In this document: positions 1 to 64,000 of the stretch, one piece after another
Numbering within the stretch: position 1 is the stretch's first letter
Layout: every line of letters starts with the position of its first letter
Source of the DNA: Blautia hydrogenotrophica DSM 10507
GTDB taxonomy: Bacteria > Bacillota > Clostridia > Lachnospirales > Lachnospiraceae
NCBI RefSeq assembly: GCF_034356035.1
Contig: NZ_CP136423.1
Span: 2,046,001-2,110,000, forward strand
Direction: 5' to 3'
Length of the DNA stretch: 64,000 bases
The notes under the pieces: model-generated
What the model was told of the DNA's origin: nothing
Seen by the model: the letters and a program-made list of their open reading frames with translations, nothing else
Databases searched by the model: none
Program-made: the position numbers and the translations under genes

Positions 1-936
1 TCCCATACGCATCTGCGCCTGTATCATCGCTTCTTTTCCCATTGCGTCCAAAAGCCTTCTCGCCGCCGGTTCTTTAGACAGATGGGATGCTAAAATATAA
101 CCATCTGCGTTCGGACAAAGTCTGATGGCGATCAGCGCAGCCACACAGGAGATAAAGCCATCCATCAGCACAGGAATATGTCTGAGGGCGCCTCCCAGAA
201 ACAGGCCTACCATTCCTGCAATATCCAATCCTCCGACTTTTGCCAACACATCGACAGGGTCTTCCGGATTCGGCCTGTGCAGTTCAATTCCAGTTTTAAT
301 TGCATCAATCTTTCTCCTAAGTCCCTCACTGGAAAGACCTGCACCTCTTCCAGTCATCTCCTCCACCGGCGCTCCTAAGAGGACGCTGGCCACCGCACTG
401 CTGGTAGTGGTATTTCCAATTCCCATCTCTCCGGTGGCGATCAGGCCATAGCCCTGGTCCGCCAATTCTCCAGCTACCTGGATTCCTACCTCGATTCCCT
501 GGATTGCCTGCTGCCGGGTCATAGCCGGCTCCTTCACAAAATTCCTAGTCCCATAGGCCACCTTGTATCTGGGAACTTTCGTGTCCACTGCCATACCGAT
601 GTCGATAGGAACTACATCTGCGTGACACTGTCTACACATGACACAGGCCACTGAATTTCCCTCTAAAAAGTTCTCTGCCACCAAGGCAGTGACTTCTTGA
701 CCACTCTGCGAGACTCCTGCTTCTACGATTCCATTGTCCGCACACATCTCCACCAGAACCTTTCTGTTGATATCCACGTCCGTGCTACCAACGATCCCCG
801 TCATCTGTGTAACCACATCTTCTAGCATTCCCAAACTATTCAACGGCTTCGCGATGCTGTCCCACCGCACTCTGGCCTGCTCCATTACTTTCGCATCCAA
901 AGGCTGAATCTTTCTTATGGTTTCCTCTAATCTCAT
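1..936 (-). CDS. cobT: Nicotinate-nucleotide--dimethylbenzimidazole phosphoribosyltransferase (CobT), 3'-truncated by window edge
   Basis: CobT makes alpha-ribazole phosphate from nicotinate mononucleotide and a lower-ligand base, activating the nucleotide loop of cobalamin in the cytoplasm. The visible 312 codons begin MRLEETIRKIQPLD and carry family landmarks: ADNGIVEAGVSQSG near residue 70, a Cys/His-rich stretch at about 93-105, GEMGIGNTTTSSAV near 170-185, TGRGAGLS near 195, and GGLDIAGMVGLFLGGA near 235-250. The C-terminal catalytic glutamate lies beyond the left edge. The ATG at 936 is chosen because the CobT N-terminus begins there and an AAGAG-type site lies just upstream. No cobalamin riboswitch precedes it, unlike the surface genes from 13 kb onward. 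Its neighbours give no cob-operon context within the window. Confidence 0.93.
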   Translation of the reverse strand, partial: MRLEETIRKIQPLDAKVMEQARVRWDSIAKPLNSLGMLEDVVTQMTGIVGSTDVDINRKVLVEMCADNGIVEAGVSQSGQEVTALVAENFLEGNSVACVMCRQCHADVVPIDIGMAVDTKVPRYKVAYGTRNFVKEPAMTRQQAIQGIEVGIQVAGELADQGYGLIATGEMGIGNTTTSSAVASVLLGAPVEEMTGRGAGLSSEGLRRKIDAIKTGIELHRPNPEDPVDVLAKVGGLDIAGMVGLFLGGALRHIPVLMDGFISCVAALIAIRLCPNADGYILASHLSKEPAARRLLDAMGKEAMIQAQMRMG

Positions 937-961
937 CTCTACCACTCTTTTCTATATTCAT

Positions 962-989
962 ACTGTACCATAGTATCATAATCTGACAA
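962..989 (-). promoter_or_regulatory. Putative sigma-A promoter for cobT
   Basis: On the minus strand TTGTCA and TACAGT are separated by 16 nt, about 25 nt upstream of the cobT start. The -35 box abuts the U-tract of the preceding terminator, so one short gap serves both. Inferred from consensus match only. Confidence 0.45.
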
Positions 990-1024
990 AAAAACCAAGT
1001 CTTCAGATGAAAGACTTGGTTTTT
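988..1024 (-). terminator. Intrinsic terminator downstream of the GT2/GtrA pair
   Basis: An inverted repeat with arms AACCAAGTCTT and AAGACTTGGTT and a 7-nt loop is followed on the minus strand by a run of T. It lies about 85 nt past the GtrA stop codon. The arms are flanked by A and T runs on both sides, so it could act in both directions. Confidence 0.8.
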
Positions 1025-1109
1025 CATGCAGCAGTTCGGCCATACGATGTGCAGAAAACAGAAAATATACTTGTATGTTTTTGCGAGCGAACATCTATCA
1101 GCACCTTTC

Positions 1110-1532
1110 TCAACTCCCTTTTTTTCCTCTGGTGAACACAAAAAACTTGCTGAATATATAGTTGAGAACCAGAACGCAAAACTGTATCAAAAATTTCCCA
1201 ACCATATCCGGCATTTTCCAGACATCCACCAGCAGCCAGACTCCTCCCATCTCCAAAAGCATAGTAACTCCTCTCGCGCTAAAAAAACGCAGACAAGAGG
1301 GCAGATGCTGCCTCAGTCCATGGCAGGACTCCTGAAACACGTATTTTGAATTCACCACATAGGCAAATGAAACAGCCAATACAATAGAAAGGAAATTAGC
1401 CGGATTCAAAGACAGGTGAAAAAGTCTCCGAAAAATAAAAAAGGTCGCCAAGTTTACCAAAGTCGTGCATCCGCCAAAAAATACATAGCGAATCACTGAA
1501 TTCTTATAACACTTCAACACCCATTTTCTCAA
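1110..1532 (-). CDS. GtrA-like small membrane protein
   Basis: This 140-aa protein is almost wholly hydrophobic, with about four membrane segments, and matches the GtrA family in layout: RYVFFGGCTTLVNLATFFIF near the N-terminus, VNSKYVF mid-protein, and a C-terminal NYIFSKFFVF. GtrA-like proteins are thought to move lipid-linked sugars across the membrane or support the partner glycosyltransferase. The start overlaps the stop of the upstream GT2 gene by 4 nt, which implies translational coupling. The likely job is modification of a cell-envelope glycan, with the sugar and acceptor unknown. Confidence 0.85.
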   Translation of the reverse strand: MRKWVLKCYKNSVIRYVFFGGCTTLVNLATFFIFRRLFHLSLNPANFLSIVLAVSFAYVVNSKYVFQESCHGLRQHLPSCLRFFSARGVTMLLEMGGVWLLVDVWKMPDMVGKFLIQFCVLVLNYIFSKFFVFTRGKKGS

Positions 1533-2476
1533 AATCTTTCCTCCTCTTGTGTCTTCTCCGATGCTGTCATCCTGGATATCAGATATCTGGGGCGTCGCCG
1601 GACTTCCTCATAAATTTTTCCGATATAAAAGCCGATGATTCCCAAACTAATCATCACACCGCTGCCAACTACCAGCAGAACCATCAAAAGAGTCGTATAC
1701 CCTTCCACAGCCTGCCCTTGAAAATATCGGATCAGAGAATAAATTCCCAGAATTACCGAGCAGATCAGACAAGCCACTCCTCCGACAGTAACAAACTGTA
1801 GAGGGACCGTCGTAAACGCCACGATATTACGAAATCCATAAGAAATCAAAGAGCTCATTTTCCACTTGGACTCACCTCTCTGACGCTTCCCCACCTCATA
1901 CTCCACCTGGGCAGTCTGATATCCAACCCATGAGGAAATCGCCCGAAAGAACAAATGCTGTTCTGGCATTCTCAAAACACTCTCCACGACTTTGCGGTCC
2001 AGCAACTTAAAATCAGAGGTATTCTCCATTTCTACATGCAAAGCCCTAGACAAAATTTTATAAAACCAACGAGCCCCCTCTCTGTGCACCGCTCCTTCCC
2101 TGCCTCGGTCTTTTTTGACTCCCTCCACAATCTGGCTTCCGCTCTCCCAGATTCGATACATGCGCACCAAGGCTTCTATGGGATGCTGCAAATCGCAGTC
2201 CATCACCGCGGCTGCATCCATCTTTGCCTGTGCCAATCCTGCAAAAATGGCCGCGTCTTTTCCAAAATTTCTGGATAATTCCAACCCTCGAATCCTCCGG
2301 CTGCGTTTTGCCTCCTGCTCAATCTTTTCCCAGGTGTCGTCACAGGAGCCGTCACTGACAAAAATAATTTCATATGGAATTTTCTCTTTTGTCAACTCCT
2401 TTTCCAGCTCCCCGGCTATCATCGGAATCATCTCTCCCTCATTGTAAGCAGGCAGTATCACAGACAAACCTCTCAT
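1529..2476 (-). CDS. GT2 family (DPM1/GtrB-like) membrane glycosyltransferase
   Basis: This 315-aa protein has an N-terminal GT-A fold (LPAYNEGEMIPMI at about 8-20, the nucleotide-sugar DCDLQHP motif near 93-99) and two C-terminal membrane helices (about 225-250 and 263-290). That is the layout of bactoprenol-phosphate glycosyltransferases, which transfer a sugar from an NDP-sugar to undecaprenyl phosphate on the inner leaflet. The basic RRRPRYL segment near the end is typical. It is coupled by a 4-nt overlap to the GtrA-like gene. The ATG at 2476 has an AGAAAGGA ribosome site. The donor sugar cannot be read from the sequence. Confidence 0.88.
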   Translation of the reverse strand: MRGLSVILPAYNEGEMIPMIAGELEKELTKEKIPYEIIFVSDGSCDDTWEKIEQEAKRSRRIRGLELSRNFGKDAAIFAGLAQAKMDAAAVMDCDLQHPIEALVRMYRIWESGSQIVEGVKKDRGREGAVHREGARWFYKILSRALHVEMENTSDFKLLDRKVVESVLRMPEQHLFFRAISSWVGYQTAQVEYEVGKRQRGESKWKMSSLISYGFRNIVAFTTVPLQFVTVGGVACLICSVILGIYSLIRYFQGQAVEGYTTLLMVLLVVGSGVMISLGIIGFYIGKIYEEVRRRPRYLISRMTASEKTQEEERF

Positions 2477-2495
2477 CTAAAATCCTTTCTCTTAC

Positions 2496-2546
2496 AAAAG
2501 GAGCCATTGCTCCTCTGATTTCTCAGATTCACAATGGCCCTTTTTC
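2496..2546 (-). terminator. Intrinsic terminator downstream of nifJ
   Basis: Arms GGCCATTG and CAATGGCTCC enclose an inner inverted repeat (AATCTGA / TCAGA), followed by TTTTG on the minus strand. It sits about 35 nt after the nifJ stop and just before the GT2 gene. Confidence 0.7.
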
Positions 2547-2580
2547 CGTTTGAACAATCTATTTTTCCCGCAAGTATGAA

Positions 2581-5500
2581 TTATTCTTCTGCTCCATAAA
2601 GAGTGATTAATTTCTTCAGATATGCGTATCTTGCTTTCGCCTGAGCCTCATTAACCGCAAACAGTTTTGCAGCCTTCTCTGGGTTGGAACGTTTCAGAGA
2701 ATTGTAACGAACCTCGCCGTCCAGGAATGCCTGATAATCTCCAGTAGGCTCTTTGGAATCCAGAGTAAATGCAGCTTTTCCTTCCTCAGCCAGAGCTGGA
2801 TTGAAACGGAAGTTATGCCAGTAACCACACTCTACTGCCAACTGCTCCTCAGTCTGAGCTTTGCTCATACCTTTCTTGATACCATGGTTGATACATGGAG
2901 CGTAAGCGATAATCAGAGACGGTCCTGGATAAGCCTCTGCCTCTGCCAGAGCTTTTACAGTCTGGTTAAAGTCAGCGCCCATAGCGATCTGAGCTACATA
3001 TACATAGCCATAGCTCATAGCGATGCTGGCCAGATCTTTCTTCTTCACTTCTTTACCGCCTGCCGCGAACTGCGCAATCGCACCGGTAGGAGTAGACTTG
3101 GAAGACTGTCCGCCTGTGTTAGAATATACCTCAGTGTCAAATACCATGACATTGATATCCTTGCCGCTTGCCAATACATGGTCCACACCACCGAATCCGA
3201 TATCGTAAGCCCATCCGTCTCCACCGAAGATCCACTGAGATTTTTTGCTCAGGAAATCTTTCTGTACCAGGATCTCTTTTGCTTTGTCACAGCCACATGC
3301 CTCCAATGCAGCAATCAGCTTATCTGTAGCGGCTCCGTTTGTCACGCCGGACGCATAAGTGTCAATCCACTCCTGTCCTGCTGCTTTTACGTCCTCATTG
3401 CTGCCGTTTGCAACCAAATCTTCTACTTTCGCTTTCAGACCTTCACGGATTGCATTCTGAGCCAACAGCATACCATATCCAAACTCCGCGTTGTCCTCAA
3501 ACAGAGAGTTGTCCCATGCAGGACCCTGTCCTTTGGCATTTACCGTGTAAGGTGTGGATGGTGAAGAGTTGCCCCAGATGGAAGAACAGCCTGTTGCGTT
3601 CGCAATGTACATTCTGTCACCAAACAACTGGGTAATCAACTTCGCATAAGGAGTCTCTCCACAGCCTGCACAGGCTCCTGAGAACTCGAGCAGTGGCTGT
3701 TTGAACTGGCTTCCCTTTACAGTAGTCTCTTTGAATTTCTCGATAACATCCTCTTTTACCGGAAGTTTCACTGCGTAATCAAAATATTTCTGCTGTCCTG
3801 CATTTGCTTCCATGTTCTCCATAGCCAGAGCTTTCACGCCCTTCTTGCCTGGGCAAACATTTGCACAGGAACCACAGCCGGTACAGTCATAAGCAGATAC
3901 CACCATCGCGAACTTGTAGTCAGCCATGCCAGTCATCTTCAGAGTCTTCATGCCCTCCGGAGCATTTGCTGCCTCTTCCTCAGTCAGAGCAACTGGACGG
4001 ATAACTGCGTGCGGACATACATAAGCACAGCGGTTACACTGAATACAGTTGTCTGGATTCCAGATCGGAATATCTACAGCGATACCACGTTTCTCATATG
4101 CGGAAGAACCGGATGGGGTAGTGCCGTCTACATAATCTTTGAATGCAGATACTGGCAGGGAATTTCCTTCCTGTGCACTTACCTTAGCCTGTACGTTGTT
4201 TACAAAGTCCACAACTTCCTGACGTCCCTCGCTTGCGTGAGTCAGAGCTAATCCCTCGTCCTCTGCGTCTTTCCAGCTTGCCGGAATCTGAACCTCTACA
4301 ACCTGTTTCGCGCCTGCATCAATAGCATCGTAGTTCATCTGGACAATCGCGTCACCTTTTCTTCCATAGGTAGCTTTTGCAGCTGCTTTCATCAGCTCAA
4401 TCGCATGCTCCTCAGGAATAATATTTGCAAGTTTGAAGAAAGCAGACTGAAGCACCGTGTTGATACGTCCACCAAGTCCGATCTCTTTACCGATCTTGAT
4501 ACCGTCGATTACATAGAATTTGATATCGTGGTTCGCGATGAAGGCTTTTACCTGTCCTGGCAGATGCTTCTCCAAGCCTTCCATATCCCATGGACAGTTC
4601 AAAAGGAAAGTACCGCCGTCTACCAGTTCCTGAACCATGTTGTATTTGTTCACATAAGAAGGATTGTGACATGCAACAAAGTTCGCTTTGTGAATCAGGT
4701 AAGTAGATTTAATCGGTTTCTTTCCGAAACGCAGGTGAGACATCGTCACACCGCCAGATTTCTTAGAGTCATAGTCAAAATATGCCTGCGCATACATGTC
4801 TGTATTGTCGCCGATGATCTTGATGGAGTTCTTGTTCGCACCTACAGTACCGTCTGCACCCAGTCCCCAGAACTTACAGTTGATGGTTCCTTCCGGTGTA
4901 GTTACCAGAGGCTCGCCCAGTTCCAGTGATAGGTTGGTCACGTCATCCACGATTCCGATAGTGAATTTTGCCTTCTCTGTGTTCTCATATACTGCTACGA
5001 TCTGAGCAGGAGTCGTATCCTTAGAACCTAAACCATAACGTCCAGAGAAGATCGGAGTTGCATCGAATTTGGTTCCCTTCAGCGCTGCCACAACATCCAG
5101 ATACAGCGGCTCGCCCAGTGCTCCTGGCTCTTTGGTTCTATCTAATACAGAGATCTGTTTTACGGTCTCAGGAATTGCCGCTACCAGAGCGTCTGCAACA
5201 AATGGTCTGTACAGACGTACCTTTACTACGCCGACTTTCTTTCCTGCCGCCATCAGATAATCGATAGTCTCTTCAATCGTATCATTTACGGAGCCCATAG
5301 CGATGATGACATGCTCTGCGTCTGCTGCTCCATAATAGTTGAACAATTTATAATCTGTTCCAATCTTTGCGTTTACTTTGTCCATGTACTCCTGTACAAT
5401 TGCCGGGAGTACATCGTAGTACGGATTACATGCCTCTCTCGCCTGGAAGAAAATATCTGGGTTCTGTGCAGAGCCTCTCTGGCATGGATGATTTGGATTC

Positions 5501-6123
5501 AAAGCATGGTCGCGGAATGCCTGGATTGCATCCATATCTGCCATATCTTTTAAGTCCTCATAATCCCAAGTCTCAATTTTCTGAAGCTCATGAGAAGTAC
5601 GGAAACCATCGAAGAAATTAATAAATGGAACTTTACCTTTGATCGCTGCCAAATGTGCCACTGGTGTCAGGTCCATTACCTCCTGTACACTGGACTCACA
5701 GAGCATTGCGCATCCCGTCTGGCGACATGCCATAACATCAGAGTGATCTCCGAAGATAGACAGCGCATGACTTGCCAATGCACGAGCAGACACATTAAAC
5801 ACACCTGGGAGCTGCTCCCCGGCAATTTTATATAAGTTTGGAATCATCAAAAGCAGACCCTGAGACGCTGTGTAGGTGGTGGTCAGTGCACCTGCTGCCA
5901 AAGAGCCATGTACCGCACCTGCTGCACCTGCCTCAGACTGCATCTCTGTAACCTGTACTTCACGCCCAAAAATGTTCTTTCTACCTTGGGTTGCCCACTC
6001 ATCTGTAGCCTCTGCCATTACAGATGAAGGGGTAATCGGATAGATCGCTGCTACGTCGGAAAACGCATAAGACGCATGAGCCGCAGCATGATTACCATCC
6101 ATGGTTTTCATCTTTCTTGCCAT
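2581..6123 (-). CDS. nifJ: Pyruvate:ferredoxin (flavodoxin) oxidoreductase, single-chain
   Basis: PFOR decarboxylates pyruvate to acetyl-CoA and CO2 and passes electrons to ferredoxin. It is the main entry to acetyl-CoA in fermentative anaerobes. At 1180 aa it is the usual fused homodimeric form. The N-terminal TPP-binding pyrimidine domain includes YPITPSSVMAEATDEW. A ferredoxin domain carries two [4Fe-4S] motifs, CIQCNRCAYVCPHA near 690 and CTGCGSCANVCPG near 746. A proximal cluster motif CAGCGETPY lies near 817, and the TPP pyrophosphate domain with GDGWAYDIGFGGVDH near 973. It is monocistronic, with AAGGAGG before ATG, its own promoter and a terminator. Confidence 0.97.
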   Translation of the reverse strand: MARKMKTMDGNHAAAHASYAFSDVAAIYPITPSSVMAEATDEWATQGRKNIFGREVQVTEMQSEAGAAGAVHGSLAAGALTTTYTASQGLLLMIPNLYKIAGEQLPGVFNVSARALASHALSIFGDHSDVMACRQTGCAMLCESSVQEVMDLTPVAHLAAIKGKVPFINFFDGFRTSHELQKIETWDYEDLKDMADMDAIQAFRDHALNPNHPCQRGSAQNPDIFFQAREACNPYYDVLPAIVQEYMDKVNAKIGTDYKLFNYYGAADAEHVIIAMGSVNDTIEETIDYLMAAGKKVGVVKVRLYRPFVADALVAAIPETVKQISVLDRTKEPGALGEPLYLDVVAALKGTKFDATPIFSGRYGLGSKDTTPAQIVAVYENTEKAKFTIGIVDDVTNLSLELGEPLVTTPEGTINCKFWGLGADGTVGANKNSIKIIGDNTDMYAQAYFDYDSKKSGGVTMSHLRFGKKPIKSTYLIHKANFVACHNPSYVNKYNMVQELVDGGTFLLNCPWDMEGLEKHLPGQVKAFIANHDIKFYVIDGIKIGKEIGLGGRINTVLQSAFFKLANIIPEEHAIELMKAAAKATYGRKGDAIVQMNYDAIDAGAKQVVEVQIPASWKDAEDEGLALTHASEGRQEVVDFVNNVQAKVSAQEGNSLPVSAFKDYVDGTTPSGSSAYEKRGIAVDIPIWNPDNCIQCNRCAYVCPHAVIRPVALTEEEAANAPEGMKTLKMTGMADYKFAMVVSAYDCTGCGSCANVCPGKKGVKALAMENMEANAGQQKYFDYAVKLPVKEDVIEKFKETTVKGSQFKQPLLEFSGACAGCGETPYAKLITQLFGDRMYIANATGCSSIWGNSSPSTPYTVNAKGQGPAWDNSLFEDNAEFGYGMLLAQNAIREGLKAKVEDLVANGSNEDVKAAGQEWIDTYASGVTNGAATDKLIAALEACGCDKAKEILVQKDFLSKKSQWIFGGDGWAYDIGFGGVDHVLASGKDINVMVFDTEVYSNTGGQSSKSTPTGAIAQFAAGGKEVKKKDLASIAMSYGYVYVAQIAMGADFNQTVKALAEAEAYPGPSLIIAYAPCINHGIKKGMSKAQTEEQLAVECGYWHNFRFNPALAEEGKAAFTLDSKEPTGDYQAFLDGEVRYNSLKRSNPEKAAKLFAVNEAQAKARYAYLKKLITLYGAEE

Positions 6124-6183
6124 AGTTCTTTTCCTCCTTGAAAGATCTTATAATAATAAGTGTCTTCTAAAATTTCAGCCATT

Positions 6184-6212
6184 ATTATAGCATAAAAAAA
6201 ATTGTCCGTCTA
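6184..6212 (-). promoter_or_regulatory. Putative sigma-A promoter for nifJ
   Basis: A perfect TATAAT on the minus strand lies 17 nt from TAGACG (4/6 to consensus), about 60 nt upstream of the nifJ start. The intervening leader is A/T-rich. No repressor palindrome was recognised. Confidence 0.55.
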
Positions 6213-6333
6213 TCTACTTTCCCGGGATTTTCTGTATATAATTCTATACAAAGCGAAAGTCTCTCCCGCTTCATTCACACAGCCACTCGCCGCTTCTTTG
6301 CTCATAAAAGGATTCCCGGTCTCAGAACAAAAT

Positions 6334-6430
6334 ATACCCTGAGCACCGCGAAAGTCCCACCATCCGGATGGTCTGCCGACACATTTTCTTCCATCTATAT
6401 GCATGACTTTTGCGTACCTGCTCAGGGTAT
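6334..6430 (-). terminator. Long structured hairpin downstream of pycA
   Basis: A 12-bp perfect outer stem (ATACCCTGAGCA at 6334-6345 with its complement at 6419-6430) encloses a second near-perfect stem (CGCGAAAGTC at 6346-6355 with GACTTTTGCG at 6405-6414). Inside is a 12-nt palindrome CCATCCGGATGG at 6360-6371. On the minus strand the outer stem is followed by ATATTTTGTT. It begins about 20 nt past the pycA stop. It may act as the terminator, but it is much larger than needed, so it could also be a mobile hairpin element or a structured RNA. The rest of the 6213-6333 gap shows nothing convincing. Confidence 0.55.
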
Positions 6431-6451
6431 CTTTTTAAATGCTCGCTGTGG

Positions 6452-9400
6452 TTACTCGCCTTTTTCTTCTCTGATCTTCACCACCAACTGATTGGCAATC
6501 AGTTGGTTCCCCTCTTTCACAAAGATCTTATCAATAACTCCACCCACTTTTGCCAGAATATTACTCTCCATCTTCATGGCCTCAATGACTGCCACTGGCT
6601 GTCCAGCCGTGACCTCATCTCCTTCGCTCACCAAAAGTTTTGTGATCGTACCTGGAATGTTTGCACCGACCTCTAGATCATTGTCAGGGTCTGCCACCAA
6701 AATAGACTCCTTGCTAGCTTTCGTATTCGCAGTCTTGTCCAAAATCGTCACGGAACGAATACTTCCGTTGATCTGGAAGACGACTTCTCTCTCTCCATTT
6801 TCGTTGGCAGGCTTCGCCTCCAACATCTTGATGATCATCTCTTTACCCTCTTCAATCTTCACACCACAGGTCTCTTCCAGATTGATTCCGTGGAAGAAGA
6901 CATCACTGCCCATCCTGCGCAGGCTGCCCTCTTTTTTCAGCTTTGTGCGGTAGTCTTCATAGACTTTCGGATACATACAGTAACTCATAATCTGCTGACC
7001 GCTGGCGTCCATATCGAATTTCTCATCCAGATATTTTTTGATCGCCTGGAAGTCTTCGTCAGGCAACAGTTCCCCCGGTCTACAGGTAATCGCTTTTTTG
7101 TCTTTCAGAACAATCTTTTGCAGATCTTCTGGGAATCCGCCCTGGGGCTGACCAATCATTCCCTCGAAATAAGAGACAACAGAATCTGGGAAATCCATCG
7201 CCTTTCCTTTCTCGCAGACATTCTCCGGTGTCAAATCGTTCTGAACCATAAAGATCGCCAAATCTCCCACGACCTTTGAGGACGGTGTTACTTTTACGAT
7301 ATCTCCCAGCATGAGATTTACCTTCTTGTACATGGACTTCACTTCCTGGAACCGATGTCCCAATCCGAAGCTCTCCACCTGGGATTTGAAATTGGAGTAC
7401 TGACCACCAGGCATCTCGTAATAGTAAATCTCTGTGGTACCTGTCTTCAAATCCGACTCAAATTGTTTGTAAACTGGCCGTACTGCCTCCCAGTACGCAG
7501 AGATCTCATCCAAGCCTTCTAATGGTAGCCCTGTGTCTCTCTCTGAATTCTCCAGCGCAGCCACCAGGGAATTTAAAGAAGGCTGACTGGTCAATCCTGC
7601 CATACTGCTGAACGCAGCATCTACCACATCCACACCAGCCATGGCTGCCATCATCAAAGTAGCACCTCCATTGCCGCTGGTGTCGTGGGTGTGCAGGTGT
7701 ACCGGAATACTCAGCTCGTTTTTCAGCGCTGTAATCAACTTGTGAGCCGCCAGTGGCTTGAGTAGGCTGGACATGTCTTTGATTGCCAGCATATGTGCGC
7801 CTCTGCGTTCCAATTCCTTCGCCAATTCCACATAATATTTCAGGTTATATTTTTCTCTGGATTCATCCAGAATATCTCCGGTATAACAGATACAAGCCTC
7901 CGCGACTTTCCCCTGTCTGAGAACCTCATCAAGGGCCACTTCCATACCCTGTATCCAGTTCAGGGAGTCAAAGATACGGAACACATCGATGCCGGCCTGT
8001 GCAGACTCCTTGATGAATTCGCGGATGACATTATCTGGATAATTCTTATACCCGACAGCATTCGCACCGCGAAACAGCATCTGAAACAGCACATTGGGTA
8101 TCTTCTCTCTCAAAGTCGCAAGCCGCTCCCAGGGAGACTCACCCAAAAAACGGTAGGCTACATCGAAGGTCGCTCCGCCCCACATTTCCAGGGAAAACAA
8201 ATCTCTCCCATAATAAGCCATCGCCGGAGCGATTTTCTCCATATCAATGGTACGCATCCTCGTAGCCATCAAAGACTGATGTGCATCCCTCATGGTTGTA
8301 TCCGTGATCAGCAGTCTCTTCTGCTCCAATACCCATTTGGAAAATTTCTCAGGCCCCATCTTCTGTAAAAGCTGTCTGGTACCACAAAGTTTTTGAATCT
8401 CCTCATCTTTAATTCGTGGAAATGCCGGCACGTCAAACTGAGGTTTGTTACCTTTCACCTCGTTGACATACTTATTCCCCAGATATTTTAGAATCCGAAG
8501 TTCCTCCGTCTCCCCCTGGTTGATGTGCATCAGCTCTGGATGTTTTCCGATAAAATTCGTGTCGCACTTTCCTTCCACAAAAGTAGGATGATTCAGCACG
8601 TTCTGCAAAAAACGAATGTTGGTTTTCACACCTTCCACCACAGTCTCTGAGAGAGCCCGGTAGGCTTTTGTCCTGGCATCCTGGAAGTTTCTTCCCCAAG
8701 AAGTAATCTTCACCAACAGACTGTCATAATAGGGGGAAACCACCGCCCCTGTAAAACCGGAATCTCCATCCAGACGAATTCCAAACCCTGACCCGGTCCG
8801 GTAGATATCAATTTTCCCAGTGTCCGGTGCAAATCCGTTTACCGGGTCTTCCGTGGTGATTCTGCACTGTATCGCAGCTCCCCTCATGGAAATGTCCTTC
8901 TGAGACTGGATACCAATCTCCTGTGAATCCAGCGAATAGCCCTGCGCGATCAGAATCTGAGCCTGAACCAAGTCCACGCCCGTGACCATCTCTGTGACCG
9001 TGTGCTCCACCTGAATTCGAGTGTTCATTTCAATAAAATAGTGGTTTCCGTCATTGTCCAACAGAAACTCCACGGTACCCGCACTCTTATAATTTACTTC
9101 TCTGGCAATCTTCAGCGCGTCCTCACAGATCGCCTCCCGCTGTGCCTGAGTTAAAATCTGCGATGGAGTAAATTCAATGACTTTTTGGTGCCTTCTCTGA
9201 ACAGAACAATCCCTCTCATAGAGATGAACTAAATTTCCATACTCATCTCCTAGAACCTGAACTTCAATATGTTTGGGATTTTCTATGTATTTCTCAATGA
9301 AAATATCGTCGATGCCGAAAGCTTTGCGCGCTTCGCTCTGGGCATTGTTAAACTCTGCCAAGAGATCTTTTTCTTCCCGCACAATTCTCATACCGCGGCC

Positions 9401-9901
9401 CCCACCGCCGGCAGACGCCTTCAGCATAACCGGATAACCACAGGATCTGGCGAACGCAATCGCATCTTTCTCGCTCTTAATCGCCTCGTCTACACCGGGA
9501 ACGGTACCTACACCCGCCTTATGCGCTACTAGCTTAGACTGAATTTTGTCTCCCACCCGGCTCATCATATCCGCTGTGGGGCCGATAAATGTGATTCCTG
9601 CTTCCTCACACTGCTTCGCGAAATCGCGATTTTCTGACAAAAAGCCGTAGCCTGGATGAATCGCATCTACACTCTTTGCCTTTGCCAGCTCAATAATCTG
9701 AGAGATACCTAAATAAGCCTCCAGCGGAGACTTGCCTTTTCCTATCTGATAAGACTCATCGGCTTTCGTTCGGAACAGAGCATTTTTGTCCTCCTCCGAA
9801 TAGATGGCCACAGATCGGATGCCAAGCTCTTTGCAGGCCCGAATCACTCTTAGGGCAATTTCCCCCCGGTTTGCCACTAAGATTCTTTTAAATTTTTTCA
9901 T
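6452..9901 (-). CDS. pycA: Pyruvate carboxylase
   Basis: This 1149-aa biotin enzyme carboxylates pyruvate to oxaloacetate using ATP and bicarbonate. It begins with a biotin carboxylase ATP-grasp region (VANRGEIALRVIRACKELG at the start, ASAGGGGRGMRIVREE near 160-175, EMNTRIQVEHTVTEM near 290). A carboxyltransferase TIM barrel follows (DTTMRDAHQSLMATRMRT near 540), and a biotinyl domain with the modified lysine in EAMKMES near 1110. I place the start at 9901 (MKKFKRI) rather than five codons upstream, because GGAG sits 5 nt before this ATG. It stands alone between its own promoter and the hairpin at 6334-6430. Confidence 0.96.
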   Translation of the reverse strand: MKKFKRILVANRGEIALRVIRACKELGIRSVAIYSEEDKNALFRTKADESYQIGKGKSPLEAYLGISQIIELAKAKSVDAIHPGYGFLSENRDFAKQCEEAGITFIGPTADMMSRVGDKIQSKLVAHKAGVGTVPGVDEAIKSEKDAIAFARSCGYPVMLKASAGGGGRGMRIVREEKDLLAEFNNAQSEARKAFGIDDIFIEKYIENPKHIEVQVLGDEYGNLVHLYERDCSVQRRHQKVIEFTPSQILTQAQREAICEDALKIAREVNYKSAGTVEFLLDNDGNHYFIEMNTRIQVEHTVTEMVTGVDLVQAQILIAQGYSLDSQEIGIQSQKDISMRGAAIQCRITTEDPVNGFAPDTGKIDIYRTGSGFGIRLDGDSGFTGAVVSPYYDSLLVKITSWGRNFQDARTKAYRALSETVVEGVKTNIRFLQNVLNHPTFVEGKCDTNFIGKHPELMHINQGETEELRILKYLGNKYVNEVKGNKPQFDVPAFPRIKDEEIQKLCGTRQLLQKMGPEKFSKWVLEQKRLLITDTTMRDAHQSLMATRMRTIDMEKIAPAMAYYGRDLFSLEMWGGATFDVAYRFLGESPWERLATLREKIPNVLFQMLFRGANAVGYKNYPDNVIREFIKESAQAGIDVFRIFDSLNWIQGMEVALDEVLRQGKVAEACICYTGDILDESREKYNLKYYVELAKELERRGAHMLAIKDMSSLLKPLAAHKLITALKNELSIPVHLHTHDTSGNGGATLMMAAMAGVDVVDAAFSSMAGLTSQPSLNSLVAALENSERDTGLPLEGLDEISAYWEAVRPVYKQFESDLKTGTTEIYYYEMPGGQYSNFKSQVESFGLGHRFQEVKSMYKKVNLMLGDIVKVTPSSKVVGDLAIFMVQNDLTPENVCEKGKAMDFPDSVVSYFEGMIGQPQGGFPEDLQKIVLKDKKAITCRPGELLPDEDFQAIKKYLDEKFDMDASGQQIMSYCMYPKVYEDYRTKLKKEGSLRRMGSDVFFHGINLEETCGVKIEEGKEMIIKMLEAKPANENGEREVVFQINGSIRSVTILDKTANTKASKESILVADPDNDLEVGANIPGTITKLLVSEGDEVTAGQPVAVIEAMKMESNILAKVGGVIDKIFVKEGNQLIANQLVVKIREEKGE

Positions 9902-9935
9902 ACCTTCTCCATACACCTCCTAAGTAATTTTAAAT

Positions 9936-9964
9936 ACTATAACGAATTTCTTAATAATTGTCAA
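9936..9964 (-). promoter_or_regulatory. Strong sigma-A promoter for pycA
   Basis: On the minus strand TTGACA and TATAGT are separated by exactly 17 nt, about 35 nt upstream of the pycA start. This is one of the best consensus matches in the window. Confidence 0.8.
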
Positions 9965-10028
9965 TAAATTTGCGATATTTATTAATTTTTTTAGTAATTA
10001 TTCATTCCCGTTCCAGTACCGCCAACAG

Positions 10029-10075
10029 AAAAATGCCAAAGGGTTTCTCAGCATTTCCAAAACCCTCTGGCATTC
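10029..10075 (-). terminator. Intrinsic terminator downstream of the Rrf2 gene
   Basis: Arms AATGCCAGAGGGTTT and AAACCCTTTGGCATT with a 13-nt loop, followed by T residues on the minus strand, about 20 nt beyond the rrf2 stop. Confidence 0.85.
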
Positions 10076-10093
10076 CCTCTATCTATTCACTTT

Positions 10094-10528
10094 TTATTCT
10101 CCAACTACTTTTTCTTTTTTCTCTGACTCTCCGAGAATCTCTTGAAGAGATCTCTCACTTAACATATCTTGAAGACGTTCCTGAATTCGGAGCAATTCTT
10201 GGTGTACCTCACAACCTCCATCTAATTTTTCATCCCGACAACATTTCTTTTTGGGGTTCATGCATTCAATGATATACATTCCTGGGTCAATCGCCAGGTA
10301 GACATCTAACAAAGTGATCTCGGAGACGCTTTTCTTCAAAGAATAGCCGCCATGGACACCCCGATACCCCCGGACGATTTTTGCCTTTTGCAGTTTTTTC
10401 AAAATCTTATAGGCAAATGGAGCTGTGATCTCTTCCCGCTCACAGATATCATTCACGCTCAACCGTTCTTCGCCCGACAATGCACGGATTACCCTCACCG
10501 CATAATCGCACTCTCTTGTAATTAACAT
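10094..10528 (-). CDS. Rrf2-family transcriptional regulator
   Basis: This 144-aa winged-helix protein opens with MLITRECDYAVRVIRALSG, the classic Rrf2 N-terminus, followed by the recognition helix region (APFAYKILKKLQKAKIVRG) and a YSLKK wing. A cysteine group near 88-106 (ECMNPKKKCCRDEKLDGGCEVH) matches the position where Rrf2 proteins such as IscR or NsrR ligate an Fe-S cluster, so a redox, NO or iron-sulfur sensor is likely. It has an extra adjacent Cys, which makes ligand assignment uncertain. It lies 105 bp downstream of the ccdA-like gene on the same strand and has its own promoter. Confidence 0.88.
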   Translation of the reverse strand: MLITRECDYAVRVIRALSGEERLSVNDICEREEITAPFAYKILKKLQKAKIVRGYRGVHGGYSLKKSVSEITLLDVYLAIDPGMYIIECMNPKKKCCRDEKLDGGCEVHQELLRIQERLQDMLSERSLQEILGESEKKEKVVGE

Positions 10529-10602
10529 ATAAGCCTCCTGCCATCGTTATTCTAAATTTAATCAAGGCCCGATCTTACCTCTTTCGTATTGCTACTATCA
10601 AA

Positions 10603-10631
10603 ATTATACCAATTTAGAGCAGAATATGCAA
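10603..10631 (-). promoter_or_regulatory. Sigma-A promoter for the Rrf2 gene
   Basis: TTGCAT and a perfect TATAAT are separated by 17 nt on the minus strand, about 75 nt upstream of the start. The -35 box lies only 2 nt beyond the stop codon of the upstream ccdA-like gene, and no terminator separates the two genes. Read-through from ccdA is therefore also likely. Confidence 0.72.
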
Positions 10632-10633
10632 CC

Positions 10634-11368
10634 TCAATTTTCTACAAAAAACATACCCAGACCGATGGCAAATATCAAAAGTCCCACCACAACTTTCAAC
10701 ACTTTTCCAACTTTCTGAGAACTTGGACGATTCATCAAATCTTCCACCGCCCCATAGCTGGTGCCCGCCACAACCAGAAGTATGCTATGCCCCAGCGCAT
10801 ACAAAATCATTAAAAATATTCCCCACCATATTCCATGTCCAGACTCCACCACCATAGCCAACAGAGCCAACATCACCGGAGTCGCACAGTGTGAAGCAAA
10901 GACACCACCCAAAGCTCCCGTCAAAAAGGCCCCTTTATATCCAGTACCCCGAATCAATTTACGGGGACTATGGCATTCACAGTGGTCATGGTCTTTGCAG
11001 TCATCACCATGCTCATGTTCCGGCAACAGATGAATCACACCCCAAATCTGTAAGGCCATCACCACCATCAATACACCCAGCAACACGTGCCACCAGTGCC
11101 CCATCCCATGCATCACATGACCAATCGCAGAGGCAACGCTTCCGAACACCGCGAAAGTCACAGCCATCCCCAGCGCCATCGTCAGCGACAGCCGAAGCGC
11201 TTTTCTTTTGCTGTCAGACGCTGCCCCTACATAGGCCAAAATCATCGGAACTGCTGACAACGAACAGGGTGTAAAAGATGTCACAACCCCTGCCACCAGA
11301 CTCAAAACTGGGGCAAACCAAAGATTTTCTCTCATCAGGCCAGTTAATGTCTCTAGCCAGACATTCAT
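10634..11368 (-). CDS. CcdA/DsbD-type membrane thiol-redox protein with His-rich loop
   Basis: This 244-aa protein has about six membrane helices and the two CcdA cysteine motifs: FTPCSLSAVPMILAYVGA near 30-47 and ASHCATPVMLAL near 158-170. CcdA proteins carry electrons from cytoplasmic thioredoxin across the membrane for extracellular disulfide reduction. The central loop (about 114-135) is rich in His, Cys and Asp (EHEHGDDCKDHDHCECH), which is unusual and suggests metal binding. No thioredoxin-like partner gene is adjacent. The ATG is preceded by AAAGGAG. Its neighbour is a cysteine-bearing Rrf2 regulator, which fits a redox-responsive pair. A metal-transport role in a related cytochrome-biogenesis-like family cannot be excluded. 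Confidence 0.8.
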   Translation of the reverse strand: MNVWLETLTGLMRENLWFAPVLSLVAGVVTSFTPCSLSAVPMILAYVGAASDSKRKALRLSLTMALGMAVTFAVFGSVASAIGHVMHGMGHWWHVLLGVLMVVMALQIWGVIHLLPEHEHGDDCKDHDHCECHSPRKLIRGTGYKGAFLTGALGGVFASHCATPVMLALLAMVVESGHGIWWGIFLMILYALGHSILLVVAGTSYGAVEDLMNRPSSQKVGKVLKVVVGLLIFAIGLGMFFVEN

Positions 11369-11654
11369 GGAATCACTCTCCTTTATTCTAATTCAATTAT
11401 TCTACTCTATTCAGCAGCCAAACACCGTAAAAAAGAATCTTGCTTGCAGGATTCTTCGCCTGCGTCGGGGGCAAAGCGGCATCTTCCACTCCGCCGCAGC
11501 ACAATCCACGCGGAACGTTTGCGTAATTGGAAAAAACTTTCACGTATTAGCATGACAAGGTCTTTCCTATTACAGAACAAAGTGAACAAGCCCACTTCGT
11601 TAGCCTCAATTCTTTATGTTATATCACGAAAGAAAAAGAATGTCAAAGAAAAGC

Positions 11655-11682
11655 TTGCAAATTTGGAGAGATACGGTAAAAT
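11655..11682 (+). promoter_or_regulatory. Sigma-A promoter for the ABC-F gene
   Basis: TTGCAA and TAAAAT are separated by 16 nt, about 65 nt upstream of the ABC-F start, in the 378-bp divergent gap 11369-11746. The rest of that gap holds no convincing gene. I could not find a clear promoter for the divergent ccdA-like gene. Confidence 0.6.
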
Positions 11683-11746
11683 AAGTACATGTGTGTTGTT
11701 TGTACTGCGCACCACAGAAATAATTATATGAAAATGAGGTCAAATT

Positions 11747-13378
11747 ATGATTGCAGCAAATAATGTAACCTTACGAATTGGAAAAAAAGCGTTGTTTGAA
11801 GACGTAAATATCAAGTTTACCGAGGGTAATTGTTATGGTCTGATTGGAGCCAACGGCGCCGGTAAATCTACCTTTCTCAAAATCCTGTCCGGACAACTTG
11901 AAACCACAAAGGGAGAGATCTCCATCACTCCTGGACAGCGTCTGTCCTTCCTACAGCAGGACCATTTCAAATATGATGACTTTCAGGTTTTAGATACCGT
12001 TATCATGGGAAATGCCCGGCTCTATGAAATCATGAAAGAGAAAGAGGCCATCTACGCCAAAGAGGAGTTTACCGATGAGGATGGCATCCGAGCCAGTGAG
12101 CTAGAGGGAGAGTTCGCAGAGATGAATGGATGGGAGGCAGAATCAGATGCCGCTACTTTGCTAAATGGCCTCGGTGTGGACACAGATCTGCACTATGCGA
12201 CCATGCGTGACTTAAACGGCAGCATCAAGGTAAAAGTGCTGTTAGCTCAAGCGCTGTTCGGCAATCCTGACATTCTGTTGTTGGACGAGCCGACAAACCA
12301 CCTAGACCTACCTGCCATCGAATGGCTGGAAGAATTTTTGATTAATTTTGATAATACCGTGATCGTAGTCTCACACGACCGTTATTTTTTGAATAAAGTA
12401 TGTACCCATATCGCGGACATCGACTACGGAAAAATCCAACTCTACGCCGGCAACTATGACTTTTGGTTTGAGTCCAGCCAGTTGCTGGTAAAGCAGATGA
12501 AAGAGGCTAACAAAAAGAAAGAGGAAAAGATCAAAGAATTACAGGAGTTTATTTCCCGTTTCAGTGCCAATGCGTCTAAGTCCAAGCAGGCAACTTCCAG
12601 AAAACGTGCACTGGAAAAAATTCAGTTGGATGAGATGCGTCCGTCCAGCCGAAAATATCCCTACATTGATTTTCGTCCCAACCGTGAAATTGGAAATGAG
12701 GTTCTCATGGTGGAAAACCTCTCCAAAACCATCGACGGTGTAAAAGTGATCGACAATGTCACCTTTACTCTAGGACACGACGACAAGGTCGCTTTTGTCG
12801 GGACAAATGAATTGGCCATCACCACCTTCTTCCGCATTCTTACCGGTGAATTGGAACCCGACGAAGGAACCTATAAATGGGGAGTTACTACTTCCCAGGC
12901 CTATTTTCCTAAAGACAGCACTGCCGAGTTTGACAATGATCTCACAATCGCAGACTGGCTTACTCAGTATTCTGAGATCAAAGATGCCACTTACGTGCGC
13001 GGTTTTCTGGGCCGCATGCTCTTCGCAGGTGAGGATGGAGTCAAAAAGGTCCGTGTACTTTCCGGAGGCGAGAAGGTTCGTTGTCTTCTGTCCAAAATGA
13101 TGATCTCCGGGGCCAATATCCTGCTCTTAGACGAGCCGACCAACCATCTGGATATGGAATCCATCACCGCGCTGAACAACGGCCTGATTAAATTCCCAGG
13201 AGTCATCTTGTTTGCCTCCCACGATCATCAGTTTGTTCAGACCACAGCGAACCGTATTATGGAATTCTTACCCAACGGAACTATGGTGGACAAAATCACA
13301 ACCTACGATGAATATCTGGCCAGTGATGAAATGGCCAAAAAACGCCATGTATATCAGATGAACGAAGAAGACAACTAA
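11747..13378 (+). CDS. ABC-F family ATPase (YkpA/YbiT-like)
   Basis: This 543-aa cytosolic protein has two ABC domains and no membrane segments, the ABC-F layout. These factors bind the ribosomal E site and help with stalled translation or antibiotic protection. The first domain has a canonical Walker A (GANGAGKST near 36-44) and Walker B LLLDEPTNHLD, but its signature reads LNGSIK rather than LSGGE. The linker between domains is rich in Lys and Glu (about 245-300). The second domain has LSGGEK and LLLDEPTNHLD, but its Walker A reads FVGTNELAITTFF with no P-loop lysine. Only the first site looks able to bind phosphate normally. Overall similarity is to the YkpA/YbiT group, not to known resistance factors. 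Confidence 0.87.
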   Translation: MIAANNVTLRIGKKALFEDVNIKFTEGNCYGLIGANGAGKSTFLKILSGQLETTKGEISITPGQRLSFLQQDHFKYDDFQVLDTVIMGNARLYEIMKEKEAIYAKEEFTDEDGIRASELEGEFAEMNGWEAESDAATLLNGLGVDTDLHYATMRDLNGSIKVKVLLAQALFGNPDILLLDEPTNHLDLPAIEWLEEFLINFDNTVIVVSHDRYFLNKVCTHIADIDYGKIQLYAGNYDFWFESSQLLVKQMKEANKKKEEKIKELQEFISRFSANASKSKQATSRKRALEKIQLDEMRPSSRKYPYIDFRPNREIGNEVLMVENLSKTIDGVKVIDNVTFTLGHDDKVAFVGTNELAITTFFRILTGELEPDEGTYKWGVTTSQAYFPKDSTAEFDNDLTIADWLTQYSEIKDATYVRGFLGRMLFAGEDGVKKVRVLSGGEKVRCLLSKMMISGANILLLDEPTNHLDMESITALNNGLIKFPGVILFASHDHQFVQTTANRIMEFLPNGTMVDKITTYDEYLASDEMAKKRHVYQMNEEDN

Positions 13379-13394
13379 ACAAGCCATTATAAAT

Positions 13395-13435
13395 AGCCCT
13401 CCGGAAGCTTCACACTTCCGGAGGGCTTTCTTTTA
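13395..13435 (+). terminator. Bidirectional intrinsic terminator between convergent genes
   Basis: A 13-bp perfect stem (AGCCCTCCGGAAG / CTTCCGGAGGGCT) with a 7-nt loop is followed by TTTCTTTTAT on the plus strand. It also lies just past the stop of the minus-strand gene ending at 13449, with a weaker T-rich flank in that direction. Confidence 0.88.
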
Positions 13436-13448
13436 TACGGACAGCCGA

Positions 13449-16400
13449 TTATTTCGTGCTTCCTTTCGCCAATGAAGAATAAGCGCCAAATACTTTCTCA
13501 CCGTTTACCGTGCGGTATGCCCGGATTCGGTATTGATAAGTAGTATTTTTCTTCAGGCCTTTCTCTGTATAAGAAGTCGTGCTTCCACTGTTGATCTGTG
13601 TCACATAATCCCATTTACCGGTCTTTGCGTCGACACGATAAATACGATAGCCGCTGGCTCCGTTTACTCTTCCCCAGTTGATTTTCAGGCTGGTAGCAGA
13701 TGCTTTTTTTACAGAATTAATCACAACCTGCTTCGGCACTGCCTTTCCAGTCTTTCCGTCAGAATACGCACCGAACACCTTAGTGCCATTTACATTCTGA
13801 TAAGCTCTTATGTAATAAGTATACGTCTTTCCAGTCGTCACACCTGTATGAGTATAAGATGTGGTTCCTGCCCCTACCTGTGTCACATATTTCCAGCTGG
13901 AATTATCAACTTTATAGTACAGACGGTAGCCATCCGCTCCCTCTACTTCATTCCAGCTCACTTTCAGGTTGCAGTATCCCCAGCTCTGTACCTTCGTGAT
14001 CTCTACCTTGTCCACACTCAATTTTGCCTTCAGGCCCGCAGACTCATACGGTCCTAACTGTGTCTTTCCACCCAATGTGTAGAGTGCACGCACCGTATAG
14101 ATATAGGTATCTCCCAGAGTCAGCCCGCTGTCCTTATAGCTGGCGGTATCTGCATCCACATTTGCAATCGCCTTGAAGTAGCCTCCGGCAGTCTTTCGAT
14201 ATACACGGTAGCCCTCTGCACCTTTGACTTTCTCCCAGGTCAGTTCCAGTGCGTCATCGCCTGCTTTTTCTAGGGAGACTAGAGGCGTCTTCTCGTTCAT
14301 CACATTCTTCAGCTCTTCCAGTCTCTCCTCTGCCTCAAACAGAGTCTCATCGTTGGTTACAAATGCCTTCTGCGTCCTGGTCAGCTTATCATAAGCTTCT
14401 CTGACTGCCTGAATAGCCTCCTCTTTATCCAGTGTCACTTCTCCGATCTGATCGATCAGCCCCATAACTTCAATGGCTGCCACTTCATCCTCAGAGAGAG
14501 TTACCTCGATCTCACAGGTGGCAATCGCATCTCCTGCGATTCCATAGATGGTCGCAGTTCCTACTCCTACTGCTTTGATGATACCATTTTTCACGGTGAG
14601 CACATCTGTATCGCTGGAAGTCCAGCTGAACTTGCTCATATCCGCGTCTTCTGGCTGGAAGTCAATGGTATCCAGCTCAATGCTGCTGCCCTTGAGCATA
14701 CCCAGTTTCGTCGCGCTGATGATCAAATCCGTCACTGGTTTTGACACGACGATCTTGCAGCTGACTTTCCTATTATTTTTCAGAGTTGCCGTGATGGTCG
14801 CGGTTCCATAGTCCACGGCCTTCACGGAACCACTGGAATTCACTGTCGCTACTTCTTCATTGTCCGAAGACCATGTGATGGATTTCGTATCTCCGCCGCT
14901 TGGCTGATATTCTATCTCAGAACTCATTCTCAAGCTATCACCTTTTTCCACGTCATAGCTTCCCTGCTCAAATGCAAGCGTTTCGATATAGTTGGCGTTT
15001 ACGACCACCTCGGTCTCTGCAGTGTAGGTACCGCTTGGAGCTGTCACTGTCGCGGTGATCTTTGCAGTTCCCGCTGCTTTCGCCTCCACACTCACACCAG
15101 TTTTGCTGGTACTGGAAACCACAGCGATGCTCTCATCGCTGGAAACCGCTGTAACCTCCAGCGCTTCTGTATAATTGCTCGGTATCACTGCAAGCCCCAG
15201 AGACTTCTTAGTACCGATGTTTTTGATCTCTGTGACAGCATCCTTGAACACGACTGCCTCTACCGGATACTCTACCACCGTCACCTTAGCACTGGCCGTC
15301 AGCCTCCCGTAAGAAGCCGTAATCGTAACCGTACCTGGCTTGATTCCCTTTACATAACCTGTATTCCCCACAGTGGCAATCGTGCTATCTGAACTACTCC
15401 AGCTCACTTTGGAACTGCTGTAATCCGATTTCGACGGGCTGGCCGTCACACCCAAACTCTGGGATTTTCCGACACCAATCTCCATCTCTGGCGTATTCAT
15501 GGAGATAGACTCCACACTTGGAACTTCTTTTACCACGACTTCACAAGAATCAGAGAATTTTCCCACTTTCGCGGTCAGTGTAACCGTACCTTTTTTCTTT
15601 GGCGTAAAGCTTCCATATGAAGAAGTCGATGTCACATTCAGTACAGAAGGATCGCTGCTCTCCCAGGTAACCTTGGTATCGTCCGTGGTATCAGACGGGT
15701 TAAAGGATACTCTGACAGAAGTGTACTCTCCCACATAGGCTTCCAGCTTATCTGTTTCCAGAGAAATTCCTTCCAGAGGAATCTCTACGACTTCAATCTC
15801 GAAAGATTTGCTGATGTCTCCCAGTTTCGCTGTGATCGTCGCTTTCCCAGGTGCGACACCTTTTAACGTTCCGTAAGAATTCTTGGCTTTGCTAATCGAT
15901 ACCACATTGGTATCGCTGGAGGTCCACTCCACCTCATTCTGATTATCCGGTGTGCTGACCGGTTCAAAATCCAGATATACGGACTTGCTCTTGCCCACAT
16001 TCAGGCTCTGCGGAATCTCCCGGAACTCAAAATCCGTCACATTGATTTCTTGAACGGTCACGTGATAAGACACACTCTGTGCTCCGATCTTCACGATCAC
16101 ATCTGCCTCTCCATCCGCCACGCCTTTTAGAGTAACTCCACTGGCATTGGCAGTTGCAGTCACCACATTCTTGTTGGTGGATACCACCGTCGGGGTCTTA
16201 TCTTCTGTCGTGTCGGCAGGAAGCACCTGATAGGACAGTTTCTTGGTTTTCTTCGGCTGCAAAGTAATTTTCGTCTCTCCTGACTCGATGCCTGTGATCG
16301 GAATATCTCTCACTGTCACCTGGCAGGATGCCAAAAAGTCTCCCACAGCTGCTGTCACCGTCGTGGTTCCTGGAGCTACGCCCATAATTTCACCGTTTGT

Positions 16401-18923
16401 CACAACTGCTACACCGGTGTCTTCCACCGTCCAGGTCACGTCCCTTGCATCCGTGGTGTTCTCCGGTGCATACAGAACTTCCAGCTCCTTCGTCTCTGCC
16501 CTTGTCAGAGTTACTTCCTCTTCCGCCAGTGAAATTCCAGTCATCGTCACAACAGGCACTGTAATCTCACAGGAGTCGCTCCACTCTCCATGTCTGGCAG
16601 TGACCGTGGCCTTTCCTGCGTTCTTGGCAGTTACGGTACCGTCTGCCTCCACTTCCACGATATTCTCATCTGAAGATTCCCACTGTACCTGAATCGGCAC
16701 CGTGATATCTTCCGGTTCATAGACAACTTCCAGTTTCTTGCTAGTCATATTCTCCAGAGTCAGGTCCTTCTCTTTCAAGGACATGGAAGTTGGCTGTTCT
16801 CCTGCCATCGCCTCGTTTAAAGCCTCACATGCCTCATCAACAGTGTCCTGAGATGCCGGCAAATCCAACATCACTTCGTTGGCTTTTTCATATGCTGCCT
16901 TAATCTCTTCGTTCGCCAGAAGCATTTCCTTGTTCTGCGCACTATTCACCGTCGCAATCGCAGTTGATAAATCATCCTTCACTGCACGAATCTTGCCAAC
17001 TCCGTCGTCGCCGCCCATGGCATGGCCGCCTCCGATATCTGCCCCATAGGCCAAAGTGAACTGAACGCGGACAACGTCTCCGTCAGAGAGATAGCTGTCT
17101 GCAAAACCTACGTTTGGAAATACGTTGTTCAGGCAGTACATCCAGCCGGAGCCCTGGGCATAGTCGAACTCTCCCAGCTGTCCTTCCGTCCCCTCTCTCC
17201 ATTCAATGGACAGATCACTGAGGTCTTCATTCATAGACGCATTTTCCAGATTCAGTTCCTTCGTCGCAGAGCCTGGTCTAGACGCATTGGCTCCTACGAT
17301 CGCAGACAGATAGAAGCCACTCTCCACGGTTCCAGTGTTGGTGTAATCATAGCCGTTCTCCTGAATCAGGCGAACCAGAGCCTCTGCTGCATTCTCACCT
17401 TCATAGATCGGCACCTTAATGGGTTCCACAATATAGCCGCAGTTGATGGTGATCGCCTCGATGTCAAAAGTCGCGTAGCCGATCAATTCCCCTTCTTCTG
17501 CTTTGGTATAGTAGATTTTATATTCCTGGGTGACTGTCTGTCCGATGGAGTCCGTCACAGAAATTAGAACCGTGTGTTCTCCATTTTTTTTGTCTTTGAA
17601 GTTCAGGGTATAACTGGTCTTCGTGTCATCATCCCAGTTATAAGCCACGCTGGACCCATCCAGCTTCACGGAAGATGCCAGTTTATTTCCAGCGGAATCC
17701 CTGGCGATAACGTCGAAGGTTTTCCGGCTAGCCCTAAGCTGAATGCCATCCTCTAGAGTCGTCTCGATGGTGGGCGCGCTCCAGACAGACACTTCACAGC
17801 TGGCAGAGATTTCACCGACACTCGCCGTGACGGTGGCATCGCCCTTCGCAACTGCAGTGATTGTTCCATCCTCCACTTTTACAATCTGCTCATCGCTGGA
17901 CTCCCAGGTAATCTGTCTCTCAAAATAAGGATCCTCTGGAACAGTCGCCGCCTCCAGCTCCATTTCTTGACCGATTCCCATGGCTACGGAAGAACGGTTC
18001 AGTGTGATCTCACCGAGCGTCGACTCACAAGCCTCCACATCGACTTTGATGATTTCACCTAGATTGCCTGTCAGATCTTCTGCGACCAGATACACGGCGC
18101 AGGCCTCCTCTGTCAATCCTTCCAGGGTGACTTCATTTTCATCCACACCTATCGTGAAAGTCTTTGCAGAATCTTTGTCGATCTGCGCGGGCGCTTCCTC
18201 ATCCACACCCTGTACTACATAATACCCAGTTCCCCCTTCATCGCTGTTAAAGCTTAAGGTCACTGTCTCCATGGCTCTCTCTGTCACTGAGATATCACTC
18301 AGAACAGGTGCCGACTCATCGGTCGTCTCTGTCAGAAAAATGATCTCATCGCCATCATAGATTTCATAATTGTTGACATAAATGGAAGTTCCATACTCTC
18401 CGGCTGCCACCCCATTTACAATAAAAGTAAAATTCCGGGTGTCGACACCGCTCACCTTGATGACATTTCCAGCTTCGTCCAAATCCAGATAATCCCGGAT
18501 GTTTTCCGGGGTGGCATCGAACATCTCAATCTGAGTCAGAACCAGCGCGTCCAGCAGAGTATACTGTCCCTGCTCCACATCAATATCCGGGCCGTAGGTA
18601 AAACCATACTTCTGTGCCAGCATCGGTGTCATAGCCTGGTCCGAATCATTCTGGTAGATCTCTTCCTCCCCCTTCATCATGCTGATATAGAAATATCTAT
18701 CCCACCAGACATCATCGTCGGAGGCAAATACTGTCTCCTGCTCTTCTTCCTCAAAAGATACCGCTGCATCCGCAGTTTCTTCCTGAAACGCTTCGACGTT
18801 CGAAGAGTTTCCCAGCTCCGAAGCGGATTCTTCTGTGGCAGCCATCGCTGTCGCAGGCATCGAAGTGAGAATCATCAACATCGCCATCATCAGGCAGAGG
18901 ATTCTCCTTCCTCGCTTTTTCAT
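13449..18923 (-). CDS. Secreted DUF4430 / Big2-repeat / FN3 protein, B12-riboswitch controlled
   Basis: An 1824-aa exported protein. The start at 18923 (MKKRGRR) has AAAGGAG 8 nt upstream and gives a clean signal peptide ending near ATAMAA. A divergent DUF4430-like domain lies at about 65-200 and one Big2 domain at about 300-390. A clear DUF4430 at about 484-640 carries GSGWMYCLNNVFPNVGF, LSDGD and GADIGGG. A helical segment follows, then nine further Big2 modules (about 710-1440), a short helical module near 1490, and three FN3 domains (about 1548-1824). DUF4430 is related to the beta domain of transcobalamin and intrinsic factor. With the upstream cobalamin riboswitch this suggests a surface corrinoid-binding protein on a long Big2 stalk. 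No LPXTG, SLH or membrane anchor is present, so the FN3 tail may hold it to the envelope. Confidence 0.85.
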   Translation of the reverse strand: MKKRGRRILCLMMAMLMILTSMPATAMAATEESASELGNSSNVEAFQEETADAAVSFEEEEQETVFASDDDVWWDRYFYISMMKGEEEIYQNDSDQAMTPMLAQKYGFTYGPDIDVEQGQYTLLDALVLTQIEMFDATPENIRDYLDLDEAGNVIKVSGVDTRNFTFIVNGVAAGEYGTSIYVNNYEIYDGDEIIFLTETTDESAPVLSDISVTERAMETVTLSFNSDEGGTGYYVVQGVDEEAPAQIDKDSAKTFTIGVDENEVTLEGLTEEACAVYLVAEDLTGNLGEIIKVDVEACESTLGEITLNRSSVAMGIGQEMELEAATVPEDPYFERQITWESSDEQIVKVEDGTITAVAKGDATVTASVGEISASCEVSVWSAPTIETTLEDGIQLRASRKTFDVIARDSAGNKLASSVKLDGSSVAYNWDDDTKTSYTLNFKDKKNGEHTVLISVTDSIGQTVTQEYKIYYTKAEEGELIGYATFDIEAITINCGYIVEPIKVPIYEGENAAEALVRLIQENGYDYTNTGTVESGFYLSAIVGANASRPGSATKELNLENASMNEDLSDLSIEWREGTEGQLGEFDYAQGSGWMYCLNNVFPNVGFADSYLSDGDVVRVQFTLAYGADIGGGHAMGGDDGVGKIRAVKDDLSTAIATVNSAQNKEMLLANEEIKAAYEKANEVMLDLPASQDTVDEACEALNEAMAGEQPTSMSLKEKDLTLENMTSKKLEVVYEPEDITVPIQVQWESSDENIVEVEADGTVTAKNAGKATVTARHGEWSDSCEITVPVVTMTGISLAEEEVTLTRAETKELEVLYAPENTTDARDVTWTVEDTGVAVVTNGEIMGVAPGTTTVTAAVGDFLASCQVTVRDIPITGIESGETKITLQPKKTKKLSYQVLPADTTEDKTPTVVSTNKNVVTATANASGVTLKGVADGEADVIVKIGAQSVSYHVTVQEINVTDFEFREIPQSLNVGKSKSVYLDFEPVSTPDNQNEVEWTSSDTNVVSISKAKNSYGTLKGVAPGKATITAKLGDISKSFEIEVVEIPLEGISLETDKLEAYVGEYTSVRVSFNPSDTTDDTKVTWESSDPSVLNVTSTSSYGSFTPKKKGTVTLTAKVGKFSDSCEVVVKEVPSVESISMNTPEMEIGVGKSQSLGVTASPSKSDYSSSKVSWSSSDSTIATVGNTGYVKGIKPGTVTITASYGRLTASAKVTVVEYPVEAVVFKDAVTEIKNIGTKKSLGLAVIPSNYTEALEVTAVSSDESIAVVSSTSKTGVSVEAKAAGTAKITATVTAPSGTYTAETEVVVNANYIETLAFEQGSYDVEKGDSLRMSSEIEYQPSGGDTKSITWSSDNEEVATVNSSGSVKAVDYGTATITATLKNNRKVSCKIVVSKPVTDLIISATKLGMLKGSSIELDTIDFQPEDADMSKFSWTSSDTDVLTVKNGIIKAVGVGTATIYGIAGDAIATCEIEVTLSEDEVAAIEVMGLIDQIGEVTLDKEEAIQAVREAYDKLTRTQKAFVTNDETLFEAEERLEELKNVMNEKTPLVSLEKAGDDALELTWEKVKGAEGYRVYRKTAGGYFKAIANVDADTASYKDSGLTLGDTYIYTVRALYTLGGKTQLGPYESAGLKAKLSVDKVEITKVQSWGYCNLKVSWNEVEGADGYRLYYKVDNSSWKYVTQVGAGTTSYTHTGVTTGKTYTYYIRAYQNVNGTKVFGAYSDGKTGKAVPKQVVINSVKKASATSLKINWGRVNGASGYRIYRVDAKTGKWDYVTQINSGSTTSYTEKGLKKNTTYQYRIRAYRTVNGEKVFGAYSSLAKGSTK

Positions 18924-19023
18924 AAGTTTCACTCCTTTCTTTTTTTCCATAGTACTTGAAGTGAAGAACCCGACAAGCCATAATATTTTCCATATATAAG
19001 GAAAAGAGAGCCCCGGGAGTTTT

Positions 19024-19047
19024 AAAAAAAAGAGCCTGTCAGGCTCT
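19024..19047 (-). terminator. Riboswitch-associated terminator
   Basis: GAGCCTGACAGGCTC followed by eight or more T residues on the minus strand, between the riboswitch at 19129-19291 and the gene starting at 18923. The position fits a ligand-controlled transcription terminator. The leader 18924-19023 below it shows only the ribosome site. Confidence 0.85.
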
Positions 19048-19128
19048 ATCTTTAAAATAACTTTTTGCCATATACAAAAAGCTCTCGGACTCTCTTCTCA
19101 ATCCGCCTTGCTTACGAATCTCCCACTT

Positions 19129-19291
19129 AAACTGCGTTGCTGTATCCTGACTCGAGTTCCTCCTACTAGAAACGCCTTCCCAGATCTCTCCAGTGGCCCT
19201 ATGTTCCGTTCGTCCCTCATACAGTAGAGATAGACTGTCCCGGATTCTCACCGGGTTCCCTTCAAACAGGTAAAAATACCTGACCGCAGTT
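19129..19291 (-). promoter_or_regulatory. Cobalamin riboswitch 1
   Basis: Read on the minus strand, a P1 pair (AACTGCG / CGCAGTT) encloses the family core in order: GGGAACCCGGTGAGAATCC, CTACTGTA, GCCACTGG, TGGGAAGGCG and GTCAGGATAC. These match the cobalamin (B12 box) riboswitch consensus, with ATAC in place of the commoner AGAC in the last box. It is followed by an intrinsic terminator and the 1824-aa DUF4430 gene, so corrinoid should switch that gene off. Confidence 0.92.
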
Positions 19292-19323
19292 CTATTCAAT
19301 TTATACTATGGATTTACTTTCTT

Positions 19324-19352
19324 AGTATAACGAATATAGGCAATTTTGTCAA
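19324..19352 (-). promoter_or_regulatory. Sigma-A promoter for riboswitch 1 transcript
   Basis: A perfect TTGACA and TATACT separated by 17 nt on the minus strand, about 30 nt before the riboswitch P1 stem. Confidence 0.82.
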
Positions 19353-19367
19353 GAAAATAACTCTTGT

Positions 19368-19480
19368 TCACTCCGCCTTCTGCCTTCCTGTCCGAATACC
19401 AGTCTCATCTTTGTAGACGCCGCCTGTAACTTTTCCACGCAGGCTCTGCTTTTTTCTCTTCCACATAAGGTACCCCCCAC
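19368..19480 (-). pseudogene. Decayed remnant of the 146-aa membrane-protein gene
   Basis: On the minus strand the stretch encodes MWKRKKQSLRGKV and YKDETGIRTGR, matching two separate pieces (IWKRRKKSLREK and YGDETGIRTGM) of the intact protein at 36123-36563, with the middle deleted. It lies 3' of the 2904-aa gene, in the same relative place as another remnant 3' of the FN3 gene at 38211. Confidence 0.65.
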
Positions 19481-19505
19481 TATAAAAATCTTTTTGCTTA
19501 TAGAC

Positions 19506-19554
19506 GCAAAGCTTCCTGATATGGGCACTCAGACCCATACCAGGAATGCTTTGC
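19506..19554 (-). repeat. Repeated 3'-flank stem-loop, copy A
   Basis: Interrupted arms GCAAAG-TTCCTG-TATGGG and CCCATA-CAGGAA-CTTTGC pair around a short loop, about 45 nt past the stop of the 2904-aa gene. Nearly the same element occurs at 38118-38165 and a shorter version at 31874-31912. It may be a terminator or stability element, though the T-tract is poor. Confidence 0.65.
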
Positions 19555-19598
19555 ACTCCATACATAACTGGCAAAGCCTTACATCTGCTTTTGCAGAA

Positions 19599-22500
19599 TT
19601 ACTTCACTGTCACATTCACCCAATCCGAGTAAGAACCAAAGACTTTCTCACCATCTACCGTACGGTATGCACGCATAGTATAATAATACGTATGACCAGA
19701 TTTCAGGCCGGTGTTGGTATACGAAGTCGTACTTCCCTTTCCGATCTGGGTCACATAGTGCCATTCCCCATCCTCAGATGTCTTATAGTAAATGCGATAG
19801 CCACTTGCCCCATTTACCTTGTTCCAATTCAGAGTTACCTTTCCGTCTCCTGCAGTAGCTTTCGCAATCACTGCTTTCTTAGGTACTGCCTTTCCAGACT
19901 TACCGTCAGAATATGCACCGTATACTTTCGCTCCGTCAATATTACGGTATGCGCGCACATAATAAGTGTAAACCTTTCCAGTCGTCACTCCTGTATGCAC
20001 ATAAGAAGTATCCTCTGTCTGAGTTGCATATCTCCAGCCGCTGTCGTCTATCTTGTAGTATAGACGATAGCCATCTGCTCCATCTACTTCATCCCAGGTT
20101 ACTTTAATACCATTATAACCCCAAGTCTGTGTCTTGCTGATGGACGCCTTTGCCAGAGTCGCTTTTGCACTCAGATCTGTCACATATTTACTGTAGACCG
20201 GCTCGCCCCACTTCTTGCTCGCCGCTTTCACCGTATAATAATACGTTGTACCGGTCACTGCCGTCTCGTCTGTATAAGACAAATCTGTCAAATCCTGAAC
20301 CCATGCGATTCGTTTGAAGCTCTCTCCTTTTACCTTACGATATACATAGTAGCTCTTCGCGTTCGCATAGGGCTCCCAGGTAATTCTAATACTGTCATAA
20401 GATACTGCCTCTGTTTTCACCTCAGGTTTGCCGGAAATGAACGCTTCATAAGCCTTCCTCTGCTCTTCCTGTTTCAGCGCTTCCAGATTCTTCTCAGCCT
20501 CTGCCAGTTTCTCGTAGTTAGTCACTTCCTTCTTCTGGTCTTCGCTCAGCGCGTCGTAAGCCTCCCTTGCTTCCTGGATTGCTTTCTCAGATTCCAGAGT
20601 TACCTCTCCGATCGCATTGATCTTCTCGATCACTGCCTGTACTTCCAGATCTACCTCGCTTTCTTCTACTGTGACAATGCAATAAGGCGCTGTAATGATC
20701 GCCTTCTCACCATCCAGTTTCGTCTCCGTTCCTTTGGCAGATACCAGGTAAGTTCCCGGCTCCTTGAATGTCAAGGTGACATTTCCGTCCTTGTCCGTCT
20801 TCAGACCTGTGCTCTCTGACGGCAGATCTGTCTTCGCATTCAACAGGTCCGCATAGATCTCGGAACCTTCCATTGCAAAGGTCGGCGGCTCTTTGTGCTC
20901 ATATGCGTTAGCAGACACGAAGCCTTTCAAGTTCAGCTTCAATTCTTCTCCAGCTTTCACCGTGGCCTCTGTCTGGTCAAAGAAACTATGATACATCGGA
21001 ACCGTGTAATCCGCATACAAATCCACTTCCACGTCATCCTCGTTCTTCACCAGAATATTATCTGCGGTGGAACCCCAGATGTAGCCCTCGTCTTCCAGCC
21101 ACTCGCCTGGGTATTTGTTGTTCACCCAGTAGTTCAGCTGTGTAGTCTCGATATTCCAGAACTCTCTGACAAATAAATCATTTCCCACTGCCGGGTCGTT
21201 GTTCGGCGTTGCGTAGAAGCCGTCTGCGCCTTCCTCAGAGTACAACTCGTGAGCTCTGATAAAGGCATTCAACAGAGTCGGTCCCTCGTCGCTGTTGTAG
21301 ACTTCTGAATAGCCGTAGGCTGTCACATCAAAGGCATTGACTGTGATCGGCACCTGCACCATCGGAGTCTCACCGTCCTCAGACTTGAAGAAGGTTCCAT
21401 CCTTACTGATGGTCAGCAAAATGGTCGCACTCAGATTGACATCCACAGCCAGCGGATTCTCCTGAGCCACGACAGTTCCAATCTCGGTAGTCAGTCCCTC
21501 TTTTTCTACTGTGTACGTGTATTCTTCCCCTGCTTTCAGACCGGTGTAAGAATTCACTCCTGCCTGCTCCACAACTTTGCCAGAAGCATCCTTTAAGGTC
21601 AGTTTAGCATCCACAGGATTCAGGCTAAAGATCAGATCTTTTCCATTGCTGAATACCGTCTGGCCTTCTTTTACTACCCAACGGTCGTAACCATTTGTTA
21701 AAGTCGCGCCTTTGTTCAGCGCGGTCGCCACAGTTCCATCAGAAAATGCCTCCTCGGCTTTCTCCTCCGCAATGCCTACCAGAGAACCGAAGCCCTCCTG
21801 CTGCATATAATTCTGTGCGTAAATATAAGAATAGTCGGCGCTTCCTTCCAGGTAATAACAGCTCTTCAGTGTTTTCTTTCCAGAAGAGTTTCCTGTAATC
21901 GCCGCCACAGAGCCTACGCCATCAGATGCGTATACCTTGCCCGTATTGTAGCAATTTTCAACGGTTACCTTGTTATCATTCGCATAAACATAACCGGCGA
22001 TTCCGCCAGCCACTCCATTTTGTCCAGAGGTACTGATCTCTCCGGCATTGTAGCTGTTCTCGATCTTATACTCATTCGTTCCAGAAGCATTCATATATCC
22101 TATGAGGCCTCCGGCATAGGAACCGGCCGCATAAACCATACCTGTATTGGCAGAGTTGATGATCTGTCCTGTGAATTGTCCTGCGAGGCCTCCAGCCCAG
22201 CCGCTGGTGGAGGTAATCATGCCCTCATTGCGGCAGTTCTCAATCGTCGTTCCATTATTTGCGGAATTGATAAAACCAGCTGCGTTTCTTGCAGTCACTT
22301 CACACTTATTGACACAGTTGAGGATAGTACCATAACCAGTATGCGCCACAAACGCACCTGCATTGTAGAACTCTTCGCTGTTGATCTGGCCTTCCAGCGT
22401 CAGGTTGCAAATCGTACCTGTCGCATCCAGGCCGATGAAGAATCCGGCATAGCCGCCGATGGTCTTCATGTCTGTCTGATGGATGCCGGAAATCGTATGA

Positions 22501-25500
22501 CCGCATCCGTCAAATGTACCTGCGAATCTCTTTGTATTATTGGAATTCTTCGCTCCGATCGGCTGCCACTGCTCAGAGGTCAGCTCGATATCCTGTATCA
22601 GGCGGATGGTCTTATCCTGCATAGAATCCTGAGAGATGTTCGCGGAGGTACCGCTGACGATCTCACTGAGACCTTTCAGCTGCATTTCATTGGAAATCTC
22701 ATACAGGTTTTCTGCCTGGTTATACCAGGAGACATCGTACTCCATGGTCAGTTCCACCGAAATCTCCAGCGCTTCCTCTCCCACTGTGAAGACGCAGTCT
22801 TCTCCTTCTTTGGTGAGGTAGCCTTCTGCCTCGACTTTGTAGCGATACTCGCCCGGTGCCAGGTAATAGATTCCAGATTTTCTGGTCTCGATCACCTGAT
22901 CTGCGCTGTCGTACACCGTAAATTTCTGATATTCCGGAAGATTTGCATTGGTGGAGAACGTTACTTTCGTTCCTTTCTCCATCTGTACGGTGATGGTCCG
23001 TGAACGGCTCTCAGAGTCTCCTCCTACGGTGAAGGTACCTGTCGTCGTCTGATAATTGTCCGCCATCGCCAGATAGCTGTACTCTCCGGGTGTCAGTTTA
23101 TACTGTTTAGCAGAAGATGGATTCATCTCATTGCCTTCGCTGTCTTTGACTACCAATTTCGCATAGGCAGGTATCACGGCGAAAGTGATCGTATAGGACT
23201 TCCCTGGCAGCGTCACTTCTTCTGTCAAGGCTGTGCCCTTGTAAATAATCGTTCCCGTTGCATTCTGATAATCGGTAGAAGTGGAAGTCGCCGTATACTC
23301 ATAGTAAGTATTCTTCGTCAGTCCAGCATAGCTCTTGGAACCTTCGATAATTGGCTCTAGCACCTCTCCGTCTGGATTCTTCAGCGTGATGTTCGCATAG
23401 TCTGGACTCACGTCAAAGGTCAGGGCTGCCTCATCTCCGGTAGGATAAGGATAGTTGTCCTCGCCAGTTTCCCATACCTGAGCCTGGTTTGCCACGCGGA
23501 CATTCAGGTTCATCTGGGTCTGAATGGTTCCGTCCGTGAAAGCGGAAGGCTCCACTGCCTCTGTGCCACCCTCGCTGTTTCCACAGCCTGGGAAGAGGCT
23601 CTCACTGGAATAGAAGTTGTTATTCAGAAGCTCTTTGCCTGTCGGCACTTCTCCACAGATGTTGCCCACCGTAGTCCCTGTACCCACCAGTAAGAGCTGG
23701 CCTACGCTATAGCAGTTCTCTACTTTGATATCGGTAGCATTATTGGAGTCATCCATCAGGCCAAAGATACCGCCCATGGCATTTCCGCTGCCGGTGATGG
23801 TTCCAAAGTTCACCATACCAGTCACTGCCGGGAGATTATAACCGCTTGGATTGTACTCTCCGGCAACTCCGCCCACAGCACGGCCCAACGCGGTAACATC
23901 GCCATAGTTGACGTTGCTGCGGCTAGCCCAGGTGCCATAGCCGTCTCCGAGATATCCGGCAATTCCGCCGACTATATCTGTTCCTTCAATCTTTCCATGG
24001 TTTTCACAGTTGCGAACTGTCGAATTGCTTCCATAACCGATAATTCCACCGACCTTGGTCTCACCGCGGACTTCACCTTCATTTTTACTGTCTGTGACAG
24101 TCTGGCCCGTTCCGATGACACCGCCGACATTCTCTGTTCCGATGACGGTACCAGTGTTGGTACAGCCTGTCAGACTCACCTGAGAGGCGTTTGCAATGAC
24201 ACCGCCGACGTTTACTTTACCGGTGATCGTACCGCTGTTGGTACAGTTTTCCAGCTCATTGTAATTCGTCGTGCTGGCCACCAAGCCGCCTGTATAGCTG
24301 GCCGAATTCGGGTTCATGGAAGTGATGTCTGCCTCATTGTGGCAGTCCACCATAGACATACTCCAGTTATTCGCCGTGAAGCCGGCAGTATAGGTTTTCG
24401 CGCCCTTATAGGTATTCGTGATTTTACCTTTTACTGTCAGTCCTTCGATCGTCGCGCTGTTATATCCCTGCACATAGTCGAACAGAGCCAGATTTGCAAA
24501 TTTATCCGTCTCCAGGTTCACCGTGATGGAGTATCCGTTTCCATAAAAATCTCCCTCGAATCCCCATCCGCCTGCCTCTTGGCTTCCGATCGGGACAAAG
24601 GCCTCGTTCTCCAGCTCACTCAATACCAGATCAGCATTGAGCTGGATATCTTTGTTCTGGAAGGTATCTCTAGCGATCAACTCATCATTCTCATCCACAC
24701 CCTGACCTACCGTCATCGCCATGAACGCCATGAAGTCGGCTGTGTCGTTGATCTCCAGAACTTTTGCATCCGGGTCATACCAATTTACATCGTAGCCCCG
24801 TTTCTCGAACTCTATAGGGATATTCTGGCCTTTTCCGTCGATCACAAGCTCCTTCTTAATGATCTCGTAGCCATAGGCTTTGGCCATATAGGTATAAGTG
24901 CCATCCTTCAGGAGATAGGTAAGGTCTTCCGACGGTTCCACCGTCTCCCCGTCCTCTGTCAGAACTTCGATGGTCTGATTCTGAGGTTTGTCAGAGACGA
25001 ACTCGAATTTCACCGGATAGGTCGGACTCATCTCCAAAGCTTCCCGGAACTCTACGTTCTTGTCTGCCTCTTCTTTTACCTCGAAGGTCTTAGACTCTGT
25101 CCAGTAGCCTTCACTGGTCACCGTCCAGTTATAGGTTCCATCCTCGATGAAAGAATAGCTTCCGTCACTGTTGGGATAAATCTTCTCTCCGCCGGCATTC
25201 TTTACCTGAATGTCTGCTTTTTCCTTCGCATCCTCCGGTGCGATTGTGAAGTACAGCGTCGGGTATTTCTTCATTCGTACATTAAGAAATTTGCTTCCGC
25301 CACTAACCGTTGTATTTCCAGATGTCGCTTGGTAACCCTCACAGGTAATCTCATACGTATAGTCTCCATCCAACAGGTTATAGACAAAGATTCCATTGCT
25401 ACTGGAGGTCACGGTCTCGCTCTTTCCAGAGGAATTCTTCACGGTCACCTTCGCGTTTGCGAGAGCTGTGGATGCCACCTGGTCTCTCACCGTCAATCTG

Positions 25501-28313
25501 AGAGTGTAACGTTTCGCCATGGTGATGGTCCGAGTCAGGTCCGCTTTCTTAATGGTAAAACTGCCCTCACGGTCCGCATAGCCGCTCAGAGTCGCTGTGT
25601 AGGTATATTTTCCAGGAATCAGACGGTAGGTGTTTTCCCCAGTCTTATAATTGACTGTGGTCTCTTCCGTGATCTCTGTTCCTTCGCTGTCGAAAATCTT
25701 CAGCACCGTGTCTTCTGCGTCTCCACCATCTTTTGTCTCTATGGTAAAGGCTGCCGTATACGCTGCCTGCAGAGTGGTTCCCGCTTCCCCGGCAGTCCAC
25801 GGATACCAACCATTGGTAGCCGTCGCGTTCTGGTTCAGAAGTTTGGCGATGGTACCGTCTGTGAAGCTTTCTTCTGTATAAGTGCCATTAATATAGAAGG
25901 AATTCTCCACACCAGCATTGTCTGCTGCCACCGGAATCTCGCTTCCAGATACACAGTTGCGGATGCTTCCCTGATTGTCCAGGGCAACCGCCGCCTTCGT
26001 GTCTGTCGTCACAGCATAACAGTTCTCAATGCTTCCTGCATTGGTCGCCGCGATCGCGCCCACACCGCTGACACCTAAGTTCTTCACCACGCCGCCTGCT
26101 ACTATATTGGTAAACAGCGCGCCGTCTTTCGCTGCCAGTCCGGTGATTTTATGGCTGGCTCCATCAAAGGTTCCGGCGAATCCATGATTCGCGTCCCCGA
26201 TTCCAGCCCATTCTTTGTCCACCAGACGGATATCTGCTCCCAGTGAAATGGTCTTTCCTGCGAAATCAGTACCTGCCGTTACCAGACTTCCCAGACCAGC
26301 CAGCTGATTTGCCTCCGTCAGCACGAAACTTTCCTGGGATTCCTCATACCAGCTGGTATCCGCATCCTCGCCCCATACAGAGAGCAGCTCTACGCTCAAT
26401 GACAGGCCGGTATCTCCGATGGTGAAGCTTCCAGTCTCTGTCTGGTAGCCTTCTTTAGACACTTCATAGGTGTACTCGCCGCTTTGGAGAGAATAAGCCC
26501 CATCCTCTGCAGCCGGCACCTCTGCTTCAGCAGAATTGAAGACCTTCACTGTCGCGTCTTCCGGAGTCACCTGGAAATCCACACCGTAGACGATTCCAAA
26601 GAATACGTCCGTGCCAGAAGCGTTCCATCCGTAGAATCCGTTTTCTTCCGTCACATTGGCATTCAGACGGTCTGTGATGGTCTTGGCATTCTCTTCGCTG
26701 ACCTTGTCCACAAAATCTTCACAGTTGGTCACTGCAGTGCCGCCCAGCCATCCGGAGACTCCGCCCACGTAGCTGCCGCCAGTCACTTCACCCATGTTGT
26801 AACAGCTGTCCATGGTACCTCTCATCCCATTGTAGTCGCCGCCGATGATACCTCCCACCTGCAGTTTCCCATGGATATAGCCGCTGTTAAAACAGTTCTG
26901 GATATCTTCATTCTTACCGAATCCCACAATACCCGCACAATAATTGTAGGAACGCATGGAAGAAGTGATTCCCTGATCTGATGCTGTCGAAGAATCCTGG
27001 TCCAGCTCACCGGTATTGTAGCAGTTCTCCAACAAAGGCCGACGGTCTGACCGTTCAATATCCGTCATCGCTCCTACGATACCGCCATTGTTCCAGCATG
27101 CTTGAATATATCCGTTGTTGATACAGTTTCGAACTGTACCGGAATTCAGGAATGCAGTGATACCGCCGGCATGGTAATATCCCCAAACCTCGCCGTTGTT
27201 GACGCAGCCTTCGATTAACGCCGGGTCTTCTGTACCGGCTCTGGAAGTTACGACACCTGCGATACCGCCGGCACCTTTTTCTGTATTATAGATTGCGTCC
27301 AGATCACGTACAATAATCTTTCCGCTGTTGCTGGAATCCGAAATCACGCCGAAGCTCCAGCCCGCGATACCGCCGATAAAGGTTCCCGCATCCAGGGTTC
27401 CGTTGTATGTAGCATTCTGAATGGTCCCATAGTTCAGACCGGCCACACCGCCCACATAACAGCCATAGCGGTTCGCGATATCCGTCGTGGAATCCACATG
27501 GACATCGTCCATCGTGAAATCCATCTGGGAGTCCACGCCGTCAATGACACCGTTGTTCACAGCCGCCGCACCGCCCAGGTACTGGCTCTTGGACAGTTCC
27601 ATGGAACCTGCAACGGTGAAATCACGCAGAGTACCACTGTTATAGGCGAACAGGCCTTGATAGCTCTTCTCCATTCCATCCACCGTATAGGTGACGGTAT
27701 GGCCCTGTCCGTCAAAGGTTCCCGCGAACGGACGCTCCTGCGTTCCGATCGGGGTCCAGGTCTCCCCGGTGAAATCCATGTCGGCATCCAGCAAGATGGT
27801 CTTCCCTGCAAAATCGTCCGCATCGATCTCTGCTCCGTATCCGTCATCTGACAGACCGTTCGCCACGATCTCTGCCAACGCGCGCATCTCTTCTTCACTG
27901 CTCAGAGTGAAAACCGTCTCATCTGCCTGATACCAGCTAAAATCGGCAACCAGGCCAGTGTCTGCCAAAACCACTGCTTCCAGGGATTTCGGCTCCAGGT
28001 TGTTTTCTTCTTCTGGTACAGTCTCTTCTTCCGGTGCAGCTTCCGGCTCGGTCTCTTCTCCCTCAGCTGCTTCCAATGCGAAAGAATCTTCCTCTTCCAC
28101 ATCCGTTTTCCCGGGTTCTTCGGCCTCCAGCGCCTCCCCCGGTTCCTCATTTTCCTGGATATTCTCTTCTCCCTCCTCCGAGAGAGCTTCCACATCCTCC
28201 TGCGGTTCTCCCACAGGGGCCGCCAAAAGCACAGTCTCAGGACACGCAGAAGTGGCCATAATCGCGGCCAACACCCAGGCGGCAATTCGTTTGCCGTAAG
28301 TTTTCTTCTTCAT
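19599..28313 (-). CDS. Giant secreted GLUG/PEGA-repeat protein with FN3 tail, B12-riboswitch controlled
   Basis: A 2904-aa exported protein with a signal peptide (MKKKTYGKRIAAWVLAAIMA onward) and an acidic Glu-rich stretch at about 35-110. Blocks of GLUG-like repeats (pattern GGIAGY...N.GT, roughly 170-560, 680-820, 1200-1560 and 1840-2080) alternate with PEGA-like modules (pattern G.Y.Y....GY....G.F). A divergent DUF4430-like region (about 2308-2460) contains TLLNAFIRAHE and LNYWVNNKYPG. A helical module (about 2575-2635) and three FN3 domains (about 2638-2904) follow. It lies directly behind cobalamin riboswitch 2. GLUG regions probably form a long beta-solenoid stalk. A surface role in corrinoid capture is inferred from regulation and the DUF4430-like part. 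No wall anchor motif is seen. Confidence 0.82.
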   Translation of the reverse strand: MKKKTYGKRIAAWVLAAIMATSACPETVLLAAPVGEPQEDVEALSEEGEENIQENEEPGEALEAEEPGKTDVEEEDSFALEAAEGEETEPEAAPEEETVPEEENNLEPKSLEAVVLADTGLVADFSWYQADETVFTLSSEEEMRALAEIVANGLSDDGYGAEIDADDFAGKTILLDADMDFTGETWTPIGTQERPFAGTFDGQGHTVTYTVDGMEKSYQGLFAYNSGTLRDFTVAGSMELSKSQYLGGAAAVNNGVIDGVDSQMDFTMDDVHVDSTTDIANRYGCYVGGVAGLNYGTIQNATYNGTLDAGTFIGGIAGWSFGVISDSSNSGKIIVRDLDAIYNTEKGAGGIAGVVTSRAGTEDPALIEGCVNNGEVWGYYHAGGITAFLNSGTVRNCINNGYIQACWNNGGIVGAMTDIERSDRRPLLENCYNTGELDQDSSTASDQGITSSMRSYNYCAGIVGFGKNEDIQNCFNSGYIHGKLQVGGIIGGDYNGMRGTMDSCYNMGEVTGGSYVGGVSGWLGGTAVTNCEDFVDKVSEENAKTITDRLNANVTEENGFYGWNASGTDVFFGIVYGVDFQVTPEDATVKVFNSAEAEVPAAEDGAYSLQSGEYTYEVSKEGYQTETGSFTIGDTGLSLSVELLSVWGEDADTSWYEESQESFVLTEANQLAGLGSLVTAGTDFAGKTISLGADIRLVDKEWAGIGDANHGFAGTFDGASHKITGLAAKDGALFTNIVAGGVVKNLGVSGVGAIAATNAGSIENCYAVTTDTKAAVALDNQGSIRNCVSGSEIPVAADNAGVENSFYINGTYTEESFTDGTIAKLLNQNATATNGWYPWTAGEAGTTLQAAYTAAFTIETKDGGDAEDTVLKIFDSEGTEITEETTVNYKTGENTYRLIPGKYTYTATLSGYADREGSFTIKKADLTRTITMAKRYTLRLTVRDQVASTALANAKVTVKNSSGKSETVTSSSNGIFVYNLLDGDYTYEITCEGYQATSGNTTVSGGSKFLNVRMKKYPTLYFTIAPEDAKEKADIQVKNAGGEKIYPNSDGSYSFIEDGTYNWTVTSEGYWTESKTFEVKEEADKNVEFREALEMSPTYPVKFEFVSDKPQNQTIEVLTEDGETVEPSEDLTYLLKDGTYTYMAKAYGYEIIKKELVIDGKGQNIPIEFEKRGYDVNWYDPDAKVLEINDTADFMAFMAMTVGQGVDENDELIARDTFQNKDIQLNADLVLSELENEAFVPIGSQEAGGWGFEGDFYGNGYSITVNLETDKFANLALFDYVQGYNSATIEGLTVKGKITNTYKGAKTYTAGFTANNWSMSMVDCHNEADITSMNPNSASYTGGLVASTTNYNELENCTNSGTITGKVNVGGVIANASQVSLTGCTNTGTVIGTENVGGVIGTGQTVTDSKNEGEVRGETKVGGIIGYGSNSTVRNCENHGKIEGTDIVGGIAGYLGDGYGTWASRSNVNYGDVTALGRAVGGVAGEYNPSGYNLPAVTGMVNFGTITGSGNAMGGIFGLMDDSNNATDIKVENCYSVGQLLLVGTGTTVGNICGEVPTGKELLNNNFYSSESLFPGCGNSEGGTEAVEPSAFTDGTIQTQMNLNVRVANQAQVWETGEDNYPYPTGDEAALTFDVSPDYANITLKNPDGEVLEPIIEGSKSYAGLTKNTYYEYTATSTSTDYQNATGTIIYKGTALTEEVTLPGKSYTITFAVIPAYAKLVVKDSEGNEMNPSSAKQYKLTPGEYSYLAMADNYQTTTGTFTVGGDSESRSRTITVQMEKGTKVTFSTNANLPEYQKFTVYDSADQVIETRKSGIYYLAPGEYRYKVEAEGYLTKEGEDCVFTVGEEALEISVELTMEYDVSWYNQAENLYEISNEMQLKGLSEIVSGTSANISQDSMQDKTIRLIQDIELTSEQWQPIGAKNSNNTKRFAGTFDGCGHTISGIHQTDMKTIGGYAGFFIGLDATGTICNLTLEGQINSEEFYNAGAFVAHTGYGTILNCVNKCEVTARNAAGFINSANNGTTIENCRNEGMITSTSGWAGGLAGQFTGQIINSANTGMVYAAGSYAGGLIGYMNASGTNEYKIENSYNAGEISTSGQNGVAGGIAGYVYANDNKVTVENCYNTGKVYASDGVGSVAAITGNSSGKKTLKSCYYLEGSADYSYIYAQNYMQQEGFGSLVGIAEEKAEEAFSDGTVATALNKGATLTNGYDRWVVKEGQTVFSNGKDLIFSLNPVDAKLTLKDASGKVVEQAGVNSYTGLKAGEEYTYTVEKEGLTTEIGTVVAQENPLAVDVNLSATILLTISKDGTFFKSEDGETPMVQVPITVNAFDVTAYGYSEVYNSDEGPTLLNAFIRAHELYSEEGADGFYATPNNDPAVGNDLFVREFWNIETTQLNYWVNNKYPGEWLEDEGYIWGSTADNILVKNEDDVEVDLYADYTVPMYHSFFDQTEATVKAGEELKLNLKGFVSANAYEHKEPPTFAMEGSEIYADLLNAKTDLPSESTGLKTDKDGNVTLTFKEPGTYLVSAKGTETKLDGEKAIITAPYCIVTVEESEVDLEVQAVIEKINAIGEVTLESEKAIQEAREAYDALSEDQKKEVTNYEKLAEAEKNLEALKQEEQRKAYEAFISGKPEVKTEAVSYDSIRITWEPYANAKSYYVYRKVKGESFKRIAWVQDLTDLSYTDETAVTGTTYYYTVKAASKKWGEPVYSKYVTDLSAKATLAKASISKTQTWGYNGIKVTWDEVDGADGYRLYYKIDDSGWRYATQTEDTSYVHTGVTTGKVYTYYVRAYRNIDGAKVYGAYSDGKSGKAVPKKAVIAKATAGDGKVTLNWNKVNGASGYRIYYKTSEDGEWHYVTQIGKGSTTSYTNTGLKSGHTYYYTMRAYRTVDGEKVFGSYSDWVNVTVK

Positions 28314-28470
28314 CTTAGTCCTCCTCTAAACCGCCGTCTTTCTGACGACTGTTGATTTCTGGGAAAATTTCCCGCAAACTTTTCTTTTCCCCAATCGCCT
28401 CCTCTCCTCCAAATAGACGAGACTTCCGCCCACAGACTCTGTCCGCAAACCTTCATATCCCGTAAATTTA

Positions 28471-28519
28471 GATAAAAAAAAGCATAATTCTTCCTCTCGC
28501 AGGTAGAATTACGCTATCT
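28471..28519 (-). terminator. Riboswitch-associated terminator
   Basis: Arms AGCGTAATTCT and AGAATTATGCT followed by eight T residues on the minus strand, between riboswitch 2 and the 2904-aa gene. The leader 28314-28470 contains only the ribosome site near the start. Confidence 0.85.
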
Positions 28520-28587
28520 TTCTCTTAATATGAACACTCTTAAAACTGTCCTATACTCTATTCGTCATGCTTACGAATATCTTTACA

Positions 28588-28757
28588 CAGACCCCGTTGT
28601 TGTATCCTGACTCAGGTTCTTCCTACTCAAGTACCTTCCCAGGTTCCCCTAGTGGTATCCTACTTTTTCGTCCCCCACACAGTAGAGATAGGCTGTTCTG
28701 GACTCTCACCAGATTCCTTTTAAACAGGCGTATATAGACGCCTGACCGTGGTCCTTA
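28588..28757 (-). promoter_or_regulatory. Cobalamin riboswitch 2
   Basis: The minus strand carries GGAATCTGGTGAGAGTCC, CTACTGTG, ACCACTAGG, TGGGAAGGTA and GTCAGGATAC in cobalamin-riboswitch order, closed by a short P1 (GACC/GGTC). It shares long stretches with riboswitches 1 and 3. A TATAAT at 28797-28802 may be the promoter -10, with a weak -35. The gene-free stretch 28803-28924 is very A/T-rich and shows nothing else. Confidence 0.9.
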
Positions 28758-28924
28758 TCTACTTTTTCAAACCAATAACTGATTACTATTTTTTTAATTA
28801 TATCAAAATGGTCATACAAAAAATATTTCCAGTTAACATATTAAATATATCATATATTTTCGACATTGTAAAGTTCACATTCTGCTTACACAAAGCCTAC
28901 AACAATCTCTGATTGCACAACTGA

Positions 28925-28960
28925 TATCGCTCTGTCACCCAAACAGCTGACAGAGCGATA
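28925..28960 (-). terminator. Stem-loop downstream of the beta-propeller gene
   Basis: A perfect 13-bp stem (TATCGCTCTGTCA and complement) with a 10-nt loop lies about 36 nt past the stop of the gene ending at 28997. There is no strong T-tract on the minus strand, so termination is likely but not certain. Confidence 0.6.
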
Positions 28961-28996
28961 CTCTTTTAAGATATTCAAACCGATACCATTTTCATA

Positions 28997-31789
28997 CTAT
29001 TTTACCTTCACGGTCTTCCAGTCAGAGTAAGAACCGAAGACTTTCTCTCCATTTACCGTGCGGTACGCCCGCATGGTGTAGTAGTAAGTCTGACCAGATT
29101 TCAGGCCGGTGTTGGTATACGAAGTCGTACTTCCCTTTCCGATCTGGGTCACATAGTGCCATTCCCCGTTCTCGGAAGTCTTATAGTAGATACGATATCC
29201 GCTGGCTCCGTTTACCTTATTCCATTTCAGCGCCGCCTTCTTGCTGCCCGCCATCACTTTGGAGATCACCGCTTTCTTCGGCACCGCCTTTCCTGTCTTT
29301 CCGTCTGAATAGGCGCTGAATACCTTGGTTTTGTTCACTGTCCGGTAAGCTCTCACATAGTAAGTATAGTCCTGTCCAGTAATCACTCCAGTATGTGTGT
29401 AGGAAGTCCCGGTGGTCTGGGTTGCATATTTCCACGCTGAATTTCCAGTCTTATAGTACAGACGGTAGCCGTCAGCTCCCGCTACCTCGTCCCAGGTCAC
29501 TTTGATTCCATTGTAGCCCCAGGTCTGGGCTTTCCCGATGGATGGCTTCTCTAACACAGCCTTGGCTGTCAAATCAGTCACATATTTACTGTATACCGGC
29601 TCGCCCCACTTCTTGCTCGCCGCTTTCACCGTATAGTAATAAACCGTCCCAGTCACCGCTGTCTTGTCTGTATAAGATAAATCAGATAAATCCTGAACCC
29701 AGGCAATTTTTTTGAAGCTGCCACCTTTTACCTTCCTGTACACATAATAACTCTTCGCATTCTCATACGGTTCCCAGGTAAGCTTGATACTGTTATAGGA
29801 TACGGCTTCTGCTTTTACCTCCGGCCGTCCTGAGACAAAAGCTTCCCTCTCTTCCTTCAGAACTTTCAGCTGTTCTTCCGCTTCCAGGAGATTCTCATAG
29901 TTTTTCACCAGACTCTTTTCCGCTTCCGTCAGCGCCTCATAAGCCTTCCGTGCATCGGCAATTTTTCCTTCACTGTCCACAGTCACAGAACCAATTTCGT
30001 CGATCTTCGCTTCGACAGCTTTCACAGCCTCCGGCTTATTCTCCTGCAGCACCACATGGAAGACATAGCTGGCGCTGTTCTCGCCGTCTGTCACCTCGAT
30101 TTCTATCTGGCCTTCTTTTTCATCACCCAGCTCCATCACGTAGGTTCCGTCGCAGGCCTCCCCGTCGACCGTCGCCGACTGTCCCTGCGGACAGTCTATA
30201 GTGAATGTCAGCTGACTCGCAGCCTGGTCCGCCGTCAGAAAATATTCTTTCGTTCCGCTGTCAAACGCTTCACTCCACTGGACCTCTCCCACATCTGCCG
30301 AGACCGCAACATTCTCCAGATAAGCCCCCGCAGACTGAATCGCCATCAGGTAGCCGGAATCGTTCTTATAATAGATCGTTCCGTCGCTGTCCACACAAAG
30401 TGGGCTGATACAGAACTGACGTTTGCCGACTGGTGGTGTAAACACCGACTTCGCCTCTCCTTCTGTCTGTCCTGGCTCGTCAGACAGGCAATAGACTCCT
30501 CCCGGACCTGCGTTGTAGGTAAAATATAGATACACTCTCTGGTCAGGCACTCCATCGCCATCGTAATCCTCCTGGACATAGGCATCTGAGAGAAGGGCTG
30601 CGGCCTGGGGATACCCGGGCACTTCTGCCTCATACGCTAAGGCAATCCCCTCTTCGCTGTCCTCCAAAACGGCCATACTGTGTCCGCTTTCCGGGTCGAA
30701 CTGGTTTCCCTGGCCGCAGACACCCACATAGATTCTATCGTTGTAAACTACGGGAGTCGCCGTCGCCATTCCACCCAAGTCATAGCCAATCACCTGGTCA
30801 AGCTGGCCATTTTCCAGGGAAGCCCGGTATAAATATCCGCCTTTTGTGACAAAATATACCTTTCCTTGATCGTACACAATGGAGGAGCGGATGTCTCCCT
30901 GGAAACCTTCCGCCTGGCTGACCACTTCTCCCGTCTGCGTACAGACAGAGTATAAGACCGCTCCATTCTCCTCTCCATCGTCAGAGCCAAAGATCACATA
31001 GTCATTTCCGTCGGTCCCCTCTTCCACATAGGCGCCCGCCCAATAAAATCCTCCTTTGTGGGTCACAGTCCAGACTGGTTTCTTGACTTCTATCTTTTGC
31101 TCCGGCTCCTGGTCATCTATGGACAGACAGAAATATACCCCGTCGTCAGTCTCTGAATTCCAGGTCCCTGTATAGACATATCCGTCCGCATAAGCAATGG
31201 GAGAAATGGTCTGTCCGCCGAGAGGTTCACTTACCCAGACAGACTCCAAGGTAGACGCGTTTACCGCCTGAATCTGTCCATTTCCAATCGCTGCAAAAAT
31301 CAGTCCTTCTGCATACGTAAGCGGATTCAAACCATAGCCGGCATTTCCCTCTAGCGGTTCACTCTCTTGAATCACGCTGCCGTCCTCTTTGGACAGACGT
31401 AAAATCTTACTGCCCTTTTGCACATACAAATCTCCGCCCAGAATCAACGGTGGAGTAAAACTGTTGGTGTAGCCGCTAGACATCCTAGTCGCCCATTTCA
31501 TCACACTGTTGTCTTCTGCCAAAGGCAGCTTCGCAGAGACAATCCCGTTATTTTCCGCGCTATTTTGGTAGCGCGTCCATTCGTTGTCTTCCAACTCTTC
31601 CGGCAGAAAACCAGCGTCTGCCTCTGTCTGAAATCCTTCCTCATAGCCAAAGCTCTCAAAGCTTTCCTCTTCCTGTGCTTCTTCTTCAAAATTTGCGTTT
31701 TCCGGTAGCATGGCTGCCGCTGCCGGAAGCGGACACGATGTGATTCCAAGCACCGCCGCCATCCATACCGCCGTTAGTCTCCTATGCAT
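28997..31789 (-). CDS. Secreted PQQ-type beta-propeller / FN3 protein
   Basis: A 930-aa exported protein. A signal peptide (cleavage near PLPAAAA) is followed by a PQQ/WD40-like beta-propeller at about 70-490, with repeated blade motifs such as GGDLYVQKGSKILRL, DGYVYTGTW and QGKVYFVTKGGYLYRA. A cadherin-like beta-sandwich (about 489-590), a helical module (about 590-655) and three FN3 domains (about 665-930) follow. It lies 186 bp downstream of the LRR/barrel gene and has no riboswitch of its own, so it is probably co-transcribed from riboswitch 3. Bacteroides BtuG, a surface B12-binding protein, is also a beta-propeller. The resemblance is in fold class only and any B12 binding here is inference. 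No anchor motif is seen. Confidence 0.83.
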   Translation of the reverse strand: MHRRLTAVWMAAVLGITSCPLPAAAAMLPENANFEEEAQEEESFESFGYEEGFQTEADAGFLPEELEDNEWTRYQNSAENNGIVSAKLPLAEDNSVMKWATRMSSGYTNSFTPPLILGGDLYVQKGSKILRLSKEDGSVIQESEPLEGNAGYGLNPLTYAEGLIFAAIGNGQIQAVNASTLESVWVSEPLGGQTISPIAYADGYVYTGTWNSETDDGVYFCLSIDDQEPEQKIEVKKPVWTVTHKGGFYWAGAYVEEGTDGNDYVIFGSDDGEENGAVLYSVCTQTGEVVSQAEGFQGDIRSSIVYDQGKVYFVTKGGYLYRASLENGQLDQVIGYDLGGMATATPVVYNDRIYVGVCGQGNQFDPESGHSMAVLEDSEEGIALAYEAEVPGYPQAAALLSDAYVQEDYDGDGVPDQRVYLYFTYNAGPGGVYCLSDEPGQTEGEAKSVFTPPVGKRQFCISPLCVDSDGTIYYKNDSGYLMAIQSAGAYLENVAVSADVGEVQWSEAFDSGTKEYFLTADQAASQLTFTIDCPQGQSATVDGEACDGTYVMELGDEKEGQIEIEVTDGENSASYVFHVVLQENKPEAVKAVEAKIDEIGSVTVDSEGKIADARKAYEALTEAEKSLVKNYENLLEAEEQLKVLKEEREAFVSGRPEVKAEAVSYNSIKLTWEPYENAKSYYVYRKVKGGSFKKIAWVQDLSDLSYTDKTAVTGTVYYYTVKAASKKWGEPVYSKYVTDLTAKAVLEKPSIGKAQTWGYNGIKVTWDEVAGADGYRLYYKTGNSAWKYATQTTGTSYTHTGVITGQDYTYYVRAYRTVNKTKVFSAYSDGKTGKAVPKKAVISKVMAGSKKAALKWNKVNGASGYRIYYKTSENGEWHYVTQIGKGSTTSYTNTGLKSGQTYYYTMRAYRTVNGEKVFGSYSDWKTVKVK

Positions 31790-31873
31790 CTGACTCTCCT
31801 TTCTCTAGCAAACATGGATACTCTTAGAGAAACCGAAAAGTCTGTCCTTTGCTTCGGTTTATCTCAGAGTAGA

Positions 31874-31912
31874 GAAATTCCTGATATGAAGCTGCCCCAT
31901 ACCAGGAATTTC
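31874..31912 (-). repeat. Repeated 3'-flank stem-loop, copy B (short form)
   Basis: GAAATTCCTGATATG pairs with CATACCAGGAATTTC. It lies about 65 nt past the stop of the 1011-aa gene, in the 186-bp gap before the propeller gene. The core TTCCTG(A)TATG matches copies A and C. If it terminates, it does so partially. Confidence 0.6.
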
Positions 31913-31975
31913 CTCTTTTCTTGTCATTATATTGTCTATCTACTCAGATTACAAGATGGTTTCCTCTTTCTCAGA

Positions 31976-34900
31976 CTATTTTACCTTCACGGTCTTCCAG
32001 TCAGAGTAAGAGCCAAATACTTTCTCTCCATTCACGGTACGATATGCACGCATGGTGTAGTAGTAAGTCTGGCCGGACTTCAAGCCGGTGTTGGTGTACG
32101 AAGTCGTGCTTCCCTTTCCGATCTGAGTCACATAATGCCATTTTCCGTTCTCGGAAGTCTTGTAGTAGATACGGTAACCGCTAGCTCCATTTACCTTATT
32201 CCAGTTCAAGGATACTTTCTTACTTCCGGCAGTCGCCTTTGTGATCACCGCTTTCTTCGGAACCGCTTTTCCGGTCTTTCCTTGGGAGTACGCTCCGAAT
32301 ACTTTCGTCCCGTCTACGTTGCAGTACGCACGTACATAGTAAGTATAGTTCTGTCCGGTAGTCACTCTTGTATGTACATAAGAAGTATTTCCAGTCTGGG
32401 TTGCATATTTCCATCCTGAATTACCGGTCTTATAGTACAGACGATAACCATCGGCTCCTGCCACTTTATCCCAGGTCACCTTGATTCCATTGTAACCCCA
32501 GGTCTGAGTCTTGCTGATGGAAGCCTTCGCCGGAACTGCTTTCGCCATCAAATTGGTCACATACTTGCTATATATGGTGCCGCCCCATCTGTTGCTGGCT
32601 GCTTTTACCGTATAATAATACGTCGTTCCCGTCTTCGCTGTCTCATCTGTGTAATTCAGGTCAGTCACTGTGGCAATCCGTGTGAAATGTCCGCCTTTGA
32701 CTTTGCGGTATACCAGATAACTGTCCGCATTATCCAGGGCCTTCCAGGTCAGTTTCACACTGTCATAGCCAACGCTCTTAGCGGTGACATCCACTTTTGC
32801 ATTCTGGAAAGCTGCTTTCGCTTCATCCGATGGTTTTGTCACAGTGACATTCACACTGGAGAAGGACTGACCGCCGCCTTTTGCAACAACCGTCAGTTTC
32901 AGACTCGTGCTTCCCTCTCCGACCGCTTTGACATTTCCTTCGTCATCTACGGTCGCAACAGATTCATCTCTAGACTCCCAATGTATGGACTCAATCATGT
33001 CCTCGCTCCCTGAAATCAGACGGTAGCTTGCTTTTCCAGTCTCTCCCAAGTTCAAATTAATATCTTCATGCTGTGCAAAAACACCCAGTGGTCCGTCAGG
33101 ATTCACGGAATTCGTCGCATTTTTAGGAATTTCATAACCATCTGCGTGAGGAGAAGCCTGGGCCTCATCCGGGCAGTTCGTCTGATAAGGAAGATATCCG
33201 TCATAGCTTCCCAGGCTAATAATTGCCTGCAATCCAGAAGCTCCCTTTGGGCAGTAAGGAATCTCATTGGTGTTCGGTCCAAAGGTATTGTCTTCTTGCT
33301 TGAAGGTCAGCAGATAATCCACCAATGTCATCTCTGTATCCGGGTCTTCCTTGTAGATATAATCTTCATCAGCATTCACGTCAATGCCATAAGCACGCAG
33401 GGCTGCGATGACCATCGCTACATCTGCCGGATCCTCTTCTTCTCCCACCACGGTCACAAAGAGTTTCCCTGTGCTCTTGAATTTCTCACTGATCAGCTTC
33501 ATAGACGTGTCAACTGCTTCTCTGACTTCGTCATTCTCCGTATAGTACGGTGCCAACACAAGCATCGTCTGTGCCGTCGCATACGGATGCCAGTCAAAAG
33601 TATTTTTGTCAAAGAAATGCCAGCCTCCTTTTTCATCCTGGCTGTCCAAAATGTGCTTTATGATCTTATCTCTGGTCCAGACCGCATTGGCGGGAAGCTC
33701 ATGATTTCCACTGTCATAGGCAGCCAATGCCAACGTCCAGTCTTCCAGCTCTGAACCCATCTCATCCTCAGGGTGGTAGGCCACCAGATTCTGATATACT
33801 CTGACACTCATTAAGGCAATTAAATCGACAGTCTTCTCGCCGCTCGTCACCTGTGACGCGTCCAATCCCATCGCGTTAATTGCGATCGCAGCCATCGCCA
33901 GCTCACTGGTATCCAGATAAGGAGCTGTCGCCATCTCCACCGCTCTTGCGCAAGCATCTGCCTTCTCTTCTTCTGACAGTGTCTCACCCGCATTCACACG
34001 GTTCAATAGATCCCAGAATGCGTTGTCACTCTTAGCCTGATCCAGGAGAGCTGCTCTGATCGCATTCAGTTCATCCACGTGTTCCTCCCTAAACTGCACG
34101 TCCATATACAGCCACGGATCCTCGAAATATCCTTCCGCCCTTGCCGGAACACTCACGATCATATCATCCGGACAGTTATAAAAGGCGTTCGTATCCGTAG
34201 ACGCCGGCGCATCTCCTCCCATCACCACGTCCATCAAAGGGCATTGACCGAACGCATACACTTCAATCGTGTTGACGCTGGCAGGGATTGTCACTTTCTC
34301 CAGCTTCGCACCATAGAACGCCTGCGACCCGATCTTTTCCACGCCATCCGGAATCACACATTCCTTCAGCGCTGAGCAACTCATGAACATGCTGGTGCTT
34401 ATTTCTTTCAGAGAAGCCGGCAGCTGAATACTCTCCAGAACTCTGCACATGGAAAATGCTTCACTGCCGATACTGGTCACGCCGTCTGGAATAGAGATCT
34501 CACCCAGGCTTATGCAGTAGTCAAAAGCATTTTTTCCAATGCTGGTTACGCTGTCCGGGATGGAAATCTCTGTCATCTGCATACATCTTCTAAAGGCTCT
34601 GTCGCCAATGCTCGTGACCCCGTCTTCGATCACAACCGTCTTGATGCTGTCCACCAGCTCAGACCACGGCGATGCGTCTGCGACAGAGTAATCCGTCATC
34701 TCCCCGCTTCCGCTGATGCGCAGCTCTCCGTCCTCAGAGAGTTTCCATGTCACGTTTTCGCCGCAGGTACCTTCCTGTACCGCAGCTTCCTCTGCCAACA
34801 CCTCGGCAAAATCCTCAGCTTCAAAGGGCTCCTCTTGGGATACAGAACTGGAGAAGCTTTCCTCAGCCTTCCCTGAGGCCTCCTCCTCGCTCTGGAATGA

Positions 34901-35011
34901 CGCCTCAACAGCCACATCCTCAGCTGCCAGTGCAGTCACCGGCACTCCTGTAGCAGCAATGGCTCCCGTCATCAATAAAGCCATAAATTTTTTGTACGCC
35001 TTAAATTTCAT
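31976..35011 (-). CDS. Secreted LRR_5 / alpha-alpha barrel / FN3 protein, B12-riboswitch controlled
   Basis: A 1011-aa exported protein. A signal peptide (end near VTALAA) and acidic linker lead into BspA-type LRR_5 repeats (about 75-290; pattern IPDSVTSIGKNAFDYC). A prenyltransferase-like alpha/alpha barrel at about 310-627 contains SELAMAAIAINAMGLD, DEKGGWHFFD, YATAQTMLVLAPYY and DPADVAMVIAALRAYGID. A Big2-like domain (about 670-745) and three FN3 domains (about 755-1011) follow. The barrel resembles the alpha domain of intrinsic factor and transcobalamin, which bind cobalamin. It sits behind cobalamin riboswitch 3 and heads a probable two-gene unit with the propeller gene. AAGGAG precedes the ATG. 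B12 binding is inferred, not shown. Confidence 0.84.
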   Translation of the reverse strand: MKFKAYKKFMALLMTGAIAATGVPVTALAAEDVAVEASFQSEEEASGKAEESFSSSVSQEEPFEAEDFAEVLAEEAAVQEGTCGENVTWKLSEDGELRISGSGEMTDYSVADASPWSELVDSIKTVVIEDGVTSIGDRAFRRCMQMTEISIPDSVTSIGKNAFDYCISLGEISIPDGVTSIGSEAFSMCRVLESIQLPASLKEISTSMFMSCSALKECVIPDGVEKIGSQAFYGAKLEKVTIPASVNTIEVYAFGQCPLMDVVMGGDAPASTDTNAFYNCPDDMIVSVPARAEGYFEDPWLYMDVQFREEHVDELNAIRAALLDQAKSDNAFWDLLNRVNAGETLSEEEKADACARAVEMATAPYLDTSELAMAAIAINAMGLDASQVTSGEKTVDLIALMSVRVYQNLVAYHPEDEMGSELEDWTLALAAYDSGNHELPANAVWTRDKIIKHILDSQDEKGGWHFFDKNTFDWHPYATAQTMLVLAPYYTENDEVREAVDTSMKLISEKFKSTGKLFVTVVGEEEDPADVAMVIAALRAYGIDVNADEDYIYKEDPDTEMTLVDYLLTFKQEDNTFGPNTNEIPYCPKGASGLQAIISLGSYDGYLPYQTNCPDEAQASPHADGYEIPKNATNSVNPDGPLGVFAQHEDINLNLGETGKASYRLISGSEDMIESIHWESRDESVATVDDEGNVKAVGEGSTSLKLTVVAKGGGQSFSSVNVTVTKPSDEAKAAFQNAKVDVTAKSVGYDSVKLTWKALDNADSYLVYRKVKGGHFTRIATVTDLNYTDETAKTGTTYYYTVKAASNRWGGTIYSKYVTNLMAKAVPAKASISKTQTWGYNGIKVTWDKVAGADGYRLYYKTGNSGWKYATQTGNTSYVHTRVTTGQNYTYYVRAYCNVDGTKVFGAYSQGKTGKAVPKKAVITKATAGSKKVSLNWNKVNGASGYRIYYKTSENGKWHYVTQIGKGSTTSYTNTGLKSGQTYYYTMRAYRTVNGEKVFGSYSDWKTVKVK

Positions 35012-35111
35012 TTCTTTCTCCTTTTTACTCGATCGTTATTTTTTGAAAACATCTGCGAGCGAATTTTTTTCCTCCTTTCCTGCTCTCCTCCGCAAAAAGC
35101 CGAAAAAAGAC

Positions 35112-35162
35112 AAAAAGATAGCTTCATCCTTTCTCCCGCAGAAAGGACTACGCTATCTTTTC
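35112..35162 (-). terminator. Riboswitch-associated terminator
   Basis: Arms AAAAGATAGC and GCTATCTTTT with an inner repeat (CCTTTCT / AGAAAGG), followed by T residues on the minus strand. It lies between riboswitch 3 and the 1011-aa gene. Confidence 0.85.
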
Positions 35163-35223
35163 TATAATAATATAATATGGTGACTCGGTCTTTCGCCTGC
35201 CGTACTCACAAACGTTTTCCCCT

Positions 35224-35385
35224 AGGCTTTGTTATGTATCCTGACTTAAGTTCTTCCTACTAGAACGCCTTCCCAGAGTATCCTCCAGTGGCATATCGTC
35301 CGTTCGTCCCTCTTACAGTAGAGATAGGCTGTTCTGGATTCTCACCAGATTCCGTTAAATAGGTATCAAAACCTAACCAAAGCCT
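35224..35385 (-). promoter_or_regulatory. Cobalamin riboswitch 3
   Basis: A clear P1 (AGGCTTTG / CAAAGCCT) closes a minus-strand core with GGAATCTGGTGAGAATCC, CTACTGTA, GCCACTGG, TGGGAAGGCG and GTCAGGATAC. It is very similar to riboswitch 1 and is followed by an intrinsic terminator and the LRR/barrel gene. Confidence 0.92.
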
Positions 35386-35404
35386 CTATTCATTTTGCGT
35401 AATT

Positions 35405-35433
35405 ATTATATCCCTCTTTTCTGGCCATGTAAA
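35405..35433 (-). promoter_or_regulatory. Sigma-A promoter for riboswitch 3 transcript
   Basis: TTTACA and a perfect TATAAT are separated by 17 nt on the minus strand, about 20 nt ahead of the riboswitch P1 stem. Confidence 0.75.
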
Positions 35434-35485
35434 TCTTAATTAATTACAATTATATTAAATTTTCATTTCGTTTTTTTTAATTCCC

Positions 35486-36066
35486 TTATTTCACCTTCAC
35501 GGTCTTCCAGTCGGAATAGGAACCGAAGATCTTCTCACCATTTACCGTGCGGTATGCCCGCATAGTGTAGTAGTACGTCTGCCCGGATTTCAGGCCGGTG
35601 TCGGTGTAGGAAGTCGTGCTTCCCTTATCTCCAGTACTCCCCCTCTTTGGTGAAGTAGCCTTTTGCCTCGATTTTGTAACGATACTCGCCTGGCGCTAGA
35701 TAATAGATTCCGAATTTTCTGGTCTCGATCACCTGATCTGCGTTGCTGTATACCGTAAACTTCTGATATTCTGGAAAATTTGCATTAATGGAGAACGTTA
35801 CTTTCGTTCCTTTTTTCCATCTGCACGGCGATGGTCCGTGAACAGCTCGCAGAATTCTTTCCTTCGTTGAAGGTACTTGTCACCGTCTGATAATTATCCG
35901 CCATCGCCAGATAGTTCTACTCTCCAGGTGTCAGTTTATGCTGCTGATTTCTCATATCAGTTGGTATCCGCGTCCTCTCCCTATACAAAGAGAAACTCTC
36001 ACCTCAATAACAAGCCGGTATCTCCGATGGTGAAGCTTCCAGTCTCTGTCTGATAACCTCCTTTTA
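35486..36066 (-). pseudogene. Mosaic pseudogene: FN3 tail fused to PEGA-region debris
   Basis: No long frame survives. From 35486 to 35626 the DNA is identical over 141 bp to the end of the gene at 38211, including the stop codon. The next part (about 35627-35930) matches the 2904-aa gene around 22797-23080 with indels. The last part (about 35945-36062) matches the same gene around 26335-26455. Three non-contiguous coding pieces have been joined and have decayed. The adjoining 36067-36122 stretch shows nothing. Confidence 0.82.
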
Positions 36067-36122
36067 TATAAAATTAAGATTTGTTCACAATTTATTTACT
36101 CATACGTTTGTCGAGCGTTTTT

Positions 36123-36563
36123 TCACATTCCTGTCCGAATACCAGTCTCATCTCCGTAGACTCTACCCATGACTTTTCCGTGGATAGAGTACAGATAATG
36201 TACTTCCACTCGGTAATCTTCATCACTTTGCACATACACTACCTGATAGTAATACGCTGTCAGCGGCGAATGATTCTGAATGTGGCAAAACCGCTCAACC
36301 ATCTCCTCCTCGGCCTGCTCAGACAGCTTCCGGTGGTTTGGAGAGGCATAACGAATAAAAGGATGATAGCACAGGAAAATCTGAAGTACATACGCCAAAA
36401 CTAACCCCAAACAAAAAAACATGATTTTTTCACGCAGGCTCTTCTTTCTCCTCTTCCATATTTTTGAAACCACAACAGTGAATCCCAACGAGAACACAGA
36501 CAGCACAAACCCATAATAAAGCCATGCATATAAGATTTCACCTTTCCACATAAAACACCTCAA
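36123..36563 (-). CDS. Small membrane protein of unknown function
   Basis: A 146-aa protein with two N-terminal membrane helices (about 8-30 and 44-66), a basic loop between them (KIWKRRKKSLREK), and a soluble C-terminal half ending in VYGDETGIRTGM. I do not recognise a family. Its start overlaps the end of the upstream gene by 4 nt, so the two are coupled. Decayed copies lie at 19368-19480 and 38051-38092, both next to 3' ends of FN3 genes, so the gene has been carried along in local duplications. MWKGEIL just after the first Met offers an alternative start 4 codons in. Confidence 0.6.
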   Translation of the reverse strand: MRCFMWKGEILYAWLYYGFVLSVFSLGFTVVVSKIWKRRKKSLREKIMFFCLGLVLAYVLQIFLCYHPFIRYASPNHRKLSEQAEEEMVERFCHIQNHSPLTAYYYQVVYVQSDEDYRVEVHYLYSIHGKVMGRVYGDETGIRTGM

Positions 36564-37318
36564 CTGACAAAATCCGTGTCTGAATTAAAATTCCACTGCC
36601 ATATATCATAAGCACTTTCAGATACCCAATTCATATCTTCACTTATCCCTAAAGATCTAATCGGATCATGTTCTTCTGCAAATACACTCCATTCACCATG
36701 CCCAATAAAACGGTACCCTCTTTGCGCTGTTACACGAAAACGACCATCATTAGGATAACCTTGCCTCTCATTTCCATCAAATCTGGCTCTAAAATAATAG
36801 TTGACTCCTGGTTCTAAATTTGTAGCGTCATCAACTCCTACACAAAAATTAACCTCACAATCTGAATCCCCAAAAGATGTATCTAGATACTCAGAGGGTT
36901 GATTTGTGAAATAATCAAAGTCTGATGATGTATCTATATAACTATATCCACAATCTGCTTCATAAATTTCATCCATCGTATCTGGATTATAATTATAAAA
37001 TGTTATTTCCATTTCCAATGCTTCATTATCATCAAACGCCAGATTTCCCAGTTCATCTTCCGAATAACAATAGGATAATTCTACTTGATGCTTACGCATA
37101 CCAGAAAATAAACCTTCATTAAAAACCACGTTTACTTTTCCTGGAAACCATTGATATCCTGATTCATATCTATTATTTCCATCCCCGTAATGTGGAGAAC
37201 TTAGGGTTGGTACGCACCGTGTATTTTTATTGGTTCTAGAATCATGTAACAAAATCATGTTAGCATAATTTATATGATATTGTTCATTTATACCATATAC
37301 CTCTTTTGATATATCCAA
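36560..37318 (-). pseudogene. 3' part of a frameshifted secreted protein, unknown function
   Basis: This 252-codon frame begins only at a TTG with no ribosome site. It is open further upstream to just beyond the stop of the next gene, reading through VRLYCIETKEN and EIIDLQDLKEVIEV in the -1 frame. The simplest reading is that it was once continuous with the signal-peptide frame at 37444-37836 and that one A was lost from an A-run near 37450. The joined product would be about 425 aa. Content is acidic and aromatic, with features such as NYYFRARFDGNERQGYPN. I recognise no family. It is coupled by 4 nt to the 146-aa membrane gene. It lies in a low-GC island compared with its flanks. Confidence 0.55.
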
Positions 37319-37443
37319 TAAATCGGCAGGCTCTATCTGTTTAATTACCTCAGGAGTAACTTCTATTACTTCTTTAAGGTCTTGTAAGTCAATTATTTCG
37401 TTAGTTCTAGCGCTATTTTCTTTTGTTTCAATACAGTATAACC

Positions 37444-37836
37444 TTACGTTTTCATTTTAATTTCAGTTCCATACATTTCAATTAATTCTTCTATAATACT
37501 ATCTACTCTTTGGTTTAAAGCATCCATCAAAAATTCCTGTTGAAATACTAGACCTACCTTTATTATTTCATCTCCAATGAGAATTTCAAATACTACTTGT
37601 TTTATACAATCTTCTAATAACGTAATATTTTTCATCTCGCTATCAGAATTTCTTAAAACATTTCCATTAAAATAATATTGTCTCTTTACCTCGCCTGACT
37701 CCCAAAATGAATTATCTTCTGTATACAATTTCTCATCAATATTTTCTTTATTCGCACCTTCTGCCTGTACACCTTCTATACAAAATATATTCATTAACAC
37801 AGCCAACATAATAGCTGATATAATCTTCTTTCTCAT
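37444..37836 (-). CDS. Signal-peptide-bearing 5' part of the frameshifted secreted protein
   Basis: A 130-aa frame starting MRKKIISAIMLAVLMNIF with a signal peptide ending near VQAEG. The start at 37836 is chosen because GGAGGG lies 4 nt upstream, inside the longer frame. The product ends EMYGTEIKMKT at TAA, and the -1 frame continues at once into the 36560-37318 coding stretch. No family is recognised. The frame may be a truncated remnant or, less likely, a separate short secreted protein. No promoter is evident in the 45 bp upstream. Confidence 0.55.
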   Translation of the reverse strand: MRKKIISAIMLAVLMNIFCIEGVQAEGANKENIDEKLYTEDNSFWESGEVKRQYYFNGNVLRNSDSEMKNITLLEDCIKQVVFEILIGDEIIKVGLVFQQEFLMDALNQRVDSIIEELIEMYGTEIKMKT

Positions 37837-37891
37837 AAAACCCTCCATTTCAATTCTTTAACCTCGATGATATAATTAACGTAAACTTTCT

Positions 37892-38092
37892 ATTTTACCT
37901 TCATGATCTTTCAGTCCTCATAAGAGCCAAAAGCCTTCTCCCCGTTCACTATCCGGTACGCTCGCATTGTAGTAATAAGTCTGGTCAGATTTCAGGTTAG
38001 TGTTGGTGTAAGAAGTCCTACTTCCTTTCCCAAGCTGGGCCGCATTGGGCCACGCATATATGATTTCACCTTCCACATAAAGCACCTCAATT
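37892..38092 (-). pseudogene. Degenerate FN3 tail plus remnant of the 146-aa gene
   Basis: The segment 37892-38050 aligns with the last FN3 module of the surface proteins (for example the end of the gene at 38211) but has many substitutions and small gaps. The segment 38051-38092 matches the start of the 146-aa gene (MWKGEILYAW). No frame is open across it. Confidence 0.72.
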
Positions 38093-38117
38093 GTAAACGA
38101 TCTTTTGTTTATTAATA

Positions 38118-38165
38118 CAAAGCTTCCTGATATGAGCGCTCAGACCCATACCAGGAATACTTTGC
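38118..38165 (-). repeat. Repeated 3'-flank stem-loop, copy C
   Basis: Arms CAAAG-TTCCTG-TATG and CATA-CAGGAA-CTTTG. Similarity to copy A extends on both sides (roughly 38093-38210 with 19480-19598), so the 3' flanks of the two FN3 genes are paralogous duplicated DNA. Confidence 0.65.
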
Positions 38166-38210
38166 ATTCCATATATAACCGGCAATAGCCTTACATCTGC
38201 TTTTGCAGAA

Positions 38211-39815
38211 TTATTTCACCTTCACGGTCTTCCAGTCGGAATAGGAACCGAAGATCTTCTCACCATTTACCGTGCGGTATGCCCGCATAGTGTAGTAGTA
38301 CGTCTGCCCGGATTTCAGGCCGGTGTCGGTGTAGGAAGTCGTGCTTCCCTTTCCGATCTGGGTCACATAGTGCCATGCCCCATTCTCGGAAGTCTTATAA
38401 TAGATACGATATCCGCTGGCTCCGTTTACCTTATTCCATTTCAGCGCCGCCTTCTTGCTTCCCGCTGTGATCTTCGTAATCACGGATTTCTTAGGCACTG
38501 CCTTGCCGGTCTTTCCAGCCGAATAAGCACCGTAGACCTTGGTTCCGTTCACATTCCGGTAAGCTCTCACATAGTAGGTATAAGTCTGCCCGGTGGTGAC
38601 TGACGTGTGCACATAGGAGGTGCTGCCGGTCTGGGTGGCATATTTCCATGCGGAGTTCCCCACTTTATAGTAGAGACGGTATCCGTCGGCACCGTCCACC
38701 TCATCCCAGGTCACTTTAATGCCGTTATAGCCCCAGGTTTGAGTCTTGCTGACAGAACCCTTGCCCAGCGCTGTCTTCGCCGTCACGTCAGTCACATACT
38801 TGCTGTATACCGGCTCTCCCCAGGTCTTGCTGGCCGCTTTTACCGTATAGTAATAAGTAATCCCTGTCTCTGCAGTTTCGTCCACATAGGACAGCTCTGA
38901 CAAATCCTGAATCCAGGCGATACGCTTGAAGGTCTGTCCTTTCGTCTTGCGGTAGACATAATAGCTCTTTGTGTCCTCGTAGGGTTCCCAGCTGATCTTG
39001 ACGCTGTGGTAGGACAGAGCCTCCGCCTTCACCGCCGGCTTGCCAGTGATAAACGCCTGATATGCCTCTTTCATCTGCTCATAGGTCTCGCGGGCCTTCA
39101 CCAGAGTCTCATAGTTCGTCACCAGCTTCTGGTCTTTCTCAGAGAGGGCCTCATAGGCTTTCTCCGCCTCTGCGATCGCTTTCTCAGAATCCAGCGTCAC
39201 CTCTCCGATGGCGTCGATCTTATCCATCACTTCCTGGATCTCTTCTTTCGCCTGCGCATCCTTCAGTTCTTCCAGAGCTTTCTCCGCCGCCGTCAGCTTC
39301 TCGTAGTTCGTCACTTTCTCTTTCTGCTCTGCGCTCAGGGCTTCATAGGCTTCTCTCGCCTCCTGAATCGCGCCCTCTGACTCCAGCGTCACCTCTCCGA
39401 TGGCATCGATCAGATCTACGACTTTCTGCGCGCTCTGATTCTCTTCCTCCTCCAGTGCATCCATCAGCTCCCAGTAATTGCTGACATAATTCCTGAGTGT
39501 AGGGTCTTCAAAACCGGCCACCGCCGTGTCGTAGGTCTCCTTCGCGCTGACTAAAGCCTCATAGTAACCATCTTCACCTTTCTTGGCCACTGCCGCGTCG
39601 ATGGTATCTTTCAGGGACTGAATCTGCTCTTTTTGCTCCTCGGTAAACTCTGGACGCATGTCGTAGAGGCTGCGCATACCGTTCAGATATCTCCAGGCAG
39701 CGATCATGCCATAGTTCGCCTGGTCTGTGGCCATGTAGTTCCAGCCGCTGCCTAGCAGATGCTCATAGCCGCCGGTATCTACCGCAAAATTCTGAATCGC
39801 ATCGATCAAGGTCAC
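38211..39815 (-). pseudogene. 5'-truncated alpha/alpha-barrel / helical-module / FN3 gene
   Basis: The 534-codon frame lacks a signal peptide and starts at a GTG with no good ribosome site. Its first residues, and the in-frame codons before it (DPLTDERFIKNG), match the last third of the barrel in the 49091-51046 protein (DERFIKDG...). It continues with ATDQANYGMIAAWRYLNGM, the last barrel helix. Two helical modules (IGEVTLES type) and three FN3 domains follow. The 5' half is missing. The frame merges with the end of the LRR_5 gene at about 39842, suggesting a deletion or recombination that joined them. It is the last gene of the operon. If translated, the product would be cytoplasmic and probably non-functional. 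Confidence 0.7.
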
Positions 39816-39841
39816 CCCATTTTTGATAAAGCGCTCGTCCG

Positions 39842-40720
39842 TCAGTGGATCTCTTCCATAGCTTCCCCGTTTTCCACGTATTCCGTCTGCAGCCCGTATT
39901 CCCGGCAGTAGCTGTCCACCTTAGAGCCTCTCTTGCACCGTATTTTCGTACTCTTATTGGTAATCCATTCTCCGATGAATTCCGGGTCGTGGAGGATTTC
40001 CACGACCCGGAGACGGTTGCATCCGTGAAATGCCCATTTCTCGATTCTTCTCACGCTGGGAGGAATCTGAACGGCCGTCAGATTGTTGCACTTAAAAAAC
40101 GCGCTGTTTCCGATAATCTGCAGCTTTGGCGGCAGCCTCAGCTCCTTCAGCCCTGTGAAATAAAAGGCTTCCTCCTCGACGGCCAGCAGCTCCTCCGGAA
40201 ATTCCAGTTCTTCTAACTGCTTGCACCGGTAAAAGGCCCGCCTCCCGATCTTTCTCAAACCTCTGGGAAGCTGCAGAAAAACCAGGCTTGCACATTCCCG
40301 AAAACACTCTTCTTTCAAAATCCGTATCTCACAGTCTTTGGGAAAGACTGCCGTGCACAGCCGGGTACACTCCCGAAAGGCCTCACCGTCCATACGTTTC
40401 AGCGAGTCTGGAAAACGAACCTTGCGAAGATGTACATTCTGTGCAAAGCATCCCTGCATCAGAAATTCTACGGTCTCAGGAAAAAGCAATTCTTTTTCCA
40501 GGCTGCACTTTCGAAACGCATTTTTTCCGATGAATCTGCACTTGGGCGGAAACTTCACTCGTCTTAGCTTTACGTCGTTTAGAAACGCCTCATTGCCGAT
40601 GTAAAGATATTTCTCCGGAATCGTGACACACTTTTCTTTTCTCCCTCTTGGTCCTCCCGTGTATATCACATCCAGCTTATGCATTTTCAACCACAGTTCA
40701 TTTGAAAATTTCCTCTTCAT
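39842..40720 (-). CDS. LRR_5 (BspA-type) leucine-rich repeat protein without signal peptide
   Basis: This 292-aa protein is made of about eight LRR_5 repeats of the form IP...R.IG..AF..C..L (examples: YIGNEAFLNDVKLRRVKFPP and KIGRRAFYRCKQLEELEFP). The N-terminus (MKRKFSNELWLKMHKLDV) is not a signal peptide and no membrane segment is present, so it should stay in the cytoplasm. This is odd for a family usually found on surfaces. It follows the transglutaminase-like gene by 34 bp. The 1011-aa protein also pairs LRR_5 repeats with an alpha/alpha barrel, so this gene and the barrel remnant below it may derive from a similar fusion. Function unknown. Confidence 0.75.
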   Translation of the reverse strand: MKRKFSNELWLKMHKLDVIYTGGPRGRKEKCVTIPEKYLYIGNEAFLNDVKLRRVKFPPKCRFIGKNAFRKCSLEKELLFPETVEFLMQGCFAQNVHLRKVRFPDSLKRMDGEAFRECTRLCTAVFPKDCEIRILKEECFRECASLVFLQLPRGLRKIGRRAFYRCKQLEELEFPEELLAVEEEAFYFTGLKELRLPPKLQIIGNSAFFKCNNLTAVQIPPSVRRIEKWAFHGCNRLRVVEILHDPEFIGEWITNKSTKIRCKRGSKVDSYCREYGLQTEYVENGEAMEEIH

Positions 40721-40754
40721 GCATCACCTATCCCCTGACAGAAGAAGTTCTGTC

Positions 40755-43166
40755 TCAATATAAAAAGTCGATGAATTTCATCCGCAGCTTCTGTCTGATT
40801 CCCACCGTATGTAAAATACGGCTCTGAAGGTCATGGACCACAGCCTCCGTCTCCTGTCGTTCCATGGACGTGATCTCTGCGTCGCTGTAGGCGCTCAGCT
40901 GAATCACATCGATCGCTCTTTGATACCGCTGGGAAAGCTCTTCCCCGAACTTCTCCTCCAAGGTCTCCCGAACCTGGTATCTGGAGCCGTTTCCATCCCA
41001 CAGCTTCACATAGCAGAGCCACCGGACCATATACTGCCCCAGCAGACACACCGCTCTTCGATGGTCCGCCTGCCTGATTTCTCTTAGGTAGGTTCTCAGC
41101 CTCCATCTTCGCACAATCACATAGCCGACCAGTGCCAGCAGCGCCAAGAACACCAGAATCAAAGCACCTGCCAGGAGCCATTTTTTCCAGTCATGGTCTT
41201 TGGACTTTGTCTGCTCCTCCGGCACATCCGGCGTCTTGTCTTGGACATTCTGCGACTGTCCGTCTTCTGCACTTCCTTCCTGTCCTTCATCGCCGATTCC
41301 GCCGTCAGCGACAATCTCATAGTCCGGCCTTTCCATCACATCAAAGTATGGAGGGGTCACTTCCATCGGTACCCAGCCGATTCCGTCCTGATAAATCTCC
41401 ACCCACGCATGGGCCTGCTTGCCGGTGATGCTGATCTCCTCGTAGTCCTCGGTATCTGCCACCAGCTTTGGAGTCACCAGATAACCTTCCACATACCTCG
41501 CTGGGATTCCCAGATAGCGGTACATCATCGTGGCCGCTGTCGCATAGTGCACTGAATAGCCCTGGGAGCGGACTTCCAGCAGATTCTTTAGAAAGTCTCC
41601 AGACTGAAGAGGGGTGATCTTCTCCGAATACTTCAGATTTTTATTCAGATAGGCGGTAATCAGCGTATTCGCCTCCTCATAGGAGGCATGATTCTGTCCG
41701 CTTCTGCGCTCCACATTCAGGTGCGCTCCCAATAGAAGCTCTGTCTCCAGCGGAATCTCCGTATACTGCTCATAGACGAAAGAATTGTAATAGCTCTCAT
41801 CCTCTGTGTAAGTCTTGAATTCCTCGCTGTCTTTTTCGCTGTAAAAACCAGATGCGATCTGCGGGTACTGCTTCACCAGATTTCCCGCTGCCTGATAGGT
41901 GTACACACGACTCCCCATGAATTTCTCTGACTGAAGTCTCTCGTCGCCCACATTCCGTACATCTTCCAGAGATTGTGGCTCTGTCATAAGCTCGTAGGGC
42001 GTGTACAGATATTTGCTGTTCCCATTGACATTCTGCACTGTGACCTGTACGCTCTCCTCCTTCTTGTCCGGGTTCTCCAGCCCATAGAGCGTGGCCATCT
42101 GCGTCAGCCCGTTAAAATCAGTCCTGTGAAGCCAATAGAACAGTTCTCTCTTTTCATACAGCTCTTTTCCCTCGGTCTCTTCCCATCCGGTGGACGTGTA
42201 TGTACTGCCAATAAAACCTCTCAGATACATGGATGTGGGTTCATCCATCACCACTTTCAGAGCTTCTTTATCCGTCAGCTTCAGGTCGCCTAACTTATCA
42301 AACTGCCCCTGGTTAAAGGAGCTGACCGGCTCTTTTTCATAGCGCAGCTCCTGTATGGTAGCCTGCACCTTCTCCTGGAGCCCTGACACGAAGCCCAGCT
42401 TTTGGTATCCGGATTTTGATACGGCCACCTGCAATAGAACTGCCGCCCCGACAAAGAATACCGCTGTCCACACAGCCACCTGCAAAAAGGCCCCACTGCT
42501 TCCCACAGTGGCGTTGGTTTTTTGTCTGGAACCTCTCAGGAAGGAGGTATTCATCGTCAAAATGGCCCCCAGTAGCAGGATTAAGATGGGCCAACTCTTC
42601 GCTCCCATCCCGCAGACCAGCGCCAATATTCCCACCGGCAAAAGCAGCAGAAACAACACGCCATTTTTCTTGCTCTCCGTTACGCTATAACAGACAGCCG
42701 CCAGAAAAATCCCACAGATACCGGTAAACAGCTGATAACAAAGCGGCTGTACATCCGTGGCGGCCGACACCTGATAACCCTCCAGCAGAATTTCCGTGTG
42801 CTGGCCCAGAGCCTTCGTCGCATCGTTGCAGGCCAACAGGAGGCCCTGGTAGACCGGCGTCTGTTTTCCCAGTATCAGCCCCAGGGTCACCAGAAACAAG
42901 ACCCCGGTGATCACGTATCCGCACTTTCGTATCCTTCCGCCCGCCAAAAGCAAAAGAAGCAAAACCACGCCCGGCAGCACCGCCCACCAGGTATAGCTGG
43001 GAAGTTCAAACACAGACAGCAGGGACCAGGCCGCTCCCAGATACAAAAGCAATACCGGAGCCGACAGATTGACTGCTGTCCATATTCGGTTCTTCCCTGC
43101 CGTATGTTCTCTGACAGAGATATGCAGTCCGGAATTTCTTTCTCTCTTTTGTCTCGTCTTACTCAT
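40755..43166 (-). CDS. Transglutaminase-like membrane protein (TgpA/DUF3488-DUF4129 type) with Cys-to-Ser active site
   Basis: An 803-aa protein with an N-terminal block of about six membrane helices (about 30-215), an extracytoplasmic transglutaminase-like domain (about 440-610), one further helix (about 672-695) and a cytoplasmic DUF4129-like tail. In the core, HAWVEIY (His) and WVPMEVTPP are present. The nucleophile position, usually Cys in G(F/Y)C..(H/Y)(F/Y)A, reads GYSVHYA. The serine is codon TCA at 41553-41555, Ser538. A catalytic role as a normal transglutaminase or protease is therefore doubtful. It follows DUF58 by 14 bp in the usual MoxR-DUF58-transglutaminase order. Confidence 0.85.
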   Translation of the reverse strand: MSKTRQKRERNSGLHISVREHTAGKNRIWTAVNLSAPVLLLYLGAAWSLLSVFELPSYTWWAVLPGVVLLLLLLAGGRIRKCGYVITGVLFLVTLGLILGKQTPVYQGLLLACNDATKALGQHTEILLEGYQVSAATDVQPLCYQLFTGICGIFLAAVCYSVTESKKNGVLFLLLLPVGILALVCGMGAKSWPILILLLGAILTMNTSFLRGSRQKTNATVGSSGAFLQVAVWTAVFFVGAAVLLQVAVSKSGYQKLGFVSGLQEKVQATIQELRYEKEPVSSFNQGQFDKLGDLKLTDKEALKVVMDEPTSMYLRGFIGSTYTSTGWEETEGKELYEKRELFYWLHRTDFNGLTQMATLYGLENPDKKEESVQVTVQNVNGNSKYLYTPYELMTEPQSLEDVRNVGDERLQSEKFMGSRVYTYQAAGNLVKQYPQIASGFYSEKDSEEFKTYTEDESYYNSFVYEQYTEIPLETELLLGAHLNVERRSGQNHASYEEANTLITAYLNKNLKYSEKITPLQSGDFLKNLLEVRSQGYSVHYATAATMMYRYLGIPARYVEGYLVTPKLVADTEDYEEISITGKQAHAWVEIYQDGIGWVPMEVTPPYFDVMERPDYEIVADGGIGDEGQEGSAEDGQSQNVQDKTPDVPEEQTKSKDHDWKKWLLAGALILVFLALLALVGYVIVRRWRLRTYLREIRQADHRRAVCLLGQYMVRWLCYVKLWDGNGSRYQVRETLEEKFGEELSQRYQRAIDVIQLSAYSDAEITSMERQETEAVVHDLQSRILHTVGIRQKLRMKFIDFLY

Positions 43167-43180
43167 AGTATTTTATCCCT

Positions 43181-44347
43181 TTAGACAAGCAGCTGATACA
43201 GTGACTCTTCCATGGTATCTGGAGAGAACACCGTATACTCGCCTGCCGTATTTTCCTTTCCATCTTTGCCCTCACGGCAGTGAAGCACACAGACCGAACA
43301 GAATTCCATCATTCTCTTTAACTCTTCCCCTGGCTCCTGTGCCGTCACATAGACGATATGGGCAAAGGGTTTCTCGATATATTCCCTCAGATAATAGTGC
43401 AGACTGCTGTAATCATTTCTGCCCGAAGCCAGCGCCAGCAGCCCGCCGATCATCCCTGTCAGATCGTCCTCTGAGGCAACATTCTCACAGCAAAACCGCT
43501 CCTTCTCCTGGTCATACCAGCCCAGCGCGTGAACATGGCCGCCTCCTGCCAAGGCCTGTGACACCGACAGAAACGCCTCCATCATCGCGCTGCGCACCCG
43601 GGCGGACTCCCGGCGTTTCCCCAAAATTGCAGTCTCATAGATCAGCAGAATGGAATTCTCGATGGGAAGACTCAGCTCTTTCACATAGAGATCATCCATC
43701 TTTCCCGAGAGTTTCCAGTGAATATTTTTCAGGCTGTCCCCGGGCAGATACTCCCGGACGCCGAAAATCTCACTGGGATCGTCGCCTCTTTTCACACTGG
43801 AATAAGTCACACTCTCCCAGTTTGCCGTATCGCTGTCGGTGACTGTCACCTCCATCTGAATGATATCTGGTAGAATTACCACGTGACTCTTCTCCCCTGG
43901 CCTGAGCACAACCTTCCAAAGACCGAAGACATCACTACAGCTGATGGTCTCCAGAACGACCCGGATATTTCCGCAGTACTCACTGGACAGCCCCCACTCC
44001 AGCTGCTGGGTCTTCTTCGCTGAGACCGAACAGTACACGTCCTGTCTCGCTTTCTCCCCCGTCAGACGGTTCTGAAACACCAGATGACAGCCCAGTCTGG
44101 GGAGAGGCAAGAATCCATGGTTTTCCACGCAGAGACTTCCCTTCGCCTCCTGCCCCTTCCCGGCGATGTCCTTGATCTGAAAATAACAGTGAATCTGTCT
44201 TTTCTCCGTCAGCAGCCAAAGTCCGCTGACGAGAGGCAAAATCACACTGACTGCAACCAGAAAACAGGCAATCCAGGAATCTGACCACAGATACAGAAGC
44301 AGCGAGGCCAAAAGCCAGACGATATAATAGACTCTGGATTTTATCAT
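43181..44347 (-). CDS. DUF58 domain protein
   Basis: A 388-aa protein with two N-terminal membrane helices (about 6-45) and the DUF58 signature REYLPGDSLKNIHWKLSGK near 205-223, followed by a vWA-like region. DUF58 proteins are nearly always encoded beside a MoxR AAA+ ATPase and often a transglutaminase-like protein, and are thought to work with the ATPase in assembling or remodelling envelope complexes. Here the gene lies 12 bp after moxR and 14 bp before the transglutaminase gene, in the B12-riboswitch operon. Confidence 0.86.
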   Translation of the reverse strand: MIKSRVYYIVWLLASLLLYLWSDSWIACFLVAVSVILPLVSGLWLLTEKRQIHCYFQIKDIAGKGQEAKGSLCVENHGFLPLPRLGCHLVFQNRLTGEKARQDVYCSVSAKKTQQLEWGLSSEYCGNIRVVLETISCSDVFGLWKVVLRPGEKSHVVILPDIIQMEVTVTDSDTANWESVTYSSVKRGDDPSEIFGVREYLPGDSLKNIHWKLSGKMDDLYVKELSLPIENSILLIYETAILGKRRESARVRSAMMEAFLSVSQALAGGGHVHALGWYDQEKERFCCENVASEDDLTGMIGGLLALASGRNDYSSLHYYLREYIEKPFAHIVYVTAQEPGEELKRMMEFCSVCVLHCREGKDGKENTAGEYTVFSPDTMEESLYQLLV

Positions 44348-44359
44348 CCTCGTTCCTCC

Positions 44360-45289
44360 CTACACAAGCTCAGCCGCCTTCGTCTCTCTCACGATCTCGC
44401 CGATGATCTCCTCTGCGCTGGTATTCGATACCTTTGCACGGGGATGCAGAATCACCCGGTGCGCACAGACACTGACGAAGATCTCCATTACGTCCTCTGG
44501 AACCACATAGTCCCGCCCTTTCACGTAGGCGGCCGCCTTCGCCATATTGTTCACAGCCAACGCACCTCGCGGGCTCACACCCAGGGAAATCAACTCATGG
44601 GTCCTGGTCTTCTCCACGAGAGCGGTGATATATCTCAGGATGTTTTCTTTCACCGTCACCTGAATCACTTCTTGCTGCATATTCAACACTTCTTCTTTGG
44701 ATACCACTTCATGAATTGAGTCTAGAGGCTGCTCTGTCTGACGGTCCTTCAGAATATTGACCTGACTCTCGAAGTCTGGATACCCCATGCTGAGCTTCAC
44801 CATAAAGCGGTCCAGCTGGGACTGGGGCAGCATCTGTGTGCCCGCCGAGCCGAAGGGATTCTGGGTGGACAGCACGGTAAACGGCTGCGGAACCGGATAG
44901 GTCTTTCCGTCCACGGTCACGCTGCCCTCCTCCATGACTTCCAAAAGAGCCGCCTGGGTTTTGCTGGATGTACGGTTGATCTCGTCCGCCAGCAGCAGGT
45001 TGCACATCACGGCTCCTTCTTTGTAGACGAAGCTGTCCGTCTTCTTGTCATAGATGGAAAAACCCACCACATCCGAAGGAATGACGTCCGGTGTGAACTG
45101 GATTCTCTTATATTCCATCCCCAGTGCCTTGCTGAACGCCAGGGCCAGAGTGGTCTTTCCCACTCCTGGGATGTCTTCCAGCAGAATGTGTCCCTTTGCC
45201 AAGATCGCCATCAATACATTTTTGATGACATCCTCTTTCCCTACGATTACCTTCTGTACTTCCTGTACCAAGTTTTCCGTTAAATTCAT
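44360..45289 (-). CDS. MoxR-family AAA+ ATPase
   Basis: A 309-aa ATPase with Walker A GVGKTTLALAFSKALG near 40-55, Walker B LLADEINRTSSKTQAALLEVM near 105-125, sensor 1 STQNPFGSAGTQMLPQSQLD near 140-160, and the C-terminal lid with GVSPRGAL. The MoxR family acts as chaperone-like ATPases that insert cofactors or metals or assemble membrane complexes (MoxR itself supports methanol dehydrogenase). It lies 11 bp after the ECF S-component gene, which ties it to the transporter. Whether it matures the corrinoid system is inference. Confidence 0.92.
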   Translation of the reverse strand: MNLTENLVQEVQKVIVGKEDVIKNVLMAILAKGHILLEDIPGVGKTTLALAFSKALGMEYKRIQFTPDVIPSDVVGFSIYDKKTDSFVYKEGAVMCNLLLADEINRTSSKTQAALLEVMEEGSVTVDGKTYPVPQPFTVLSTQNPFGSAGTQMLPQSQLDRFMVKLSMGYPDFESQVNILKDRQTEQPLDSIHEVVSKEEVLNMQQEVIQVTVKENILRYITALVEKTRTHELISLGVSPRGALAVNNMAKAAAYVKGRDYVVPEDVMEIFVSVCAHRVILHPRAKVSNTSAEEIIGEIVRETKAAELV

Positions 45290-45300
45290 TTTTTCACTCC

Positions 45301-45993
45301 TTATTCATCAAAAATACCGTGCTTTACGCGAACCCGTTCCAGTTTTCGCCCGATCGGCCCCGCCGCCAGCAGCAGAAACACCACATTTGCAGTCATATAC
45401 TCTATCGTCACCGGGGCAGCTCTGAGCATCGCCGCCAGATAAAGCCACAGGTTAAAGGTTCCGTCCATGGACAGAACAGTCCAGACATCCATCAAGGCGG
45501 AGTAGAGAAATCCTGTAAAAATCCCGTATACGATCAGTGCCGGTTTTCTCTTCAGCACGTTTCTCATCACGGGAAGGCCGGCAATCATGCCGATGATTCC
45601 CCAAGCAAACATCTGAAAGGGGGTCCAGGGTCCCTGACCGAAAAACATATTCGAGATGATGGCTGTCAGAGAACCCACCAGAAATCCTGCCTCCGCTCCC
45701 ATATACATCCCAGAGAGAATCACGATGGCTGTCACTGGTTTAAAACCCGGCAGCATGGCAAAGATAAAACGCCCAGCCACGGCCAGAGCCGTCATGACGG
45801 CCAGCAGCACCATCCGGCGGATACTGCCCTCCCGTTTTTCATAGGCATAATAAAAAGGCACACAGGCGGACAGGGCCATGAGTACAGAGATCAGGTTGTA
45901 TCTCCGGTCCTGAAACAGCCGGATTCCCAGCCAGATCAGCCCCAACGCCAGCAGCACCAAAAGTATATTTGTCATCACTCTCCGTCTGCTCAT
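45301..45993 (-). CDS. ECF transporter S component, probably corrinoid-specific
   Basis: A 230-aa membrane protein. After two extra N-terminal helices (about 8-24 and 33-50) it has the six-helix S-component core: MTALAVAGRFIFAMLPGFKP near 68-87, VILSGMYMGAEAGFLVGSLT near 92-111, and FGQGPWTPFQMFAWG near 118-132. S components bind a vitamin and dock on EcfT with the ATPases. Specificity is inferred as cobalamin or another corrinoid, because the whole operon follows a cobalamin riboswitch and encodes transcobalamin-like proteins. The start overlaps the ATPase stop by 4 nt. The protein is not close enough to BioY, RibU or ThiT motifs to suggest those substrates. Confidence 0.85.
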   Translation of the reverse strand: MSRRRVMTNILLVLLALGLIWLGIRLFQDRRYNLISVLMALSACVPFYYAYEKREGSIRRMVLLAVMTALAVAGRFIFAMLPGFKPVTAIVILSGMYMGAEAGFLVGSLTAIISNMFFGQGPWTPFQMFAWGIIGMIAGLPVMRNVLKRKPALIVYGIFTGFLYSALMDVWTVLSMDGTFNLWLYLAAMLRAAPVTIEYMTANVVFLLLAAGPIGRKLERVRVKHGIFDE

Positions 45994-47678
45994 AGCTTCT
46001 TTCTCCCATTCTCCTTACAGAGACCGACCACATCCTCACAGGTCACGACGCCATCGTACATTTGTCTGGCAATTCGATTTGCCGCCGTCGTATAAAAACT
46101 ATTGTCGCAGAAGAATTCTTCCGGGGGGTCCACAGAAGTCAGCTCCCGGTCAAAGAACATTGCGCAGCGATTGGAGACGGAAGCTGCAAACTCCACATCG
46201 TGGGTCACCATCAGGATGGTGATTCCCTCCGACTGCAGCCGTCTCATCAGCTCCATCAACCGGAATTTTGAGTAGGCGTCGATTCCCTTCGTCGGTTCAT
46301 CCAGCAGCAGGAGCTTAGGCTGAAGGAGAAGAATCTTACCAAGGGCCGCCTTTTGCTGCTGTCCGCCGCTCAGATCATAGGGATGCTGGTCCAGCAATTC
46401 TTCGATCTTTAGAAGCTTCGCAATCCTGGCGATCTTTTCTTCCATCTCCTGCTCTGTGTCTCCCATGACTTTTTTCAGCTCATGGTAGTCCTCCCGCACC
46501 GTCTCCCTCAGAAAGACAGACTGTGGATTCTGGGGGAGCAGCCCCAACGTGCCCCGATACAGTTCATTTCCTTTGTAGGATTTTATCTTTTTTCCAAAGA
46601 CTCGGATTTTTCCCCGGTATGCCCGGTTCAGGCCGGCTATCACGCTCAGGAGCGTCGTCTTGCCGGAACCATTGCCGCCCAGGATGCTGACGATCTCTCC
46701 CTTTTTGATCTCCAGCTTCACCCCTTCTAGAATGTCCGGCGTCTCTCTCTCATAGCGGAACCACACATTTTTCAAAAGCAGCGCAGTCTCCTCTCCTGGC
46801 ATGAGCTGCTGAGCCGCTTCCTTCTTCTGCCGCACCTGATTGGTGAAATAGGCGTCCAGAAATTCTCTCCCCTCCCGCACCGTCAGGGGACATTCCGCCT
46901 CCGGCACGTCCAGCGCATTGTATATGCGCACCGCACTGGGCAGACCCACCAGCATTTTGTGGTTCTCCCGAATTTCCCGCAGACGCTTTCCCACAGTCCG
47001 CGGAACATCCCACAGAAGCATCTTTCCCTCTTCCATGACCCCTGCCTTGTCCGCAGCAGGAAATACTTCTTCCAGACGGTGCTCTGTCATCAGAATCGTC
47101 GTCCCCAACTCCCGGTTCAGCTTCACCAACGTACCAATGAAATCGGAAGCCGCTATGGGGTCCAGCTGAGAGGTCGGTTCGTCCAGAATCAGCAGTTTCG
47201 GCTGCATAGCCATGATGGAGGCCAGGTTTAGAAGCTGCTTCTGTCCGCCAGACAGATGGTGAGTCTCCTTTCGGAACCATTCGTCGATGCCGAAAAAACA
47301 GGCCATCTCCCCAACTCTCCGGCGTATCTTTTGCTGGGGAAGCCCCATATTTTCCAGGCCAAAGGCCAATTCATGCCACACTTTATCCATCACAATCTGA
47401 TTCTCTGGGTTCTGCATCACAAAACCAATCTCGCAGGCCGCCGTGCGTTCGTCCAGCTCCTGCTGAGGACATCCCAGATAGGAAATTTCACCGGTTCTCT
47501 CCCCGTGAGGTGCGAGTTCTCTCTTTAGCAGACGCAAAAGCGTCGTCTTTCCGCAACCGGACTCTCCGCACAGTACCACGAATTCTCCGCTGTTAACTGT
47601 AAAAGACACCTGCCGCAAAGCCGGTTTGTCCTGTCCTGGATACGTAAAACTCAGATTTTCGACTTTAAGTAATTCCAT
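45990..47678 (-). CDS. ECF transporter fused double ATPase (EcfA-EcfA')
   Basis: A 562-aa protein with two complete ABC ATPase domains in one chain. The first has Walker A GESGCGKTTLL near 37-47, signature HLSGGQKQ near 144 and LLILDEPTSQLDP. The second has GGNGSGKTTLL near 333, DLSGGQQQ near 438 and LLLLDEPTKGID. It would power the ECF energy-coupling module with the adjacent EcfT. The fusion replaces the usual EcfA1/EcfA2 pair. It starts 28 nt inside the end of the EcfT gene with a good AAAGGAG site. Confidence 0.93.
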   Translation of the reverse strand: MELLKVENLSFTYPGQDKPALRQVSFTVNSGEFVVLCGESGCGKTTLLRLLKRELAPHGERTGEISYLGCPQQELDERTAACEIGFVMQNPENQIVMDKVWHELAFGLENMGLPQQKIRRRVGEMACFFGIDEWFRKETHHLSGGQKQLLNLASIMAMQPKLLILDEPTSQLDPIAASDFIGTLVKLNRELGTTILMTEHRLEEVFPAADKAGVMEEGKMLLWDVPRTVGKRLREIRENHKMLVGLPSAVRIYNALDVPEAECPLTVREGREFLDAYFTNQVRQKKEAAQQLMPGEETALLLKNVWFRYERETPDILEGVKLEIKKGEIVSILGGNGSGKTTLLSVIAGLNRAYRGKIRVFGKKIKSYKGNELYRGTLGLLPQNPQSVFLRETVREDYHELKKVMGDTEQEMEEKIARIAKLLKIEELLDQHPYDLSGGQQQKAALGKILLLQPKLLLLDEPTKGIDAYSKFRLMELMRRLQSEGITILMVTHDVEFAASVSNRCAMFFDRELTSVDPPEEFFCDNSFYTTAANRIARQMYDGVVTCEDVVGLCKENGRKKL

Positions 47679-48532
47679 TGAAGCTTCTCCTTTATCTCCA
47701 ACAGGGTCGGAAGTGTCATAAACACGAGAACACAGCCGTACAGACAGACCGCCCTGACTGTTTTCGGAATTTCATCCATAACCGGATAAAAATAAAAATC
47801 AAACTGTCCGCAAAAAAATCCTGCCATGATGAAAATTCCCAGTAATAAAATAACACCCAGCAGGACACCATCTCGTTTTCGGAACTGAAACATGGAAAAA
47901 TTCACTCTCCCCGGCAAACCATAGCCTCTGGCTTTCATGGCGTCTGCCGTGTCCAGAGAATTCTCAATGGACCAGGACAGCAGGCTGTCAAACAGTCGCA
48001 TTCCTCCTAGCACACGGTCTGTCCGGCTCTCCGTGGAATACAGCCCCATGGCTTTCTGCGTCTTGCTGATCGCCCCAATCTGCCTCCTGAACAAAGGGAT
48101 GAACCTGAGTGCCATGGACAAAACCAGGGACAATCTAGGAGTGACCTTTCCGAACAGATAGATAAATTTATCAGAAGTCATAATCTCATTGTAATTTTTA
48201 CACCAGAACATGACGGCGATAATCATCACAGCCACGATCATTCCATAGAAGAAAGCCTCCAGTGTAATGGGATTGTCATTCATAAAAAACAAAATCGTCT
48301 CACCATTGTGGACGAACAGCGGATTTACCACCGCCAGCAGCAGAAACAGAAAAAAATAGTAAGCCAGGTTCCGCGCCAGTTCCCGCAGCGGTTTCAGCAT
48401 CCCAAAAAAGAAGATGCCTCCCGCCAGAATACAGACCAGGACCACCGGCTGAACACTGAACATGGCGAACAGCAGAACCATCATATAATACAGAAATAAA
48501 ACGCCCGGATGATAGCTCCCAAAGTTACTCAT
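47651..48532 (-). CDS. ECF transporter transmembrane component EcfT
   Basis: A 293-aa protein with about five or six membrane helices and the two cytoplasmic coupling motifs of EcfT: SMALRFIPLFRRQ near 148-160 and AMKARGYG near 202-209, which dock on the two ATPase domains. I place the start at 48532 (MSNFGSYHPG), where the ATG overlaps the preceding DUF4430 stop by 8 nt, rather than at a codon 13 residues upstream. It completes the energy-coupling module with the fused ATPase. Confidence 0.92.
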   Translation of the reverse strand: MSNFGSYHPGVLFLYYMMVLLFAMFSVQPVVLVCILAGGIFFFGMLKPLRELARNLAYYFFLFLLLAVVNPLFVHNGETILFFMNDNPITLEAFFYGMIVAVMIIAVMFWCKNYNEIMTSDKFIYLFGKVTPRLSLVLSMALRFIPLFRRQIGAISKTQKAMGLYSTESRTDRVLGGMRLFDSLLSWSIENSLDTADAMKARGYGLPGRVNFSMFQFRKRDGVLLGVILLLGIFIMAGFFCGQFDFYFYPVMDEIPKTVRAVCLYGCVLVFMTLPTLLEIKEKLQWNYLKSKI

Positions 48533-49094
48533 CTTTTTCCTCCTTCTGCTCCGTAAAAGAGCCTCCCACATCCCGTCCCAGGTCGCAGGTATAGACCATC
48601 TCGATCTCGTCCCCGTCTTTTAGATGGTATCTGCTGACTCCATAGCCCGGAAATTCTCCGTTCACCCGATACATCCATCCGCTCAGAGGGCCGCAGGAAA
48701 ACTCATACAGATAGTTGATTCCCTGGATATAGGCGCTTCCGTAAGCATTGTCCTTCGCCCCCTGATATTCCATCTGGATTTTCTCGTTGCGCACAGCCCG
48801 GTTCAGGATGTCAAAGACAGAATCTCCTTTTCTCAGCACATACTGTGTAGGCTCTAAAATCACGCCGTCCTTTGGCACATATTTCTCATCCTGCAGTTCA
48901 GGATCTAGATCTTCATAATTGTCCAAGATCGTGTCACAGTTGATGGAGAGCGTCACCGTCTCCGAATCCTCTGTGATGTCATCGGCATGGGTCAGGTAAT
49001 AGTCTTCCACCGACTGAATCTTGACTCCTCGGAACAGGACGACGGCCAGCAAGACCGCAAATGCCAGCACCAGCAGATCTTTCTTCACCGTCAT
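48525..49094 (-). CDS. Small membrane-anchored DUF4430 (transcobalamin beta-domain-like) protein
   Basis: A 189-aa protein: one N-terminal membrane helix (about 6-24), then essentially a single DUF4430 domain. Motifs are LRKGDSVFDILNRAV near 97-111, PLSGWMYRVNGEFPGYGV near 146-163, LKDGDEIEMVYT and GRDVGGS. DUF4430 is related to the C-terminal beta domain that caps cobalamin in transcobalamin and intrinsic factor. The position between a barrel protein and EcfT, with overlaps on both sides (4 and 8 nt), suggests it hands ligand to the ECF importer on the outer face of the membrane. B12 binding is inferred. Confidence 0.86.
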   Translation of the reverse strand: MTVKKDLLVLAFAVLLAVVLFRGVKIQSVEDYYLTHADDITEDSETVTLSINCDTILDNYEDLDPELQDEKYVPKDGVILEPTQYVLRKGDSVFDILNRAVRNEKIQMEYQGAKDNAYGSAYIQGINYLYEFSCGPLSGWMYRVNGEFPGYGVSRYHLKDGDEIEMVYTCDLGRDVGGSFTEQKEEKDE

Positions 49095-51046
49095 TCCTCC
49101 TCGTCGTCTTCGTCGTCATCCTCGTCATCCTCTGCGTCATACCGTACAGCTCTGCGCTGTTCCAGCCGTTTTGCCCTGCGTTTTCTCATGCGCAAGAACA
49201 CAACGAGGAGGATGAGGACAATCAGAACTCCCACCACAATGGACACCATCAGAGCAGTCTCCTGATTTTTAATTCTCACAGAGGCCTCCCGGATATCTTC
49301 ATACTGAAGAATCTCCTGCCTGTCGTACTCACTCAGGGCTGCAATCCGCTTTTGCAGATCTTCCACGGTCTTTTTATCCTCTCTGGAAATATCTTCCAGG
49401 GGATAAAGTTTTTCTAGAACCGTATTGTTGATGTCTGCGATTTCTTCCTGAATTTTCAAGATCTCCTCTTTCTTCTTCTGGAGAATCCCACGCTCTTTTT
49501 CATAGTCTTCCTGATTTTCCGACTTGTTCAACTTATCCAGAAGTTTGACAACCTCTACGTAATTTTCCGTGGTCACTGTCTCTGGGAGCTTTTTCACAGC
49601 TTCTGCGTCTTCCTGGGAAAATTCAATGTCCGCAGACATGTCGATCTCTTTCCCGAACAGGGAGGTGATCGTTCCATTTCCCTTGGTATTCTGCTCCATA
49701 GAAGCCGCCAGGTACTCGGAATCGTTGGCAAGCCCTGCCTCTTTCATCTGTTCCGCCAGATCAGCATACTCGTAGACATAGCTTCTCTCTTCCACTGGCA
49801 CCGCCAGATATGCCTCGTAAGCCGCCTGCAGTGCGGAAGTCTCCGCCGAATCTCCCAGCCCCTGAATGGCTGCCCGCGCCTGTGTGATCTGCTCTTTCAC
49901 TTCCTGGGAAGGTTCCTCCCGGAAATCATACAGGGTGCGCAGCCCCCCATAGTAACGGCACAGCGCCGTCAGCGCATAGCAGGCCTGTCCACTGGCCAGC
50001 AGATTAGAAGCATCCGGGTCTGCCTCCGGGTTCTCTTCATCGTACTCCCTGGAATGCAGAAATCCGCCGTCTTTTTGCTGATAACTCATCAGTGCGTCCA
50101 GCACTGTATGTCCATCCTTTATGAAACGCTCATCCTTACCAGGGTCAATCCCCAGAGAACACAGGGCGGTGATTACCTGGGAACAGCTCTCACTGTTCTC
50201 AAACCCCATACTGATAAAACCGCCGCTGTCCAGTTGCCGGTCTGAGAGACATTTCAATGCCTCATCCACCGACTGACGCACAGTCTGGGTCACCTTCCGT
50301 CCCATCCGCTCATAGGTATAGGTCTGCTCGCTGTTATAATAAGGAGCCAGTGCCTGTATCGCCATGGCAGTCAAGTCCACGTCTGACATGTCTTCTTCCG
50401 TGGAAGCGTTCAGGCTGAAGCCTCCGTCTGCCAACTGTTTTTCCAGGATGCTGATGAGAATGGATTCCCGGGTCTCGGCAGCTCCCTCTGGAACCTGGTA
50501 GCGCAAGGAGTCCAGCGTCAGCAGTCCGAAAATCCACCCATTGATTCCCTGCTTTCCCGGGGACATTCCTTCCTGCATGTCATAGACGCCGTCCACCACC
50601 AGATTGATGGGATTCCCATCCTGATCTGCACCTACCGCCGTGGGATCTCCACCGGCTGCCAGGATGGCCAAAGCCATCCTATGCCATTCCGTCGCCTTCT
50701 CTCTGTCCAAACCGCCGGTCTTCTGGTATTCCGAGCTGATCTTCTCTTCCGCCACCGCTCGAAAACCGGAATAGTCGTCAGGATAGCCGCTTCTTCCCAT
50801 TCCAAAGACCAGCCAGTCTATGCTGCTGTTTCCCACCCCCTGCAGGAACACTGCATCCAGCAGGTTGTCCTCTGCAGACAGATGTTCTTCACTCTTTTCC
50901 CACAGCAAAATCCCTTCTATATCTTCTAGAAGTTCTTCCGGCGTGTAGTCTGTGTGACCCTCCGCTTTTATCGGGACCGGCGTCCACAGCCCTGCGATCA
51001 GACACAGAACCAGCAAAAACGCACCGATTTTTTTCCATTTGCTCAT
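49091..51046 (-). CDS. Membrane-anchored alpha/alpha-barrel protein
   Basis: A 651-aa protein with a signal peptide (MSKWKKIGAFLLVLCLIAGL; end near PIKAEG) and a prenyltransferase-like alpha/alpha barrel at about 55-395. Its repeats include DGGFSLNASTEEDMSDVDLT, SGGFISMGFENSESCSQV, QQKDGGFLH and ASGQACYALTALCRYYGG. A long helical, coiled-coil-like region (about 405-590) and a C-terminal membrane helix (about 597-620) follow, then a basic and very acidic tail (DDEDDDEDDEEE). The barrel matches the fold of the alpha domain of intrinsic factor and transcobalamin. It is translationally linked to both neighbouring DUF4430 genes, giving an alpha/beta partner arrangement. The start at 51046 is an ATG. 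GTG codons just upstream are less likely. Confidence 0.85.
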   Translation of the reverse strand: MSKWKKIGAFLLVLCLIAGLWTPVPIKAEGHTDYTPEELLEDIEGILLWEKSEEHLSAEDNLLDAVFLQGVGNSSIDWLVFGMGRSGYPDDYSGFRAVAEEKISSEYQKTGGLDREKATEWHRMALAILAAGGDPTAVGADQDGNPINLVVDGVYDMQEGMSPGKQGINGWIFGLLTLDSLRYQVPEGAAETRESILISILEKQLADGGFSLNASTEEDMSDVDLTAMAIQALAPYYNSEQTYTYERMGRKVTQTVRQSVDEALKCLSDRQLDSGGFISMGFENSESCSQVITALCSLGIDPGKDERFIKDGHTVLDALMSYQQKDGGFLHSREYDEENPEADPDASNLLASGQACYALTALCRYYGGLRTLYDFREEPSQEVKEQITQARAAIQGLGDSAETSALQAAYEAYLAVPVEERSYVYEYADLAEQMKEAGLANDSEYLAASMEQNTKGNGTITSLFGKEIDMSADIEFSQEDAEAVKKLPETVTTENYVEVVKLLDKLNKSENQEDYEKERGILQKKKEEILKIQEEIADINNTVLEKLYPLEDISREDKKTVEDLQKRIAALSEYDRQEILQYEDIREASVRIKNQETALMVSIVVGVLIVLILLVVFLRMRKRRAKRLEQRRAVRYDAEDDEDDDEDDEEE

Positions 51047-51051
51047 CACTG

Positions 51052-53178
51052 TCACCACTCTCTCTCCCAGTTTCCGATCGCCTCGTCTTCGTTGGTACCA
51101 TTTCCTAGAGCACCTGCTCCGCCGATATCCGCGCCGTAATACAGAGTAAACCGAATCCGAATCTCATTCCCATCCTGGAGAATGCAGTCTGCCATAGAGT
51201 AATTGGGGTACACGCCGTCCACGCTGTACATCCAGCCGGAACCTACGCAGAAGTCAAACTCTCCCAGGCTGTTCGTGTACCACCTCATGGGATAGACATC
51301 CTCCGCCGACTGCTCATTGATCTCCAGAAGATGTGCCTCCAGGTCTTCTGGAACCACAGGGTTCAAGACGAAATCCCTGCCGTCTTTGTCCATGATATGT
51401 GCCAGATAAAAATCGGATTCCACATCTCCCGTGTACTCAGGCGCATAATTGTTGGCATCCAATACCTCCAATAGAACCTCAGAAAGCCTCTGGTCCCTCG
51501 TAATCTCCACCTGAGTCGGCGCCACCAGATAACCGATTCCTATAGTGGTGGCCTCCACTGAGAGTGTGATGGTTCCTGTCACTTCCTCCTCTGGAGGCGT
51601 GTAAGTGATGGAATAGTTCTGTTTAAAGACATTTCCGTCTCCATCGTCCACTTCCACATAGATGGTATTCGCGCCTTCTCTCAGGTCTGCACTAAAGCTC
51701 ACTTCTCCGTCGTTTGGCCACAGCACATCACATTCCACGCCATTGCACACGGCGCGAATCTGTGAAGCCGGCAGATCTTCTCCCCGGCAGTTCTGTGCGT
51801 ACACGGTGAAGCTGAGCGGAGAATTGTTCACGGTTCCATTGTGATAGGATTCCAGCTCTGGACAGCTTACAATGGGTCGGTCCGGGTTGTCCGGGTCGTC
51901 GCCCCCGTCCCCGTCAGATTTCTTCTGGAAGGTGATGGTGTACTCCTGGGTATCCCCTCGTTCTTCCCCGTTATGGGGAGTGATGGTGAAGGTGTTCGCC
52001 CCGTCTTCCAGAATCACTGCATACTGATTGGGCTCCGTGGGTTCTATCTCTGTCCCGTTCCAGGTGACTGTCACCTCCACCTGGGTGCTGCCCTGGAACC
52101 CGTAGGCGTCGAACTCAAAGGCACGGCTCTTCACCGTCTGGTTGTTTCGCTCTGCCAGATTGGTCTCCACCTTAAACTGTTTCTCGATGGGAATCTGATA
52201 GGTCAGGGCATAGCTATCATCGGCCTTTCGGCTGCCCTTTTCCGCGTGCAGATGGATGGTATTCTTTCCCTCTGCCAATGTCACGGAATACTGTCCGTCC
52301 GGCTCATAGGAAACCTTCTGGGAACCGCTTTTGTTTTCCAGTGTCACCTGAAGCTCCACGTCCTCGCCGGCACATTCTGCTTTTGCCTCGAAATTCAGGA
52401 CTTTCTCAGTCACTGTGGTGCCTTCCACTTGGACCAGATTGCTCTTGATGATAACGTCTGTCACGTTCACATACAGGGTGTAGGATTTTTGCACATCGAA
52501 GCTCTTTCCATCCTTGCCTATATAGGTGACTTTGATTACTACCGTGTTTTCCCCGGTGTCCAGGTTTAGTTTTCCGTCAAACTGCGTAAACTTTCCCTTG
52601 TTGACTTTCTCCTGTATGGTTTTCACTTCCAGGTCTGTCAAGTGGGTGATTGTATATTCATACTCCCGGTCCGTCAGCGTATCCCCGTCCACGATGCTGG
52701 TTCTAAAATACGCTTCTTTCTCATCGTTCTTGTCATCACCTGCATTTTTGTCTTTCTTAGGTTTGTCTCCCTGGTTGCTTCCCCGGTTATCCTCATTATT
52801 TCCCTCGTCGCCTTCCCGGCCGCCAGAGCCGTCCTGGGAAGTATCTCCCGTATTGTTCTCTGACTTGGAATTTTCCTGATCTTTATTGTCTTTGTTCTCT
52901 TCCTCTGACTCCTGCTGATCCTCTTTGTTTTCTTCCGCCCGATCGTTGGCTCCGGCGAAGGATTCCGCCACAGTCTCCTTCAGCCCGTCCAATTCCACCA
53001 GAGAACGGTCATCAGAAATTCCGTCGATGGGATTGTCCATGTCGGCGGCTGCCTGTGTCCTCAAGGTTCCAAAAATCGTGCTACAAAACAAAACCACAAC
53101 GAGCAGTCCGAGGACTGCCGCTGTGATTTCGCGATGTTTTTTTGTAAATAACTGAATTTTCCGCAATAATTCATTCAT
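51052..53178 (-). CDS. Membrane-anchored Ig-like / DUF4430 protein
   Basis: A 708-aa protein with an N-terminal membrane helix (about 19-40) that probably stays as an anchor, and a disordered acidic linker rich in Glu, Asp, Asn and Lys (about 70-155). Three or four beta-sandwich modules of the cadherin/Ig-like kind (about 160-520) contain LDTGENTVVIKVTY, LAEGKNTIHLHAE, LEDGANTFTITP and LREGANTIYVEV. The C-terminal DUF4430 domain (about 536-694) contains GIGYLVAPTQVEI, GSGWMYSVDGVYPNYSM, LQDGNEI and GADIGGAG. The DUF4430 domain is close to that of the 1824-aa secreted protein. It lies 17 bp after the barrel giant and 5 bp before the next barrel gene. Confidence 0.86.
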   Translation of the reverse strand: MNELLRKIQLFTKKHREITAAVLGLLVVVLFCSTIFGTLRTQAAADMDNPIDGISDDRSLVELDGLKETVAESFAGANDRAEENKEDQQESEEENKDNKDQENSKSENNTGDTSQDGSGGREGDEGNNEDNRGSNQGDKPKKDKNAGDDKNDEKEAYFRTSIVDGDTLTDREYEYTITHLTDLEVKTIQEKVNKGKFTQFDGKLNLDTGENTVVIKVTYIGKDGKSFDVQKSYTLYVNVTDVIIKSNLVQVEGTTVTEKVLNFEAKAECAGEDVELQVTLENKSGSQKVSYEPDGQYSVTLAEGKNTIHLHAEKGSRKADDSYALTYQIPIEKQFKVETNLAERNNQTVKSRAFEFDAYGFQGSTQVEVTVTWNGTEIEPTEPNQYAVILEDGANTFTITPHNGEERGDTQEYTITFQKKSDGDGGDDPDNPDRPIVSCPELESYHNGTVNNSPLSFTVYAQNCRGEDLPASQIRAVCNGVECDVLWPNDGEVSFSADLREGANTIYVEVDDGDGNVFKQNYSITYTPPEEEVTGTITLSVEATTIGIGYLVAPTQVEITRDQRLSEVLLEVLDANNYAPEYTGDVESDFYLAHIMDKDGRDFVLNPVVPEDLEAHLLEINEQSAEDVYPMRWYTNSLGEFDFCVGSGWMYSVDGVYPNYSMADCILQDGNEIRIRFTLYYGADIGGAGALGNGTNEDEAIGNWEREW

Positions 53179-53195
53179 ATGCTTTCACTCATCCG

Positions 53196-56100
53196 TTACT
53201 TTGTAATTTTAAGGCTTCTCGCTTTCGTATAGGAACCAAAAGTATTCTTTCCATTGACTTTGGACATCGCGCGCACCTTGATATAGTAGGTCTTCCCTTT
53301 TTGTAGACCGGTGATCGTCTTATTCAAAGCCGTCGTGTTCACGATCTTCTTACCTTCATTAAATTTCAGGTTCGTGGCTATGACAATCTGGTATCCATAG
53401 GCGCCTTCCGCCTTTTCGCTCAGGCTGACCGTCATCGCTTTGCTGGAACTATTGGTAATCTTGCTGACCACAGGCGTGGCCGGTATCGTCAAAGCCACCT
53501 TCTTCACTGAACTGTAAGAACCATATACTTTGTTTCCGTTGACATCTTTCGTGTAAGCCCTTTCCTTCACATAGTACGTCTTGCCAGTGGTAAGACCAGT
53601 GATAGTCTTTGCCGAGTATGCTGTATATACGCTCACCGGATTGCTCATACTGCTGCTCGTGGAGTAGACAATCTGATAGCCGTCTGCACCGGATATCTTC
53701 GAGGTGAGCGTCACCTTCATGCTTCCATTGGCCGTGTTGGTGATACTCTTAATGGTTGGTTTTCCCGGTGCCGCTGTGAGCTTAATGCTGCGCATAGTGG
53801 TGTAGGAGCCGAAGGTGTTCTTTCCGTTGACCTTGGACATCGCACGCACCTTGATATAGTAAGTCTTGCCGGCCTGAAGACCAGTGATAGATTTCGTCGT
53901 CGCCGTAGTATTTACCGTCTTCTTTCCAGTAGTAAATTTTGTATTTGTGGCAACCACGATCTGATAACCATATGCCCCTTCCGCTTTCTCTTTCAGGCTG
54001 ACTGTCAGCGATTTGTTGTCCTTCGTGGTGATCTGGCTAATCACCGGCTTCGCCGGAATTGTCAGAGTAACTTTCTTTGCCGTACTGTATGAGCCGTAGA
54101 TCTTATCCCCTGTGGAATCCTCCGTATATGCACGCACCTTCACATAGTAAGTCTCCCCTGTGGTGAGACCGGTAATAGTCTTATAAGAATAAGCGGTGTG
54201 AATGCTCACTGCGTCAGACATACTGCTGTTGGTGGAATAGACTACCTCGTAGCCATCCGCACCGGTGACTTTCTTACTCAACGTCTGCTTCATCGTGCCG
54301 TTGGCCGTATTCTCCAAACTCTTGATGGTCGGTCTTCCCGGCGCCGTCACCTTCGTCCATTTTGCATAGAGCGTGTAATCCTTCGCGCTGCCTTTCTGAA
54401 TCTTTGTGATTCTATTCTTGTATTTCGCGTCTGTGTACCAGCCGTCAAATTTGTAACCTGCCCTCGTGGGGTCTTTCAAGGTAACGGTCCACGGGCCTGT
54501 ATAACCGGGGGTATTCTCGCTGTTGTTGGTGCCGCCGTTCAGCACATAATCGATGGCATAGGGATATACTTTCACTTCGCAGCTCTCACTGAACGTCCCC
54601 ACTGTAGCTGTGATCGTAGCATCTCCGCCACCCACTGCAGACACCTTGCCATTGTCAACCGTTGCCACTTTCTTGTCGCTGGTACTCCACACAACTTCTG
54701 GATACTCTGAAGAATCTTCTGGCAGATACCCCACCTTCAGATAACTGTACTGTCCTTTTGCGAGGCTAATGGAAGTCTCACTGAGCGTGATTCCCTCTAG
54801 AGGAGTCTTCACATGTACCTGGCAGATCGCCGAAAGTTTTCCCACCTTCGCAAGCACTGCCGCCTCTCCATTTCCTACCGCTGTCACCACACCATTTTCC
54901 ACAGTAACAATATCTGGATTGCTGGTACTCCAGGTCACCGTCTTATCACTGATGGTGTCTTCCGGGTCATAGTTGACTGTGAGACTGTGATTCTCCCCTG
55001 GCTTCAATGTGATAGATATCTCGCTCAAAGTGATTTTTTTCAATACCAAGCTGTACAGCCGGTCATACTCGGTACGGGCATCCTTCAGAATTTGAAGTGT
55101 CTCAGCTGAGACATACTTCTTCTGTTCCTCTGTCAACGCCTCATAGGCTTTTTCTGCTTTCAGGATTGCGCTCTCACTTTTTAGTGTCACTTCACCGATT
55201 GCCAGGATTTTCTCTGTCACCTTCTCCGCTCTCTGATAATCATATTTTATGACTGCAAGTGCATTTTCCGCATCTACCAGAACCTGGTAATTCTCTACCA
55301 GAGCTTTCTGCTCCGATGTCAGTCTCTGATATTCCGTTCTAACGGATGCCACATAATCGGCAGAGTCCAAAGTCACCTCACCGATCTGCGCGATCAATTC
55401 GTCCACCTGCGCCGCCAGCTCCACATCTGCCTTCAGCTGTTCCAAATCCATCTCCAGCTTCACCAGAGAGAAATAGTTCTCCACGAGAGCCTGCTGAACC
55501 ACAGTCAGCCCATCAAAGGCTTCCCTCACCGCCAGAAGTTCCTCTTCCTGCTCCAAGGTGATCTCCCCGGAGAACGCTGCGATCTGTACGCTGACATCCA
55601 TGGCAGCCGCGTAATCCTCTTCCCCCATCTGTTCCTGAGCCAACTCATACAGAACATTCAACGCTTCTTCCATGCGAGCCACTTCCTGCTGGTCGATCAT
55701 GCCTTTTTCGTCGCTGGGAAGTGCAATATAAGCCGCTTTCGCCTGTGCCGCCAACTGGAAGCTGTCGTCTTCCAGGCTTAACTCTTCCGGTATCTGTGCA
55801 ATCAGTTCCTGCACATTGGCGATTCGCTCTGCCTGCTCTTGAAGGGCAGTCAGGGCCGCCTCGGCATCTTCCAGAACACCCACGTAATAGTCGCTGATAT
55901 AGGCTTTCTGGCTCTCGGTCAGATCATTGTAGGCCATACGGGCTTCCAGTATCGCTGTCTCTGACTCCAAGGTCACTTCCCCGATATTCTTGATCTGTTC
56001 TTTCACTGCTTCCGCCGTCTCTTTGTCCAATACCAGAATCTCCAGGGTCGCCTCTGCTTCCACCAGCTTCTCGTAATTGGTAATCAACTCTTTCTCTTCA

Positions 56101-58157
56101 TCCGTCAGGGCATCGTACTCTGCTCTGGCCTCTTCGATCACTTCCTGCTGTTCCAAGGTAATGCTGTCTCCCAGGTTGTCAATCAGACTGATGACCACTT
56201 CCGCCGCATCCATACTCTCTTCCAGTTCATGGAGTTCCTCTTCTGCCGCCACCAGAGTCGAATAGTACAGCTTGCAAGCACCGTCTTCTTTTTCTGCCTC
56301 CGTCATACTGTCATAGAGCGCTCTCGCCTTCTGGATGGTGGTCCGGTCAGACATGGTAATGTTTCCAATCTCCAACTTGGATACATAGGAACCGAACTCA
56401 CTGATCTTGTCATAGATCAGCGTCCACTTCGCATAGAACGTCTTATCTCCATAGCTACCTTTTTCCAAAACTTTTACCGGTTTCCCCTCAAAATCAGCAT
56501 TGGTGTACCATCCCTGGAAATCATAGCCTTCTCTGAAAATCTCCTCCGCAGTCGGCAACTCCCAGTCATCATCCATCGGAGTATAGGTATCCGGAACAGT
56601 CACGTCTTCTGCCAATTTTCCGCCATTCAGCTCCAATGTCAAATCAAACACCACATCGCCGTACATCGCGTAGAGCGTAATATTTTCTTCCGGCATGGAG
56701 AGTACCTCTCCCGGCCAGTATGTCGTCCCGCTGCCGTCCGGCTCGCTGTTCCAGCAGACAAACGCCTCCTCGTCAGAAGGCTCCCCGGCCGTGATGTTCA
56801 CCTCCGCATAGGGAGAATACGTCTCTGTCTTGGCCTCTCCTGCCCCATTCCCGTCAAAGGTGATGGTATAGGAGACCGGAGTCATCTCCGTATAACTGCC
56901 ATCCGTCATATCTGTCATATCATACAGGGGGTTCTCCCCATTCAGAAATCGGTCGTAAGCAATCAGTCCGTACAGCGCTTGATCTGTAGCCATACCGTTT
57001 ACGTCATGTCCGGCTCCTCCGCCGCCATCGTTGCCGGAGACTACATGTTTAAATCCGCCCACAGCCTCTGAGGAACCACTGTTCTTTGCCCAGAAACTGA
57101 GCAGTGCATCCACCATGTTGTTGGACCAAACACCGTCCACCACATTTCCGGTCGTCACAAAGCTGCAGCTCTTCCCGATATTCTCCAGCTCAATGGATTT
57201 TGCCAGGGGATCGATACCCAGCGCAGTCAATGCCACCAATACCTGTACGGTGGATTCTGAATTGATGTTGCTTCCCCAGCCTCCGAAACCACCGTTGGAA
57301 CTTTGCATCTGATACAGGCTGTAGACACCTCTCTCCACTGCCTGGACGAACTCTCCATAGGGAGTCTCCGCGCCTGTAGCGATATATTTTTCTTCATCCA
57401 GATAATAGGGAGCCAACGCCTGCAGTGCCATACCTGTGATATCCACATCCGCACTGTTTCCGGCGGAAGCGAGATTCAGCACCCATCCCCCAATGGTATT
57501 CTCAGAATCTCGAATCTCAGATCTCATAATGTAATCTAGCATCCTGCCCTCGGTATTGATATCCCCTTCCTCATAAGAAGAGGGGGGCTCATAGAGTTCG
57601 TAGCCTCCCGTGTTCAGGGCAATCAACTCCCAGATCGGTCCATTCAGCCCCTGCCCATAGGAATATTTGTAAGACTGGGACAGAATATCAATAAAATCAT
57701 AACCTCCCACATCGTAGACGCTTTTTCCCAGAGCAGACAAAGCCAACATTAGACGAGAATACTCCGTGGACTTGGACTTGTCCAGCACTCCCTCTCTCTC
57801 AATCACTTCCCCCACTGCTCTTTCATAATAGTTCTCAAAATAATTCTCCGGTATGTAATTCAGATAATCCAGGCCTGTGTACATCCCCCTCAGCAGGTCC
57901 ATGACTGTCCAATCACCGGAATTTGTGCCATATCCTGGCTCCTGCACGGTCTCCAACTCATAGCGGGCTGCCGCATTAATGTAGAAACGAATTCCCGGCG
58001 CCTCATTTTCCCAGAATCTCAGTTCCGAGAATTTCTTGCTGTCAGATGCGTCCCACGCACCTGCGAAAATACTGGTCACTGAAGCCGGCACCACCAAAAT
58101 ACAGGCCAGAGAAAACGCCAGTATTCTCTTCCAAACCTTATCCTTTCTTTTTTTCAT
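53196..58157 (-). CDS. Giant secreted alpha/alpha-barrel protein with InlB, Big2 and FN3 modules, first gene of the B12 operon
   Basis: A 1653-aa exported protein. The start at 58157 (MKKRKDK) has GGGAGG 5 nt upstream and gives a signal peptide ending near SIFAGA. An alpha/alpha barrel at about 35-425 contains GGWVLNLASAGNSADVDITG, MALQALAPYY, GGFGGWGSNINSESTVQVLV and ATDQALYGLIAYDRFLNG. Two InlB B-repeat modules (about 430-580), seven 60-aa helical modules of the IGEVTLESE...ALTEEQK type (about 580-1040), two Big2 domains (about 1040-1200), one more InlB repeat and four FN3 domains (about 1270-1653) follow. It follows cobalamin riboswitch 4 directly. The barrel resembles the transcobalamin alpha domain. 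No membrane or sortase anchor is seen. Ligand binding is inferred. Confidence 0.86.
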   Translation of the reverse strand: MKKRKDKVWKRILAFSLACILVVPASVTSIFAGAWDASDSKKFSELRFWENEAPGIRFYINAAARYELETVQEPGYGTNSGDWTVMDLLRGMYTGLDYLNYIPENYFENYYERAVGEVIEREGVLDKSKSTEYSRLMLALSALGKSVYDVGGYDFIDILSQSYKYSYGQGLNGPIWELIALNTGGYELYEPPSSYEEGDINTEGRMLDYIMRSEIRDSENTIGGWVLNLASAGNSADVDITGMALQALAPYYLDEEKYIATGAETPYGEFVQAVERGVYSLYQMQSSNGGFGGWGSNINSESTVQVLVALTALGIDPLAKSIELENIGKSCSFVTTGNVVDGVWSNNMVDALLSFWAKNSGSSEAVGGFKHVVSGNDGGGGAGHDVNGMATDQALYGLIAYDRFLNGENPLYDMTDMTDGSYTEMTPVSYTITFDGNGAGEAKTETYSPYAEVNITAGEPSDEEAFVCWNSEPDGSGTTYWPGEVLSMPEENITLYAMYGDVVFDLTLELNGGKLAEDVTVPDTYTPMDDDWELPTAEEIFREGYDFQGWYTNADFEGKPVKVLEKGSYGDKTFYAKWTLIYDKISEFGSYVSKLEIGNITMSDRTTIQKARALYDSMTEAEKEDGACKLYYSTLVAAEEELHELEESMDAAEVVISLIDNLGDSITLEQQEVIEEARAEYDALTDEEKELITNYEKLVEAEATLEILVLDKETAEAVKEQIKNIGEVTLESETAILEARMAYNDLTESQKAYISDYYVGVLEDAEAALTALQEQAERIANVQELIAQIPEELSLEDDSFQLAAQAKAAYIALPSDEKGMIDQQEVARMEEALNVLYELAQEQMGEEDYAAAMDVSVQIAAFSGEITLEQEEELLAVREAFDGLTVVQQALVENYFSLVKLEMDLEQLKADVELAAQVDELIAQIGEVTLDSADYVASVRTEYQRLTSEQKALVENYQVLVDAENALAVIKYDYQRAEKVTEKILAIGEVTLKSESAILKAEKAYEALTEEQKKYVSAETLQILKDARTEYDRLYSLVLKKITLSEISITLKPGENHSLTVNYDPEDTISDKTVTWSTSNPDIVTVENGVVTAVGNGEAAVLAKVGKLSAICQVHVKTPLEGITLSETSISLAKGQYSYLKVGYLPEDSSEYPEVVWSTSDKKVATVDNGKVSAVGGGDATITATVGTFSESCEVKVYPYAIDYVLNGGTNNSENTPGYTGPWTVTLKDPTRAGYKFDGWYTDAKYKNRITKIQKGSAKDYTLYAKWTKVTAPGRPTIKSLENTANGTMKQTLSKKVTGADGYEVVYSTNSSMSDAVSIHTAYSYKTITGLTTGETYYVKVRAYTEDSTGDKIYGSYSTAKKVTLTIPAKPVISQITTKDNKSLTVSLKEKAEGAYGYQIVVATNTKFTTGKKTVNTTATTKSITGLQAGKTYYIKVRAMSKVNGKNTFGSYTTMRSIKLTAAPGKPTIKSITNTANGSMKVTLTSKISGADGYQIVYSTSSSMSNPVSVYTAYSAKTITGLTTGKTYYVKERAYTKDVNGNKVYGSYSSVKKVALTIPATPVVSKITNSSSKAMTVSLSEKAEGAYGYQIVIATNLKFNEGKKIVNTTALNKTITGLQKGKTYYIKVRAMSKVNGKNTFGSYTKARSLKITK

Positions 58158-58300
58158 AGTATCCTCCCTAATTAAATTAAAAATATAGTTTTCCCAACAG
58201 AAACAACCCTCTGCCAATCCTGTGGAAAACATTTGTCTCAGCTGTTTTTAGACACGAAAAAAAGCATATCTCTTCCGCCCAGAAATATCTCTTTTTCTCC

Positions 58301-58468
58301 ATTACGGCAGGTCTCCTGACTTCGCTTCCTCCTCGAAAATACCTTCCCAGATATAAATCCAGTGGCTTTATATTTTCTCGTCCACGTTACAGTAGTGGGG
58401 ACTGTTCCGGATTTTCACCGGATTCTCTTTTCATCCTTTGTCTGTTCAAAGACAAAGAAACCGTAAAT
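58301..58468 (-). promoter_or_regulatory. Cobalamin riboswitch 4 (canonical)
   Basis: A P1 stem (TTTACGG / CCGTAA) encloses GGTGAAAATCCGGAACAG, CTACTGTAACG, GCCACTGG, TGGGAAGGTA and GTCAGGAGACCTGCC on the minus strand, which is the full consensus. The leader to the first gene (58158-58300) has a T-tract at about 58261 but only weak A/T pairing ahead of it. The switch could act by a weak terminator or on translation. Confidence 0.95.
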
Positions 58469-58489
58469 CTCACCTATTAATCTGCATAA

Positions 58490-58518
58490 AGTATAACATA
58501 AAACTGTTTTAAAGTAAA
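58490..58518 (-). promoter_or_regulatory. Sigma-A promoter for the riboswitch 4 operon
   Basis: TTTACT and TATACT are separated by 17 nt on the minus strand, about 20 nt ahead of the riboswitch P1 stem. It lies immediately past the stop of the YbaK-type gene. Confidence 0.68.
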
Positions 58519-58554
58519 GTATTTTATCCCGAACCTCTCCTTGCGGTATTACCG

Positions 58555-59034
58555 TCATCCGGCTGTCACATCTGCGACCACGCCACGGGTGGTTTTCAAC
58601 AGCCCCTCTACCGGTACTTTCAAGCTCACCCCAATTCTCCCGCCGCTCACATAGATCTCCTCAAAATTCCTGACGCTCTCGTCAAAAACTGTGACATACT
58701 GTTTCTTCATTCCCAGGGGGCTGCATCCTCCCCGGACATACCCTGTCACTTTCTGAATCTCTTTCACATGGACCATATCCACGGATTTCTCTCCCACGGC
58801 CTTCGCTGCCGCCTTTCGGTCCACTTCTTTTTCTATGGGAACCACAAAGACATAATACGCTCTGCTCTTTCCCTCCATAATCAGAGTCTTATAAGACTGG
58901 TCACGCGGAGTTCCCGTCAAATCTGCCACATGAATTCCGTCAATAAACTCCCCGCACTCATAAGTCAATACCTGATAGGGAATCTTCTGACGTTCCAAAA
59001 TTCTCATCGCATTCGTCTTCGCTTCTTTTGCCAT
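58555..59034 (-). CDS. ybaK: YbaK-type aminoacyl-tRNA deacylase
   Basis: A 159-aa protein of the YbaK/ProX editing family, which in trans removes Cys wrongly attached to tRNA-Pro. Visible motifs are the conserved lysine in YKTLIMEG near 50-57, YVFVVPIEKEVDRKAAAKA near 62-80, RGGCSPLGMKK near 104-114 and the C-terminal FEEIYVSGGRIG. I chose the ATG at 59034 (MAKEAKTNAM) because GGGGGG lies 6 nt upstream and the family N-terminus aligns there, rather than 8 codons earlier. It is short and typical in length. It lies downstream of the NagZ-like gene by 37 bp and is probably unrelated to the B12 operon. Confidence 0.9.
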   Translation of the reverse strand: MAKEAKTNAMRILERQKIPYQVLTYECGEFIDGIHVADLTGTPRDQSYKTLIMEGKSRAYYVFVVPIEKEVDRKAAAKAVGEKSVDMVHVKEIQKVTGYVRGGCSPLGMKKQYVTVFDESVRNFEEIYVSGGRIGVSLKVPVEGLLKTTRGVVADVTAG

Positions 59035-59071
59035 TTTTATCCCCCCTGGAAAATCCATTTCAAAACGATTT

Positions 59072-60403
59072 TTATCTATTCTGCATTTCCAGCTTTACCG
59101 TCAATATCCGCCTCAGCGCATCATGTAAACGCTCTTGGGAAATCTCCTGACTGCTGACTGCCTGAAGCACGCCGTTGTATGCCGCCTCGAAATCTGCTGG
59201 CATAAGAACCATGTCAATTCCTGCCTGTATCGCCTGGACTGCTGCCTCTGCGGAAGAATAGTTTTCAGCAATGGCGCCCATGTTCATCGCATCAGTGACA
59301 GCCACACCTTCAAAACCCATCTCTCCCTTTAACAGCTCTGTCACCGCCCAGGACGACAAGCTCGCTGGCATCTGCCCGTCTTCAATCAGAGGAAAACAGA
59401 TATGACCGACCATCACAAACTCCGCTCCCGCGTCGATGCCTGCCTGAAACGGTACAAGTTCCGTCTCCCTTAACTCTTCCAGACTTCTCTGCGCGTAGGC
59501 ATATCCGTTGTGGGAATCTTCCGCCGTCGCCCCATGCCCTGGAAAATGCTTCAAGACCGCCTCGATTTTCTCACCCTTCAGTCCTCTCACTTCCGCTTCT
59601 ACCATCGAAGACACTAAATTGGGGTCACTCCCAAAGGCTCTCTCCTTGACTACTGTATTCTCTGAATTGACCAGTACATCTGCCACAGGCGCGAAATCCA
59701 TATTGAATCCATAACTCTTCAGATAAGCACCCAGAGTCTGTCCTACTTGGTATGCTTGGTCACTGTCACGACCAGCACCCACGTTTTCCATATTTCCCAC
59801 GTTTTCCACCGGAAATGCCTGATTTCCCGCGATTCTCGTCACCGTGCCGCCTTCCTCATCTACAGCCAAAAACGGACTGACTCCTAAGGTCTCCTGGCCA
59901 AGCTCTCGAAAGCTCCTATTCATCGCCGTCAGCTGCTCTTCCGACAAAATATGATTCTCCATATAGACAATCCCACCTACCGGATACTGTCGGAATGCCT
60001 CACAGGTGAGCTCTCCCACCTCTAAGGTTTTGCTGACCTTAGACAGAGAATCCGGCAGCACGAAAAAGAGTTGGGACACCTTCTGCTCTATGGTCATGCG
60101 CTGAATAATGCTCTCCACCTGAGCTGAAAGCCGGTCTGCCTCTGAAATTTCTTTTTCTCGTGAACTGCTTTGCCCGTCTGTCCGCGCCGCAGCATCCTTC
60201 CCCGGTTCCCCCTGAAACTCCTTTTCTTCTCTTGCCGCTCTCTCCTGCATGTCTGTCTCAACGGACATCCTTTTATTTTCTGCAGATAGATGAAACGCGA
60301 AAGCACTGATTCCCATCAGGCACAGCATCCCCAGACAACTGAATAGTGCGGTCAGTACCGCTTTCTTTCTCCTTCTTCGCTCACCGGACCAGCTCATACT
60401 CAC
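59072..60403 (-). CDS. Glycoside hydrolase family 3 beta-N-acetylhexosaminidase (NagZ-like), membrane-anchored
   Basis: A 443-aa protein with a basic N-terminus and one membrane helix (about 14-36; signal or anchor), an acidic linker, and a GH3 TIM barrel (about 85-440). KHFPGHGATAEDSHNGY near 290-306 holds the NagZ Asp/His loop, and VTDAMNMGAI near 375 holds the catalytic aspartate. FAPVADVLVNSENTVVKERAF is split across 240-260. Such enzymes remove GlcNAc from peptidoglycan fragments. Here it would act outside the cell in wall recycling. The start may be GTG at 60403 or ATG at 60397. Either way it overlaps the end of the lectin-like gene by about 20 nt. Confidence 0.9.
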   Translation of the reverse strand: MSMSWSGERRRRKKAVLTALFSCLGMLCLMGISAFAFHLSAENKRMSVETDMQERAAREEKEFQGEPGKDAAARTDGQSSSREKEISEADRLSAQVESIIQRMTIEQKVSQLFFVLPDSLSKVSKTLEVGELTCEAFRQYPVGGIVYMENHILSEEQLTAMNRSFRELGQETLGVSPFLAVDEEGGTVTRIAGNQAFPVENVGNMENVGAGRDSDQAYQVGQTLGAYLKSYGFNMDFAPVADVLVNSENTVVKERAFGSDPNLVSSMVEAEVRGLKGEKIEAVLKHFPGHGATAEDSHNGYAYAQRSLEELRETELVPFQAGIDAGAEFVMVGHICFPLIEDGQMPASLSSWAVTELLKGEMGFEGVAVTDAMNMGAIAENYSSAEAAVQAIQAGIDMVLMPADFEAAYNGVLQAVSSQEISQERLHDALRRILTVKLEMQNR

Positions 60404-61457
60404 AAATGTATCCTATCCTTCCCTTAAATTCAGGCAAAACCTTCGTAAGCTCATTGGGTACATCGTTAATCACCCAGCGCTTTTCTGCTGAATAGTAATT
60501 CATTTCCAGACAGATTTCCTCAACCGCATCATCCTGAAAACTGGGCTCATTGACCATCCAGTACGAGCTCAGCGGAGAATTTACATCGTTGATCGGGTCA
60601 CCGCCGATCACATTGTCAGAATCTATCCAGTGGTAACTTTTTCCTCCAGGGTCTCGCCGCGCGCCGATGAAAAACATGTAGTCCTGCATTCCCTTCGCCT
60701 TGATCTCCCGACAGATCGTCTCAAATTCTTCCGCGCTCTCAATGCGAACCAGATAACCGCCTAAGTTCTTGCACTTCTGATACGCTTCCTCCCAGCTGCA
60801 ATCATCAATCAAATAATCATAAGTGTGTACAATCTCTGGTTTGTCTGTAGGAGTAGGCAAGGGTTCACTCTTTTCCTCTCCACTTTTTGGCGTCTGGCCA
60901 TCCGAGGAAGCATCTGCCGTAGTCTCACTCACCTCGTCATCCTGCGAAGAAGCTCTTTTGCTGTAGAGATAATATCCCGCTAAGATCGCGTCAATCGCTA
61001 AAAACAGGACCAGCAGCACAATCAGAATCGCTTTGACCGGCAGTTTCCCTCTCTCATTTTTCACCGGTTTCTTCTCTTGAAATGTCGGTTTTCCACAGAC
61101 AGGACAGTACTGACAGTCCTCATCTAAAAGAGCACCGCACTGCTGACAGTGCTTCTCACGATAACCCCCAAAATCTTCCGTCCCTTCCGGTCGCCCCCAG
61201 TCAACCTCATCTCCCATGTAGGAATAGCCATTCACATATTGATTCTCCTGCCCAAAGGCTACCGTCTCTTCCTGATCAGATGAGGGCTTCTGCTGAGGTT
61301 GTGACGAGCCGAGGGCCACCGTCTTCTCTTCCTCCTCCGAATATATGGTATTCGGCAGGTCTTCTTCTCTCACCTCAGCAGCTTCCAGGCACTCCCCGCA
61401 TCTCTCACAAAACTTCGCCTCTTGTCGGTTATCAAATCCACATCTTTGGCAAAGCAT
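60381..61457 (-). CDS. Double zinc-ribbon membrane protein with extracellular C-type-lectin-like domain
   Basis: A 358-aa protein. Two zinc ribbons lie on the cytoplasmic side: CQRCGFDNRQEAKFCERCG at about 3-21, and CQQCGALLDEDCQYCPVCG at about 103-121. A low-complexity acidic linker runs between them and a membrane helix lies at about 140-163. A Ser/Glu-rich stalk and a C-terminal C-type-lectin-like domain (about 215-356) follow. The domain shows CSWEEAYQKCKNLGGYLVRI, WIDSD, WMVNEPS, ICLEMNYY and GYICEYE. The lectin domain may bind wall glycan or a protein partner. The overlap with the GH3 gene supports a cell-wall role. No function is established. Confidence 0.78.
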   Translation of the reverse strand: MLCQRCGFDNRQEAKFCERCGECLEAAEVREEDLPNTIYSEEEEKTVALGSSQPQQKPSSDQEETVAFGQENQYVNGYSYMGDEVDWGRPEGTEDFGGYREKHCQQCGALLDEDCQYCPVCGKPTFQEKKPVKNERGKLPVKAILIVLLVLFLAIDAILAGYYLYSKRASSQDDEVSETTADASSDGQTPKSGEEKSEPLPTPTDKPEIVHTYDYLIDDCSWEEAYQKCKNLGGYLVRIESAEEFETICREIKAKGMQDYMFFIGARRDPGGKSYHWIDSDNVIGGDPINDVNSPLSSYWMVNEPSFQDDAVEEICLEMNYYSAEKRWVINDVPNELTKVLPEFKGRIGYICEYELVR

Positions 61458-61573
61458 AGTTCTCCCTCCCTTGACAACTTCTTGTAATATCTGAATTCAT
61501 CCAGCAGAATCTCACAACATTTTAACAACAGTATAACACAAAGTATATAAAAATGGGCAGTCTTTTATAACTG

Positions 61574-62269
61574 CTATCCCTGTCTTTTCCATTGTTTGAG
61601 CTCCTCTTTCTCTTCCTTTGAAACCTGAAGAGATTCCCGGATTTTCTGAATTGCTTTATGATAGGTAAAATCATCCAGGCAGTTATCTCGCAGATATGCC
61701 CGCGTCTGCTGGGGATATGCCGGATAATAGACAGACACCGCCCACGCAACTGCCATTTTTACATAGTAGTCTGGATGTTCTATCCGGTCAAACCAGGCAA
61801 AAGCTCTTTCCATATAGGATTCGTTTACGTAGTATTTCAGAATCATCACTACGCCAAAACGTACCTCATACGCCTGTCTTGAATTCAGGTAAGTTTCCAA
61901 GATCTCCCACATTTTTTCAGGCTCCTGCCTTGCAGTTTTTAATCCAGTACAAAAACTGTCACAGACAGACCAGTTGTCAATCTTTGGAACAAACCTTCTC
62001 AAATAAGGCTCCAGCTTTGACAACGGTGCCCTCACCAGCCCCAGAACCATCCCTTGAAGCATTGTCTCTTCAAAGTACCCATCCCAGGCGTCCCTCAGAT
62101 ATCCGCTCCAATCTTCCCGCGCCAATTCTCCTGCCAGCTTGCGCAGCAAGGGCAGACGAACTCCTAACACTCTGTCTGGTTCTATATTGGGTATCAAACT
62201 GCTGGCGAATCTTTGATAGTCTCTTTCCGACATCATTATTAATCGTTCTCTCAGTTCCTGATTTGTCAT
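61574..62269 (-). CDS. AlkD-like DNA alkylation repair (HEAT-like) protein
   Basis: A 231-aa all-helical protein matching the AlkD family of DNA glycosylases built from HEAT-like repeats. Recognisable parts are GVRLPLLRKLAGELARE near 36-52, the core KIDNWSVCDSFCTGLK near 95-110 (the family NWD..D motif with Ser for the first Asp), VRFGVVMILKYYV near 135-147 and a basic C-terminus. AlkD enzymes excise N3- and N7-alkylpurines. No signal or membrane segment is present. It stands alone on the minus strand between carB and the lectin-like gene. The gap 61458-61573 has only the next gene's ribosome site. Confidence 0.87.
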   Translation of the reverse strand: MTNQELRERLIMMSERDYQRFASSLIPNIEPDRVLGVRLPLLRKLAGELAREDWSGYLRDAWDGYFEETMLQGMVLGLVRAPLSKLEPYLRRFVPKIDNWSVCDSFCTGLKTARQEPEKMWEILETYLNSRQAYEVRFGVVMILKYYVNESYMERAFAWFDRIEHPDYYVKMAVAWAVSVYYPAYPQQTRAYLRDNCLDDFTYHKAIQKIRESLQVSKEEKEELKQWKRQG

Positions 62270-62297
62270 ATACTTTCTTCAAAGCCTTTCTTATAGC

Positions 62298-62353
62298 AGA
62301 AAAAGATACTGCCGACTCCCTCCGAGCGTACAGTACCTTTTTCTCTGTCTCAT
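62298..62353 (-). terminator. Intrinsic terminator downstream of carB
   Basis: Arms GAAAAAGGTACTG and CAGTATCTTTTTC enclose a GC-rich loop with an inner repeat, ending in a T-run on the minus strand, about 45 nt after the carB stop. Confidence 0.72.
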
Positions 62354-62397
62354 ACTTATGCTTTTTTATATAATAGGAAAGACCTTCCTATAAAAGA

Positions 62398-64000
62398 TCA
62401 GATATGGCTGTGCAGCTCCTGAAGAGAAATTACTTCCTTGCTGTTTTGCTTTTTCACGGTCACAATTCCCAGTGCAGACACTTTCGCTGCCGCCATCGTT
62501 GTGATATAAGGCACTCTGCTCTTGATGCAAGCTTTTCTCACATAACTGTCGTCCGCGCCGTCATCATCCGTTCCCTTTGGAGTATTTACAACCAGCTGTA
62601 CTTTGCCATTTGTAATCATATCGTAAATATTGGGTCTTCCCTCTGTCATCTTGTAAACCCTAGAAGCCTCAATCCCATTTTCCTCCAGGTGACTGCGGGT
62701 ATGGCCCGTGGCCATAATGGAAAATCCAGCCTCCTTAAATAGACGCGCCACTTCCACGACTTCACCTTTGTCTCTATCACTGACACTAATCAACACGGTT
62801 CCCTCCAAAGGCAGTTTGCTCTTTGTCGCCTCCTGCGCTTTGTAGAAAGCTTCTCCCACTGTCTTTGCCAGTCCCAGAACTTCCCCTGTAGAACGCATCT
62901 CTGGTCCTAACAGAGGGTCAACCTCTGGGAACATATTAAACGGAAAGACAGCTTCTTTCACTCCATAGTGAGGGATTTCACGCTCTTTTAACTCACCCAA
63001 CGGCGAAGGTGCCCCCGTAAACTCTGAAGTGATGATCTGTGTTGCCAGAGGAACCATCGAGATATTACATACCTTAGATACTAGAGGAACTGTCCTGGAT
63101 GCTCTTGGATTTGCTTCCAACACATAGACTTTTCCATCTTCGATGGCATATTGCATATTCATTAAGCCGCGGACATGCATCTCTTCGGCGATTTTTTTCG
63201 TGTATTCTTTGATGGTCTTTAAGTTCTCCTCAGATATATTTGCGGACGGGATGATACATGCGGAATCTCCAGAATGCACTCCTGCCAACTCGATGTGTTC
63301 CATCACAGCAGGTACGTAGGCATGAGTTCCGTCACTGATCGCGTCTGCTTCACATTCCATCGCATGGCGCAGGAACCGGTCAATCAGTATCGGACGGTCC
63401 GGTGTGACTCCTACTGCCGCCGCCATATAAGCTTTCATGCTCTCCGGCTCATAGACCACTTCCATTCCGCGTCCACCCAATACGTAGGAAGGCCGCACCA
63501 TAACTGGATATCCAATCTTCTCAGCAATCTGCAAAGCTTCCTCCACATTGACTGCCATACCAGCCTCAGGCATTGGAATTTCCAGTTTGTCCATCATTGC
63601 GCGGAACAAATCTCTATCTTCCGCCATGTCAATCACCGCCGGTGGCGTCCCCAAAATCTTCACGCCATATTTTTCCAGGTCTGCCGAGAGATTCAGCGGA
63701 GTCTGCCCGCCAAACTGCGCAATCACACCCAACGGCTTTTCCTTCTTATAGATGCTCAACACATCTTCCAAAGTCAACGGTTCAAAATACAGTTTGTCAG
63801 AAGTATCATAATCTGTTGACACGGTCTCTGGATTACAGTTTACAATAATTGTCTCAAACCCAGCTTTTTTCAGAGCCAAAGCCGCATGTACGCAACAGTA
63901 ATCGAACTCAATACCCTGACCGATACGGTTCGGACCGCCTCCCAAAATCATAATTTTTTTCTCATTTTCACTGACAGGACTCTTATCTTCAATGTGATAA
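62398..64000 (-). CDS. carB: Carbamoyl-phosphate synthase large subunit, C-terminal half (5' end beyond window)
   Basis: The last 533 codons of CarB, which makes carbamoyl phosphate from bicarbonate, ammonia and two ATP for arginine and pyrimidine synthesis. The frame is open to the window edge. MILGGGPNRIGQGIEFDYCC begins the second half, and the second ATP-grasp domain has RPSYVLGGRGMEVVYE near 170-185 and VLEANPRASRTVPLVSK near 295. A C-terminal MGS-like allosteric domain contains SVSDRDKGEVVEVARLF, VVNTPKGTDDDGADDSYVRK and AAAKVSALG. This order is the usual one and no damage is visible. Confidence 0.96.
   Translation of the reverse strand, partial: YHIEDKSPVSENEKKIMILGGGPNRIGQGIEFDYCCVHAALALKKAGFETIIVNCNPETVSTDYDTSDKLYFEPLTLEDVLSIYKKEKPLGVIAQFGGQTPLNLSADLEKYGVKILGTPPAVIDMAEDRDLFRAMMDKLEIPMPEAGMAVNVEEALQIAEKIGYPVMVRPSYVLGGRGMEVVYEPESMKAYMAAAVGVTPDRPILIDRFLRHAMECEADAISDGTHAYVPAVMEHIELAGVHSGDSACIIPSANISEENLKTIKEYTKKIAEEMHVRGLMNMQYAIEDGKVYVLEANPRASRTVPLVSKVCNISMVPLATQIITSEFTGAPSPLGELKEREIPHYGVKEAVFPFNMFPEVDPLLGPEMRSTGEVLGLAKTVGEAFYKAQEATKSKLPLEGTVLISVSDRDKGEVVEVARLFKEAGFSIMATGHTRSHLEENGIEASRVYKMTEGRPNIYDMITNGKVQLVVNTPKGTDDDGADDSYVRKACIKSRVPYITTMAAAKVSALGIVTVKKQNSKEVISLQELHSHI

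Follow-up and report, generated by a model that had tools for sequence, protein, structure and literature searches.

A riboswitch-headed operon of twelve genes

Within the window, the whole stretch of 64,000 nucleotides analysed here, twelve minus-strand open reading frames run from 58232 down to 38211 behind a cobalamin riboswitch. The operon consists of the following features:

58490-58518, minus: promoter-like site TTTACT-17-TATACT with TG ahead of the -10 (consensus match only)
58289-58480, minus: cobalamin riboswitch aptamer (RF00174), 113.4 bits, E 1.2e-27
53196-58232, minus: gene 1, secreted giant of 1678 aa with toroid (84-445), List_Bact repeats, Big_2 and fn3
51052-53178, minus: gene 2, 708 aa, anchored by an N-terminal TM segment (18-36), C-terminal DUF4430 (558-689)
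49091-51058, minus: gene 3, 655 aa, alpha/alpha toroid (38-385), C-terminal TM helix (603-621)
48525-49094, minus: gene 4, 189 aa, N-terminal TM helix (8-26), DUF4430 beta-grasp (86-180)
47651-48571, minus: gene 5, EcfT (CbiQ family; Pfam)
45990-47678, minus: gene 6, fused double EcfA ATPase
45301-45993, minus: gene 7, S component of the ECF type, related to CbrT
44360-45289, minus: gene 8, MoxR-type AAA ATPase (Pfam)
43181-44347, minus: gene 9, DUF58 protein (Pfam)
40755-43166, minus: gene 10, membrane protein of transglutaminase-like type (Transglut_core; TgpA_N narrowly under cut-off)
39842-40720, minus: gene 11, LRR_5 protein
38211-39815, minus: gene 12, remnant in which the end of a toroid is followed by fn3 repeats
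38124-38157, minus: terminator-like hairpin directly past the last stop (consensus match only)

A preliminary description had placed one canonical cobalamin riboswitch ahead of twelve tightly packed genes. The canonical form is borne out by a match over the full model (positions 1-189; gathering score 31.5 bits), and the packing by junctions of -47 to +34 nt on one strand (genes 1 to 12: +17, -7, -4, -47, -28, -4, +11, +12, +14, +34 and +26 nt), while the single riboswitch becomes four within the window, out of seven found genome-wide. Pfam also names the domains given in that description, namely DUF4430 twice, CbiQ/EcfT, a double ABC ATPase, an ECF S component, MoxR (AAA_3), DUF58, a transglutaminase core and LRR_5, together with fn3. 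Nine promoter-like sites were found between 53000 and 60000, compared with a mean of 6.8 (sd 2.5) in shuffled sequences, and the terminator-like hairpin has a stem of 14 pairs. Genes 1-12 would form a single transcript, of which genes 1-7, with toroid proteins, DUF4430 proteins and an ECF transporter, look like one machine.

The operon belongs to a 45-kb island whose four cobalamin riboswitches all lie on the minus strand. The remainder of the island comprises:

35214-35396, minus: second cobalamin riboswitch (RF00174, 80.3 bits)
31976-35011, minus: surface protein after the second riboswitch, with LRR_5, toroid (304-613), Big_2 and fn3
28997-31789, minus: next surface protein, beta-propeller (PQQ-like) and fn3; weak PQQ_2 match just over cut-off (29.1 vs 27.6 bits)
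28578-28766, minus: third cobalamin riboswitch (RF00174, 74.1 bits)
19599-28313, minus: surface giant of 2904 aa that ends in fn3, behind the third riboswitch
19118-19304, minus: fourth cobalamin riboswitch (RF00174, 73.7 bits)
13449-18950, minus: surface protein of 1833 aa after the fourth riboswitch, with DUF4430 (514-643), nine Big_2 and fn3

A search of the three open reading frames at 36123-37848 for phage families gave nothing useful. Genome-wide, all three Pfam matches to DUF4430 (PF14478) above cut-off, in gene 2, gene 4 and the protein at 13449-18950, and all six matches to the toroid-protein profile fall inside the window; 71.8 kb of this genome's other loci (about 3 kb counted twice) gave 0 matches to either.

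Toroid and DUF4430 proteins and their fused relatives

The first four genes encode toroid and DUF4430 proteins, for which membrane helices were called with a simple hydropathy window. Gene 1 probably starts at internal Met26 (about 58157), a residue that directly precedes a signal peptide recognised by eye. The middle of the gene 2 protein is built of cadherin-like/Glucodextran_B beta domains, and the gene 3 protein begins with a hydrophobic segment. DUF4430 is a beta-grasp domain of the transcobalamin C-terminal type, a feature of the transcobalamin-like clade (SLBB) that is present here. The toroid is weak in Pfam (Prenyltrans at 22.1 bits, under cut-off, in gene 3; nothing listed for gene 1), but a profile built from relatives detects it clearly, with 405 bits for gene 3 and 208 bits for gene 1, the two "barrels" of the preliminary description. 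This profile and that for DUF4430 were both grown on the same loci of relatives (best 80 of 560). We propose that genes 3 and 4 encode the alpha and beta halves, respectively, of a capture protein.

Among the same 80 loci, 22 single open reading frames contain both toroid and DUF4430, and in 16 of them the two are joined through two membrane helices in the order toroid-TM-TM-DUF4430. A model of one fused relative, L047 (open reading frame 1743-3401; pLDDT 83.0), was compared by Foldseek with 350,542 PDB chains. Each of the top twelve matches is a transcobalamin, an intrinsic factor or a haptocorrin, with E between 1.6e-7 and 1.4e-6, and the next family follows at 5.3e-5; identity in the structural alignments is 10-13%. 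In L047, the only relative concerned, the beta-grasp helix (468-478) is followed by a beta-hairpin (strands 483-486 and 495-499), which marks the transcobalamin-like clade as described by Burroughs et al. (PMC1796856). The animal carriers share with the 16 fused relatives the order of toroid (alpha) and beta-grasp (beta), and are the best full-length matches of L047; in contrast, the proteins here are predicted to be membrane-tethered, and the two halves are separate genes in the window.

Sequence searches of the PDB with the toroid, with DUF4430, with gene 2 and with the fused profile did not have transcobalamin among the matches listed, while terpene cyclases were among those listed in one toroid search and the fused-profile search. 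The VIA lists for both models held no B12 carrier among the 50 matches listed, an absence that is uninformative. Could the toroid proteins instead be enzymes, that is, terpene cyclases, prenyltransferases or glycan lyases, as public names have it? The toroid protein has at least 1,866 matches in the databases, and the names of these proteins, where given, are often prenyltransferase, squalene oxidase repeat or terpene cyclase; such enzymes are also the best fold matches of the toroid by itself, with a profile match to cyclases at E 8.8e-13. Class II cyclases carry the motif DxDD, whereas the toroid proteins keep D-x-D-[IVL]-T at this site. Moreover, they have an export-type N-terminal segment and membrane anchors, their genes are linked to B12 riboswitches and ECF-CbrT, and B12 carriers rank first in Foldseek once DUF4430 is attached. 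We therefore regard an enzymatic role as very improbable.

The CbrT-type importer, its relatives and the trailing genes

The S component encoded by gene 7 matches the CbrT structure 6FNP_A with E 1.5e-11 as a single sequence and 1.1e-15 as a profile, compared with 0.47 and 1.2e-4 for the next chain, 4hzu_S. Like ECF-CbrT of Lactobacillus delbrueckii (PMC5997447; 6FNP), as described, and the predicted CbrTUV set, the operon combines a CbrT-family S component with an energising unit of EcfT and a double ECF ATPase, and import of B12 and cobinamide is presumed here too. It differs from the described system in that ECF-CbrT uses a shared module whereas the window operon carries its own EcfT and fused EcfA, in the extracellular capture proteins, and in an extra N-terminal TM segment of the S component. 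BtuFCD was ruled out as the riboswitch-linked importer: the window operon has no FecCD permease, and the three FecCD permease genes found in the genome lie outside the window, each more than 36 kb away from any cobalamin riboswitch found.

The 80 related loci are not a random sample since they were chosen as the best-scoring of 560; some, such as L021 and L030, come from a single assembly, and they do not count as independent events. Among the 69 of them with at least 5.5 kb upstream, 68 have DUF4430, and 64 have both DUF4430 and toroid, no more than 9 kb from the S component and sharing its strand. A simple regular expression written to detect the riboswitch recovered 3 of 4 copies in the window, none of the 3 in L002-L004 and 1 in the 80 loci; it was dropped, and a covariance model, R1, was used instead. 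R1 is mostly a sequence model (17 base pairs over 133 positions) and was trained on 12 sequences. At E 0.1 or better it gave 46 matches in 40 of the best 80 loci; every match shares the strand of the operon, and 42 of them are within 500 nt of a same-strand open reading frame; at E 1e-10 or better, 32 matches in 29 loci remained. Five of the 40 positive loci (L026, L032, L042, L045 and L062) had supplied training sequences, so that 35 positives among 75 loci are free of training. Rfam Cobalamin was found in 6 of 14 loci submitted. Additionally, in a sample of the family, 18 of 80 genomes encode a CbrT-type S component; DUF4430 is present in all 18, within 6 kb in 17, vs 20 of the 62 others (Fisher p 9.5e-8).

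The preliminary description had also included MoxR, DUF58, transglutaminase, LRR_5 and the barrel remnant in the machine, for which we found linkage only. Gene 12, the remnant, matches the toroid profile at 50 bits over positions 258-315 of 316, with no signal peptide seen by eye and no TM segment by hydropathy window; since only the toroid end remains and no signal peptide is apparent, the gene is probably non-functional. No TM segment was found in gene 11 by hydropathy window either. The MoxR, DUF58 and transglutaminase genes are adjacent and co-directed in the window, and probably, by weak inference, serve assembly or attachment of surface proteins. There is close to an even chance, leaning slightly against, that genes 8-12 are instead passengers, with the trio sharing the transcript and serving another envelope process. 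The full trio is near the importer in just 10 of the best 80 loci, and it occurs elsewhere without B12. Against this, MoxR directly follows the S component at -11 to +87 nt in nine full-trio loci and in L040, whose contig stops inside MoxR; in the tenth full-trio locus, L075, the trio sits within the operon, between toroid and EcfT; and the linkage spans Bacillales, Lachnospiraceae, Syntrophaceticus and Anaerosalibacter (L021 and L030 being one assembly). A literature search for transglutaminase, or partner genes other than MoxR, tied to a cobalamin riboswitch gave nothing relevant among the papers listed, 15 of 1,808.

Proposed capture and import of corrinoids

From sequence and model comparison, we consider it quite probable that the operon encodes a transcobalamin-like capture device, tethered to the membrane, that feeds ECF-CbrT, and that it is a corrinoid-repressed uptake operon. 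The corrinoid capture and import suggested earlier is well supported by comparison, through the CbrT-type S component, the structural match of toroid plus DUF4430 in a fused relative, conserved gene order, same-strand riboswitches and co-occurrence, except for the membership of genes 8-12. Low cellular cobalamin would permit operon expression through the riboswitch, and cobalamin riboswitches have been described as OFF switches (PMC11477304). The toroid and DUF4430 proteins, whether secreted or tethered to the membrane, would capture their presumed corrinoid ligand outside the cell. Specifically, the gene 3 protein, anchored by its C-terminal helix, and the gene 4 protein, anchored by its N-terminal helix, would meet on the membrane and may close round one corrinoid as a split transcobalamin; a further DUF4430 would come from gene 2 and, farther out, a further toroid from gene 1. 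The corrinoid would be handed to the CbrT-type S component, and EcfT and the fused EcfA would power import.

The same machine might have another corrinoid as natural cargo, such as cobinamide, pseudo-B12 or a neighbour's cobamide, remodelled by late cbi/cob genes. The host has corrin ring genes and the late genes cbiB, cobD and cbiP, and CbrT itself accepts cobinamide (reported binding: cobalamin 9 nM, cobinamide 36 nM; PMC5997447); however, the riboswitch class is described as responding to cobalamin forms (PMC11477304), and we think such a cargo rather unlikely.

On another and equally tentative view, the long form of the operon, which Siminovitchia and Anaerosalibacter also have, would be one integrated surface organelle for corrinoid piracy with a dedicated trio fixing its proteins, serving competition. 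Stalks of fn3, Ig and LRR domains spanning the wall would carry some of several toroid and DUF4430 proteins, and these would form a relay of split transcobalamins that starts beyond the wall and ends at the S component. The MoxR-DUF58-transglutaminase trio would assemble or covalently fix surface proteins, and a cell with its own corrinoid-synthesis genes would compete for the cobamides of other cells.

The capture apparatus, called little described in the preliminary description, had already been predicted: Burroughs et al. (2007; PMC1796856) proposed that low-GC Gram-positives scavenge B12 with proteins of toroid and transcobalamin domains, encoded in operons with CbiO and CbiQ, and as far as our search reached, the literature holds no later test of this scheme. 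As described there, the SLBB proteins share with those here the toroid with transcobalamin C-terminal domain, the surface location and a second paralogue in the operon, and their operons share the CbiO and CbiQ genes, partners of the Ig and beta-propeller types, and a predicted role in scavenging B12. By contrast, the passages on these operons do not name an S component or contain the TM-hairpin fusion, both present here or in relatives, or the MoxR-DUF58-transglutaminase genes of the window operon; the word riboswitch occurs 0 times in the text, whereas the window operon has one; and those hosts are described as usually without key B12 biosynthesis enzymes, whereas the present host has many such genes. 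The core idea is not new; what is added is the link to CbrT and to riboswitches, the split and hairpin forms, the closely linked trio, the four riboswitches gathered in one 45-kb island, and the many genes for corrinoid synthesis in the host. BtuG, BtuH and BtuJ of Bacteroides, as described (PMC6143338, PMC8941943, PMC13398666), likewise capture B12 at the surface ahead of a transporter from riboswitch-regulated loci, and a putative beta-propeller is found here also; they differ in having other folds, in the Gram-negative outer membrane and in BtuB.

Many of the database proteins that match the toroid may be B12 capture proteins. The 2007 account further holds that animals obtained transcobalamin from low-GC Gram-positives. 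Carriers of the animal type tied to a CbrT importer and riboswitches would allow a direct test of this idea, for which L047, fused and compact, would be a convenient protein.

The operon and its putative control elements

Riboswitch searching combined with ORF and domain calls bore out the coordinates and gene list of the preliminary description: in the 3.6-Mb genome of Blautia hydrogenotrophica, a cobalamin riboswitch is followed by twelve minus-strand ORFs with junctions of -47 to +34 nt. Among the matches listed, the nearest named proteins belong to Ruminococcus gauvreauii, Robinsoniella and Blautia.

Features of the main operon (window positions, all on the minus strand; toroid, alpha/alpha-toroid or "barrel" domain; DUF4430, transcobalamin C-terminal-type beta-grasp)
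58518-58490: promoter-like site (consensus match), riboswitch directly after
58289-58480: cobalamin riboswitch, full-length model match, 113.4 bits
Gene 1: 1678 aa; export-type segment, toroid 84-445, repeats, Big_2, fn3
Gene 2: 708 aa; N-terminal membrane helix, beta domains, one DUF4430
Gene 3: 655 aa; toroid 38-385, C-terminal membrane helix 603-621
Gene 4: 189 aa; N-terminal membrane helix 8-26, DUF4430 86-180
Gene 5: EcfT
Gene 6: fused double EcfA
Gene 7: ECF S component
Gene 8: MoxR
Gene 9: DUF58 protein
Gene 10: transglutaminase-like membrane protein
Gene 11: LRR_5 protein without a TM segment
Gene 12: 26 nt after gene 11; last part of a toroid, fn3 repeats
38157-38124: terminator-like hairpin, 14 pairs, just beyond the last stop

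Gene 12 is a remnant, because it retains only the toroid end (profile positions 258-315 of 316) and a search for an export segment found none. Within 35000-54999, 25 promoter-like and 24 terminator-like sites were counted, versus 19.9 (sd 4.3) and 15.8 (sd 3.5) in shuffles; these consensus matches therefore do not settle whether the operon has internal starts or stops. Between aptamer and start codon, the leader is no more stably folded than its shuffled versions (z -1.17).

A probable cobalamin-governed surface-protein island

The host genome contains seven cobalamin riboswitches, three outside the window and four within it, the latter including, besides that of the main operon:

35214-35396, minus strand: second cobalamin riboswitch, preceding an LRR_5-toroid-fn3 protein and then a beta-propeller-fn3 protein
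28578-28766, minus strand: third cobalamin riboswitch, preceding a 2904-aa fn3-ended giant
19118-19304, minus strand: fourth cobalamin riboswitch, preceding a 1833-aa DUF4430-Big_2-fn3 protein

The C-terminal 290 residues of gene 12 and of the four proteins just listed share 52-81% identity among the five compared. Given these three extra units and their similar C termini, about 45 kb, main operon included, looks from its sequence like a single cobalamin-governed surface-protein island. Genome-wide, the toroid-protein profile gave six matches at E 0.01 or better and Pfam DUF4430 gave three, and every one of these lies inside it. With toroid and DUF4430 domain profiles at E 1e-5, no hit was obtained elsewhere in the window or in 71.8 kb of other host loci (~3 kb counted twice). 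The propeller surface protein of the second unit spans 28997-31789; Bacteroides BtuG is also a propeller, with no kinship of the two implied. The stretch 35397-38210 is low in GC (37.5% versus 48.6% for the window), its three ORFs have no Pfam match, and by eye 37918-38085 resembles a decayed fn3 end.

Outside the window, one riboswitch precedes cbiM, cbiQ, cbiO and cbiK. At G000:C1:1776000-1789000 of the host, a 112.8-bit riboswitch stands ahead of genes resembling ABC exporters and of an ABC importer of the peptide/nickel type, and at G000:C1:2756000-2769000 a 90-bit riboswitch has a metallo-beta-lactamase-like ORF downstream, these genes being named by eye only. The three FecCD permeases in the genome all lie more than 36 kb from every one of the seven riboswitches.

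Conservation of the gene set and its riboswitches

Named genomes were scanned with an S-component alignment, and the best 80 of 560 loci were compared, including Lachnospiraceae, Oscillospiraceae, Kurthia, Lysinibacillus, Viridibacillus, Siminovitchia, Tissierella, Anaerosalibacter and Syntrophaceticus. In 69 of these the sequence extends 5.5 kb or more upstream of S (long loci). Counting only genes on one strand with S and no more than 9 kb away, DUF4430, EcfT and EcfA each occur in 68, and toroid and DUF4430 together in 64; the toroid is missing in L028, L043, L067, L081 and L094. L067 (Enterococcus ureilyticus) has a CbrT-like S, EcfT and EcfA, with DUF4430 downstream only, no toroid found at the locus, and no cobalamin riboswitch found in the genome search. 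In L026 (Anaerovorax sp. IOR16) the toroid-DUF4430-EcfT-EcfA set occurs twice in a row, the second copy truncated where the locus ends, together with three cobalamin riboswitches. In L058, L061, L070, L040 and L042 a single chain has DUF4430 ahead of the toroid, opposite to the animal order. Toroid proteins that carry a database name, among the matches listed, are frequently labelled prenyltransferase/squalene oxidase repeat or terpene cyclase; such labels are probably misleading for this group.

The MoxR-DUF58-transglutaminase trio belongs to the cluster in 10 of the best 80 loci, following S in nine and lying between toroid and EcfT in L075; the spacing from S to MoxR runs from -11 to +87 nt in these nine and in L040, which is cut by a contig end.

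In an even draw of 80 genomes of the host's family out of a larger group, 18 have S at E 1e-20 or better. DUF4430 (E 1e-4 or better) is present in 18/18 genomes with S versus 20/62 without (Fisher p 9.5e-8, relatedness ignored), and lies within 6 kb of S in 17; in the eighteenth the two are on separate contigs. In the 20 genomes that have DUF4430 without S, most of the open frames that hold it are short, 123-254 aa, with one of 613 aa (genome G106).

A covariance model (R1) was built from 12 cobalamin riboswitches. At E 0.1 or better it matched 46 times, always on the operon strand, and 40 of the best 80 loci were positive, five of which had contributed to the 12 training sequences; at E 1e-10 or better there are 32 matches in 29 loci. 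For 42 of the 46, an ORF on that strand begins no more than 500 nt downstream (median 143.5 nt). A match stands upstream of S in 39/69 long loci, one only at E 0.025, and none was found there in the other 30, in several of which the gene set reaches the stretch edge. Rfam calls Cobalamin in 6 of 14 loci submitted; L041 and L054, which belong to the 14 and have weak R1 matches, are outside these six. When 50 of the source genomes were searched in full, 45 had a cobalamin riboswitch at E 0.001 and 41 had one over the cut-off.

The transporter and the earlier prediction

Among PDB chains, the S component matches 6FNP chain A best (E 1.5e-11; E 1.1e-15 with a profile of 18 relatives), the ECF-CbrT structure of Lactobacillus delbrueckii. 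ECF-CbrT binds cyanocobalamin and cobinamide, with Kd values of 9.2 nM and 36 nM, and takes in both (PMC5997447). Published reconstructions use CbrUVT as a B12 uptake signature (PMC8123684, PMC6593275), and a proteome table names a lipoprotein as a component of a putative cobalamin ECF transporter (PMC9963975).

The capture apparatus had been considered little described. The SLBB superfamily was defined in 2007 by Burroughs, Balaji, Iyer and Aravind (PMC1796856). They described its fusion to the toroid in either order, for instance in Desulfotomaculum and Bacillus, along with partner domains of Ig type and beta-propellers, pairs of paralogues, and operons that also contain CbiO- and CbiQ-like genes. 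For toroid-SLBB proteins they predicted B12 scavenging and proposed a transfer to animals. What is central to the present finding had therefore already been predicted in print; we found no test of that prediction in the literature searched, most subscription journals being outside its scope. The word "riboswitch" does not occur in the 2007 text.

Added here are the CbrT link, the riboswitch link, the split and hairpin-fused forms, the trio in the cluster, and a host with corrinoid-synthesis genes. Judged by sequence, the S component links these operons to CbrT, and in many genera the riboswitches link them to cobalamin; the existence of split and hairpin-fused forms suggests a membrane-tethered carrier beside the importer. 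The host exceeds NCBIfam cut-offs for cbiD, cbiL, cbiF, cbiH, cbiJ, cbiE, cbiT, cbiA, cbiP, cbiB and cobD, with matches for cbiK, cbiG and cbiC below curated cut-offs. With so many corrinoid-synthesis genes it differs from the usual hosts in the 2007 survey, and corrinoid uptake here would serve salvage or competition. The observation holds up: the gene set is conserved and makes functional sense, and most of it had been foreseen.
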